Shown: positions 1-45,455 of the stretch, piece by piece | Layout of the letters: each line of letters opens with the position of its first letter | How positions within the stretch are numbered: the stretch's first letter is position 1 | The notes under the pieces: generated by a model | What the model saw: the letters and a program-made list of their open reading frames with translations, nothing else | What the model was told of the DNA's origin: nothing | The model's database searches: none | Made by a program: the position numbers and the translations under genes | Assembly (NCBI GenBank): GCA_947570625.1 | Contig: CANOUP010000015.1 | Location: forward strand, 1-45,455 | Source of the DNA: an uncultured Clostridia bacterium | GTDB lineage: Bacteria > Bacillota > Clostridia > Christensenellales > Borkfalkiaceae | DNA: 45,455 nt | Direction: 5' to 3'

Positions 1-251
1 CGTTGCTTTTACAAGTTTTGCAAGTTCACTATAACGCAAAGTTCTATCAAACAAAATATCTTGCTACGGGAGCGCAGAAAATTAGTGGTAGTGAGGATGT
101 TGTTTCTTTTATTGATGTGACAAATAAAACAATTGAGCAAGTGTCGAAAGAGGTTGCAGAAATAATATACTTTGAAAAATACGTTGAAGCTGATTTCCAA
201 AGTATTTTGGAGGCTATTAGTAAGAACGGGAGAGACTTTTATTATGATTAA
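1..251 (+). CDS. C-terminal end of an unidentified protein (5' partial)
   Basis: The reading frame is open from the window edge to a TAA at 249-251, giving about 82 residues of a C-terminus. No family is recognised with confidence. The tail has an 'IDVTNKTIEQVSKEVAEII' segment, which loosely resembles the 'ID.T..SIEEV...I' end of P-loop nucleotide kinases; this is a weak inference only. The stop overlaps the ATG of the next gene (244), so the two were probably translationally coupled in a nucleotide or queuosine-type operon. Base composition is clearly A+T-rich compared with the genes after 7 kb. Confidence 0.5.
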   Translation, partial: LLLQVLQVHYNAKFYQTKYLATGAQKISGSEDVVSFIDVTNKTIEQVSKEVAEIIYFEKYVEADFQSILEAISKNGRDFYYD

Positions 252-456
252 AAGTAAACTTTATGTAGCAGGTCCGTTGTTTAGTGAAGCGGAGAAAAGA
301 TTTAACAAGCAATTAAAAAATGAGTTGTCTGCTCATTTTGACGTTTATTTACCACAAGAAGATGGGTTGCTTGTTGAAGATATGGTAAAAAACGGTGTTC
401 CATTTTTACTGGCCTCGCAAAAAGTGTTCTATACTGATATTAATGCAATTAATTGA
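244..456 (+). pseudogene. Nucleoside 2-deoxyribosyltransferase, truncated after 70 residues
   Basis: The N-terminus reads MIKSKLYVAGPLFSEAEKR, the signature start of nucleoside 2-deoxyribosyltransferases (YLAGPLFS.AE), followed by a 'YLPQEDG' segment also typical of the family. These enzymes swap or hydrolyse the base of deoxynucleosides and are usually about 140-160 residues. Here the frame stops after 70 residues at 'DINAIN', before the catalytic Glu region and the 'D.GTAWE.G.A' segment, so the product is unlikely to be active. The ATG at 244 overlaps the previous stop; the next gene starts inside this one at 443. It looks like a deletion remnant. A sequencing or assembly error is possible but would have to remove about half the gene. 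Confidence 0.7.
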
Positions 457-1068
457 TGGCGCTAACATATTTTGTTTAATGAGCATATTTTTTGCTACAA
501 CGCTCATCTTTTCAAATATAGTGGCGGGTAATTTGATTGACGTTATGGGGATAGCATTACCAGCGGCGGTCCTTGTTTTTCCAGTAACGTATATTTTAGG
601 GGATGCAATAACGGAACTTTTCGGATTTAAAAAAATGCGATTATTAGTTGTATTTACTCTTATAGCAAACCTTTTAATTGCTGTGTTGGGATATATTATG
701 TCAATTATGCCACACCCTGAATATTTTGAACATTATGAAGAGTACAATTTTGTTTTTGCTTTTGCACCTAGAACAGTATTGGCTTCCTCTGCCGGTTTTT
801 TATTTGGGTCATTGTTAAATGCTTTTATAATGCATTTGCTAAAAAAAGCGTTAAATACAATAAATTAATTTGGCTTAGAATAATTTTATCTACTATTGTG
901 GGAGAATTTGTTGATTCGAGTTTATTTATAATAATAGCTTTTTGGAGTGTGATTTCTATAAAAGAGTTGTGGGTGCTTTTAGTTTCGCAATATGTTTTTA
1001 AGGTGTTGCATGAGCTGATTTTTTCTCCTATTTTAGTATTTGTCATTAGAAAAGCAAAAAAAATTTAG
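443..1068 (+). pseudogene. YhhQ/VUT-family queuosine-precursor transporter, split by a -1 frameshift
   Basis: The first frame (443-868) encodes the N-terminal two thirds of a VUT/DUF165 multi-pass membrane protein: 'FSNIVAGNLI', 'FPVTYILGDAITELFGFKKM' and 'APRTVLASSAGFLFG' are family hallmarks. The remainder ('WLRIILSTIVGEFVDSSLF', 'YVFKVLHELIFSP') continues in the -1 frame from about 847 to the TAG at 1066-1068. The frames join exactly at an A7 run (841-847), read in frame as cta-aaa-aaa-gcg, which is a canonical A-AAA-AAA slippery heptamer. Joined, the protein would be about 208 residues, normal for the family, which imports queuine or preQ bases. It may be a single-base deletion, a sequencing error in a homopolymer, or a functional -1 slip; the sequence cannot decide. 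Confidence 0.75.
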
Positions 1069-1265
1069 ACAAGGTTAGTAACAAAAGTGCTTCTAATGAT
1101 GAAATTTCTTTTCCTAATGGATGATACCTTGCCGCTTACGACTGTGATGTACATATATATTTGAATCATCAAATAATATTGAAGCAGTAGTTTTTGAACT
1201 AAACATATGCAAAAACAGTACGAATTGTTTCATTGTGATAGGCAGTATTTTCGTCCTATAAAGAC

Positions 1266-1305
1266 AAAAAAAGGAAGGACGGATTTTTACGTTCTTCCTT
1301 TTTTT
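1266..1305. terminator. Bidirectional intrinsic terminator
   Basis: A 16-bp stem (1266-1281 with 1290-1305, one G-U pair) has an 8-nt loop. The outer part is an A7/T7 pairing, so a U-tract follows the GC-containing core (GGAAGGACG/CGTTCTTCC) on either strand. It lies in the gene-free stretch 1069-1375. It would end transcription from the transporter remnant on the plus strand. The rest of 1069-1265 shows no gene that I can support. Confidence 0.75.
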
Positions 1306-1375
1306 GTTATATACGGGTTTGAACCGCGGTTTGCGCACTTTGCCGCAGGGCGTTATTTTTATTTTCTGCTCGATA

Positions 1376-1404
1376 TTGACAAATTCTGTAAATAATGATA
1401 TAAT
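1376..1404 (+). promoter_or_regulatory. Strong sigma-A promoter for the lipoprotein/surface-protein unit
   Basis: TTGACA at 1376-1381, a 17-bp spacer, and TATAAT at 1399-1404 preceded by TGA (extended -10). This is a perfect consensus promoter. The predicted start is near 1411, giving a leader of about 150 nt before the first lipoprotein. Confidence 0.85.
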
Positions 1405-1410
1405 ATAATT

Positions 1411-1560
1411 ATAAGATAGTATGCACACGGAGAAAAGGTAAAAAAGGAATAAGATAAAAGGGGGGTAAATCCCGATGGTTAGTTTACTTTAAGCGCAATG
1501 GTACCTGTTTAGGGTATTGTTGCGCTTTTCGGATTTATTGAGAATATAGGGGTGTTGAAA
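1411..1560 (+). promoter_or_regulatory. Structured 5' leader with a 15-bp hairpin
   Basis: The transcript from the promoter at 1376 carries about 150 nt of untranslated leader. Its main element is a stem-loop whose arms 1491-1505 and 1513-1527 pair over 15 consecutive positions (three G-U) around a 7-nt loop. A smaller GTAAA/TTTAC hairpin and a run of six G lie just upstream. Only four T follow the stem, so it is a weak terminator at best. A cis-regulatory RNA is plausible, but I cannot assign it to a known riboswitch class. Confidence 0.5.
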
Positions 1561-2265
1561 ATGAATAATAAAATATTAAAAAAAGCGGCGGCGTTTTTCG
1601 TTCTGGTTATGTGCTTAACCGTAATAACAATGACAGGATGTATGGATTATGCAAGCCGATACAGCGAAGAAAAGCATAAAGAGCGTATAAGCAAACTTGT
1701 GAAGAAACGCTATATGACGGAAGAAAGCGAGTACACGTCTTTCGAGGTGTACCCGCTATACAACGAAAACGATGAGCTGAAATTTTTTGTCGTCGAGTTC
1801 GAACCCTACGGATATGTATACGTAAAAATAAACGAAAAATCTAATTCTTTGTTGGGATTAAGTATGTATATGCGTGAAAGCGGTGAATCTGAAGAGTGGT
1901 TCAGGTATGAAGTAGACGAGAATTCTGAGGCGCATATTACAGATAAAAACGGTTATGAAACGATATATAAATACAGGCGTTTGACTGAAATTCAAGATGA
2001 CGGCGAGCCTGTCAAATATAAGGACAGCCATTTTAAAATTGCAGAGACAGGTAATGAAAGAAGATACTTTATTGAAATAGAGTGCTTACTGTCTCTCGGC
2101 TGGAAAAAAGGTTTTATTCCGGCTGTAAAACGGGGCGAAAAGTATCTGAATCTTGTTTCTATGCAGGAATTAGTTATATCAAACGGAGAAGAAGATAATG
2201 CAGAGCATAAACGGCAGGCGATTTCGGATGTGTTATTCTTTGCGTGTTCCGAGTTTAAACTTTAA
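1561..2265 (+). CDS. Predicted lipoprotein, tandem copy 1
   Basis: This encodes a 234-residue protein with a lipoprotein signal peptide: basic start (MNNKILKK), hydrophobic core, and lipobox MTGC with the lipidated Cys near residue 27. The mature part is highly charged (many E/K/Y) with no domain I recognise; a 'KHKERISKLVKKRY' segment follows the Cys. It should sit on the outer face of the cytoplasmic membrane. ATG 1561 was chosen because AGGGG lies 9 nt upstream; an in-frame GTG at 1552 sits too close to that site. The mature part is almost identical to that of the next gene, while the signal peptides differ. It shares a transcription unit with copy 2 and the peptidase-like surface protein. 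Confidence 0.85.
   Translation: MNNKILKKAAAFFVLVMCLTVITMTGCMDYASRYSEEKHKERISKLVKKRYMTEESEYTSFEVYPLYNENDELKFFVVEFEPYGYVYVKINEKSNSLLGLSMYMRESGESEEWFRYEVDENSEAHITDKNGYETIYKYRRLTEIQDDGEPVKYKDSHFKIAETGNERRYFIEIECLLSLGWKKGFIPAVKRGEKYLNLVSMQELVISNGEEDNAEHKRQAISDVLFFACSEFKL
1621..2265 (+). repeat. Direct repeat copy 1 (lipoprotein body)
   Basis: This matches 2433-3077 at an offset of 812. By eye, 1621-2171 is identical to 2433-2983. About eight differences follow, all in the last 95 nt. Upstream of 1621 the two genes diverge abruptly inside the signal-peptide region. Confidence 0.9.
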
Positions 2266-2372
2266 TATAAGGGGGGGAGAAACGGCGTCGTCGCTGACAG
2301 CACAAAACAGCTTCCGACTATGGACCTGTTTTTTATAATTGACCGTAATTTATAAGTATAAGGAGAAAAATA

Positions 2373-3077
2373 ATGAAAACTAAAATTCTTAAAAGCATAG
2401 TTGCGCTTTTTGTTTTTGTAATAATTCTTAGCGTAATAACAATGACAGGATGTATGGATTATGCAAGCCGATACAGCGAAGAAAAGCATAAAGAGCGTAT
2501 AAGCAAACTTGTGAAGAAACGCTATATGACGGAAGAAAGCGAGTACACGTCTTTCGAGGTGTACCCGCTATACAACGAAAACGATGAGCTGAAATTTTTT
2601 GTCGTCGAGTTCGAACCCTACGGATATGTATACGTAAAAATAAACGAAAAATCTAATTCTTTGTTGGGATTAAGTATGTATATGCGTGAAAGCGGTGAAT
2701 CTGAAGAGTGGTTCAGGTATGAAGTAGACGAGAATTCTGAGGCGCATATTACAGATAAAAACGGTTATGAAACGATATATAAATACAGGCGTTTGACTGA
2801 AATTCAAGATGACGGCGAGCCTGTCAAATATAAGGACAGCCATTTTAAAATTGCAGAGACAGGTAATGAAAGAAGATACTTTATTGAAATAGAGTGCTTA
2901 CTGTCTCTCGGCTGGAAAAAAGGTTTTATTCCGGCTGTAAAACGGGGCGAAAAGTATCTGAATCTTGTTTCTATGCAGGAATTTGTTATGTCAAACGGAG
3001 AAGAAGATAATGCAGAGCATAAACGGCAGGCGATTTCGGACGTGCATTTCTTTGCGGGTTCCGTGTTTAAACTTTAA
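2373..3077 (+). CDS. Predicted lipoprotein, tandem copy 2
   Basis: This is a 234-residue lipoprotein with a different signal peptide (MKTKILKSIVALFVFVI) but the same lipobox region VITMTGC and an almost identical mature domain. Differences from copy 1 are confined to a few C-terminal residues (LVIS to FVMS; VLFFACSEF to VHFFAGSVF). A good ribosome site (AAGGAG) precedes ATG 2373. The 107-bp gap from copy 1 shows no strong promoter or terminator, so co-transcription from 1376 is likely. Function is unknown. Tandem near-identical lipoproteins often reflect recent amplification of an exported antigen, substrate or immunity-like protein; that is only a possibility here. Confidence 0.85.
   Translation: MKTKILKSIVALFVFVIILSVITMTGCMDYASRYSEEKHKERISKLVKKRYMTEESEYTSFEVYPLYNENDELKFFVVEFEPYGYVYVKINEKSNSLLGLSMYMRESGESEEWFRYEVDENSEAHITDKNGYETIYKYRRLTEIQDDGEPVKYKDSHFKIAETGNERRYFIEIECLLSLGWKKGFIPAVKRGEKYLNLVSMQEFVMSNGEEDNAEHKRQAISDVHFFAGSVFKL
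2433..3077 (+). repeat. Direct repeat copy 2 (lipoprotein body)
   Basis: Partner of 1621-2265. The identical tract starts at GTAATAACAATGACAGGATG and runs 551 nt, then a few substitutions cluster near the 3' end. Similarity resumes through the stop codon and into the G-rich sequence after it. Confidence 0.9.
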
Positions 3078-3092
3078 TATAAGGGGGGAGTT

Positions 3093-6000
3093 ATGTTTAT
3101 AAAAACATTTAAAAGAAATATTTATATTGCAGTTATTTGTTTGTTAACAGGTTTAATTGTTGGTATTCTTGGTTTTCTATATATGGATTTTACCAATAAA
3201 TATGCCGCAGCGGAAGATGATAATGAGTTTGAAAATATACAAGTTTTAAATTCTATCGGCAGTAATAATCAAGGAAAAGTTAATATGACTACTGTTACAA
3301 GCGGATTTATTGATGAAAAGTATATTTCTAACGCTAATTATTTTATTGCAAATCCATTGCATGCTGATAATAACGGCAGTGATAATCCTTTGGGCACTTG
3401 TACCACGGTTGCAATGCAAATGGTAATGGGATATCATAACTATTATACAGACAGACGGCTTATACCGCAAACAGACGGCGGAAATAAAAATTTCTTGGAG
3501 CAAAATTATGGTGATTTAAATGACCATCCGGAAATTAATGCTATTGTTGGGCGTGATTTGGGACGAGGTTCTATTGGAACAGCCGACGATTTTTATAATG
3601 AATTAATGGATTTAAATCCAATTTCAAAATTACCGGGAGGACAGGGTATTGAAACTGTAAGCGACGCGGCAAAAGAATTTATTCGTATGTATGCGCCCAA
3701 TATTAGCGGTAATGTAACAATAAAAGCGGGTATGTTGCCAAATCCGATTGCCTCAAATGAGTACGAATTAGCCATTGAAGAAATCGACGCAGACAGACCT
3801 ATTATTTTAGGTTTTACGCCGGTTTCATCTGACAGTCACGATTTTCATGTCGTCGTTGCATATGGATACGCTACTTATAATAATGTTTTTGGTTTTATAG
3901 TTCATTATGGCTATAAATCTGTTGAAACACAAATTTGGGTGCCGGCAAATTGGTTTGGTTATCGGATAACAATGTCTGTTGAACATACACATAATTTTAT
4001 AGATACTGAAAATAACGTAAACGATACATATAGAGAAATTATTTGTACAGAATGCGGTTGCAGAACCATTGATAATATTTATGAATATGATTTAAATAAT
4101 AATGCAATTATTGGATTAAACTATAAGCTTAAAGATGTTGTAACTATACCTTCAATTTACAAAAATGTAGATATAGATAAAATAGGCGAAGGTGTTTTTA
4201 AGGACAGTCAATTGCGTGAAGTGAAATTTTTAACAGCTATGCAACGTATAGGGGACGGCGCATTTGAAAATTGTAATAAATTGGAAGCTGTTAATATAAA
4301 TTATGTTACTAATATCGGAAACAATGCGTTTAAAAACTGTTATTCATTGAAACAATTCAGTATACCCGTAACTTTAACAGATATAGGATACGGAGCATTT
4401 TCAGGTTGCAGTAATTTGAAATTTTTAATAAATTCCAGTAACCCGAATTTTGCAGTTCAAAATAATATTATCTATAATAAAAACAAGACAAATATAATTT
4501 CGGCTTGCAATATCGGTGCGGATATTACAATACCTTCTTACGTTTCGGAGATTTTGCCTTACGCATTTGCGGGAAATAGAAATGTTAATGTTATACGTTT
4601 TGACGGTACGATAAACATAGGTAATTGTGCATTTGCTGATTGTACGGATTTAAATGTTTATTTCAACACAAATTTTTTACCGCAGGCAGGTGCAGGAGTT
4701 TTTGATGATTGTAATGTAAATATATTTGTCCCTTATTATTTACAAAATGATTATAAAGAAGTTTTTCCTCAGTATGCTGATAAAATAACTTCGACCCCAA
4801 TTTCCGTAATGTTTATCAGTGACGGTATACCGGTTAAAACAATAGATACTTACAACGGCGCGGAAGTTGAATTGCATCCCATTTCAAAGCGCGGGTATGA
4901 TTTTGATGGTTGGTATACCGACCCGAGTTTTAACGGAACGCCTTATAATGAAGAGTATTGGCAGTCTGATACTAATATAACGCTTTATGCGAAATGGCTT
5001 CCTAAAATATATACCATTACCCTTAATGCAAATGGCGGAACTTTGTCGGGGGCAGATAAAATATATGTTTTATACGGTCAAAAATATTCTATAAGTACAA
5101 GTGTAGAAAAAATCGGATATACTTTCGAAGGATGGGCAGACGCTGACGGAAACAAGCTGTCGACAGAAAACGGCGAAAGCAAAGATATCTGGAATTATGA
5201 AAAAGATTTGACGCTTTATGCGGGATGGGGCGTCAAATCTTATGAGATACAAATAAACGACAACGGCACTATAATATGGCTCGGTAAAGAAGGATTATCT
5301 GATGATAAGTGTTCGATAGAATACGGTACGGTAATCAGTGCAATTAATCTCATACACGTATTTAAGGAATCAAATCAGGGCTTTAAAGAGGGGAAAATTT
5401 TCGACCATTTCGAATATGACGGAGAGAAATTTAACTGGACAAGCGTTCCTGATTTGGGCGAAAGCGGTGCGATAGTTACTATTATTCCGATATGGGTTTT
5501 GGAAAGACATACTATCCATTTCTCCTCGACGTATGGTGCTGAAACCAGTCCTTTAACGATGGAATACGGCGGTAAAATCAATCTCCCTGTTTTGAGTCAG
5601 ACAGGATATACCTTTAACGGCTGGTATACTAAGCCTGTCGGAGGAAATGAGGTCACTTGGTTAAGAATGCCTGACCTTACGCCTACCGAACAAAACAACG
5701 GCTCGGTTAGCATTTATGCGCACTGGACAGCAAATAAGTACTATGTTTATTATTTATCTAACGGCGGTTCGGGTACTATGGGTTACACGCTGTTCGAATA
5801 TAATAAATATCAGAATTTACGAATGAACAGTTTTACGAAAACAGGACACAATTTTAAAGGCTGGGCTACTTCTTCAAATGGCGGAGTTGTGTATTCAGAC
5901 GGTCAGCTTGTTTCTAATCTTTCTTCTGCGCAGGGAGGTAGAGTCAATTTATATGCGGTTTGGGAGGCAAAAACTTATTCGATAATTTACTCGAATTTGA

Positions 6001-6608
6001 CTTCTGATATGTATATTCATCCAAGTACATTTACATACGGCGTTGGTTTGCCTGCAATACCCAAGTTGTATGTTAAAGTGAGAAATGGGCTTGAAGAAGT
6101 AAAAGTAAACGGTTGGTATACGGATAATGGTCAATCTATAAGTTCTATTTCCCCAACAAGAGATAGCGATATAACGCTTGCCGCAAAATATGAGTATAAA
6201 GTCGAAGCAACTTATTCTTCGGCAACACATACGGTCACCGACGGAAAAATTGAAAATCAGCCCAGTTTTAGCATTGGTTTAATGTTGCGTAGTTTTTATA
6301 ATAATATTATCAATGGAACGGGTTTGGAAAAAATAAAAATTTCTATATCGTTGTATTTATGGGAAATAAACGACGGGTATCAAGATTTCTACCTATATAA
6401 CGGCGATACTGTAATTTGGTCGGAAACGAAGGAGCACGGAGCGGGCAAGAAAAATTCAACTGCGGCGCGTTATACTTTTAATATCGAATTGGATATTGCG
6501 GATTATTCAAATGCGGATTATCTCGATTTAAGATTTGGCGCACACGGTGCATTTTCTGATGATTGGCAGTTTAATAATTTTGAGATGACTGTTTACTTTA
6601 CCCATTAA
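3093..6608 (+). CDS. Surface protein: papain-like peptidase region, LRR_5 and InlB-type repeats
   Basis: This is a 1171-residue exported protein. Residues ~11-33 form a hydrophobic signal or anchor. Residues ~75-290 look like a papain-fold (C39/C10-like) cysteine peptidase: 'NPLGTCTTVAMQMV' gives a candidate catalytic Cys near 103, and 'HDFHVVVAYGY' gives the His near 250. A short Cys-rich 'HTHNF...CTECG' element follows, then BspA-type LRR_5 repeats (~340-560, e.g. 'IGDGAFENC', 'IGYGAFSGC'). About six Listeria-Bacteroides/InlB B-repeats come next ('GYDFDGWYTD...LYAKW', 'GYTFNGWYTK...IYAHW'), and then a beta-rich C-terminal domain. No LPXTG is present. GGGGGAG precedes the ATG. It follows the lipoproteins by 15 bp and ends the unit. 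The role is probably adhesion with proteolysis at the cell surface; the peptidase assignment rests on motifs only. Confidence 0.8.
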   Translation: MFIKTFKRNIYIAVICLLTGLIVGILGFLYMDFTNKYAAAEDDNEFENIQVLNSIGSNNQGKVNMTTVTSGFIDEKYISNANYFIANPLHADNNGSDNPLGTCTTVAMQMVMGYHNYYTDRRLIPQTDGGNKNFLEQNYGDLNDHPEINAIVGRDLGRGSIGTADDFYNELMDLNPISKLPGGQGIETVSDAAKEFIRMYAPNISGNVTIKAGMLPNPIASNEYELAIEEIDADRPIILGFTPVSSDSHDFHVVVAYGYATYNNVFGFIVHYGYKSVETQIWVPANWFGYRITMSVEHTHNFIDTENNVNDTYREIICTECGCRTIDNIYEYDLNNNAIIGLNYKLKDVVTIPSIYKNVDIDKIGEGVFKDSQLREVKFLTAMQRIGDGAFENCNKLEAVNINYVTNIGNNAFKNCYSLKQFSIPVTLTDIGYGAFSGCSNLKFLINSSNPNFAVQNNIIYNKNKTNIISACNIGADITIPSYVSEILPYAFAGNRNVNVIRFDGTINIGNCAFADCTDLNVYFNTNFLPQAGAGVFDDCNVNIFVPYYLQNDYKEVFPQYADKITSTPISVMFISDGIPVKTIDTYNGAEVELHPISKRGYDFDGWYTDPSFNGTPYNEEYWQSDTNITLYAKWLPKIYTITLNANGGTLSGADKIYVLYGQKYSISTSVEKIGYTFEGWADADGNKLSTENGESKDIWNYEKDLTLYAGWGVKSYEIQINDNGTIIWLGKEGLSDDKCSIEYGTVISAINLIHVFKESNQGFKEGKIFDHFEYDGEKFNWTSVPDLGESGAIVTIIPIWVLERHTIHFSSTYGAETSPLTMEYGGKINLPVLSQTGYTFNGWYTKPVGGNEVTWLRMPDLTPTEQNNGSVSIYAHWTANKYYVYYLSNGGSGTMGYTLFEYNKYQNLRMNSFTKTGHNFKGWATSSNGGVVYSDGQLVSNLSSAQGGRVNLYAVWEAKTYSIIYSNLTSDMYIHPSTFTYGVGLPAIPKLYVKVRNGLEEVKVNGWYTDNGQSISSISPTRDSDITLAAKYEYKVEATYSSATHTVTDGKIENQPSFSIGLMLRSFYNNIINGTGLEKIKISISLYLWEINDGYQDFYLYNGDTVIWSETKEHGAGKKNSTAARYTFNIELDIADYSNADYLDLRFGAHGAFSDDWQFNNFEMTVYFTH

Positions 6609-6614
6609 TTAAAT

Positions 6615-6646
6615 AAAAAAGCGGCGCGTATGCGCCGCTTTTTTTT
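6615..6646 (+). terminator. Intrinsic terminator of the surface-protein unit
   Basis: GCGGCGC/GCGCCGC stem (6621-6627 with 6632-6638), GTAT loop, preceded by A6 and followed by T8. It starts six bases after the stop of the surface protein and can act in both directions. Confidence 0.9.
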
Positions 6647-6667
6647 ATTTTTTACGCTTAATAATCC

Positions 6668-6696
6668 TTGATATTTTTTTTAAATAGTGCTAAAAT
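6668..6696 (+). promoter_or_regulatory. Sigma-A promoter of an independent RNA gene
   Basis: TTGATA at 6668-6673, 17-bp spacer, TAAAAT at 6691-6696 preceded by TGC (extended -10). The predicted start (about 6702-6704) falls at the first base of a long closing stem, supporting a stand-alone RNA rather than an mRNA leader. Confidence 0.75.
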
Positions 6697-6701
6697 AACG
6701 T

Positions 6702-6895
6702 TGCGACTTCAATTTAATATATCTATCTCGGCTTTTAAAAGGGAGTATTATAATCTTTTATTAAGGACATAAATGTGAGTATCGGTAGTTATACCGTTCC
6801 ACCATTTATGTCCGCAAGATATAAGTAAATTGGAGTCGCATTCAAAGGGGCGGTATGCTATGGTGCCGTTCCTTCGGGGCGGCATCTTTTTTTTT
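6702..6895 (+). ncRNA. Unidentified structured RNA, about 195 nt
   Basis: The 5' arm 6702-6716 pairs with 6826-6840 over 15 bp (one G-U). After a small internal loop, 6718-6724 pairs with 6817-6823 for 7 more bp. Inside are an 11-bp hairpin (6765-6775 with 6803-6813) enclosing a second small hairpin (6783-6787 with 6792-6796), and an A-rich arm (6737-6741 with 6755-6759). The RNA ends in a terminator. No ORF lies within it. It does not show the conserved core sequences of SRP RNA, RNase P, tmRNA or a T-box that I would expect to recognise. The own promoter and terminator argue for a trans-acting or housekeeping small RNA. Confidence 0.65.
6862..6895 (+). terminator. Terminator of the structured RNA
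   Basis: An 11-bp stem (6862-6872 with 6876-6886, including G-U pairs) with a tight TTC loop is followed by nine T (6887-6895). Confidence 0.85.
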
Positions 6896-7061
6896 ATGAC
6901 AAATATATTTCGGTATCAGGGCGTGCCATCCGTAATATTTTGTAATTTTTTGTGAGTAACTCATACAAATGGACGAAGAGTCTCCGATTTAATGCCGAGC
7001 GATAGTAAGCCGTATGGATTTTAGTCACATCTTTAAATTTTTTTGCGGCGCGCCTGATATA

Positions 7062-7095
7062 GAAACGCGGCGGGGAAACCCGCGGCGTTTCTTTT
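7062..7095 (+). terminator. Second hairpin terminator ahead of the large operon
   Basis: GAAACGC/GCGTTTC stem, one G-G mismatch, GCGGG/CCCGC inner stem and GAAA loop, followed by TTTT. Between the RNA gene (ends 6895) and this hairpin I see no gene, only a small TGAGT/ACTCA palindrome near 6953 and no clear promoter. It may insulate the operon promoter at 7155. Confidence 0.6.
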
Positions 7096-7154
7096 ATTAT
7101 GCCTGAACATCGTTAACCAAATTTAGGATGCGCGACGATTGTGCGTTAATTTAT

Positions 7155-7183
7155 TTGACTGTAACAAGGTTTTGTTATATAAT
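7155..7183 (+). promoter_or_regulatory. Strong sigma-A promoter of the large surface/AAA+ operon
   Basis: TTGACT at 7155-7160, 17-bp spacer, TATAAT at 7178-7183. Predicted start near 7190, leaving a 40-nt leader to ATG 7230. No other convincing promoter or terminator is visible between here and the end of the MBL-like gene, so this probably drives at least nine genes. Confidence 0.8.
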
Positions 7184-7229
7184 AGAGTATGGATTAAAGT
7201 ATATTCCGCAAATTAAAGCGAGGCAAGAT

Positions 7230-7931
7230 ATGGCGCTCTGGATTATATTACTGATAACTATAATAACCGTATTCGTAGCAGTGCACGCCGTACTGTTGCC
7301 CAAACTGTTTTTAAAAGTAAGATACGCATATAAAAATATCCCCGACCGCGGTTTGAAAGTCGTCGACGAGGCAAACGGCAGAAGCATAGTTTACGAGCCC
7401 GACGAAAGCATAAAGGATTTTATAAACCAGTACATTGTTTCCGAGCGGGACGGAAAAAAGAGCTTTGTCTGCAAAATCGACGGCGACATACGATTTATCG
7501 ATTTCGACATCGTTCTTTTCAACGAAAAGGGCGTTTCGTTCAAGGTTTTAAACGTAAAGGAAATTATAAAGAACAAGGGCTATACGGAAGTTGTTCCCCT
7601 GCCCGACAAAACGGTATACGTTACGGTCGTGCTTAACAGGGTTAACGACTCTCACCGCGAAAACAGAGCTTCCAAACACGTCGTGTTGAAGGGCGTCGCG
7701 CTGTACATACTTTCCTGCGCGCTGATAGAAATACTCTGCGTTTTCGGCATTAAAGCCTGCATAGGCAAAATATACGGCGGACTGTTTTTCGAAAGCTTTA
7801 TGTACATAGCCGATACGTGGATTTTTACGGCGGTCGTCTGCGCGGGCGTAATTATTTTAAACGTGCTTTTCACCGTCGCGGTCGTGTTCATAAAAAAGAA
7901 AAACAAAAAGAAGGGGGAAGCAAATGGCTGA
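7230..7931 (+). CDS. Membrane protein with a beta-rich soluble domain, first gene of the operon
   Basis: This 233-residue protein has one N-terminal TM helix (~3-24), a soluble region (~30-150) and two C-terminal TM helices (~152-178 and ~195-222), ending in a lysine-rich tail. I do not recognise the family. The soluble region ('SERDGKKSFVCKI...VPLPDKTVYVTVVLNRV') resembles the N-terminal cytoplasmic domain of the next protein ('IRENGKKYLLIRF...ALPRMIEVEENCEDVKI'), so the two may share a domain. The longer frame beginning at 7128 is rejected because the promoter (7155-7183) lies inside it; ATG 7230 has an AGG a few bases upstream. The stop overlaps the next start by 8 bp, indicating translational coupling. 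Confidence 0.75.
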   Translation: MALWIILLITIITVFVAVHAVLLPKLFLKVRYAYKNIPDRGLKVVDEANGRSIVYEPDESIKDFINQYIVSERDGKKSFVCKIDGDIRFIDFDIVLFNEKGVSFKVLNVKEIIKNKGYTEVVPLPDKTVYVTVVLNRVNDSHRENRASKHVVLKGVALYILSCALIEILCVFGIKACIGKIYGGLFFESFMYIADTWIFTAVVCAGVIILNVLFTVAVVFIKKKNKKKGEANG

Positions 7932-10900
7932 TTACAACGTCGTTTCGAAGAGCGAATATCTTCACCCCCAAAACAATAACGCCGTGCCCGCGGACAGCTT
8001 TATGTTTATCCGCGAAAACGGAAAAAAGTATTTGCTTATCAGGTTCAAAAACGTCCGCAAGAGCCTTCTTACGGGGCTTAACCTCGAAATAACCCAGCTT
8101 GACGGGCGGGGAAAAACGCTTGCCGAAAAGAGCGTGAAGTACGGCAATCTTTCGGGAAAGGCGGGAAAGCTTTACGCGCTTCCGCGGATGATTGAGGTCG
8201 AAGAAAATTGCGAGGACGTAAAGATAAAAGTGTGCGAAGCGCTTTACGGTTCTTACGCGTACAGGATAGAAGGCGGGGAGGAGAAAGTCGGCTATATCGC
8301 GCCCTCCGAAAAGTTCGATATAGAAAACGCCGTCAACCAAATGCGTTGGGAAAACGTCAGCGTTTCCGAGCGCACGGTAAAAAAGAGAGTGCTTCTCGGT
8401 ATTTTCTCCTGCCTTTTAATCGTCTTGATGCTCGTCTTTACCTTCCTTCAACTTAAAAAGTTCGAGGACGGACGTGCGGTATTCCACTACAAAGGCGTGG
8501 AATATACGTTTGAAAACGGCGACACGGGCTACGGAACGGACATTTACGTTACGGGCTTCGGCGCAATGCGTTCGGACATACATATACCCGCCGAAATAGA
8601 CGGGCATACCGTAACGAAAATTTCAGACAATGCTTTCAGATTCAATACCGCAATCCGTTCGCTGACGGTAGAAGGCGATATACCCATAGGCAATAACGCT
8701 TTTTCGGGCTGTACGAATTTGAAAACGGTAAACATAGAAAATGTGCGCGATATCGGCATATCTGCATTTGCGGACTGTTCCGCGCTGACGTCGTTTAAGT
8801 CGGTCAACCTCGCTTCCGTCGGGAACGGAGCGTTTAAAAAATGCAACTCGCTGGTTTCCGTCGATATTTCTCACGACACGCAGAAGGTGCGCCTCGGCGG
8901 ACGGGTATTCTCGGACTGCCCGTCGCTTGCTTCCGTCAACATTGCGCAGACGGTTGTCTACCCCGAAGACTATTCTCTTTTCCGCGGTTCGGACAACGTA
9001 AAAGAGCTAAGACTCAAAAATTTCGAAAACGCGGTCGACGGCAGAAGCGCAAGGACGCTTGTAAGCCTGTTCGGCACAGCCGAAGGATACGGCAATAAAT
9101 TAAAGCTTGAAACGGTTGTTATAGAAAACCTCGAAGTTATCGGCGATAACTTTTTAAAGGGCGCGCCCGTCTTAAACTTCAAGGCGGAACGCCTTGCGGA
9201 AAGTAAAATAGGCAAAAGCGCGTTCGAGGGCACGCAACTGAAAAATTTAGAACTTCCCTTATCCGTGACGGAAGCGGGCGAAAGTTCGTTCCGCGATACT
9301 TTGCTCGAAAGCTTCGACGCGAGCGAGCTGACCGTCGCGGGCGACAATGCGTTTTCCGGAAGCGCCCTTAAATCGTTCAACGGCAGAACGCTGACCAATA
9401 TCGGCGCGAGCGCGTTCGCGGACTGTTCCGCGCTCGAATCGTTTACGTTCGGCGACGGGCTGTCGTTTATGGGCGCAAGCGCGTTCGAAAACTGCACGTC
9501 GCTTACCAAAGCCGTTTATCCACGCAATCTCGGTTTCGTACCGGTCAGGGCGTTTGCGGGCTGTACCTCGCTTAAAAATATCGGCTTAACCGAAAGCTCG
9601 GTCATAACAATAGGAGAAAGGGCGTTTGCGGGCTGCGCCTCGCTCGGCGAACTCAGTTTGCCGCAACAGCTTATAAGTCTTGACGAAGGCGCGTTCGAAA
9701 ACTGCGCGTCGCTTTCTTCGGTATCCTTCCCCGCAATTTCGGGTATGTTCGAAAAAATAGGCGGCAACGCTTTCAACGGCTGTTCGTCGCTTAAAGAAAT
9801 TGCCGTTCCCGACTGCGTCGCGGAAATAGGCAGGGGCGCTTTCGGCGGAACTTCGCTTGAAAAAATTTCCGTGCCCTTCATAGGCGGAAGCCGTGCGGAG
9901 AACACTTATTTAAGCTATATTTTCGGGTCTGCGCGATATACTGACGCAAAAGCATTTCCCGAAACTTTAAAATGCGTTCAGGTAACCGTTGATAAAAACA
10001 TACCCGATTACGCGCTGTACGGCTGTGCCTCGCTTGAAGAAATAATTTATCCCGAAAACGTTTCGGCGATAGGACGTGAAGCGTTCAGAAACTGCAAGTC
10101 CCTTAAAAGCATAACGGTGCCCGACAGCGTAAGCTCAATCGGCTTCGGCGCGTTTGCAAACTGCGACGGGATTACCGAATATACCGCGCCTTTCGCGGGC
10201 GGAAGCGCTTCGTCCAACGGCTTTTTGGGCTACGTATTCGGCGCAAACAGTTACGTCGAAATAGAAACGGCGCTAAAAAATAACCGTTATATTATCCCGA
10301 GGACGCTTGAAAAGGTCACTCTCACGGATACCGTGAATTTGCCGTCGGAAGCGTTCGGAAACTGTTATTTTATAAAGACGGTCGACCTTACGCCGTCATA
10401 CTCGCTTGTGTCGCTGGGCGCAAATTGCTTTTACAACTGCCAGTATCTCAAAGAGGTAAAACTTCCCGCAAGCCTTAAATCGATAGGCGCGCGCGCGTTC
10501 AATAACTGCATTAGGCTTGCCGAATTTACCGTGCCCGAAGGGGTGGAAGCGTTCGGCGCGGAAGTATTCATACAGTGCTACAAGCTTTACGAAATCTGGA
10601 ACCTGAGCGGTATAGACAGCAAAGTTATTCTCCAATCCGCGCCAAACTGTCTTAAAGTGCACGGCGCGCTCGGCGACGGTCTGGAAAAACTGTATGCGGA
10701 CGGGTTTACGATAGCGCGGAGCGATAAGCTTTTTTACCTTGTGGGTTACCCCGAAGGTGCGGTTAAACTCAGACTGCCTTCTACGGACTTCAATTACATA
10801 ATTTCCAATCACCTGTTCTACGGCGACGCGGAACTTAAAAACGTATATCTGCCCGCCTGCGTGTCAACGGCGGGAGTAAGCGCGTTTGCAAACTGCGTTT

Positions 10901-13302
10901 CGCTGGAATATGCGGAGTTTGCCGAAAGCCCTGCTTTTACGCGCATAAGTTCGAATATGTTCGAAGGGTGCGCAAGCCTTAAAGAAATAATTATTCCCGA
11001 AGGCGTTCTCGCCGTGGGAAGCGGCGCTTTTAAGGACTGCAAAGCCCTTTCAAAAGCAGAATTTTCGTCGGTCTTGACGGAAATAGAAAACAACGCGTTT
11101 TCGGGCTGTTCGGCGTTAAAGAGCATATATCTGCCCGAATCGGTACGCACGGTAGGGGCGGGCGCGTTCGAAAACTGCGCGTCGATGACGCTTGCGGAAT
11201 TTGCAAACGGAATCGAATACATCGGCGATAACGCATTTGCGGGATGCGAATTGCTCGAAGCAGTAAAAATCCCTTCTTCGCTTACATATCTTGGCGGTTA
11301 CGCGTTTGCAAACTGTACGGCGGTAAAGACGCTCGAAATAGAAGAGGGCTTGCTTGAAATCAAAGAATATACCTTCTACAACAACTTTTCGCTTACCGAC
11401 GTAAAGCTTGCCGACAGCATAACTTCAATCGGCGTCTTTGCGTTCGCGGGCGCGAATATCATGTATATCGACCTGCCCGAAAATTTAGTGCGTCTGGACG
11501 AATACGCGTTGGCGGGTAATATATTACTGCGGAGCGTATCTGTGTATTCCGCACTCGAAATCATTAATTCGGGCGCGTTCGAAAACTGTCCCAGGCTTTA
11601 CCTTATTTATAATATAGGCGGACTGCCTTTGAACGCGGGCTCTCCCTATTTAGGCAACATAGCGCGTAACGCGCGCGTAATAGCCGACTCTTTCGAATCC
11701 GCGGGCTATGCCGACGTTGACGGAATAACCTACCTGCGCGGAAACGGATACTGGCGCGCGGTTTGGTGTGACGAAAATATGTCTGTTATCGACTTGCGTG
11801 AATTTACGTGCGATAACGGCGAAACGGTAACTTCGTTTACAGTCGATTCCCAAGCGTTCGCCGGCAACCGGAACATAACAAGTTTGAATATCGGTTCTGC
11901 CGTAAGTTCTTTGGACGGCGGAGCGTTCAGCGGGTGCGCCAACCTTCAAAACGTCCTATTCGAGGACGGGCTTCTCGAAGCGCTGCCCGATAACGCTTTT
12001 ACGGACTGCTATTCGCTTCAAACGGTTACGGTAAGAAATACCGCTTTGAAAACGATAGGCGCATATGCTTTTTCGGGCTGTTCGTCGTTAGAAACTTTAA
12101 ACCTCTGCAAAGGACTTGAAAGAATAGGCGACAACGCGTTTTTCAACTGTTACAATTTAAGAAAGGTCGCATTGCCGGAAACCCTTATAGGCATAGGCGC
12201 AAGCGCGTTCTTCGGCTGTATTACGATACCCGAAATCGCCGTGCCTGCGTCGGTGAATGAAATAGGCGTGTACGCGTTCGCGTACTGCAACAATCTTACG
12301 GACGTAAAACTATCCGCGCTTGACGCAATTCCCGAAGGTTTGTTTGCGGGCTGTTTCGGTATCTTAAACATTTCCATACCCGAAAGCGCAACCGCGATAG
12401 GAGCGTCCGCTTTCGAAAACTGCTCGTCGGTAGAAAGCATTATCCTTCCTGAAAACTTACAGTCAATCGGCTTAAACGCTTTTTACGGCTGTACAAATTT
12501 GCTAGTCGTCTACAATTTAAGCGAACACATCAGGGTGACCGAACACGGCACCGATAACGGAATGGCGGGATATTACGCGGTTGCAGTGTTCACCGCGCTT
12601 GAACAAAAAGCCGATTTCGTTTCCGCAGGCGACTGCAATTTCGTGCGCGTAAACGGAGAGTGGTATCTTTACGGCTTCACGGGCGACAGATACGGTATAG
12701 CGTACCTGCCCGAAAGCTTCATATACGAAGGCGAAGAAATAACTTCGTACACGGTCAAAAATTATTCGTTCGCATACCTGTACGGAAGCATCGTCATACC
12801 CAAAGCCGTAAAGGCAATCGGTCCTTTCGCCTTCTTCGACGGCAACTATGCAAGCTTCGGAGTATATTACGGCGGAACGGCCGAGGAGTGGAAAGATATA
12901 GCGCCTCCTAATGTGACCGCTTCTACGCTGTATATTTACAAGGACTGCGTTCACAACGATTACGAGTGGACGTATGACGGTCGCGGAAAAGTTTCCGTAA
13001 ACAAAGACGTATATCCCTTCGACGTTATCGAGCGCGTTGACCCGACCTGCACGGAAACGGGTTATGAGGTGCACAAATGCAGTCATTGCGAATATACCTA
13101 TACGACGGTTTTGGAAGCGTCGGGACATTCGCAGGTGATAGATTATTATAAGGCTCCGACCTGCACAGAGGACGGTCTGACGGAGGGAAGCCACTGCGGA
13201 GTCTGCTGGGAAACGCTCAAAGAGCAGGAAGTTATTCCCGCGGAAGGGCACAGGTATGACGAGGACGGAACGTGCGCCGATTGCGGTGCGAAGAGAGAAT
13301 AG
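7924..13302 (+). CDS. Giant membrane-anchored BspA-like LRR_5 surface protein
   Basis: This is a 1792-residue protein. Residues 1-~155 form a soluble domain without signal peptide. One TM helix follows (~157-178, 'LLGIFSCLLIVLMLVFTFL'). The bulk (~200-1680) is more than forty LRR_5/BspA repeats of the kind 'IGDNAFAGCELLEAVKIPSSL'. The C-terminal ~110 residues contain Cys pairs ('CSHCEY', 'CGVCWE', 'CADCGA') between 'PTCTETGYEVHKC'-type segments, a Cys-rich tail seen on clostridial surface proteins. The expected topology is N-in/C-out (type II). LRR_5 proteins of this kind bind host or bacterial surfaces; here the N-terminal domain would face the cytosolic AAA+ proteins of the same operon. No LPXTG is present. 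The shared domain with the upstream protein suggests they act together (inference). Confidence 0.85.
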   Translation: MADYNVVSKSEYLHPQNNNAVPADSFMFIRENGKKYLLIRFKNVRKSLLTGLNLEITQLDGRGKTLAEKSVKYGNLSGKAGKLYALPRMIEVEENCEDVKIKVCEALYGSYAYRIEGGEEKVGYIAPSEKFDIENAVNQMRWENVSVSERTVKKRVLLGIFSCLLIVLMLVFTFLQLKKFEDGRAVFHYKGVEYTFENGDTGYGTDIYVTGFGAMRSDIHIPAEIDGHTVTKISDNAFRFNTAIRSLTVEGDIPIGNNAFSGCTNLKTVNIENVRDIGISAFADCSALTSFKSVNLASVGNGAFKKCNSLVSVDISHDTQKVRLGGRVFSDCPSLASVNIAQTVVYPEDYSLFRGSDNVKELRLKNFENAVDGRSARTLVSLFGTAEGYGNKLKLETVVIENLEVIGDNFLKGAPVLNFKAERLAESKIGKSAFEGTQLKNLELPLSVTEAGESSFRDTLLESFDASELTVAGDNAFSGSALKSFNGRTLTNIGASAFADCSALESFTFGDGLSFMGASAFENCTSLTKAVYPRNLGFVPVRAFAGCTSLKNIGLTESSVITIGERAFAGCASLGELSLPQQLISLDEGAFENCASLSSVSFPAISGMFEKIGGNAFNGCSSLKEIAVPDCVAEIGRGAFGGTSLEKISVPFIGGSRAENTYLSYIFGSARYTDAKAFPETLKCVQVTVDKNIPDYALYGCASLEEIIYPENVSAIGREAFRNCKSLKSITVPDSVSSIGFGAFANCDGITEYTAPFAGGSASSNGFLGYVFGANSYVEIETALKNNRYIIPRTLEKVTLTDTVNLPSEAFGNCYFIKTVDLTPSYSLVSLGANCFYNCQYLKEVKLPASLKSIGARAFNNCIRLAEFTVPEGVEAFGAEVFIQCYKLYEIWNLSGIDSKVILQSAPNCLKVHGALGDGLEKLYADGFTIARSDKLFYLVGYPEGAVKLRLPSTDFNYIISNHLFYGDAELKNVYLPACVSTAGVSAFANCVSLEYAEFAESPAFTRISSNMFEGCASLKEIIIPEGVLAVGSGAFKDCKALSKAEFSSVLTEIENNAFSGCSALKSIYLPESVRTVGAGAFENCASMTLAEFANGIEYIGDNAFAGCELLEAVKIPSSLTYLGGYAFANCTAVKTLEIEEGLLEIKEYTFYNNFSLTDVKLADSITSIGVFAFAGANIMYIDLPENLVRLDEYALAGNILLRSVSVYSALEIINSGAFENCPRLYLIYNIGGLPLNAGSPYLGNIARNARVIADSFESAGYADVDGITYLRGNGYWRAVWCDENMSVIDLREFTCDNGETVTSFTVDSQAFAGNRNITSLNIGSAVSSLDGGAFSGCANLQNVLFEDGLLEALPDNAFTDCYSLQTVTVRNTALKTIGAYAFSGCSSLETLNLCKGLERIGDNAFFNCYNLRKVALPETLIGIGASAFFGCITIPEIAVPASVNEIGVYAFAYCNNLTDVKLSALDAIPEGLFAGCFGILNISIPESATAIGASAFENCSSVESIILPENLQSIGLNAFYGCTNLLVVYNLSEHIRVTEHGTDNGMAGYYAVAVFTALEQKADFVSAGDCNFVRVNGEWYLYGFTGDRYGIAYLPESFIYEGEEITSYTVKNYSFAYLYGSIVIPKAVKAIGPFAFFDGNYASFGVYYGGTAEEWKDIAPPNVTASTLYIYKDCVHNDYEWTYDGRGKVSVNKDVYPFDVIERVDPTCTETGYEVHKCSHCEYTYTTVLEASGHSQVIDYYKAPTCTEDGLTEGSHCGVCWETLKEQEVIPAEGHRYDEDGTCADCGAKRE

Positions 13303-13310
13303 GTGAGAAA

Positions 13311-16300
13311 ATGCTGAAAAACCCCGACATAATCGAAAAACTCAATCCCGAAGCGAAAGCGTCGCTCATAGCCGACGGCAACGCGCTTTTCACGCAGGGT
13401 TATGTAAAGGCGGGAATACCGCGCGTTGCGGTTTCATCTGCGGACGAAGTCAACGAAAGCGAGGGCAATTTATATCCTTCTTTCAACGCGCTCGCAAATT
13501 CGTGGAATTCCGACCTTATGTCCGCCGTCGCCGAAGATTTGGCGGTGCGCACGAAATCGGAGGTACAGCTTCTTAAAACCCCGCCCTTGCGCGTTAAAAG
13601 CAATCCTTATACCGAGGGAGTTTCGGAGGACCCCTATCTCGTCCGCACGTACGCGTACAATATCTTAAAATCAATCCGCGAAGCAGGCGTTATGCCCTGC
13701 CTTTCGGGTATTGCGCTGAACGACGGCGATTTCAGATACCTCGACGCAAGAATGGATTTCGGCGCGGTACGCGACTACTTTTTAAGTCCTTACAAGGCGC
13801 TGTCCGCGCTGGACGAAGGCGTCGTCTGCTTAACAAACCGCAGTAAGCCGGAAGGCAGTTATGCGGAGGTCAACAGCGGAGCGCTTTCGAATATGCTTAC
13901 CGTCATTTCTGAAAAGAGAGGCGGTTACGTCCTGTGCGAGGGCGTCGACGGCGACTCGACGGTTAAGTCGGCGGTTAAATACACGCTTGCGCTGGGCGGA
14001 AACGCTTCGGCGATAACCCGGGCGGTCGCCAATTACGACTATATAAAAGAGAGCATAAACACGGGCGACGCTTCGGGCAACGACCTTGACTCGGCGTGCC
14101 GCGACTACACGGCTTTAAGCGCGTCCGCGGTCGACGAACTGTGCGATAAAGTAATAAGCTTTGCGCTCGACTGCAATAAAAGCGCGGTTAAAGGAACGCC
14201 CGACGACAACCTTGCTCTGACGGCTTCGCAGGAAAGCATAGTGCTTTTAAAGAACGAGGGAAGCGCGCTTCCGCTAAAAAAGAAGTGTAAAATAGCTATA
14301 ACCGGCGAGCCTGCGTTCCGGGAATACGGCGGACAAAGCTTTGCCGAATATATCGCGTCCGAAGGTTCGTTCGAAATTACGGGCACGTCGCGCGGTTACT
14401 CGTCATCGGAGGCGAGAAGCGAAAAGCTATTAAACGAAGCCCGCCTCGCCGTCAAGGGCGCGGACGCGGTAATCGTCTTTGTCGGCTTGAACGCGGAGGA
14501 CGGCGCCCGCAAATCGGTAAAGCTCCCCGCAAACAGGATTGCGCTTATCGACGCAATGAAACGGCTGGGCAAAAAAGTTATCGCCGTAATTGCGGAAGAG
14601 GGTTGCGTAGATACGGCTTTCGATACGTCGGTTTCGGCATTGCTTGTCGCGCCCCTCGGCGGTAAGCGCGCAAACGAAGCGCTTTCGGGCGTGCTCCGCG
14701 GTACGGTATGTCCTTCGGGCAGACTTGCGGAAACGTACTACGACGGCACGGACGAATATTTCGGAGCAATAAGGTCGCAGTTGAAAGCGGGCAAACGCAA
14801 GGCGGGCGGGTTCATAGGTTACCGCTACTACGATACGTCGGGCGAAAAAGTAAAGTATCCTTTCGGGTTCGGTCTTAGTTATACGTCATTTACGTATTCC
14901 AACTTAATCGTCAGCGGAAACAGCGCCGAAGTTACGGTGAAGAATACGGGCAAGTGCGAAGGCTCGGAAACCGTGCAGTTATACATAGGCAAAAATTCGT
15001 CCTGCGCAGTACGCCCCGTAAAGGAATTGAAGGGCTTTGCGAAAGTATTTTTAAAGCCGGGCGAAAGCAAGGTTGTAAAGTTCAACATAAACCCGAAGCT
15101 GTTGTCCGTGTACGATACGCAGACGGGCAGGAACACCGTCGAAAACGGCGAATACGCGCTGTATATCGCTTCTTCGGCAAGCAACGTCCGCCTTACCGCC
15201 AAAATGCAGGTCAAGGGCGAAACTCTTTCCGACGACGGCAAAAAGATAAAGGATTATATCCCCGACCGTACGGATATACTTTCGGGCGGATATATGCTCG
15301 GCGACGTAAAACTCGCAAAGGTCAGGGGTAAGGGCGCAATCGCGTCGGGCATTATCGCAATGATTACAGCCTTGCTCGGGGTCGGCGTACTTTTCGCATT
15401 ACACTATCTTGCCGTAATAGATATCAAAGAACATCTGTATCTTCAAATAATATTTTACGTGCTTTCGGGCTTGTTCGGGCTTAACCTGATAATTATGTTC
15501 ATAGGCGTCGGGTTGTACCGCAAGTCAAAAAAGCGTGCGGTAACGGTTCGGGCGAAGAGAAAATCCGCCCCCGTGCCTGCGCATCCGTTCGAAAAACTGT
15601 TCGAGAAAGAGTTTAAGGCGGAGGAAGAAATAATAACCGTCAAAGAGGAAACGCGCGAAGCGTTCGACGAAGAACAGGAAGCGCTAAGGCACATTGATCC
15701 GTCTTTTACCCTGAACACGGCGTGTTCGCAACTCGTTGCTTACTGTCTGTCCCGCGGTATAAACATAGACGCGCAGTCCGCGGCAAAGGTGCTCGCGTCG
15801 TTCGTTTCGTCAAGGTTAGTGATAATTAAAAGCAAAAACGCGCGTCTTTTGCCTGAGTTTTTAAGCGCGCTCAACGGCTATTTCGGAACGGAAGAATTTA
15901 TCGAAAGTTTTTCTGGCTGTAATTCGTTCGAGGACTTTACGGCTAAAACTTCACGCGCGGTTTTAAGCGCGAAAAACGCGCGCAAGGACGTGCACGTCGC
16001 TTCGCTTACCGATGTAAATGCAGACAATATCCGCGATATTCTGCTTCCCATGCTCAAATACGCGGTTTCTCCCGAAATACCCTGTTCGGTAAAGTACGGA
16101 TATGATTCTCAATTCGAAATAACTCCCAACGTCTGGTTCGTGCTCGCGCTCGCCGAGGGCGCGGCGGTTTCGGGCGACGACGTAATAATACTCAACTCCT
16201 CGGTTGCCGTCGACGTAAACATTTCCGAATGCGGGGCGGGCGAAGAGTGCGAAGTCAGGCATATAAGCTATTACCAGCTTGACAGATTTGCTTCGGAGAT

Positions 16301-16634
16301 TGCAAACAAATATCCCGTCGACGAAAACAGGCGCTGGAAGCGCGTAGACAAGTTCGAAAAATACGTAAACGCGCATACGCCCTATCATATAGGCAACAAA
16401 TCGTGGCTCCGCGCCGAACGCTTCGCGTCTTCGATGCTTGCGTGCGGAAGCGGACAGCCCGAAGCTTTGGATACGATGGTTGCGTCGGTACTGCTTCCGT
16501 CTGCCGTATGCCTGCTGAACGGCAAAATTTCTCCCGACGAGGACGGGCTTTCCGATGTGCTCGAAAGAATTTTCGGCGAGGACGGCGCGCAGGAGTGCAA
16601 AGAAGTTTTAAACTCACACGGACTTATCAATTGA
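13311..16634 (+). CDS. GH3-like pseudoenzyme with two TM helices and a degenerate AAA-like tail
   Basis: This is a 1107-residue protein. Residues ~1-320 align with the GH3 N-terminal barrel ('SEDPYLVRTYAYNI' near 104). The lysine-histidine pair of the KHF motif is replaced around 'MPCLSGIALND', and the nucleophile segment SDW is 'LCEGVDGD' near 206-214, so hydrolysis is unlikely. Residues ~307-500 match the GH3 C-terminal domain ('ESIVLLKNEGSALPL') and ~515-640 the Fn3-like domain ('FGFGLSYTSFTYSNL'). TM helices lie at ~678-700 and ~711-736. The tail (~780-1107) resembles the McrB-like domains encoded next door ('ITPNVWFVLALAEG' against 'LPKNMWFVGTANND') but lacks a Walker A. There is no signal peptide, so both soluble parts are probably cytoplasmic. 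ATG 13311 follows AGGTGA; an earlier in-frame start overlaps the upstream gene and is less likely. Confidence 0.7.
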   Translation: MLKNPDIIEKLNPEAKASLIADGNALFTQGYVKAGIPRVAVSSADEVNESEGNLYPSFNALANSWNSDLMSAVAEDLAVRTKSEVQLLKTPPLRVKSNPYTEGVSEDPYLVRTYAYNILKSIREAGVMPCLSGIALNDGDFRYLDARMDFGAVRDYFLSPYKALSALDEGVVCLTNRSKPEGSYAEVNSGALSNMLTVISEKRGGYVLCEGVDGDSTVKSAVKYTLALGGNASAITRAVANYDYIKESINTGDASGNDLDSACRDYTALSASAVDELCDKVISFALDCNKSAVKGTPDDNLALTASQESIVLLKNEGSALPLKKKCKIAITGEPAFREYGGQSFAEYIASEGSFEITGTSRGYSSSEARSEKLLNEARLAVKGADAVIVFVGLNAEDGARKSVKLPANRIALIDAMKRLGKKVIAVIAEEGCVDTAFDTSVSALLVAPLGGKRANEALSGVLRGTVCPSGRLAETYYDGTDEYFGAIRSQLKAGKRKAGGFIGYRYYDTSGEKVKYPFGFGLSYTSFTYSNLIVSGNSAEVTVKNTGKCEGSETVQLYIGKNSSCAVRPVKELKGFAKVFLKPGESKVVKFNINPKLLSVYDTQTGRNTVENGEYALYIASSASNVRLTAKMQVKGETLSDDGKKIKDYIPDRTDILSGGYMLGDVKLAKVRGKGAIASGIIAMITALLGVGVLFALHYLAVIDIKEHLYLQIIFYVLSGLFGLNLIIMFIGVGLYRKSKKRAVTVRAKRKSAPVPAHPFEKLFEKEFKAEEEIITVKEETREAFDEEQEALRHIDPSFTLNTACSQLVAYCLSRGINIDAQSAAKVLASFVSSRLVIIKSKNARLLPEFLSALNGYFGTEEFIESFSGCNSFEDFTAKTSRAVLSAKNARKDVHVASLTDVNADNIRDILLPMLKYAVSPEIPCSVKYGYDSQFEITPNVWFVLALAEGAAVSGDDVIILNSSVAVDVNISECGAGEECEVRHISYYQLDRFASEIANKYPVDENRRWKRVDKFEKYVNAHTPYHIGNKSWLRAERFASSMLACGSGQPEALDTMVASVLLPSAVCLLNGKISPDEDGLSDVLERIFGEDGAQECKEVLNSHGLIN

Positions 16635-16650
16635 CCCCGCGAGGTAACAT

Positions 16651-17973
16651 ATGTTAAACGAAATTACGGCAAACCTCAATAACAGCGTACTGCACACGTT
16701 TTTGCAGTACGTGACTTCGGGTTACGCTATGCTTATATACGCCGTAATAATTCTCGTGCTCGTCGCGTGCGCGGTAATTTCGCTTATGGTCGGGGGCGAT
16801 AAAAACAGACAGCTGATTATAAAAAGCGAAGGCGCCCGCCTCGAAGCCAAGCCCGAGGAGCAGGAAGAAAAGGAAGAGGAAACGCAGGAAGAAGTAAGCC
16901 GTTTCGACGGCTTGACGAGGATAGACGGGCAGAGAGAAAAATATAAACGCAACGACTATAAGGACGATATAACTTTAAAACGTCTTTGCGAAACGTTCAG
17001 AAACTTTTCTGCGAACAAATTAAAACTGTATTACGACATATCGGATATAAGGCGGTTTATCGCGGGAATGGCGGTATCGCACATACTGATATTGCAGGGA
17101 ATGTCGGGAACGGGCAAAACGTCGCTCGCATATGCGTTTGGGGAGTTTCTGGACAACACGTCGACGGTAATACCCGTCCAGCCTATGTGGAAGGAAAGGA
17201 CGGATTTGATAGGCTACTACAACGAGTTCACGAAACGCTTCAACGAAACGGATTTACTGAAAAAGATGTACGAAGCCAATTACAGCAAGGACATATACGT
17301 GACGGTGCTGGACGAAATGAACATAGCGCGCGTTGAGTATTACTTTGCGGAGTTTCTGTCGCTATTGGAACTTCCCGACGCGGAAAAGCGCAATTTGAGC
17401 GTGGTATCGGACGAATGGGAGAACGACCCCGAACAGCTGGAAGGGGGGCACATAAAACTGCCAAAGAATATGTGGTTTGTGGGCACGGCGAACAACGACG
17501 ATTCGACGTTTGCGATATCGGATAAGGTATACGACAGGGCAATGATAATGGATTTGGACAAGAAGGCGGAACCGTTCACTGCGCCCAAGGAAAAGCGCCT
17601 GCATTTCAGTTACGAAAGGTTTGAGGAGCTTGTAGGCGAAGCGGTAAAGGAATACAGGGTAACGACGAGGAACAGGCAGAGGTTAGAAAAGCTGGACGAA
17701 TATATGATAGAGAATTTCCATATAACGTTCGGCAACCGAATAATGAAGCAGATAAACACATATATCCCGGTGTACGTAAGTTGCGGAGGGGACGAGCTGG
17801 AAGCGTTGGACGACATACTGGCGAAGAAAGTAATGAGGAAGCTAAGTATGCAGAACCCCGTATACATAAGGAACAGCGCGGAGCCATTCTGTCGGTATAT
17901 GGACGAACTTTTCGGCGAGGAGAATATGCCCTTATGCAAAGAGTTTGTCCGCCGTCTTGAAAAGAACGCTTAA
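16651..17973 (+). CDS. Membrane-anchored McrB-like AAA+ ATPase, copy 1
   Basis: This is a 440-residue protein with one TM helix (~26-48), an acidic Glu-rich linker (~68-82) and a cytoplasmic AAA_5/McrB-like domain. Walker A is GMSGTGKTS (~150-158), Walker B and its extension are 'VTVLDEMNIARVEYYF' (~217-232), sensor 1 is 'FVGTANNDDSTF' (~273), and a candidate arginine finger sits in 'VYDRAM'. McrB-type proteins form hexameric GTP- or ATP-driven motors activated by McrC; the neighbouring McrC-like gene fits. The TM anchor is unusual for the family. The last 1042 bp are identical to copy 2. The ribosome site GAGGT is close to ATG 16651, and the gene begins 16 bp after the GH3-like gene. Confidence 0.85.
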   Translation: MLNEITANLNNSVLHTFLQYVTSGYAMLIYAVIILVLVACAVISLMVGGDKNRQLIIKSEGARLEAKPEEQEEKEEETQEEVSRFDGLTRIDGQREKYKRNDYKDDITLKRLCETFRNFSANKLKLYYDISDIRRFIAGMAVSHILILQGMSGTGKTSLAYAFGEFLDNTSTVIPVQPMWKERTDLIGYYNEFTKRFNETDLLKKMYEANYSKDIYVTVLDEMNIARVEYYFAEFLSLLELPDAEKRNLSVVSDEWENDPEQLEGGHIKLPKNMWFVGTANNDDSTFAISDKVYDRAMIMDLDKKAEPFTAPKEKRLHFSYERFEELVGEAVKEYRVTTRNRQRLEKLDEYMIENFHITFGNRIMKQINTYIPVYVSCGGDELEALDDILAKKVMRKLSMQNPVYIRNSAEPFCRYMDELFGEENMPLCKEFVRRLEKNA

Positions 17974-17975
17974 TT
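16934..17975 (+). repeat. 1042-bp identical repeat, ATPase copy 1
   Basis: Line-by-line comparison shows identity with 20213-21254 (offset 3279), from the end of the acidic linker through the stop codon plus two bases. Just upstream the copies carry scattered substitutions that are silent in the protein, then diverge fully in the membrane-anchor region. Confidence 0.9.
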
Positions 17976-18007
17976 CAGACCCTTTCGTTTAATTTTAAGA
18001 GGAAAAT

Positions 18008-19843
18008 ATGGATTTGGATACATATTACCGCGCGCTGTCTGCTTACAGAAAGCATACCGCCGACGACCGCGACTGCGCAAGACTGCGCAAGACGGTCAGG
18101 GAAACGGACGCGGATAAAGATTTAATAGAGATAGTCAGGACGGAGTGCGTCATAAACGAGGACTGGATAGAGGCAATCGAAAAGGGGCTTATCCACGTCG
18201 AGAAGGCGATAGCCGAAGAAAGACAGTTTATCCGTTCCAACGGCGAGGTCGTACCCATTGAAAAGGTCAAACAGGTTTCAAAGGATTCGGTCGAACATCT
18301 CGCGCGCCACGGAAACCTCCTCACCAAAAAACCCGAAGAAGGCAAAGGCATTGTTCCCGACGGACTGTACACGGTAGAACGGCTTGCCGATTACGCGGTG
18401 TACGAAAACAGATTTTTATATATGATGCTGTGTTTTCTCAGGGATTTCATAGCGTTCAGATACGATAAAATCGTCGAGCTGACAAACGCTTACGACGGCA
18501 GGCTGACGGTTAACAAACACATAAAATCGCGCGGAAGGGAAATAAGGTACGAGCTCAACCTTTCCGAGCACATAAAAAACGACCCCTATTTGAAGGCGAA
18601 CAATCCCGTCAGGGACAAAATCGAACGCATAGATTTGATTTACAGAACGGTGCTTGCGTTTATTTCTACTCCCTTAATGGAGTTTGTTTCCAAGTCGCCT
18701 ATGCTGAAACCGCCCGTGACCGAAACCAACGTTTTAAGAATGAACAAGAATTTCAAGGGCGCGAAGGAGCTTTACTATTACATAAGTTCGTACAATCAGC
18801 CGGGATATACCGTTAAACAGACGTCGCGCAAGATAACCCCGTTCGGCGACGAAATAGGCGACGAGTTCGCGGAAACAGTAGCGCTAAACAGCTTTCTCGC
18901 ATACGAGCACGGACTGGGAATAGAGAAGGAGTTAAAAGCCGAATACGACCGCCGTGAAAAACAGCTTCAAGAAGAGGAAGCGCAAAAGCACGCAGAACAG
19001 ATAGAAAGCCTTAAAAAGCGTATCAGGCAGTCGGGCGGGAATGCGGAAGAATATATGCTCCTTTTGGAACAGCGCAACAAACAGCTTGAAAGCGACAGCG
19101 TACGGCTGGGCGCGCTTAGGACGGATTTCAAAAAACTCGAAGAAGAATACGGCGTACTTAAAGAAAGCGTCGGCGGGTTAAAAGAACAGGTCGGCGCGCA
19201 GGGCAGAGAAATCGAAAAACTCGGCGAAGAGCACGGCAGGGAAATTGCCGAACTCAACGCAAAGTACGCCGAGGATATACAGGTTTTAAACGACAGGCAG
19301 ACTCAGAAAGTCGAGGAGTTCAACGCGGAAATTCAGCGCGTAACCGATGAATACAACCAAAAGCTTGCCGAACAGAAAGAGGAGTGCGAACAGCGCGTTA
19401 GACAGGCGGAAGAAGAGAAATATTCAGCCGAGAACGAGTGCAAAGACGCCAAGCTTTTGACGGATAAAATTCTGACGGAAAAACTGCTTGTCGAAGCAAG
19501 GCTTAATTCCGTACTCCACGAAAACGGTATGTTCACCACCGAAAAAGATTTTTCGTCGCAGGAAAGTTTCGACGAAATAGAAAAGCAGTACAGGGCGTTT
19601 AAAACCTTTTTCAAAGGCGAATGGAAAAACGCCAAAAAGCGCATAAGGCGCGAAACGCTCAAATACGGTAACAATAAAGACGTTTCAGAGGGTAAAAGCA
19701 CGTTCGAACCCACGCAGACAAGGATTGACTTTGACGCGATTTTCGGACCTGCCAAACCGCCCAAAACGCCCAAGGACAGCGAACAGAAGCCCGCTAAACA
19801 GTTTAAAGGGCAAGACGAGTTTAAAAACGGACAGGGAAAATGA
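18008..19843 (+). CDS. McrC/DUF2357-like coiled-coil protein without a visible nuclease domain
   Basis: This is a 611-residue soluble protein. An N-terminal region (~1-300) includes 'YAVYENRFLYMMLCFLRDFI' (~127-146), resembling the 'ENRF' helix of DUF2357/McrC-type partners of McrB. Residues ~305-500 form a long coiled coil rich in E, K, Q and R. The C-terminal ~110 residues are basic then low-complexity ('PAKPPKTPKDSEQKP'). I see no PD-(D/E)XK nuclease motif, which ordinary McrC carries. It lies between the two ATPase genes and overlaps the second by 4 bp (ATGA), so it is probably the activator or adaptor of those motors. The McrC link rests on one motif plus context and is moderate at best. 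RBS: AAGAGG. Confidence 0.6.
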   Translation: MDLDTYYRALSAYRKHTADDRDCARLRKTVRETDADKDLIEIVRTECVINEDWIEAIEKGLIHVEKAIAEERQFIRSNGEVVPIEKVKQVSKDSVEHLARHGNLLTKKPEEGKGIVPDGLYTVERLADYAVYENRFLYMMLCFLRDFIAFRYDKIVELTNAYDGRLTVNKHIKSRGREIRYELNLSEHIKNDPYLKANNPVRDKIERIDLIYRTVLAFISTPLMEFVSKSPMLKPPVTETNVLRMNKNFKGAKELYYYISSYNQPGYTVKQTSRKITPFGDEIGDEFAETVALNSFLAYEHGLGIEKELKAEYDRREKQLQEEEAQKHAEQIESLKKRIRQSGGNAEEYMLLLEQRNKQLESDSVRLGALRTDFKKLEEEYGVLKESVGGLKEQVGAQGREIEKLGEEHGREIAELNAKYAEDIQVLNDRQTQKVEEFNAEIQRVTDEYNQKLAEQKEECEQRVRQAEEEKYSAENECKDAKLLTDKILTEKLLVEARLNSVLHENGMFTTEKDFSSQESFDEIEKQYRAFKTFFKGEWKNAKKRIRRETLKYGNNKDVSEGKSTFEPTQTRIDFDAIFGPAKPPKTPKDSEQKPAKQFKGQDEFKNGQGK

Positions 19844-21252
19844 AACCTCAATCGGATAAAAACCGCAAAATGAAAAAATTTTATATTATCCTTATCGCCG
19901 TAATAATTGCGGCGGGCGTTCTGCTTGCGGTGTCGCTGTGCGTTTTCATAAGCAGGAAGGGTGAACTGCCCAACATAGTGCGCAGTGAAACGCTCTACGT
20001 CATACTCGCGCTTCTCCTCGCCCTGCCCGTGCTGTTGGTAGTACTCATAACCGCTGTTCTCGCAGGAAGGAAAAAGGGTGGCAACGAAGAAGTTTCCGAC
20101 GTCGTCGTTAAAATCGACGGCATATCCCAGCCCGAGAAGCAGGAAGGAAAGGAAGAGGAAACGCAGGAAGAAGTAAGCCGATTCGACGGACTTACGAGGA
20201 TAGACGGACAGCGAGAAAAATATAAACGCAACGACTATAAGGACGATATAACTTTAAAACGTCTTTGCGAAACGTTCAGAAACTTTTCTGCGAACAAATT
20301 AAAACTGTATTACGACATATCGGATATAAGGCGGTTTATCGCGGGAATGGCGGTATCGCACATACTGATATTGCAGGGAATGTCGGGAACGGGCAAAACG
20401 TCGCTCGCATATGCGTTTGGGGAGTTTCTGGACAACACGTCGACGGTAATACCCGTCCAGCCTATGTGGAAGGAAAGGACGGATTTGATAGGCTACTACA
20501 ACGAGTTCACGAAACGCTTCAACGAAACGGATTTACTGAAAAAGATGTACGAAGCCAATTACAGCAAGGACATATACGTGACGGTGCTGGACGAAATGAA
20601 CATAGCGCGCGTTGAGTATTACTTTGCGGAGTTTCTGTCGCTATTGGAACTTCCCGACGCGGAAAAGCGCAATTTGAGCGTGGTATCGGACGAATGGGAG
20701 AACGACCCCGAACAGCTGGAAGGGGGGCACATAAAACTGCCAAAGAATATGTGGTTTGTGGGCACGGCGAACAACGACGATTCGACGTTTGCGATATCGG
20801 ATAAGGTATACGACAGGGCAATGATAATGGATTTGGACAAGAAGGCGGAACCGTTCACTGCGCCCAAGGAAAAGCGCCTGCATTTCAGTTACGAAAGGTT
20901 TGAGGAGCTTGTAGGCGAAGCGGTAAAGGAATACAGGGTAACGACGAGGAACAGGCAGAGGTTAGAAAAGCTGGACGAATATATGATAGAGAATTTCCAT
21001 ATAACGTTCGGCAACCGAATAATGAAGCAGATAAACACATATATCCCGGTGTACGTAAGTTGCGGAGGGGACGAGCTGGAAGCGTTGGACGACATACTGG
21101 CGAAGAAAGTAATGAGGAAGCTAAGTATGCAGAACCCCGTATACATAAGGAACAGCGCGGAGCCATTCTGTCGGTATATGGACGAACTTTTCGGCGAGGA
21201 GAATATGCCCTTATGCAAAGAGTTTGTCCGCCGTCTTGAAAAGAACGCTTAA
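19840..21252 (+). CDS. Membrane-anchored McrB-like AAA+ ATPase, copy 2
   Basis: This is a 470-residue paralogue of the ATPase at 16651. Its N-terminal ~90 residues differ completely and carry two TM helices (~13-35 and ~49-73) instead of one, followed by a similar acidic linker. From 'EEETQEEVSRFDGL' to the end the protein is identical to copy 1, including GMSGTGKTS, 'VLDEMNIARVEYYF' and 'GTANNDDSTF'. With two TM helices and a cytoplasmic AAA domain, the N-terminus should also be cytoplasmic. Two isoforms with one motor domain and different anchors could form mixed rings or serve different membrane partners (inference). The start overlaps the McrC-like stop as ATGA. Confidence 0.85.
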   Translation: MKPQSDKNRKMKKFYIILIAVIIAAGVLLAVSLCVFISRKGELPNIVRSETLYVILALLLALPVLLVVLITAVLAGRKKGGNEEVSDVVVKIDGISQPEKQEGKEEETQEEVSRFDGLTRIDGQREKYKRNDYKDDITLKRLCETFRNFSANKLKLYYDISDIRRFIAGMAVSHILILQGMSGTGKTSLAYAFGEFLDNTSTVIPVQPMWKERTDLIGYYNEFTKRFNETDLLKKMYEANYSKDIYVTVLDEMNIARVEYYFAEFLSLLELPDAEKRNLSVVSDEWENDPEQLEGGHIKLPKNMWFVGTANNDDSTFAISDKVYDRAMIMDLDKKAEPFTAPKEKRLHFSYERFEELVGEAVKEYRVTTRNRQRLEKLDEYMIENFHITFGNRIMKQINTYIPVYVSCGGDELEALDDILAKKVMRKLSMQNPVYIRNSAEPFCRYMDELFGEENMPLCKEFVRRLEKNA

Positions 21253-21254
21253 TT
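20213..21254 (+). repeat. 1042-bp identical repeat, ATPase copy 2
   Basis: Partner of 16934-17975. Synonymous sites are also identical, which implies very recent duplication or gene conversion rather than selection on the protein alone. Confidence 0.9.
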
Positions 21255-21287
21255 TAAAAAGGTAAATTATTATTAAAGGAGGTGCCT

Positions 21288-24137
21288 ATGTCCGGTAAAT
21301 CAAAACTTATATACATAGTCGGTTCGGTGATAATAGGCATCACCGCATTGCTGATAATTTTGCTCGGACTGGTTGCGGGCGGGGTGATTACGGTCACCGA
21401 AACGCGCATAGTAATTTCATCGGCTTCTCAGGAATTTGTTTACGACGGCAAACCGCATAACAACCCCGGCTGGAAAATCGAGCAGGGCGGACTTAAAAAA
21501 GGACACGCCGCGGAAGTTACCGTTTCGGGCAGTCTTACAAACGCGGGCAGTACCGAAAATAAAATATCTGCCGTAATCGTAGACGAAAACGGCGCGGACG
21601 TATCCGATAAATATGCGATAGAATACCAAACGGGAACGCTTACCGTGCGCCCGAGGGTAATTTCGGTTACTACGTCGAGCGCGTCCAAGGAATACGACGG
21701 AACGCCCCTTACGGCAAACCTTGCTTCCGACCACAAAATAACCGACGGCGAACTCGTAGAAGGCGACGAAATCACGGCGGTAAACACCTCGTCCATAGTC
21801 GATGCGGGGGTAACGTACAACACGTTCTCGCGCGTATACGTTCACGACGCCAAAGGCAGGGACAAGACGGGCAATTACGAAGTAATCTGCGTGCCCGGCA
21901 CTCTCGAAGTCAAGCCCCGCAGAATTTCCGTCGAGGCGCTGTCGTCGTCAAAGGTCTACGACGGACTCCCGCTCGTATGCGACAACCTCAGAATCACTTC
22001 GGGAACAAAGCTTATAGCAGGGCACGAAATTACCGCGTGGGATATTCCTTCGCAAGCAACCGACGCAGGCTCGTGGGAAAACTATATCGCCGACTTGACT
22101 GTGACCGACGCCGACGGAAGGGACGTTACGGGCAATTATCTTCTCGATTTGCATTCGGGCAAGCTGATTATAACGCCCCGCCCGCTCACGGTGCGCTCGG
22201 GCAGTAAATCGGCGGTGTATACGGGACAGAAACTGACGTGCGGCGACTATGAAATCGTATCCGCAACACAGCCCGTCGAAGGACACGACGTGCATGTCGT
22301 CGTTTCGGGCGAAAGGACGGAAGTAGGCGAAAGCCCCAACACCATAGCCGAAGTAATCGTTACCGATAAGGACGGCGTAAACGTAACGTCAAACTACTCC
22401 GTAATTGCAGAGCTTGGCGTGCTTTATGTAAAGGGCGCCGACAATCCTCCCCCCGGGGGCGGTGATTTGGACGACAGCGGAAATATCGGCGGCGGCGACT
22501 CAGACGCCGACCCTCAACTTGCGCTGAGGGTCAAGTCCGCGATTGACGACAGCGTATATTTAAAGAGCAAGAGCTTCGGCAACTATAACGGTAAAAGTTG
22601 GAGTTCGGCTGCGGAATACGGGCACCTTCTAAACGAAGCTTACGGCGCGGACTATCTTACGGGCGCGGCGTTGAAAAATGCGGGCTATAAAAGCAATCTT
22701 ATAAGCGTCGACGTGGCGGGCAGGTATTTCCTTCCGTACTATATGGAAATGAGTTCGTCCGATTACGTCGTTCAGACAAGCGACGTTTTCTACGTCGGCG
22801 ACGGCAAATCTCCCTATACGCTGTACTACTATTCGTATAACTATGCGGAGGACGGCGCGGTCAACGCGAATCTCGGCGAATATTCGCAGTACGAGCGCGG
22901 TTATCTCGAATACGTGAACAACAATTATCTGGACTATCCTCAGACGACGCGTGAACGCCTGTCTGAAATTATAGATATGTTCGACCCTTCCGACCCCGAC
23001 GTTATTAAAAAGGTCGCAAGCTTTGTAAGGCAGTCGGCAAAGTACAACCTTAAATACGATAAAACCCTCGACAGTTGCGAGGATATAGTAGTAAGCTTTC
23101 TTACCGATTACAGGGAAGGTATCTGCCAGCACTACGCAAGCGCGGCAACGCTCATTTACAGAATGCTTGGTATACCCGCGCGCTATACGATAGGTTTCGT
23201 CGGCGATTGCAAAGCGGGCGAATGGTCGGACATATCAACCGAAAACGCGCATGCGTGGGTTGAAGTTTATATTGAAGGAACAGGCTGGGTCTACGTCGAA
23301 GTTACGGGCGGAGGACCGGGCGGAAGCGGAGAAAACGGCGGAGAAGAAGACGTCGACGGCGGAGCGGTAATAAAGCCCGTCACCGAATATTACGAATACG
23401 ACGGCATTACGGCGTATAGACACAGCGGTGCAATCCGCGGTTTTACCGAATTTGCAAAACAGGGCTATACGTATAAGTGCACGGTTTCGGCGGATACGAG
23501 AACGAGTCCGGGCAGAACGGAAATAAAGTTTACCGATTTCAGGCTCTACGACCCCGCAGGCGCGGACGTTACGGACTCAGTCGAATACAAGCTCGGTACG
23601 GGTTATCTGTGCGTTTACATTTGGAGCATCGACGTGACGACGGCAAGCGCCGAAAAAGAATACGACGGAATTAAGCTCGATTCCCCGTCAGAGCCGTTGA
23701 TAGAATTTTCGGGAACTCCTCCCGCAGGTCACGAGGTGCGGTATACGTCGGAAGCGTCGCTGACCGACGCGGGCATAAAGGTAAATTCCTGCGTAATAAC
23801 AATTTTCGACGGGAACGGCGCGGACGTTACCGACCAGTACAAGATAAACACGCATTACGGCAATCTTACGGTAACGCACAGAAAAATAACGGTTACCGCC
23901 GACAGTGCAGAAAAGAAATTCGACGGTTCGCCCCTTAAAGCGGAAGGCTGTTCGGTAACGGAAGGCAGTCTTGCGGAAGGGCACGCAATGGTCGCGGAAA
24001 TAGTAGGTTCGCAGACCAAACCGGGCAGAAGCGACAATAAAATAACGTCGCTTTTCATAGTCGACGAAAACGGCGTCGACGTCACCAAAAATTACGCCGT
24101 AACCACGGTCAACGGAATTTTAAAGGTAACGCCTTAA
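21288..24137 (+). CDS. MBG-repeat protein with an altered transglutaminase-like domain
   Basis: This is a 949-residue protein with an N-terminal TM anchor (~7-32). Four MBG/YDG Ig-like repeats precede (e.g. 'KEYDGTPLTANL', 'KVYDGLPLVCD'), then a Pro/Gly/Asp linker (~385-405), a transglutaminase-core domain, and three more MBG repeats. In the core, the Cys is in 'EGICQHYAS' (~614) and the His in 'ENAHAWVEVY' (~654). The usual Asp position reads 'GWVYVEVTGG' (~670), a Glu where the sister protein has Asp. Transglutaminase-like domains at bacterial surfaces may cross-link or cleave proteins. Start ATG 21288 follows a strong AAAGGAGG; GTG 21282 lies within that site. The bulk of the protein should be extracellular. 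Confidence 0.85.
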   Translation: MSGKSKLIYIVGSVIIGITALLIILLGLVAGGVITVTETRIVISSASQEFVYDGKPHNNPGWKIEQGGLKKGHAAEVTVSGSLTNAGSTENKISAVIVDENGADVSDKYAIEYQTGTLTVRPRVISVTTSSASKEYDGTPLTANLASDHKITDGELVEGDEITAVNTSSIVDAGVTYNTFSRVYVHDAKGRDKTGNYEVICVPGTLEVKPRRISVEALSSSKVYDGLPLVCDNLRITSGTKLIAGHEITAWDIPSQATDAGSWENYIADLTVTDADGRDVTGNYLLDLHSGKLIITPRPLTVRSGSKSAVYTGQKLTCGDYEIVSATQPVEGHDVHVVVSGERTEVGESPNTIAEVIVTDKDGVNVTSNYSVIAELGVLYVKGADNPPPGGGDLDDSGNIGGGDSDADPQLALRVKSAIDDSVYLKSKSFGNYNGKSWSSAAEYGHLLNEAYGADYLTGAALKNAGYKSNLISVDVAGRYFLPYYMEMSSSDYVVQTSDVFYVGDGKSPYTLYYYSYNYAEDGAVNANLGEYSQYERGYLEYVNNNYLDYPQTTRERLSEIIDMFDPSDPDVIKKVASFVRQSAKYNLKYDKTLDSCEDIVVSFLTDYREGICQHYASAATLIYRMLGIPARYTIGFVGDCKAGEWSDISTENAHAWVEVYIEGTGWVYVEVTGGGPGGSGENGGEEDVDGGAVIKPVTEYYEYDGITAYRHSGAIRGFTEFAKQGYTYKCTVSADTRTSPGRTEIKFTDFRLYDPAGADVTDSVEYKLGTGYLCVYIWSIDVTTASAEKEYDGIKLDSPSEPLIEFSGTPPAGHEVRYTSEASLTDAGIKVNSCVITIFDGNGADVTDQYKINTHYGNLTVTHRKITVTADSAEKKFDGSPLKAEGCSVTEGSLAEGHAMVAEIVGSQTKPGRSDNKITSLFIVDENGVDVTKNYAVTTVNGILKVTP

Positions 24138-24171
24138 AAGAAATCATAAAATAAAAAAGGAGGTAAGAGAA

Positions 24172-27100
24172 ATGCTGTACGAACAATACCGCGCGAGAAT
24201 GTCTAAGCTTGCGGACTTTTTAGACTCTCTGCGCAAATACCGCATACTGATAATTTCGATATGTCTTGCGGTGCTTTCTCTTACCGCCGTCCTTTTGGGT
24301 ATAAGCGGGATTGTCTACGACAGTAAAGCCTGCCCCGCGGAAATTACGGCGGGCGACGGACTTTCATACCGTGCGGGCGCAATATTCAATTCGGTTTCGT
24401 ACGAGTTCCGCGCGGAAGATTCCGACGTCTGGACGGACGAACAACCCGCCCGCCCCGGCGCATACCTTGTCAGGTCCGTGTCGCACGATATCGCGGGCAA
24501 GCCCAGATACGGCAAAGTGCACGCGTTCACCGTGCTTCCGCGCACGGTAACCGTTACTGCGGACTGTTCTTCGGTAGTTTACGGCGAACTTCCGCCTGTT
24601 AAAGCCGAGCTTCTCTATTCGGACAGAATAACCTGCTCGGAGTTTGTATATGCCGATTATTCGGCGGAAAACACCTCGGCAGAGCCCGTCGCTTCCGCCG
24701 TAACCGCATACGACGCGGACGGAAACGACGTTTCGTACACGTACAATTTCGTCACCGCGCCTTCGGATATTGCTTTTATAAAGCGCGGAATAAAAGTTTC
24801 GGTAACGCCCTATACGGTTGATTACGACGGAAAGGAACACCCGCATATCCCTTACGAGGGGTACGAAATCAGCAGTGAAACGCCCCTTGCCGACGGCGAT
24901 ACCGAAGAGGTGTACGTCAGGGTTTTTCAGACTTCGGCGGGCAAGTACGACAACGAGATATATTTCAAAATTTACAGGCAGACGGAAAACGGCAGGGTAG
25001 AGGTCACTTCCAATTACGATTTCGACGTAACGTCGGGTACTCTGGTTATAAACAAACGCACGCTCGTTATAACTACTTCCGATTTGACCGCAACTTACGA
25101 CGGCGGCGAAAAATCCAACAAAGAATTTACGCTGTCCGAAAGTTCGCGCACCGCGCTCGAATCGGCGGGGCACACCGTTTCGGTTACAGGGTTCACAAGC
25201 GAAATCAACGCGGACGAGTACGAAAATATTCTGGAATTTGCCGTAACCGATAAGGACGGCAAAGACGTTACGTCCAACTACAATTTCGACTGTACTTACG
25301 GCAAAATCACAATAAATCCCCGCCCGCTTATATGCAACACGGACGGTGCAAGCTGGTATTACGACGGAAAGGTTCATTCCGAAAATACGGGCTTTATCAT
25401 CACCATCAACAGCGAAAGCAGTTACGCGGGACACGACGAAATAGCGTACTTTATCGAGGGCAGCGAAATGCACGTAAAGGACGTGAAAGACTCGTGCGAA
25501 AACCGCCTGAAAATAGGGGTAAAAAATTCCGTAACGGGCGAGGACGTTACGGCGAACTACGCGATAAATTACGTCTACGGCGAACTTACGGTAATACCGC
25601 GTCCCGTCAACGTCAGGGTGCTGAACGCAGAGTGGCATTATGACGGAAAAGCTCATTCTTCCAGCGAGCACGAAATTACCTTCGATGAAGAGCTTTTCGA
25701 AACCGCGCTTGTAGACGGACACAGCGTCCGCGCGCGCGCGCTAAAATCGCTTACAGACGTTGCAAAAAGCGTGCCCAACGCAATCGACTTCGGCATTTAC
25801 GATGGCGAAACCGCCGTTACGGGCAATTACGGCGTAAACCTTATTAACGGCACATTAACTGTTCTCCCCCGCGAAATCACGGTTCGCGCGGGCAGTGCGG
25901 AAAAGGTGTACGACGGCATGCCGTTGACGGGCGGTAACAAGGCGGAAGCCGTTAACCCGTCGCAACTTGTAGAGGGGCATACTATAACCGCGCGGAACGA
26001 GGGCTACAAGATAGAGGCAGGCTTTGAATATTCCGAAATACCCGACGCGGAATCTGTCCGCATAGCAGACGCAGACGGAAAGGACGTAACTAAAAATTAC
26101 AGCGTCGTCGGTCTTGAAAAGGGCACGCTCACCGTCTTAAAGCGCGAAATAACGTTGACCGCGGGAAGCGATGAAAAGATTTACGACGGCGCGCCTCTGA
26201 CGTGCGGGCTTTACAATGTATCGTCCGTTTACGAAAGTCCGCTTGCGGAAGGGCAGGAACTGACTGTTCGGGTTTCGGGCGAGCGCACAAACGCAGGCTC
26301 GGGCGAAAATATAATAGCCTCCTATCAAGTAACGTGGGGGACGACCGACGTCACGGTAAATTACACTGTCAATTGCGAAAAAGGCGCCCTTACCGTATTA
26401 AAGCGCGAAGCGGTTATTTCAACGGACGGTTCAAACGAGGGCGAACTGGTTTACAACGGTCTTGAACAGAGCGTCGCGCGTTTTAAAGAGCTGACTGACG
26501 ATAACCCTTTCAAGGGCATTTTAGAAGGTCACTTTGCTTACATAAAAAAAGAGTTTTCGGCAATCGACGCGGATACGTACGACAACGAGCACGTGTTCGG
26601 AATAAAAGCAGGCGTGGGCGAAGTTACGGACGAAAACGACGTAACGGATAACTACGCGATTACCGTACTGTACGGCAAACTTACAATCGAAAAGCGCCCC
26701 GTTACGGTAATTACACAAAGCAAGACGGACTTTATCTACAACGGCCGTCCTCATTCTTACGGCGGTCATACCGTGTCGGAGCAGACCCCGCTCGCGCTCG
26801 AAAGCCATTACACGGTTTCTTACGAGCTTGCCGAGGCGACGGAAGTTCTCAAAGAGGGCGAGGAACCCGTCGCCAACACTATGAAAATAGCCGTATACAA
26901 CGACGAAGGCGATATTTCGCATAACTACGCGATAACCGTCGTCGCAGAGGGCGTGCTTACAGTCAACGCGCTTGCGGTAAAGGTAAAGTCGGGGAGCACG
27001 GTTTTAGAATATAACGGAAAGGGTCAGTCCTATCCTATTTTGCAGACGGTCGGCGAAACCGCGCTTGTCGAAGGTCACGGCTTCAAATATAATTCCGTGC

Positions 27101-30100
27101 CCGAATTTATAAATGTAAAGCTCGATGAAAACGGCAACACCGAAAGCTATGAGAATTTAATCGGGTTTACGATAACAGATAAAGACGGTTCAGACAAGAC
27201 GCACAACTATTCAATCGCTTATTCAAGCGGTACCGTGACAATCGTACCGCGCGAAATGCTCATAGTTACCGACAGCAAAGAATGGACGTTCGACGGAGAA
27301 AATCACGTTTCCGATCTTGTAAAGGATGCGGACAACAAGCTTCTCGACGGCGCGCCTTATTATCATATGCTTGCCGTAAAAAGCGGACAGCTTCCCATGA
27401 TTAAGGACGCGGGCACGACAGTCAACAAGTTTGCGGTCGCCGTTTTGGATAGGGATTTCAACGATATTTCTTACAATTACGGCATTAAGTACGAATACGG
27501 CACGCTTGAAGTCAAGCCTCTGCCCTTGAAAGTAACGGCTAAATCGGCTGAAAAAATCTACGACGCAACTCCGCTTTCGGGTGTTCTTGTTTACGGCGAA
27601 GGCAAAGACTATACCGTGGAGCATAACGGAAAGCAGACCGAATACGAAAATATAATAGGGCTGGGCTATACGTTCGAAGCCTTGACGGAGGGCGAAGCCG
27701 TCAACGTCGACGACGGTAACGTTACGAAAGTCATCGCTTCGGAATTTAAAGTATACGACGGTTCGGGCGTGCTTACCGACCTTAAAAATTTCGATATAAC
27801 TTTTGTCGAGGGTACGCTGACTGTCAGACACCGCGAAATAAAGGTAAAGGCGGGCAGTGCCGAAAAAACGTACAACGGTTTACCGCTCGAATGCAAGGAA
27901 ACGGAAAACTGTATAATAACTTCCAACCACACCCCGGCGCTTTCTCCCGCAATAGTAAGCGGACAGATTTTGACGGTCGTTATCAATTCTTCGTATACGG
28001 AAGCGGGTTCGTGGGATAACGTAATCGAAAGCTATGAGATAACCGCCGGCGGAGAGGACGTTACGCGCAACTACAATGTGGAGCTTCTCGCGGGCGAGCT
28101 TAAAATAAACAAGCGCGGTATAACGGTTTACACAAAATCCGATAAAAAGATTTACGACGGCGCGCCGCTGACGTGCCATGAGATAGAGGACATAACGACG
28201 ACGGCAAACGACGGATTTTCTCCTCTTGTTTCGGACCATACAATCGTTCTTACGTACACGGGCTCGCAGACTTCCGCGGGAACGAGCGATAACACCGTTG
28301 ACGTTGAGTTAACGCAAATTCTTGCAGGCGGCGGTACGCCCGTAACGAAAAACTATGAAATAAACTATGAATACGGCACACTGAAAGTTACGCACCGCGA
28401 AATTACGGTGCAGACGTTAAGCAAGACCGATTTCATATACGACGGTCAGGAGCACAGCTATCTGCAATTCACGATAATTTCGGGAAGCACGGCGGATAAC
28501 CAGCAGGCGTTTGCGGACGAAGATAAGGAGTATACGACGGTAACCGACGTTGACGACGGCGAAAAGGACAACGCGTTCTCTTTGAAAATAACCGATGCCG
28601 ACGGTAATCCCGTAACCGAAAATTATAAGATAACCTACGACGCGGAAAACTGCGGTAAAATAAAGGTCAATCCCCGCCCGATAAACGTGTTTGCGGAGGA
28701 CTGTGAAAAGATTTACGACGGTACGGCCGACGTGCCCGACGAAATCAAAAAATACGGTTCGGCGCACTCTCAGGACGAAACGCTTTTCGGCACTGTAAAC
28801 GGGCATGAAATATATGCCGACATAACGGGCGAAATAGGCGCAAACGTCGGCGAATACAAAATTTCAATAGACGGCAAAGTCGTTATAAAGGACGGCGAAA
28901 ATGACGTAACAAACAACTATACCGTGACAAAGACTTATCCCGACGGCGCAAAACTTACCGTTAAACCCCGTCCGATAAAGATAGTTACGGGCGGAGATAC
29001 AAAAGAATACGACGGCACCCCGCTTACAAACGGTTACACGGAATTTTTCAATTTTGTCGAAGGACACGAAGCTTTTGTCGAGACAAACGGTTCGCAGACG
29101 GAGGCGGGCGAAAGCTTAAACACGGTAGACGAAGCGACGCTAAAAGTTACGGCTTCGGACGGAAGCGACGTTACGCGAAATTATATTCTTAAAACAGATT
29201 GCGGTACGCTTACCGTAACCCCGCGCGGAATAACCGTAAGCACGGGAAGCGCGGTAAAGGTCTACGACGGAAAACCGCTCACGTTCGATAAATGGGAGAT
29301 AACCGAAGGCAGTCTTGTCGAAGGACATTACGCCGCAGTACTGGTTACCGGTTCGCAGACTGAAATAGGCGAAAGCAAAAACTTTTTCGAAATCGACATA
29401 CATAACGAAAACGGCGATAGCGTCCTTAAAAACTATCTTGTTACAAAGGACGAAGGAACGCTGAAAGTTACCGAAAATACCGATACGGGCGATAAAGTTT
29501 ACGTAAGGGTAAAGACGGACAACGGCGGTATGGTGTTCCTCAGGGAAGCCAGCGTCGGCGACTATCTCGGCGGTATGAATTGGTCGCCTGCCGAGGAATA
29601 CGGCGGAGTAATAAATTACGAAGGGGTAAATTACGGATACAATTACCTTACTTCTTTGATATTGCAGGAAGCGGGTTACGCTTCTGACAAAGCGCAGATA
29701 GAGCTTCGCTACGGCGGTTACCTCATTCCTTACCACGCGGTAACGGGCGTCGGCGACTACACCGTACAGCTAAGCGACACCGTAAATAAGAGGGGCGAAG
29801 GCGGACTTATTTACAGTCTTGAATATATGCCTTACGATTACCTTGCTTCGGGCAAGCCGAACGCTTCGCACCCGTTTGCAAACGAGGAAGCGCAGTACGG
29901 CGCGTTCGTGCGCGAAAAATATCTCGGAATTAGCGCAAGCCTGCGCGAATTCCTCGGCGCGATAATCAAAGCCGAGGGCTTGACGGCAGACAACGTTTCC
30001 GCCGTTGCGCAATACATAAAGGGCGTTGCTGTATACGACGCGGAGCACAACTTCACAGATCTTGAAAACAGTCCCGACGTGGTACAAACGTTTTTAAGCG

Positions 30101-31122
30101 GTTACGGCTTCGGCGTCTGCCGTCATTACGCTATGTCGGCGGTAATGCTGTACCGCGCGCTCGGCATACCCGCAAGGTACACCACGGGCTTCGCCGTAAA
30201 TACTAAGGCAGGCGAGTGGGCGGATTTGTCGGTTGGTCACGCGTGGGTCGAAATCTACGTTGACGGGCTCGGCTGGGTTGCAATCGACGTTACGCCTTCC
30301 TCGTCGTCGGGCGGAGATATTGCGCCTTTCGAAATTACGTTAAGACCCGAGGACGAAGTCAAAACTTATGACGGCACGCCTTTAACCGCCGAAACGCTTG
30401 CGTTCGACTCTGTGCTCGATTACCTCTGTTCCGAGGGATACAGCTACGAGGTCGAGTTCGAGGGAAGCAGGGTTGAAATAGGCGAAAGCGAGAGCAGTGT
30501 GCGTACGTTTATTCTGTACGCGCCCGACGGCACGGTAGCAAGAAACGTAAACTACACTTACGAAACGGGCGTTCTGAAAGTCGTTGCAGAGGAAGTAATT
30601 ACAATCCATACTTACGAGATAAAGAAGGAATACGACGGTAAACCGGTATATCTGGAAAAAGACGACTGGTACGCCGACGGACTTCCCGAAGGCTATACGC
30701 TGGAAGTTATCGGGCTTGAAAACGTTGGGTTATCCGAAGCGGGCAATCTTTCGTCGGTAAGTTTCGAAAATTCAGTCGTGACGGCGGTTTACGACGCGGA
30801 CGGCAATGACGTTACCGATTACTTCTATATCGCGTACGACCCCGACGTAAGCATAACTTTGAAATCCATAACCGTTTCCACGCCCGATATGACCAAGGAA
30901 TACGACGGAACCGCGCTCGGCGACGGTAAGTACGAAATAACTTTCGGCGGACTTGTGTCGGGGCACACCCTTAAAGTCACAGAATTCGCAACCATAGTGG
31001 ACACGGGCGAAGCGGTCAATGCAATCGGGTTTACGATAGTAAACGAAAACGGCGCGGATGTGTCTATGAATTATATGGTAAGCACGGTATTCGGCAAACT
31101 GACCGTAACGGACGGAGATTGA
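24172..31122 (+). CDS. Giant MBG-repeat/transglutaminase-like surface protein
   Basis: This is a 2316-residue protein with one TM helix (~24-46) after a short basic cytoplasmic start. About seventeen MBG/YDG repeats of roughly 85-110 residues occupy ~130-1760. Their shared pattern is '(V/I)YDG.PL ... EGH ... TEAGE..N ... D.T.NY ... GTL.V'. A transglutaminase core follows at ~1960-2045, with the triad visible as 'GVCRHYA' (~1982), 'VGHAWVEIY' (~2022) and 'VAIDVTPS' (~2037). Three more repeats end the protein. No LPXTG is present, so anchoring is by the TM helix. It follows a very strong AAGGAGG site. The length suggests a fibre-like stalk displaying an intact catalytic domain far from the membrane. 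Substrate is unknown; the preceding gene is a shorter paralogue. Confidence 0.85.
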   Translation: MLYEQYRARMSKLADFLDSLRKYRILIISICLAVLSLTAVLLGISGIVYDSKACPAEITAGDGLSYRAGAIFNSVSYEFRAEDSDVWTDEQPARPGAYLVRSVSHDIAGKPRYGKVHAFTVLPRTVTVTADCSSVVYGELPPVKAELLYSDRITCSEFVYADYSAENTSAEPVASAVTAYDADGNDVSYTYNFVTAPSDIAFIKRGIKVSVTPYTVDYDGKEHPHIPYEGYEISSETPLADGDTEEVYVRVFQTSAGKYDNEIYFKIYRQTENGRVEVTSNYDFDVTSGTLVINKRTLVITTSDLTATYDGGEKSNKEFTLSESSRTALESAGHTVSVTGFTSEINADEYENILEFAVTDKDGKDVTSNYNFDCTYGKITINPRPLICNTDGASWYYDGKVHSENTGFIITINSESSYAGHDEIAYFIEGSEMHVKDVKDSCENRLKIGVKNSVTGEDVTANYAINYVYGELTVIPRPVNVRVLNAEWHYDGKAHSSSEHEITFDEELFETALVDGHSVRARALKSLTDVAKSVPNAIDFGIYDGETAVTGNYGVNLINGTLTVLPREITVRAGSAEKVYDGMPLTGGNKAEAVNPSQLVEGHTITARNEGYKIEAGFEYSEIPDAESVRIADADGKDVTKNYSVVGLEKGTLTVLKREITLTAGSDEKIYDGAPLTCGLYNVSSVYESPLAEGQELTVRVSGERTNAGSGENIIASYQVTWGTTDVTVNYTVNCEKGALTVLKREAVISTDGSNEGELVYNGLEQSVARFKELTDDNPFKGILEGHFAYIKKEFSAIDADTYDNEHVFGIKAGVGEVTDENDVTDNYAITVLYGKLTIEKRPVTVITQSKTDFIYNGRPHSYGGHTVSEQTPLALESHYTVSYELAEATEVLKEGEEPVANTMKIAVYNDEGDISHNYAITVVAEGVLTVNALAVKVKSGSTVLEYNGKGQSYPILQTVGETALVEGHGFKYNSVPEFINVKLDENGNTESYENLIGFTITDKDGSDKTHNYSIAYSSGTVTIVPREMLIVTDSKEWTFDGENHVSDLVKDADNKLLDGAPYYHMLAVKSGQLPMIKDAGTTVNKFAVAVLDRDFNDISYNYGIKYEYGTLEVKPLPLKVTAKSAEKIYDATPLSGVLVYGEGKDYTVEHNGKQTEYENIIGLGYTFEALTEGEAVNVDDGNVTKVIASEFKVYDGSGVLTDLKNFDITFVEGTLTVRHREIKVKAGSAEKTYNGLPLECKETENCIITSNHTPALSPAIVSGQILTVVINSSYTEAGSWDNVIESYEITAGGEDVTRNYNVELLAGELKINKRGITVYTKSDKKIYDGAPLTCHEIEDITTTANDGFSPLVSDHTIVLTYTGSQTSAGTSDNTVDVELTQILAGGGTPVTKNYEINYEYGTLKVTHREITVQTLSKTDFIYDGQEHSYLQFTIISGSTADNQQAFADEDKEYTTVTDVDDGEKDNAFSLKITDADGNPVTENYKITYDAENCGKIKVNPRPINVFAEDCEKIYDGTADVPDEIKKYGSAHSQDETLFGTVNGHEIYADITGEIGANVGEYKISIDGKVVIKDGENDVTNNYTVTKTYPDGAKLTVKPRPIKIVTGGDTKEYDGTPLTNGYTEFFNFVEGHEAFVETNGSQTEAGESLNTVDEATLKVTASDGSDVTRNYILKTDCGTLTVTPRGITVSTGSAVKVYDGKPLTFDKWEITEGSLVEGHYAAVLVTGSQTEIGESKNFFEIDIHNENGDSVLKNYLVTKDEGTLKVTENTDTGDKVYVRVKTDNGGMVFLREASVGDYLGGMNWSPAEEYGGVINYEGVNYGYNYLTSLILQEAGYASDKAQIELRYGGYLIPYHAVTGVGDYTVQLSDTVNKRGEGGLIYSLEYMPYDYLASGKPNASHPFANEEAQYGAFVREKYLGISASLREFLGAIIKAEGLTADNVSAVAQYIKGVAVYDAEHNFTDLENSPDVVQTFLSGYGFGVCRHYAMSAVMLYRALGIPARYTTGFAVNTKAGEWADLSVGHAWVEIYVDGLGWVAIDVTPSSSSGGDIAPFEITLRPEDEVKTYDGTPLTAETLAFDSVLDYLCSEGYSYEVEFEGSRVEIGESESSVRTFILYAPDGTVARNVNYTYETGVLKVVAEEVITIHTYEIKKEYDGKPVYLEKDDWYADGLPEGYTLEVIGLENVGLSEAGNLSSVSFENSVVTAVYDADGNDVTDYFYIAYDPDVSITLKSITVSTPDMTKEYDGTALGDGKYEITFGGLVSGHTLKVTEFATIVDTGEAVNAIGFTIVNENGADVSMNYMVSTVFGKLTVTDGD

Positions 31123-31123
31123 T

Positions 31124-32101
31124 ATGGAACGGGGAATTAAATTAAGGACGGTAATAATAGTCGTCGTATCGGCGGTCATAGCTATCGCGCTCATTGTCAC
31201 GAATATTTACGTGCCCGTCAAATATCTTTTCAGCTATACGGTTTTGCGCAACGGCAGGGCGGGCGAAGGCGTTATGCGCGTCAAGTTCGTCGACGTCGGA
31301 TACGGCGACTGTGTAATAGTCGAACTTCCCGACGGTAAAAATATGGTTATCGACGGCGGAAACGGAAGCGGTACCAACGAGGCGCGGATATTGAAACTGC
31401 TTAACAAAAGCGGTATCGACAATATCGATTATCTTGTTTGCACCTCGGTAAACGGCGAACAATGCGGAGGACTTGCCGAAATTATCAGATACAAAAACGT
31501 CGACAAAGTTTATTCGGCGTACTGCAAGAACATATACGTTACGGAAGAATACGCAAGTTTTATAAGCGCGCTTAACGTCAATAAAATAACCGCGACGGTA
31601 ATAGAAAAGGGTTTGACCGTCTATTCCGAAACGGGTTACAAGTTTACCTTTTTATCGCCCTCCGCGCTGAACAATCCCGAAGGGGAATACGCGCAGTTGG
31701 GCAAGGACCCCGAAAACCAGACTCACAGAGATAACGCTTCGGCGGTAATGTGGCTCGAATATGCGGGCACGTCGTTTATGTTTACAAGCGACGCGGGTAA
31801 ACAGGCTTTATCCAAACTTTGCGCGGATTACGAGGCCGCGCCCGAAAGTTTCAAAGCCGAGCTTGAAAAATGCACGGTCATGACCGTTCCCGCACACGGT
31901 AACGGCAAAAATATTTGCGGTGAGCTTTATAAGCTTGCGTCGCCCGAAGCGGTTATACTTTCGGTAGGCAAAAACGGTTACGGCTGTCCGGGCGCCGAAT
32001 GCATAAGCGGGCTGGAGGATAACGGTTTTACGGTCAAACGCACGGACGAGGACAAGACCGTTACCGTCGAAGTAACGCAAGACGGATTTACATTTATTTA
32101 A
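31124..32101 (+). CDS. Membrane-anchored ComEC-type metallo-beta-lactamase-fold protein lacking metal ligands
   Basis: This is a 325-residue protein with an N-terminal TM helix (~9-30) and a beta-lactamase fold like the ComEC/Rec2 extracellular hydrolase: 'KFVDVGYGDCVIVELPDG', 'MVIDGGNGSG', 'FMFTSDAGK' and 'VPAHGNGKN' occur in the family's order. Where active members read THxHxDHxGGL, this one reads 'TSVNGEQCGGL' (~106-116): all four ligands (H, H, D, H) are replaced. It is therefore probably non-catalytic. It starts one base after the stop of the giant transglutaminase gene and is its likely partner, perhaps binding a ligand outside the cell (inference). Only 12 bp separate its stop from aroC. 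Confidence 0.8.
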   Translation: MERGIKLRTVIIVVVSAVIAIALIVTNIYVPVKYLFSYTVLRNGRAGEGVMRVKFVDVGYGDCVIVELPDGKNMVIDGGNGSGTNEARILKLLNKSGIDNIDYLVCTSVNGEQCGGLAEIIRYKNVDKVYSAYCKNIYVTEEYASFISALNVNKITATVIEKGLTVYSETGYKFTFLSPSALNNPEGEYAQLGKDPENQTHRDNASAVMWLEYAGTSFMFTSDAGKQALSKLCADYEAAPESFKAELEKCTVMTVPAHGNGKNICGELYKLASPEAVILSVGKNGYGCPGAECISGLEDNGFTVKRTDEDKTVTVEVTQDGFTFI

Positions 32102-32113
32102 CAGGAGTGAAAT

Positions 32114-33244
32114 ATGCATCTTACTACGGCAGGCGAATCGCACGGAAAAGCGCTTGTAGGCATAATAGAAGGCTTGCCTTCAAACCTTAAAATCGACATT
32201 GCCGAAATCGACAGGTATCTTGCGTTAAGGCAGAGCGGATACGGCAGGGGCGGCCGTCAGAAGATAGAACGCGACAGGGCGGAAATAATATCGGGGGTCA
32301 GAAACTCGGTTACGCTGGGCAGTCCCGTGTGCTTTGCCGTGGTCAACGACGACTACAAAAACTGGAAAGAATATATGGCGCCCGAAGGCTGTGACACGGA
32401 CGGGCGGAAGCTGACCGCAGTGCGCCCCGGTCACGCCGATTTGACCGGTCTTAAAAAATTCGGGCATACGGATGCCAGAAATATTTTAGAGCGCGCCAGC
32501 GCAAGGGAAACGGCGGTGCGCGTCGTTGCGGGCACGCTTGCAAGACAGTATTTAAGATTGCTCGGTGTGGAAATTTCGGGCTACGTCAAATGCGTATGCG
32601 GGGTCAGGGACGAAAACGTCTATCCCTTCGAAAAGCTTGAAAGCGCAAAGCAAAACAGGCTTTTTATGCTCGACAAAGACGCCGAGGAGCAAGCGGTGAA
32701 GGTTATCGACGAATTGAAAGCCGAGGGCGACACGGCGGGCGGACTTATAGAAATACGCGTCAAAGGTCTTAAAAGCGGGTTCGGTAGCTGTATGAGCTAT
32801 TCCGAAAAACTCGACGGGCTGCTTTGCGGTGCGCTTATGGGCGTGCAGGCGGTAAAGGGCGTCGAGGTAGGAATGGGCTTTAAGTGCGCAGAGCTTGCGG
32901 GAAGCAAAGTCCACGACGCGATTTATACGGACGGCGAAAAGCTTTACCGCAAAACCAACAGGGCGGGCGGTATCGAAGGCGGAATGTCAAACGGCGAGGA
33001 AATTGTTTTAACGGCGGTTATGAAGCCCATACCTACGCTGATGAAGGGACTCGACACGGTCGACTTCGTTACGGGCGAACCGACGGTTTCCGCAAAGGAG
33101 CGGAGCGACGTAACCGCGGTATGCGCGTGCGAAGTAATTCTCGAAAGCGTGACGGCGTTCGCGCTTGCGCAGGCTGTTTCCAAAAGGCTGGGGGGCGACA
33201 GTATGGGCGAAGCAATACAAAGATACAATTTGTTGAAGGATTGA
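32114..33244 (+). CDS. aroC: Chorismate synthase
   Basis: This is a 376-residue cytoplasmic enzyme that converts EPSP to chorismate using reduced FMN, the last step of the shikimate pathway. The N-terminal family signature 'TTAGESHGKALVGIIEG' is clear, followed by 'RQSGYGRGGRQKIERD' and 'RPGHADLTG', all typical. Length is normal. CAGGAGTG lies just before ATG 32114. It opens an aro cluster (aroC-aroB-aroE-aroQ-aroK) but has no promoter of its own that I can see; it follows the surface operon by 12 bp. Confidence 0.97.
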   Translation: MHLTTAGESHGKALVGIIEGLPSNLKIDIAEIDRYLALRQSGYGRGGRQKIERDRAEIISGVRNSVTLGSPVCFAVVNDDYKNWKEYMAPEGCDTDGRKLTAVRPGHADLTGLKKFGHTDARNILERASARETAVRVVAGTLARQYLRLLGVEISGYVKCVCGVRDENVYPFEKLESAKQNRLFMLDKDAEEQAVKVIDELKAEGDTAGGLIEIRVKGLKSGFGSCMSYSEKLDGLLCGALMGVQAVKGVEVGMGFKCAELAGSKVHDAIYTDGEKLYRKTNRAGGIEGGMSNGEEIVLTAVMKPIPTLMKGLDTVDFVTGEPTVSAKERSDVTAVCACEVILESVTAFALAQAVSKRLGGDSMGEAIQRYNLLKD

Positions 33245-33245
33245 A

Positions 33246-34292
33246 ATGACTGATATAAAAATAAAGACGGCGTCGTCGGAAAGCGTTGTACATTGCGGTG
33301 CGGGCGCGTTTGAAAAGTACGCAAAAAAGCATAAAGGCAGAGTTTTTATCGTGACGGATAAAAACGTGTATTCGCTTTACGGCAATCTCATGCGCGAAAC
33401 TTTCGGTAGCGAAGCGGTAATAAAAGTGTTGCCCGCGGGCGAAAAATCCAAAAACAGCCGTAACCTTCTTTCCATTATAGGAGCCATGGCGGAGGCGGGC
33501 GTAAAGAGAAACGGTCTTGTCATCGCGTTCGGCGGAGGCGTCGTCGGCGATATCGCAGGGCTTTCCGCATCGCTCTATATGCGCGGGGTACGGCTCGTAC
33601 AGATTCCTACGACCCTCCTGTCGCAGGTAGACAGTTCGGTCGGCGGTAAAACGGCGGTCGACTTCGGGAAAATAAAAAACCTTATAGGCACTTTTTACCA
33701 GCCCGAAGAGGTGATTGCCGACCCGATGTTTTTAGATACGCTTCCCAAGCGCGAATTAAATTGCGGGCTGGGCGAAATTATAAAGTACGGCGCGCTCGAC
33801 GGCGAAATTTACGAAAAACTGTGTAAAAACAAGGACCGCCTGTACGATTGCGGTTTTCTCGGCGGGATAACCGCAGATTGCATACGTCACAAAGCGGACG
33901 TCGTCAGGCGCGACGAGCACGATTTGAACGGAATAAGAAAGACTTTAAACTTAGGACACACCACGGGGCACGCGTTCGAGCTGTATTATGGCAGAAGACC
34001 GCACGGCGAATATGTGCTTATAGGTATGTATTACGAGCTGTACATTGCAAAGCGCAAAGGCGTGTGCGGAGGGGAATACTCCGATAACCTTATATCTCTC
34101 ATAAAGAAGATAGTTAAAGTTCCCGCGTACGCCGATATTGAAAATTCGGCGGTCCTTGCAAAGCACGACAAAAAAAATTCCGACGAAAATATTTCGCTGG
34201 TTGTTCCGCAGTCGGAGGGAAAGAGCGCGGAAATTTTTATCGGGCTTGACGAATATATAAGACTCTTGAACGAGTGCGGGAGAAGTTTATGA
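33246..34292 (+). CDS. aroB: 3-dehydroquinate synthase
   Basis: This 348-residue NAD- and metal-dependent enzyme turns DAHP into 3-dehydroquinate. Visible are the NAD-binding 'AFGGGVVGDIAG', 'TTLLSQVDSSVGGKT', and the metal-binding residues: Glu in 'GLGEIIKYG', His in 'NLGHTTGHAFE' and His in 'RPHGEYV'. The start is one base after the aroC stop, and the stop overlaps aroE by ATGA, so the three are translationally coupled. Confidence 0.97.
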   Translation: MTDIKIKTASSESVVHCGAGAFEKYAKKHKGRVFIVTDKNVYSLYGNLMRETFGSEAVIKVLPAGEKSKNSRNLLSIIGAMAEAGVKRNGLVIAFGGGVVGDIAGLSASLYMRGVRLVQIPTTLLSQVDSSVGGKTAVDFGKIKNLIGTFYQPEEVIADPMFLDTLPKRELNCGLGEIIKYGALDGEIYEKLCKNKDRLYDCGFLGGITADCIRHKADVVRRDEHDLNGIRKTLNLGHTTGHAFELYYGRRPHGEYVLIGMYYELYIAKRKGVCGGEYSDNLISLIKKIVKVPAYADIENSAVLAKHDKKNSDENISLVVPQSEGKSAEIFIGLDEYIRLLNECGRSL

Positions 34293-35086
34293 AAAAGTTA
34301 AATCTTGCGGTAATAGGAAAAGACGTTTCAAAATCGTCGAGCCCCGCTATGCACAAATTCATAGCGGAGCATATGGGCAACTCGGTAAGTTACGCCAATA
34401 TTTCCGTTCCCGTACAGGAATTCGACCCCGAAGAAATGTTCGAAAAGTACGACGGGTTTAACGTCACAATCCCCTACAAGCTGAGCATAATACCCTATCT
34501 GAATAAGCTCTGCGGAGATGCGGAAACGTTCGGAGCGGTCAATACCGTGCTTGCGTCGGCAAGAGAAGGGTACAACACCGACGGGCTGGGTTTTATGCTT
34601 ATGCTCAAACTCGAAGGGGTTGAAACGCAAGGCAAACGCATACTTCTCCTCGGCGCGGGAGGCGCGGGCAGAAGCGTCGCCAAAAAATTGAAAGACGAAG
34701 GCGCGCAGGTTTTCGTATACGATAAAATTTACGAAAACGCTTTAAAGATTGCGGAAGAGTTCGAAGTCGAAGCCGTACGGCAGTTACGGCCCGGGCACTA
34801 TTTTGCGGTTATCAACGCAACGGGCATAGGTATGCACCTTACCGAGGGGATTTCTCCCGTTGACGGGGAAATTTTAAGCGGGTGCGATGTTGCCGTCGAC
34901 CTTATCTACACCCCGGCGAAGAGCGCGTTTTTGAAAATTGCCGAAAGCTTAGGCAAGCATATTATAAACGGCGAGGCAATGCTGTTTTATCAGGCTTACT
35001 TCGCGGAGTGCATATTCTTCGGCGTACAGCCGGACAGCGGTCAGGCAAAAGAATTATTCGAAAAATTCAGAGGTATAAACATATGA
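34289..35086 (+). CDS. aroE: Shikimate dehydrogenase
   Basis: This is a 265-residue enzyme reducing 3-dehydroshikimate with NADPH. The substrate-binding serines are in 'KSSSPAMHKF', the catalytic Lys in 'FNVTIPYK', the Asp in 'NTDGLGF', and the nucleotide loop is 'LGAGGAGRSVAKKL'. ATG 34289 overlapping the aroB stop was preferred to an in-frame start at 34274 that would extend further into aroB. It ends in an ATGA overlap with aroQ. Confidence 0.96.
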   Translation: MKKLNLAVIGKDVSKSSSPAMHKFIAEHMGNSVSYANISVPVQEFDPEEMFEKYDGFNVTIPYKLSIIPYLNKLCGDAETFGAVNTVLASAREGYNTDGLGFMLMLKLEGVETQGKRILLLGAGGAGRSVAKKLKDEGAQVFVYDKIYENALKIAEEFEVEAVRQLRPGHYFAVINATGIGMHLTEGISPVDGEILSGCDVAVDLIYTPAKSAFLKIAESLGKHIINGEAMLFYQAYFAECIFFGVQPDSGQAKELFEKFRGINI

Positions 35087-35502
35087 AATTCTTATTTATA
35101 AACGGCGTAAATCTCAATATGACGGGAATACGCGAAAAAGGCGTTTACGGTTCTCAGACGCTTGACGAAATCAACGCCGAAATTTCCGCGCGCCTTAAAG
35201 GCGATACTTGCGAATTTTTCCAGAGCAATATCGAAGGCGAAATATGCACACGTATACACGGTTCCGAGTCCGAGGGCTTCGACGGCATAATAATAAACGC
35301 AGGCGCGTTCACTCATTACAGCTACGCCATACGCGACGCAATCGCTTCGGTTAACGTGCCCGCGGTCGAAGTGCATTTGTCCAACGTTCACGCCCGCGAA
35401 GAGTTCAGGCGCAAATCCGTTTTATCCGAAGTATGCAGGGGTGTAATCTGCGGGTTCGGCAAAAACAGCTATATTCTCGGCGCCGAGAGCTTTAAATTAT
35501 GA
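35083..35502 (+). CDS. aroQ: Type II 3-dehydroquinate dehydratase
   Basis: This 139-residue enzyme dehydrates 3-dehydroquinate. Type II features are 'FINGVNLNMTG', the catalytic Tyr in 'KGVYGSQTL', 'QSNIEGEI', 'NAGAFTHYSYAIRDAI' and 'VEVHLSNVHAREEFR' with the catalytic His. Length is normal for the dodecameric type II family. The start at 35083 (ATGA with aroE) matches the family N-terminus; a longer frame that begins upstream within aroE is not credible. Confidence 0.95.
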   Translation: MKFLFINGVNLNMTGIREKGVYGSQTLDEINAEISARLKGDTCEFFQSNIEGEICTRIHGSESEGFDGIIINAGAFTHYSYAIRDAIASVNVPAVEVHLSNVHAREEFRRKSVLSEVCRGVICGFGKNSYILGAESFKL

Positions 35503-35987
35503 ATATAGTTCTTGCGGGAATGCCGGGGTGCGGTAAGACTACCGTCGCAGAAGTGTTTTCAAAACTCGGCAAACGCGTGGTTGATACGGACGCGGAAATC
35601 GTGAAAAGACACGGCAGGATTGCGGATATATTTTCGCGGTACGGCGAAGAGCATTTCCGCGATTTGGAAAGCGCCGAGGTTGAAAGAGTTTCCGTCCTCG
35701 GCGGGGTTGTCGTTTCTACGGGCGGGGGCTGTCTTTTGCGCAGGCGCAACGTCGAAGCTTTGAAGAGGGGCGGTAAAATTGTTTACCTTAAAACATCGCC
35801 GGAAACGCTTGTAAAACGGCTCGAAGGCGATACGGAGCGTCCTTTGATTCAGGGCGGAGTAAAAGAGAAGATAGACAGGCTGTATTCCGAGCGGTCGGGC
35901 ATTTACGAAAGCTCTGCCGATTTGACTGTCGAAACGGATAATCTCACACCCGAACAGATTGTTAATATAATTTTGGAGAAGATATGA
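35499..35987 (+). CDS. aroK: Shikimate kinase
   Basis: This is a 162-residue P-loop kinase phosphorylating shikimate. Walker A is 'GMPGCGKTT'; the shikimate-binding Asp is in 'DTDAEIVKRHG'; 'FRDLESAEVERV' and 'VVSTGGGCLLRRRN' follow, then the lid 'TERPLIQGG'. It overlaps both neighbours by 4 bp. It completes five shikimate genes; EPSP synthase (aroA) and DAHP synthase are not in the window. Confidence 0.95.
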   Translation: MNIVLAGMPGCGKTTVAEVFSKLGKRVVDTDAEIVKRHGRIADIFSRYGEEHFRDLESAEVERVSVLGGVVVSTGGGCLLRRRNVEALKRGGKIVYLKTSPETLVKRLEGDTERPLIQGGVKEKIDRLYSERSGIYESSADLTVETDNLTPEQIVNIILEKI

Positions 35988-36709
35988 AAACAGCGCTTAT
36001 TACGGGCGGAACAAAGGGAATAGGCAAAGCCATAGCTTTCGAATTTCTTAAAAAGGGTTATGAAGTGGTTTTAAACTACCACAGCGACGAAAAGTCCGCG
36101 CTTTCCACGCAGGCGGAATTCAATATGCAGGGCTATTGCCCGGTGCTAATGCGCGCCGACGTTTCCGACGAATTTCAGGTCAGAAGAATGTTTAAGGAGT
36201 TTTTCGAAATTTACGAAAAGCTCGACGTGCTCGTAAACAATGCGGGCATATCGCTCATACGCGTCATACAGGAAACGACGTCCGCCGACTGGGACAGAAT
36301 TTTTAACGTAAACGTGAAGGGTATGTACAACTGCTGCCGTGCTTCTGTCGATAAAATGATAGGCAACGGCGGAGGAAGCATAATAAATATCGCGTCCGTT
36401 TGGGGCGAAACGGGAGCCAGCTGCGAGGTTGCGTATTCGGCTTCCAAGGGCGCGGTTATCGCGTTCACGAAAGCGCTTGCCAAGGAGCTTGCTCCCTCGT
36501 CCGTAAGCGTAAACTGCGTGTCGCCCGGGGTAATAGATACGGGTATGAACGCGCATCTGACGGACACGGAAATGCAACAATTAATCGAACAGATTCCCGC
36601 GGGGCGCATAGGCTATCCCGAGGACGTCGCGTCGGCTTGCGTGTATCTTGCGGAAGCCGGATACGTCACGGGCGAGGTTCTTTCTGTCGGCGGAGGCTTC
36701 GGAAAGTAA
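35984..36709 (+). CDS. FabG-like short-chain dehydrogenase/reductase
   Basis: This 241-residue SDR has the cofactor loop 'TGGTKGIGKAIA', 'LVNNAGIS', and catalytic Ser/Tyr/Lys in 'NIASVWGETG' and 'YSASKGAV'. It looks like 3-oxoacyl-ACP reductase, but no fatty-acid genes are nearby. It overlaps aroK by 4 bp, so it is translated with the shikimate genes. It could act in fatty-acid synthesis or on another oxo-substrate; the sequence does not decide, so no symbol is given. Confidence 0.85.
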   Translation: MKTALITGGTKGIGKAIAFEFLKKGYEVVLNYHSDEKSALSTQAEFNMQGYCPVLMRADVSDEFQVRRMFKEFFEIYEKLDVLVNNAGISLIRVIQETTSADWDRIFNVNVKGMYNCCRASVDKMIGNGGGSIINIASVWGETGASCEVAYSASKGAVIAFTKALAKELAPSSVSVNCVSPGVIDTGMNAHLTDTEMQQLIEQIPAGRIGYPEDVASACVYLAEAGYVTGEVLSVGGGFGK

Positions 36710-36790
36710 GATATGCGTCAATGTTCCGCGCGTTGAAAATTTTGTATAATAAAAGGAAAAACACGGATTTTTTCGTAATAAATTAAAGTA

Positions 36791-37816
36791 ATGGAAAATT
36801 TTCATACACTCAAAGATAAGACTTATGCGGTAGAACGCGCTTTTTTTTCTCCGTTTGCGACGTTGTCCGAGGACACGAAAGGCAGATTGAGGGAAGAAGC
36901 GCCCTGTGCAATGCGCACCGATTTCCAGCGCGACAGGGACAGAATTATTTACTGCAAAGCGTTCAGGCGTCTTAAAAACAAGACACAGGTGTTTTTTTCG
37001 CCCGAGGGCGACCATTACATAACGCGTTTGACGCACACGCTCGACGTCGCGCAGATAGCGCGCAGTATTGCACGTGCCCTGTCGCTTAACGAGGACCTTG
37101 CCGAAGCAATCGCGCTCGGACACGATTTGGGGCATACCCCGTTCGGGCACAGCGGCGAAAGAATACTCAATAAACTGTGTCCGCAGGGCTTTAAGCACAA
37201 CGTCCAGTCGCTTAGGGTGACCGACGTTCTTGAAAAGGACGGCGCGGGGCTCAACCTCACGTACGAAGTCAGGGACGGGATTTTAAACCACAGAAAAAGC
37301 GGAAATCCGGCAACGCTTGAAGGCAGGTGCGTGTCTTTGGCGGACAGGATTGCTTACATAAACCACGATTTGAACGACGCTGTGCGCGCGGGCATTTTAA
37401 AGTTGGAGGATGTTCCGCACGATATTATTAATGTTTTGGGGCGCGGATCGAAAGAGCGCATCAACACCGCGATAACGTCTATTTACAACAGTTCCGCGGG
37501 CAAAAACGAGGTTAAAATGCACCCCGCCGTCGAAAAGGCGAGCGAAGATTTGCGCGCGTTTATGTTCGAAAACGTTTACTTTTCCGCTTCGGCTATGCGC
37601 GAGGAGAAGAAGGCGGAGCGTATGCTTTCCGCAATGTACGAGCATTTTACCGCGTTTGCGGAAAGTCTGCCAGAAACGTATAAACGGCTGTTGGAGGAGT
37701 ATTCGCGCGAACAGGTCGTCTGCGATTATCTTTCTTCTATGACGGACAGATACGCGATTTATACGTTCAACAGCATTTTCGTGCCAAAAGGCTGGACGTT
37801 TATCGACGAAAAATAA
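36791..37816 (+). CDS. dgt: dGTPase-like HD-domain dNTP triphosphohydrolase
   Basis: This is a 341-residue HD-domain protein. The motifs 'RDRIIYCKAFRRLKNKTQVF', 'RLTHTLDVAQIA' and 'GHDLGHTPFGHSGERILN' give the metal-binding His and His-Asp pairs of deoxyguanosinetriphosphate triphosphohydrolase-like enzymes, which cleave dNTPs to nucleoside and triphosphate. The gene commonly precedes dnaG-sigA in Clostridia, as here. A TATAAT at 36745-36750 lies 40 bp upstream but the -35 region is poor, so a local promoter is only possible. The 81-bp gap to the SDR gene is the largest in this stretch. The ribosome site is weak. Confidence 0.92.
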   Translation: MENFHTLKDKTYAVERAFFSPFATLSEDTKGRLREEAPCAMRTDFQRDRDRIIYCKAFRRLKNKTQVFFSPEGDHYITRLTHTLDVAQIARSIARALSLNEDLAEAIALGHDLGHTPFGHSGERILNKLCPQGFKHNVQSLRVTDVLEKDGAGLNLTYEVRDGILNHRKSGNPATLEGRCVSLADRIAYINHDLNDAVRAGILKLEDVPHDIINVLGRGSKERINTAITSIYNSSAGKNEVKMHPAVEKASEDLRAFMFENVYFSASAMREEKKAERMLSAMYEHFTAFAESLPETYKRLLEEYSREQVVCDYLSSMTDRYAIYTFNSIFVPKGWTFIDEK

Positions 37817-37820
37817 GTAT

Positions 37821-39611
37821 ATGGCTACTGAACTGCAAGAGTTTTTAATTACTCTGAAAGGAAAGCTTAATATAATCGATGTTGCTTCGGGTTATATAAC
37901 CCTGGAAAGGCGGGGCGGAAGTTACTGGGCGTGCTGTCCCTTTCACCACGAAAAAACGCCGTCGTTTTCCATAAACGAAAGCGACCAGTTTTACCACTGT
38001 TTCGGTTGCGGTGAATCGGGCGATATCATAAAGTTTGTCCGTGAAATGGAAAACATCGACTTTATGGACGCCGTCAGACTGCTTGCCGAGCGCGCGGGGC
38101 TGGAAGTTCCGCAATCGGGATACGACAGCAAAAAGACGGTTGAGCTGAAAAGAAAACGCGATTCGCTCCTTAAAATAATGAACGACTGCGCGCATTTCTA
38201 TCTCGATAATTTACGCTCCGGCAAAGCGGACGAGCATATCGAATACATTTTAAAGCGCAATATCCCTTCCAACATAGTGCGCACTTTCGGTCTGGGCGCA
38301 AGCCTTAACTTTAACGATTTGCCTAAATTTTTATTGTCGAAAGGCTATTCGCGTCAGGATATGCTCGACAGCGGAGCGGTCGGCGAGGTAAACGGAAGAT
38401 TAATCGACGCGCAGGGCGGAAGGCTTATTTTTCCCGTCATCAACGGTATGGACGAAGTCGTTGCGTTCGGGGGCAGGGTTCTTAAAAAGACGGATTTTGC
38501 CAAATACAAAAACACGAAAGAAACAATGCTTTTCAACAAAAGCAAAACTCTTTACAACCTTAACCTTTTAAAAAAGCTTAAAAAGACGCAAACTATAAAA
38601 GAAGTGATAATGGTGGAAGGCTATATGGACACCATTTCACTCTATAAAGCGGGCTTTAAAAACGTTGTCGCAAGTATGGGCACTTCGCTCACGCAGGAAC
38701 AGGCAAGGCTTATAAAGCGCTATACGGATACCGTGCTTATAAGCTATGACGGCGACGGCGCGGGGCAGAAGGCAAATATGCGCGGGCTGGACATCCTCAA
38801 AAGCGAAGGGCTGAACGTGCGCGTCGTTCCCCTGCCCGACGGGCTCGACCCCGACGACGTGATAAAACAGCGCGGTACGGAAGGCTATGCAAAGTGCCTG
38901 TCGAGCGCGCTTCCTCTTATAGACTACAAGCTCGAAGTTCTCGGAAGAGGGTTTGATTTAACCAGACCCGAGGACAAGCGCAAGTACGTTGCGGAAGCCG
39001 TAAAGGTCGTCCGCACGGCGGACAGCGCGTCCGAACAGGAAGATTTGCTCAAATCGATACGCGACAAGACGGGAATAACTTACGAGTCTTTAAGCAGGGA
39101 TTTGAATTCGGCGCCGAAACCCGAACAACCCGCGCCCAAACGTCAGACGGTGCGCAAAGATAATTCGGGTGCCGTGCTCAAAGCTTCGCGTTTTGTTATA
39201 GCATCGTACCTTTTCGGCGCGAAGTATGCGGATAAAGATATTTCGGATATTCCGTTCGAGTCAGAGGTGCACGGTATCATTGCCAAATATATAAAGACTA
39301 AAAATCTTATGGGAGAACGCGTACAGCCGTCAGAGCTGTTCGAGTTTTTCGAAGAGGATTCTCCCGAATATACCGAACTTACCAAAATTCTCGATTACAG
39401 CGACGGACAAGCCCTTTCGGGCTCGCACAGCGCAAAGTATTTCGACGATTGCATTTTAAAACTTAAACTTGAAATAATCGACAGGCAGATTAAGTCGCTT
39501 ACCGCTGAAATAGATGCCGAAACTTCGGCAGAAGGGCGAAAGTCGCTTGCGTTAGCTCTTAACAAACTTATAAAACAAAAGGAAAAATTAAAAAGCGGAG
39601 AAAGAAAATGA
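37821..39611 (+). CDS. dnaG: DNA primase
   Basis: This 596-residue primase makes RNA primers at the replication fork. Its N-terminal CHC2 zinc finger is '[14 protein letters not shown]...[11 protein letters not shown]' (~33-60). The catalytic core follows ('[14 protein letters not shown]', '[14 protein letters not shown]'), with the TOPRIM motif '[16 protein letters not shown]' and '[13 protein letters not shown]'. A C-terminal helicase-binding region (~440-596) is present. Only 4 bp separate it from dgt, and it overlaps sigA by ATGA, the usual macromolecular-synthesis arrangement. A clear Shine-Dalgarno is missing, so translation may rely on coupling to dgt. Confidence 0.97.
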
Positions 39612-40666
39612 GTTTATCGGAACAAAAGCTGGGCGACATTTTAAAACAGATTATAGATACTTACGGCGCTAAGGGCAGTATAACTACCAACTCGCTGTGC
39701 GATATAATGGAAAAGTACGAAACCACGCCTGCGCAAATGGATTTCGTCTATAAGTCAATTGCCGAAGCGGGCATACAGATTATCGACGAAGCCGAGCGTG
39801 ACAGGGAGCTTTACGAACAGGCGCTTTCCGATATCGGACTCGACGACCCCGTCAAAATGTATCTCAAAGATATTGGCAGGGTTCCCCTACTTTCCGCAGA
39901 CGACGAAATCGAGCTCGCCCGCAAAATGCAGGAGGGCGACGAGTATGCAAAGAAAAAGCTTTCCGAAGCCAATTTAAGGCTCGTCGTATCGATAGCGAAA
40001 AGGTACGTAGGGCGCGGTATGCTTTTCCTCGACCTGATTCAGGAAGGCAACCTGGGACTTATGAAAGCCGTTGAAAAGTTCGATTATCAGAAAGGCTTTA
40101 AATTCTCCACATACGCCACCTGGTGGATTAGGCAGGCGATAACGAGGGCGATAGCCGACCAGGCGAGGACTATACGAATCCCCGTCCATATGGTCGAAAC
40201 CATAAACAAGCTTACCCGCGTTTCAAGGCTGTTACTGCAAAAGTACGGCAGAGAGCCGACTCCCGCGGAAATAGCCGAAGAAATGCACATCACCGAGGAA
40301 CGGGTGCGCGAAATTCAGAAAATCGCGCTTGACCCCGTATCTCTCGAAACCCCCATAGGCGAGGAAGAGGACAGTCACCTCGGCGACTTCATAGAGGACG
40401 AAACGACCGCTACCCCTTCCGACAGCGTTTCCACAACCATGCTCAAAGAAACGCTTCTCAACGTTTTGAACAGCCTTACTCCCCGTGAAGAAAAGGTATT
40501 GCGTTTAAGATACGGCGTCGACGACGGCAGACCCCGCACCCTCGAAGAGGTGGGCAGGGAGTTTAACGTCACCCGCGAACGTATCCGCCAGATTGAAGCA
40601 AAAGCTTTGAGAAAGCTCCGCCACCCGTCCAGGTCTAAACATCTCCGCGATTTTCTGGATACCTAA
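39608..40666 (+). CDS. sigA: Primary sigma factor (RpoD/SigA)
   Basis: This is a 352-residue vegetative sigma factor. Region 1.1-like residues (~1-75) precede region 1.2 ('[17 protein letters not shown]'). Region 2 is '[19 protein letters not shown]' and '[18 protein letters not shown]'. Region 3 is '[20 protein letters not shown]'. Region 4 is '[14 protein letters not shown]' with the helix-turn-helix '[20 protein letters not shown]'. It would recognise the TTGACA/TATAAT promoters seen in this window. The start overlaps dnaG by 4 bp. Confidence 0.97.
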
Positions 40667-41323
40667 ATGGACAGGATAAAAAGTCTATGTTCCTACCTCG
40701 AAAACTGCACGGTATTTGCCGACGTCGCCTGCGACCACGGCTACTGCGCGCAGTATATGCTTAAAAACGGTCTGTGCGAAAAATGCATAATTTCGGACGT
40801 AAGCGACAAAAGTCTTGATAAGGCGCGCGGTCTGCTTTCTTCTTACATAAGCGCGGGCAGGTGTACGGCAATCTGTTGCGACGGACTTGAAAAGATAGAG
40901 GGAGCCGACCTTGTTCTCATTGCCGGGATAGGCGGAGAAGAAATAATAAAAATACTTAAAAACTCTTATATACCCGAAAACTTCGTGTTCCAGCCTATGA
41001 AAAACGCGCGGGAACTCAGGGCTTACCTCATCGAAAAGGGCTGTGAAATAACCCGCGACGACATATTTTCGGACGGCAGAAATTATTATTTCGTGATAAA
41101 GGGCAAAGCTTTCGGTAAAAGCCCTGCCTACGGCGCGTATGAGCTGGCTTTCGGCAGGGACAGCCTTAAAAACGCCGTGCTGAACGGTTATCTCACTGCC
41201 GAACTTAGTAAAAAGCAAAGCTATTTATCGGCGCAGATGTCGGTAAAAGCGCGCGCAGAGCTCGAAGCGGAAGTAAAACTTATACGGGAAGTACTTGAAA
41301 ATGAAACTGACGGCAATACTTAA
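40667..41323 (+). CDS. trmK: tRNA (adenine-22-N1)-methyltransferase
   Basis: This is a 218-residue SAM-dependent methyltransferase (COG2384/TrmK) that methylates A22 in tRNA. Motif I is 'FADVACDHGYCAQYML', followed by 'SDVSDKSLDKARG' and 'LIAGIGGEEIIKIL', where the family has GMGG. The start codon directly follows the sigA stop. Its position after sigA and before the nif3-type gene is conserved in Firmicutes. Confidence 0.92.
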   Translation: MDRIKSLCSYLENCTVFADVACDHGYCAQYMLKNGLCEKCIISDVSDKSLDKARGLLSSYISAGRCTAICCDGLEKIEGADLVLIAGIGGEEIIKILKNSYIPENFVFQPMKNARELRAYLIEKGCEITRDDIFSDGRNYYFVIKGKAFGKSPAYGAYELAFGRDSLKNAVLNGYLTAELSKKQSYLSAQMSVKARAELEAEVKLIREVLENETDGNT

Positions 41324-42068
41324 AAAATTAGAAGAGGTTGCGCCCGTCGCGCTTTCGGACAGATTCTGTAAAACTTATTCCATGTACGACAACAGCGGTA
41401 TAATCGCGGACTGCGGTGCGGATATAAACGGGGCGGTCTTTTCCCTCGACTTGTCCGACAGCGCCGTTGCGGAAGCAAAAAAGCGCGGGTATAATCTCAT
41501 TGTCACGCACCACCCAGCAATTTACGGCGGTATATCCAAGCTTAACTCGGGCGATACGGTTGCGGAGTGTTTCAGAAAAGGTATATCCGTTATATCGATG
41601 CATTTGAATTTCGACGTCGCCCCCGAGGGTATAGATTATCATCTTATGCGCGGACTGGGCGGAAGCGCGGCAAAAACGCTCGCGCCCGTGGAAGGCGGGG
41701 CGTACGGCAGGGTTTACGCGGTTGCGCCCGTGAAATTTTCCGATTATAAAAAGTACGTGCGCGAAACTTTTTCGACAGACCGCGCGCTGTTTTACGGCGG
41801 TGAAAGGACGGTAAAAAAAGTCGCTTCTTTCTGCGGAGCCGGTTGCGACGGCAGGGCGATTGAGTTTGCCGTGTCCGAAGGGGCGGACGTTTTCGTTTCG
41901 TCGGATATGAAGCACCACGAAATAACCGCGCTTCTGCACAGCGGTATAAACGTAATCCACCTGACGCATTACAGCGCGGAGAGTTACGGCTTCAATAAAA
42001 TTTATTTGAAAATCAAAGACGGCTTGCAAATTCCCTCTTCGTTTTTTTTCGATAAGGAAATTGCATAA
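41301..42068 (+). CDS. Nif3-like dinuclear metal-centre protein
   Basis: This 255-residue NIF3/YqfO-family protein shows 'LDLSDSAVAEAKKRGYNLIVTHHPAIYGG' split into the motifs 'NLIVTHHPAIYGG', 'VISMHLNFDVAPEGID' and 'HLTHYSAESYGF', which carry the His and Asp/Glu metal ligands. The biochemical role remains uncertain in the family (often named GTP cyclohydrolase 1 type 2 homologue). ATG 41301 is preferred to TTG 41295. It overlaps trmK by 23 bp, and no inserted PII-like middle domain of the longer homologues is present. Confidence 0.9.
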   Translation: MKLTAILKKLEEVAPVALSDRFCKTYSMYDNSGIIADCGADINGAVFSLDLSDSAVAEAKKRGYNLIVTHHPAIYGGISKLNSGDTVAECFRKGISVISMHLNFDVAPEGIDYHLMRGLGGSAAKTLAPVEGGAYGRVYAVAPVKFSDYKKYVRETFSTDRALFYGGERTVKKVASFCGAGCDGRAIEFAVSEGADVFVSSDMKHHEITALLHSGINVIHLTHYSAESYGFNKIYLKIKDGLQIPSSFFFDKEIA

Positions 42069-42079
42069 AGGAGATTAAT

Positions 42080-42781
42080 ATGGCTAAAATAGAATTACTT
42101 TTAAAGTATCAGACCGAAGATTCCAAACTTTTACAGATAGAGCGCGAGGCCGCCAATTCCGAAGAATGGAAGAATTATTCCCAGACGAAAAGTTTTCTCA
42201 CCAAGGCGCCCGAAAAGCTTGAAGCTATGGACGCGAAGGCGCAGGAGATTTACGTAAGGCTTGACGAGCTTAATAAAAAGTACGGCGAACTTGCCGATAC
42301 TCTCAAAGACTTCGACAACATAGACGAGCTTGTCGAGGGCGGAGCGGACATTTCTTTCTATAAAAAGAACATTTCGCAGATAACCGACAAACTCAAAGCG
42401 ATAAAGAGCGAGATGAACGCGCTTGTAAAATCTGTCAAGGAAGCCGACGAAGAGTATCAGAACTTAAAGAAAAAGACCATTTCCGTACAGAAACAGTACA
42501 CGGAATTTTCCGCAAAGTATCAGGAATACAAAAAGGGCAAGCTTGCCGAAATGGACGCGGTCAAGGAACAGCTTAAAGTCATTGCAAAGGACATAAGCCC
42601 CGAAGTGCTCAAACGCTACGAGATGAAGAGAAGCGAAAGGATTTTCCCCATCATCTGCACGGTTAAAAACAACCGCTGTTCCAAGTGCGGAATGGAACTT
42701 TCCATTATGGGTAAGGAAAAAATCGACGGCGGCGAAGTAACCGAGTGTGAAAACTGCCACAGATTCCTCTACAAAGAATAA
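42080..42781 (+). CDS. Coiled-coil protein with C4 zinc ribbon
   Basis: This is a 233-residue protein with a long alpha-helical coiled coil (~1-185) followed by a C-terminal zinc ribbon, 'CSKCGMELS' ... 'CENCHRF'. It belongs to the C4-type zinc-ribbon family commonly found beside the nif3/trmK genes in Firmicutes; function is unknown, with nucleic-acid or RNA-degradation roles suggested for relatives. AAGGAG precedes ATG 42080. It ends the long plus-strand gene array. Confidence 0.88.
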   Translation: MAKIELLLKYQTEDSKLLQIEREAANSEEWKNYSQTKSFLTKAPEKLEAMDAKAQEIYVRLDELNKKYGELADTLKDFDNIDELVEGGADISFYKKNISQITDKLKAIKSEMNALVKSVKEADEEYQNLKKKTISVQKQYTEFSAKYQEYKKGKLAEMDAVKEQLKVIAKDISPEVLKRYEMKRSERIFPIICTVKNNRCSKCGMELSIMGKEKIDGGEVTECENCHRFLYKE

Positions 42782-42790
42782 TTCGACACA

Positions 42791-42815
42791 TTTGTGCATT
42801 TTGCACAAAATTTTT
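42791..42815 (+). terminator. Hairpin with T-tract after the zinc-ribbon gene
   Basis: TTTGTGCA (42791-42798) pairs with TGCACAAA (42802-42809) around TTT and is followed by A and T5. The stem is A+T-rich, so it may be a weak terminator. Being only 8-15 bp upstream of the next -35 box, it could also serve as an operator for a regulator. Confidence 0.5.
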
Positions 42816-42823
42816 ACAAAGTA

Positions 42824-42852
42824 TTGACAAAGCGAATAATTTGTGCTAATAT
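42824..42852 (+). promoter_or_regulatory. Sigma-A promoter upstream of the attenuator leader
   Basis: TTGACA at 42824-42829, 17-bp spacer, TAATAT at 42847-42852 preceded by TGC (extended -10). Predicted start near 42859. Confidence 0.75.
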
Positions 42853-42858
42853 TGAGTA

Positions 42859-42947
42859 ACTTAAAATTAACTATTTCTCGCGACGGAAAAGTTGCACTTA
42901 AATAGGATAAGGGGAGGGACGGCGCAATGCCGTACCCTTCTTTTTTT
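42859..42947 (+). ncRNA. Short structured leader or small RNA ending in a terminator
   Basis: The transcript of about 89 nt contains nested pairs CTATTT/AAATAG (42871-42876 with 42900-42905) and GCGAC/GTTGC (42880-42884 with 42891-42895). A GGGACGGC/GCCGTACCC hairpin (42916-42937, one bulged A) and T7 at 42941-42947 follow. The terminator ends 7 nt before the SGNH hydrolase ATG, so it looks like an attenuated leader, possibly ligand-controlled. A free small RNA is the alternative. I cannot assign it to a known class. Confidence 0.5.
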
Positions 42948-42954
42948 GAAGATT

Positions 42955-43632
42955 ATGGATTGTCTGAAAGGAAAAAAATTATTGCTGTTGGGCGACAGCA
43001 TTATGTTCGGGTCGGGTAACGGCGGATTCGGCGTCGGCGAATATCTCGAAAGGGATTTCGGCGTAAAGCTTTACAAATACTGCGTAGGCGGTGCAAGGGT
43101 AGGATACTGCGAAGGCAAGGACTGGGTTGTCGCGCAGGTTCGCCGCGCGCTTTCGGACGGGGTCAAAGCCGACCTTATAGTGTTCGACGGCTTTACCAAC
43201 GACTGCAATATCGGAGAGGGTGCAAGCGAATGCGACGTGCCCCTCGGTGAAGTATCGGAAACCGCCGCCGATATAAATTCGGTATCGGAAGGAGATACTT
43301 TTTCGGCTTGTTTTCAAAGCGTGGTTTTTGCGTTGAAAAAATATTTTTCCGAAGCTAAAAGCCTTTTCGTGCGTCCCCATAAAATGGGCAGACGCGATGC
43401 GGTTAAACAGGCGGAGTACGGCTCTCGCGCCGTTGAAATTTGCAAAAAGGCGGGTGTTTCCGTCTGCGATTTGTACGCTTACAGCGGTTTGGACACGTTT
43501 AATGCGGAGGACCGCGACAGGTATACAGCCGACACTTACGGCTGGGGAAGGGGCGACTGTACCCACCCCAACGCCCTCGGTTACGAGCAAAAGTATATGC
43601 CTTTGATTAAAGAAGCTATATTGAAATTATAA
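42955..43632 (+). CDS. SGNH/GDSL-family hydrolase
   Basis: This 225-residue protein shows the four SGNH blocks: nucleophile Ser in 'LLGDSIMFGSG' (block I), Gly in 'CVGGARVGY' (block II), Asn in 'FDGFTNDCNIG' (block III) and the Asp-x-x-His of 'GDCTHPNALGY' (block V). Such enzymes are esterases or deacetylases, often acting on carbohydrate esters. There is no signal peptide, so it is probably cytoplasmic. ATG 42955 fits the family N-terminus; the frame extends to TTG 42892 but that region is the structured leader. The ribosome site is poor and lies right after a terminator, so expression seems to depend on read-through. Confidence 0.85.
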   Translation: MDCLKGKKLLLLGDSIMFGSGNGGFGVGEYLERDFGVKLYKYCVGGARVGYCEGKDWVVAQVRRALSDGVKADLIVFDGFTNDCNIGEGASECDVPLGEVSETAADINSVSEGDTFSACFQSVVFALKKYFSEAKSLFVRPHKMGRRDAVKQAEYGSRAVEICKKAGVSVCDLYAYSGLDTFNAEDRDRYTADTYGWGRGDCTHPNALGYEQKYMPLIKEAILKL

Positions 43633-43639
43633 AAAAGAA

Positions 43640-43670
43640 GCGGGGCGCGATTTTTAAAATCGCGCCCCGC
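43640..43670. terminator. Shared terminator between convergent genes
   Basis: A perfect 15-bp inverted repeat (43640-43654 with 43656-43670), GCGGGGCGCGATTTT type. On the minus strand it is followed by TTCTTTTTT, ideal for ending the aspartyl-tRNA synthetase transcript. On the plus strand the following sequence (ACGTTGTTTCTTC) is a weaker T-tract. Confidence 0.9.
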
Positions 43671-43684
43671 ACGTTGTTTCTTCG

Positions 43685-45016
43685 TTAAGGCGAAACCCTG
43701 TTTATGTCCCTGGGGAACATTGCGGCGTATCTTACGTTTTTGAAACCCAAAAGGTGCATCGTAAGTCTTTCAAGCCCCAGTCCCAGCCCGCCGTGAGGGG
43801 GCGCGCCGTACTTGTGGAGCATAAGATAGGTTTCGAATTCGTCGGGGTTCATACCCAGCCTTTTCATTTTTTCAACCTGTTCGTTGTAGTCGTGTATTCT
43901 CTGACCGCCCGACGTTATTTCTATACCGCGGAATAACAGGTCGAACGAAAGGGTGACTTCGGGGTCCTCCGGGTCGTCCATAGTGTAAAAGGGACGCTTT
44001 TTCGAAAGATAGTGAGTGACGAAAAGGAAGTCCGAATTGTATTGCTGTTTTGCCCACTTGCCGAGAAAAGCTTCTTCCTCGGGCTCGAAGTCCTTCATAT
44101 CCGTAATGTTTTTAAGCTTTTTGACGCACAGCTCTTTGGCGTCTTTAAAGCGTATAGAGGGGATAGAGGTGATTTCGGGAATATTGACTTTCAACAGCTC
44201 TATCTCGGGCGCGTACTCGGTTTTCAGAAGGTTCATAATGTATTTCAGAACGCCCGTTTCCATATTCATAATATCGGTGAAACTGTCGATAAAGCCCATT
44301 TCGAAGTCCATCGAAATGTATTCGTTAAGGTGCCTCGACGTATCGTGATGCTCGGCGCGGAACACGGGCGCAACCTCGAACACCCTCTCGTAAACGGGCA
44401 CAAGCGCCTGTTTATAGAGCTGGGGACTCTGCGCAAGGTAAACGGTCTTGCCGAAGTAGTCGAGTTTGAAAACGTTGGTACCGCCCTCTGCGCCCGCAAA
44501 ATTGATTTTGGGCGAGTGGATTTCGGTGAAGTTCTGCTTTGTGAGGTATTCCCTGAACCCGCGCTGAATACCTTCCTGTATCTTGAAAACCGCGCGTTCC
44601 TTGGGGTTTCTCAAAGTGACGGGTCTGTAATCGAGATTTACGTTCAGGTCGCATACCACCTGTTTTTTGGATATTACGACGGGGGGTATGTCCGCGGGCT
44701 TGGACAGAATTTCGATGTTGTGAATCTGCAATTCGTACCTTTCGCTTCCGTCGCGCGTTTCGCTCTTTACGACTTTGCCCGTAAGCTTTGCCGAAGCCTG
44801 CTCGACGACGTTTTCGTCAAGGCGGTAGCTTGAAAATTCGGGAGAGTACACGCATTGAATAAGTTCTCTCGCCGTGCGTACGATTATGAAGGCAAAGTCC
44901 GACATATCGCGTATATTGTGTATCGTGCCCTTTATCGAAACGATTTCGCCTATATGGTTTTTAAATTGCGAATAGGGCGTGGAGGTGGAGAGAATTTCTC
45001 CCGTAATTTCCTGCAT
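43685..45016 (-). CDS. aspS: Aspartyl-tRNA synthetase, archaeal type (probably aspartate--tRNA(Asn/Asp) ligase)
   Basis: This is a 443-residue class IIb synthetase. An N-terminal OB anticodon-binding domain (~15-105, 'VSIKGTIHNIRDMSDFAFIIVR') precedes the catalytic domain. Motifs are 'EIHSPKINFAGAEGGTNVF' and 'YLAQSPQLYKQ', motif 2 'VFRAEHHDTSRHLNEY' and motif 3 'GLGLGLERLTMHLLG'. It is the short archaeal form without the bacterial GAD insertion. In bacteria this form is often non-discriminating and charges tRNA(Asn) with Asp for later amidation by GatCAB; specificity cannot be read here. GAGG lies before the ATG (CAT at 45014-45016). An AsnRS is the alternative, but the AGAEGGT segment favours AspRS. 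Confidence 0.88.
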   Translation of the reverse strand: MQEITGEILSTSTPYSQFKNHIGEIVSIKGTIHNIRDMSDFAFIIVRTARELIQCVYSPEFSSYRLDENVVEQASAKLTGKVVKSETRDGSERYELQIHNIEILSKPADIPPVVISKKQVVCDLNVNLDYRPVTLRNPKERAVFKIQEGIQRGFREYLTKQNFTEIHSPKINFAGAEGGTNVFKLDYFGKTVYLAQSPQLYKQALVPVYERVFEVAPVFRAEHHDTSRHLNEYISMDFEMGFIDSFTDIMNMETGVLKYIMNLLKTEYAPEIELLKVNIPEITSIPSIRFKDAKELCVKKLKNITDMKDFEPEEEAFLGKWAKQQYNSDFLFVTHYLSKKRPFYTMDDPEDPEVTLSFDLLFRGIEITSGGQRIHDYNEQVEKMKRLGMNPDEFETYLMLHKYGAPPHGGLGLGLERLTMHLLGFKNVRYAAMFPRDINRVSP

Positions 45017-45105
45017 ATTAAAGCCTCGTAAACATTTTTTATAATTTTAAGACTTTTTACGGTAAAATGCAAGTAAAATAAATGCAGGTTGTCAAAATTT
45101 ACTTG

Positions 45106-45134
45106 TTGCTTTTTATCCGGTAATGATATATAAT
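45106..45134 (+). promoter_or_regulatory. Promoter of the 6S-like RNA
   Basis: TTGCTT at 45106-45111, 17-bp spacer, TATAAT at 45129-45134. Predicted start about 45141. It is divergent from the aspartyl-tRNA synthetase gene, whose own promoter in 45020-45100 is not clear. Confidence 0.65.
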
Positions 45135-45140
45135 ACTAAT

Positions 45141-45312
45141 AAGGTCTGCGGTGTTCGTGGTATGGGAAATTCGTAATCCACAAAGTAATATAGGGAGCCG
45201 GCAAGTTCGTGAAAATAGGCAAGGTCTGTTTACGGAAAGTCCGATGTTTCACTTCTCCGCACCCACCTGCGAGACGCGGGTTAATACTTTTTCATATCAC
45301 GGCACAGGCGGA
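45141..45312 (+). ncRNA. ssrS: 6S RNA
   Basis: The 5' end reads TCTGCGGTGTTCGTGG, very like the CTGCGGTGTTCGT start of Firmicutes 6S RNA. It pairs with the 3' part near 45285-45306: GGTATG with CATATC, CGT with ACG, and GTGT with GCAC. This gives the long closing stem typical of 6S. The about 170-nt length, lack of an ORF, own promoter and terminator also fit. 6S RNA binds the sigma-A holoenzyme as an open-promoter mimic. The identification is by pattern only. Confidence 0.75.
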
Positions 45313-45358
45313 TTATATTAACCGGGTTGAAAAACGGTTAATATAATCCGCTTTTTTT
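45308..45358 (+). terminator. Terminator of the 6S-like RNA
   Basis: A perfect 17-bp stem (45308-45324 with 45335-45351) and a 10-nt loop are followed by T7. It is very stable, overlaps the end of the 6S closing stem by a few bases, and could compete with it. Confidence 0.92.
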
Positions 45359-45362
45359 ATCG

Positions 45363-45391
45363 GCGCAACTTTAAGTTGCGCGGTTTTTTTT
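45363..45391 (+). terminator. Second terminator hairpin
   Basis: GCGCAACT/AGTTGCGC stem with TTA loop (45363-45381), GG, then T8 (45384-45391). It is back-to-back with the previous terminator and may be a backup. Confidence 0.75.
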
Positions 45392-45405
45392 CTTTTGCAA
45401 ATGCG

Positions 45406-45455
45406 ATGCTCATTGTAGGCAGGATTGATGAAGATAAAGAGAAACCGCAAGATAT
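45406..45455 (+). CDS. Possible start of a gene running out of the window
   Basis: ATG 45406 opens a frame (MLIVGRIDEDKEKPQD) that stays open to the end of the window. Only 16 codons are visible, there is no good ribosome site and no promoter after the terminators, so this is speculative. No family is recognised. Confidence 0.2.
   Translation, partial: MLIVGRIDEDKEKPQD

What the first reader, a model, noticed from the sequence alone, without database searches (positions are those of the whole stretch)
7155..32101. Candidate undescribed system: membrane-tethered McrBC-like AAA+ motor encoded with giant surface proteins
Seen: one strong promoter and nine tightly spaced, same-strand genes encoding a TM protein, an LRR_5 protein of 1792 residues, a GH3-like/TM/AAA-like protein, two TM-anchored McrB-like ATPases flanking a McrC/DUF2357-like coiled-coil protein, two MBG-repeat transglutaminase-like proteins (949 and 2316 residues) and a TM-anchored ComEC-type MBL-fold protein. 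Known: McrBC and related coiled-coil (CoCoNuT-type) systems are soluble nucleic-acid restriction machines; separately, MoxR-type AAA+ genes often sit with DUF58 and transglutaminase membrane proteins. Neither matches this set. Inference: an envelope-spanning machine in which a cytosolic ATPase ring acts on, assembles or senses large adhesive surface proteins.
Basis: partly seen in the sequence, partly recalled or inferred. Interest (0 to 1): 0.88.

Follow-up and report, generated by a model that had tools for sequence, protein, structure and literature searches.

The report
McrBC-like motor for giant surface proteins
Gut Clostridia carry a conserved set of eight genes in which a membrane-anchored motor related to a virus-fighting DNA cutter, but with no cutter recognised, is encoded together with giant proteins that stick out of the cell, suggesting that this machinery was re-used to build or control the cell surface.

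Summary
Of 69 related loci, 46 hold an intact AAA / DUF2357-coiled-coil / AAA block; 39 of 41 testable ones have an MBG-type surface gene next, 35 of 35 have two, 39 of 43 have the GH3-like/TM/AAA-like gene upstream.

Both ATPases are McrB-like (NxD motif). Their DUF2357 coiled-coil partner has no recognised nuclease. The GH3-like protein ends in a third AAA domain without a P-loop. The two ATPases have different membrane anchors but, in this lineage, motor domains kept alike by gene conversion.

The nearest clade has a single ATPase: 11 of 11 sampled loci have SipW-type signal peptidases and 9 of 11 secreted proteins with a SipW-dependent-like start. That fits 'CoCoPALM', named but not described in the 2024 CoCoNuT paper. 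The window system looks like a relative that carries giant MBG/transglutaminase/LRR proteins instead.

The MBL gene is not core (0 of 27 loci that reach far enough; present in the nearest relative). Best explanation: a transmembrane NTPase machine controlling assembly, display or cross-linking of surface proteins. Function is inferred, not tested.

The parts
7155..7183 (+). Promoter-like site TTGACT-17-TATAAT, left boundary of the conserved unit
   Evidence: 11 of 12 matches; such sites not above chance in the region; both hexamers identical in G052 and homology starts at 7152
7230..7931 (+). Membrane protein with 3 predicted TM segments and a domain perhaps related to the N-domain of the LRR gene (core component)
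   Evidence: orthologues at the same position; hhalign to the LRR N-domain, prob 84, E 7e-6
7924..13302 (+). N-in membrane protein: beta-sandwich cytosolic domain, one TM (residues 156-174), extracellular BspA-type LRR_5 array; the N-domain is core, the LRR array is variable and often absent
   Evidence: LRR_5 1.3e-227; AF2 pLDDT 88.5; LRR-less orthologues of about 175-270 residues in many loci
13311..16634 (+). GH3-like (degenerate) domain, TM hairpin (residues 690-708 and 726-744), then AAA-like domain without P-loop (about 15579-16631)
   Evidence: AAA homology. Start at 13311 chosen over GTG 13272 by eye
16651..17973 (+). AAA1: McrB-like (NxD) NTPase with one N-terminal TM
16847..17973 (+). 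Gene-conversion tract in AAA1 (motor domain)
   Evidence: 99.3% identical over 1128 bp to 20126-21252
18008..19843 (+). McrC-like DUF2357 domain with a long coiled coil (model helix 346-505); no TM and no recognised nuclease domain
19840..21252 (+). AAA2: McrB-like (NxD) NTPase with two N-terminal TMs
20126..21252 (+). Gene-conversion tract in AAA2 (motor domain)
21282..24137 (+). MBG/YDG-type repeat surface protein with transglutaminase-like core, N-terminal membrane anchor (likely ATG at 21288)
   Evidence: (repeat matches weak)
24172..31122 (+). Giant (2316 aa) repeat surface protein with transglutaminase-like core, N-terminal membrane anchor; repeats MBG-like by similarity to the preceding gene, no Pfam repeat match
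31124..32101 (+). TM-anchored ComEC-type MBL protein; adjacent, probably not a core component
   Evidence: conserved next to aroC in G052, no hit in the other loci

Best explanation
The eight genes 7230-31122 form one conserved system: a membrane-embedded McrBC-type NTPase machine dedicated to a set of long surface proteins. Shown by sequence: two intact NxD McrB-like motors with different membrane anchors, a third AAA domain lacking a P-loop fused to a degenerate GH3 domain and a TM hairpin, a McrC-like DUF2357 coiled-coil partner without a recognised nuclease, two membrane proteins with small cytosolic beta domains (one carrying a variable LRR array), and two N-anchored repeat/transglutaminase surface proteins. 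Inferred: the AAA proteins co-assemble into a mixed ring under the membrane; DUF2357 stimulates NTP hydrolysis as McrC does for McrB; the coiled coil passes the conformational change to the short cytosolic tails or beta domains of the surface proteins; this controls their assembly, display or transglutaminase-type cross-linking. The system derives from, or shares an ancestor with, a single-motor form linked to SipW-type signal peptidases and secreted proteins (CoCoPALM-like), which already points to a cell-surface rather than a nucleic-acid role.
For: Gene order in 69 loci: 46 of 69 hold AAA-CC-AAA; next gene MBG-type 39 of 41 testable; two MBG genes 35 of 35 testable; GH3-like just upstream 39 of 43, the other 4 a multi-TM protein; tm267/LRR-type gene upstream 33 of 37; one strand 46 of 46; median gap 12 bp in my ORF models. 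In 200 genomes (G000 among them) the 25 DUF2357 hits with E below 1e-50 all lie between two AAA genes, G075 split over two contigs (my reading). Of 218 unassigned ORFs of at least 100 aa, only four clusters recur in four or more loci: three are components or their replacement, one (u1, 6 loci) is upstream. P-loop, DExN and NxD in 110 of 110 AAA proteins. The only PDB sequences matched at E up to 1e-5 are three of McrB. DUF2357 in 36 of 48 partner proteins. MBG proteins have an N-terminal TM in 100 of 103. N-anchors match best by position in 107 of 108 (all hits: 3877 same position, 530 other) while motor domains are homogenised within the locus, as expected if the two motors must stay interchangeable in one assembly. 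The nearest single-motor clade has SipW-type peptidases in 11 of 11 loci.
Against: No biochemical or expression data. No structural match for the DUF2357 model was found, so a McrC-like fold rests on the Pfam match. Transglutaminase motifs, by a rough regular expression, are found in 30 of 60 first and 10 of 60 second MBG genes, so cross-linking can hardly be the universal function. Of the 23 incomplete loci, about nine lack one AAA and/or the DUF2357 gene inside the sequence; assembly collapse and true loss are both possible. NCBIfam recognised none of the secreted neighbours of the single-motor form apart from one weak TapA match (0.0093). The tree is rooted at the midpoint and warns of meeting long branches. 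Most sources are metagenome assemblies (titles).
Confidence: 0.55

Rival explanations
1. Anti-phage defence: a membrane-tethered McrBC/CoCoNuT variant that senses infection at the envelope, with the surface proteins as sensors or effectors.
For: McrB/McrC ancestry. PADLOC: the motors match candidate PDC-M26A (2e-45 and 2.9e-46) and weakly AriA (4.1e-4, 9e-4) and LmuB (about 0.0018); the MBL gene matches LmuA (6.3e-14), RTasMBL (1.7e-13) and PDC-M48B (5.1e-9); the coiled coil weakly matches JetC (8e-4) and ZorA (0.036). Presence varies among relatives (79 of 200).
Against: No nuclease or HEPN domain was recognised by Pfam in the nine genes. The MBL gene with the strongest defence-library matches is not core, and MBL-fold families match one another. 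The CoCoNuT paper says that coiled-coil systems with a missing or inactive McrC nuclease are always closely associated with another predicted nuclease (PMC11090510 section 7). MBG-type surface proteins are constant partners.
Confidence: 0.12
2. Transmembrane sensor/signalling complex: LRR, MBG and transglutaminase proteins bind host or bacterial ligands outside, and the AAA/DUF2357 machine is the cytosolic output.
For: Cytosolic beta-sandwich N-domain linked by one TM to a variable LRR array; pseudo-GH3 probably on the cytosolic side; functional parallel to the PFNA operon of bifidobacteria, read in passages.
Against: Apart from the components and one membrane-protein-like cluster (u1, 6 loci), no gene cluster recurs in four or more loci, so no kinase or regulator is a constant neighbour; an NTPase motor is an expensive signal output (judgement).
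Confidence: 0.2
3. An independent surface-protein cluster that merely neighbours a McrBC operon.
For: Surface proteins vary greatly in length and many lack transglutaminase motifs.
Against: The order is kept in 35 of 35 testable loci with mostly different flanks; the GH3-like gene of the block itself carries an AAA-like domain.
Confidence: 0.05

Closest known systems
[quoted passage not shown]
   Same: NxD McrB with N-terminal TM; coiled-coil DUF2357 partner; no nuclease recognised; link to surface assembly. The nearest single-motor clade here (L112-L117, L126-L130) fits it, with SipW-type peptidases.
   Different: Window type has two motors with different anchors plus a P-loop-less AAA; no SipW-type hit in its loci; partners are repeat/transglutaminase, LRR and pseudo-GH3 membrane proteins; its motors show little N-terminal coiled coil (by eye).
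McrBC / CoCoNuT type IV restriction systems
   Same: McrB-type AAA domain, DUF2357 partner, coiled coil.
   Different: Membrane-anchored; no nuclease, HEPN or DNA-recognition domain recognised by Pfam; surface-protein partners.
MoxR-DUF58-transglutaminase clusters, e.g. PFNA operon of Bifidobacterium (PMC6803598, passages read)
   Same: AAA ATPase plus transglutaminase plus large adhesive surface protein in one operon of gut bacteria.
   Different: Different AAA clade (MoxR vs McrB NxD); no DUF58 or kinase in the window set; transglutaminase is polytopic there and N-anchored with repeats here.
tapA-sipW-tasA fibre operon of Bacillus (recalled)
   Same: SipW-type peptidases, and secreted proteins with a similar start, accompany the nearest clade's motors.
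   Different: No McrBC motor in the Bacillus operon (recalled); no SipW-type hit in the window-type loci.

Membership tests
NxD branch of McrB-like NTPases | Signature motif NxD instead of NxxD, usually followed by E or D | tested here: met
   N-x-D in 110 of 110 paired-type AAA (107 NNDD, 3 NDDD, which alone would also satisfy NxxD) and in 20 of 20 singles, where the fourth position is D, E or G; N311 and D313 invariant in 33 aligned motors
NxD branch of McrB-like NTPases | Partner with DUF2357 (McrC N-terminal domain) | tested here: met
   Pfam DUF2357 2.1e-6 in the window; 36 of 48 homologues at E up to 0.01
CoCoPALM | McrB fused to FtsB-like TM plus coiled-coil domain | tested here: inconclusive
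   TM present (1 TM in 52 of 54 AAA1, at least 2 in 54 of 54 AAA2); FtsB homology not tested; coiled coil visible by eye in singles, hardly in the window's motors
CoCoPALM | Coiled coil in the McrC homologue | tested here: met
   AF2 model with a 160-residue helix; SMC-type coiled-coil matches (1.6e-4)
CoCoPALM | Association with signal peptidase family proteins | tested here: not met
   SipW-type profile hits in 14 of 20 single-AAA loci (11 of 11 in the nearest clade), none in the loci numbered below L112 or above L131
CoCoNuT / McrBC restriction | Nuclease in McrC or encoded nearby | tested here: not met
   No nuclease domain recognised by Pfam in the nine genes or in 48 partner homologues; PADLOC matches of the MBL gene to LmuA are told under the defence rival
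MoxR-DUF58-transglutaminase cluster | MoxR-type AAA and DUF58 gene | tested here: not met
   AAA hits AAA_5 and McrB; no DUF58 match among the nine genes
Glycoside hydrolase family 3 | Catalytic Asp and substrate-binding Lys-His pair | tested here: not met
   Window aligns Glu at the nucleophile and Ser-Gly at Lys-His against 7ms2 (roles of the residues recalled); in 58 rows the nucleophile column is Glu in 25 and Asp in 9, in a poorly aligned stretch
McrB GTPase | GTP hydrolysis stimulated by McrC | not testable with these tools
   Needs purified proteins

The most novel reading that the evidence does not exclude
A McrBC-type motor whose substrate is not nucleic acid: a hetero-oligomeric transmembrane NTPase ring (two converted, differently anchored motors plus a P-loop-less third AAA and a DUF2357 coiled-coil activator) that drives assembly or cross-linking of giant adhesive proteins on the outer face of the cell, with gene conversion keeping the two motors interchangeable.
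Probability: 0.35. Interest if true: 0.88.

Novelty: new variant of a known kind. Interest (0 to 1): 0.74.

Why it matters
McrBC-type motors are known as restriction machines. A conserved, nuclease-less, membrane-anchored form tied to giant surface proteins in gut Clostridia would show that this engine was turned to building the cell surface. It gives the CoCoPALM idea a concrete, testable branch, with a related clade linked to SipW-type peptidases, a named strain record (Anaerocaecibacter muris) and clear predictions for motor and activator mutants.

Tried and rejected
Fold searches: the DUF2357 model gave no Foldseek match at E 0.001 or better, and VIA-align gave only middling Z (best 6.3, long-helix rows); McrC was not listed, which is inconclusive. 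The LRR N-domain model gave no match at E 0.001 or better. The profile of the DUF2357 family against PDB sequences listed mainly helical and coiled-coil chains, none named McrC among the 60 shown of 99.

Considered and rejected: MBL gene as a core member; active GH3 enzyme; assembly duplication as the cause of the twin motors (differences persist, anchors differ by position, and a named strain record, L039, shows 98.5% over 1094 bp); strong promoters or terminators splitting the set (told in full in the observation check). Phylum-wide search: 50 of 398 genomes match at E 1e-20 or better (G000 included), and outside G000 none is better than 1.5e-34.

Limits: one search kept the best 80 of 142 confirmed stretches (69 loci). 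The 20 single-motor loci were picked by me, not drawn at random. The tree used 29 of the 54 pairs and all 20 singles. One search used 47 of 71 listed partners, 35 of 40 listed N-domains and 34 of 43 listed tm267 rows, each plus the window. ORF models start at the first start codon after a stop, so gaps are lower bounds. In one search, L067 counts as incomplete probably because of my ORF choice (one search shows its first AAA). One P-loop-like string occurs among 58 GH3-AAA rows, in L038, and 3 of 58 show a Walker-B-like string. Four of 57 DUF2357 proteins show a TM-like segment. TM segments come from a simple hydropathy scan. The SipW profile was built from five neighbours of which three pass the TIGR02228 cut-off and two fall just under it. 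Not-in-print statements rest on the searches only; subscription papers are mostly not held.
Full report
What is there. The window (contig 15 of a 1.72 Mb genome in 38 contigs) holds nine same-strand genes between 7230 and 32101, then aro genes, dgt, dnaG and rpoD (named by eye). The repeats of the first transglutaminase protein match YDG and MBG_2 only weakly, those of the second no Pfam family. The only promoter-like site matching 11 of 12 positions is at 7155-7183; such sites are not clearly more frequent than chance. Yet homology with the nearest relative begins at 7152 with both hexamers identical, and the DNA to the left is unrelated and AT-rich in both genomes.

Is it a unit? A scan of genome contigs with AAA2 gave 69 loci, from the best 80 of 142 matches. 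In my ORF models, 46 of 69 hold an uninterrupted AAA - DUF2357 coiled coil - AAA block. Downstream, 39 of 41 testable loci have an MBG-type gene next (the two exceptions, L076 and L088, have under 700 bp of sequence left), and 35 of 35 with more than 5 kb have two. Upstream, 39 of 43 have the GH3-like/TM/AAA-like gene and the other 4 a multi-TM protein; 33 of 37 have a tm267- or LRR-type gene. All 46 lie on one strand; the median gap is 12 bp and 201 of 207 gaps are 100 bp or less. Of the 23 incomplete loci, 13 are cut at an end of the locus near the AAA/DUF2357 genes and 10 are not; one of these, L067, is probably complete. The query was one AAA protein, so its neighbours were not selected for. 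Flanking genes mostly do not recur: of 218 unassigned ORFs of at least 100 aa, four clusters occur in at least four loci; three are components or their replacement and one, u1, stands upstream in 6 loci. After the block come aro genes in the window and G052, but tsaB-like genes (named by eye) in G050 and G010. The MBL gene is missing in 27 of 27 loci of L023-L111 that hold two MBG genes and at least 1 kb beyond them; the one hit is in G052.

Spread. Of 200 genomes (the window's own and relatives), 79 have an AAA match and 58 a DUF2357 match. The 25 DUF2357 matches with E below 1e-50 (G000 included) all lie between two AAA genes, G075 over two contigs. In 398 genomes of the phylum, 50 match at 1e-20 or better (G000 included), but outside G000 none better than 1.5e-34; in these samples the close form was seen only within the order. 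Titles also name Oscillospiraceae, Pygmaiobacter and Anaeroplasma; I did not check those labels. One named strain record, Anaerocaecibacter muris (L039; lineage), carries the set.

The motors. P-loop, DExN and N-x-D occur in 110 of 110 paired-type AAA proteins. Across 33 aligned motors N311 and D313 are invariant, while the next residue is D in the paired type and D, E or G in singles. This is the NxD form described in PMC11090510 (section 7 read). The only PDB sequences matched at E up to 1e-5 are three of McrB. AAA1 has one TM in 52 of 54 pairs and AAA2 two or more in 54 of 54. The best cross-locus match of an N-anchor is at the same position in 107 of 108 cases; of all cross-locus hits 3877 are to the same and 530 to the other position. 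Yet the motor domains of the window pair are 99.3% identical in DNA; by my count 15 of 54 pairs are at least 98.5% identical over at least 1090 bp and 19 of 54 at least 92% over at least 987 bp. In the tree, motor domains group by genome in the window lineage and by position in another lineage. Position-specific anchors with genome-specific motors point to repeated gene conversion. I infer that the two motors need matching interfaces, perhaps in one ring.

The third AAA. The C-terminal part of the GH3-like protein is homologous to the motors but lacks a P-loop in 57 of 58 rows; the exception may be chance. Its GH3 domain aligns with beta-glucosidases, with Glu in place of the nucleophile and Ser-Gly in place of Lys-His (residue roles recalled). 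45 of 48 homologues have no TM in the first 300 residues, so the domain is probably cytosolic.

The partner. DUF2357 is found in 36 of 48 homologues. The AF2 model (pLDDT 79.9, pTM 0.48) shows an N-terminal domain with a long beta hairpin (162-189) and a helix from 346 to 505. No nuclease domain was recognised, and no structural relative was found.

The surface proteins. MBG-type proteins have an N-terminal TM in 100 of 103 cases and range from about 200 (partial) to 4197 residues. Transglutaminase motifs by regular expression occur in 30 of 60 first and 10 of 60 second genes, a low bound since some genes are cut at locus ends. One homologue has five transglutaminase stretches (L078), while others scanned have none recognised. 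The LRR protein has a cytosolic beta-sandwich domain (Ig-like by my reading; pLDDT 88.5), one TM and an outside LRR array; in many loci only the first two parts exist. A profile comparison relates this domain to the first gene's product (prob 84, E 7e-6), which is suggestive only.

Relatives. Single-motor loci (L112-L131, 20 picked) show what the motors do elsewhere. The paired motors form one group (99/94), joined with 11 singles (98/97; the 11 together 93/98); the root is a midpoint and the tool warns of long branches. In these 11, 11 of 11 loci have SipW-type signal peptidases, two each within about 3.3 kb, and 9 of 11 have a secreted protein with a T/S-F/Y-A-W-F start, like SipW-dependent precursors (motif recalled). 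Of the five seed peptidases, three pass the TIGR02228 cut-off and two fall just short; of the five secreted neighbours scanned, one weakly matched TapA (0.0093) and the rest nothing, so 'TasA-like' rests on the motif. Three of the five 576-642-residue singles also have such a peptidase; four 806-991-residue singles have none. No SipW-type hit occurs in the paired loci. This matches CoCoPALM as named in PMC11090510, which defers its description to a later paper. A full-text search for CoCoPALM listed that paper, its preprint and eight papers with unrelated titles.

Against this reading. PADLOC matches the motors to a candidate defence protein (PDC-M26A, 2e-45 and 2.9e-46) and the MBL gene to LmuA (6.3e-14) and RTasMBL (1.7e-13). 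The MBL gene is not core, but the defence rival stays open.

How it most likely works. Shown: composition, order, topology by hydropathy, motor motifs, gene conversion, and kinship with a SipW-linked form. Inferred: a mixed AAA ring at the inner face of the membrane, stimulated by the DUF2357 protein, acting through the coiled coil and the cytosolic beta domains on the short inner tails of MBG and LRR proteins, to control their assembly, display or cross-linking. The PFNA operon of bifidobacteria (MoxR ATPase, DUF58, transglutaminase, adhesive FN3 protein; passages read) is a working parallel from a different AAA clade. Rivals are defence and signalling; I rate both lower.

Verdict. A real, conserved system; a new variant of the CoCoPALM-like branch of McrBC, not filed as a CoCoPALM because the signal-peptidase association was tested and not met. 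Interest 0.74.

Noticed in passing
1-6900: AT-rich stretch (about 34-38% G+C against about 50% after 8000) with two lipoprotein-like genes 98.8% identical over 646 bp (1552-2265, 2373-3077) and a large LRR/repeat protein (3093-6608, read by eye) that is single-copy over its full length in this genome.
   Followed up: partly
L135:9500-11601 (G052 upstream of the same promoter): A different AT-rich insert (27-34% G+C) with a replication-protein-like ORF and a tyrosine-recombinase-like ORF (named by eye), joining the conserved unit at the same point as in the window: a possible insertion hotspot.
   Followed up: partly
L118-L121: A deep branch of 806-991-residue, multi-TM McrB-like proteins next to a 489-623-residue gene (weak DUF2357-family matches in G040 and G094), without SipW-type genes.
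   Followed up: no
L068, L076, L079, L082, L088: Reduced variant: one 273-285-residue multi-TM protein (weak 7TM_transglut match, 0.0048, for L076) stands where the GH3-like gene is elsewhere.
   Followed up: partly
L037, L041, L050, L052, L064: GH3-like - AAA - MBG without the middle DUF2357 and one AAA: either recombination between the twin motor genes or assembly collapse.
   Followed up: no
L054: Record labelled Anaeroplasma (Mycoplasmatota) carries the AAA-DUF2357-AAA-MBG-MBG block: misbinned contig or horizontal transfer.
   Followed up: no
16651-17973, 19840-21252: Both motors match PADLOC candidate defence protein PDC-M26A (2e-45 and 2.9e-46), so that candidate family may include surface-linked McrB-like proteins.
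   Followed up: no
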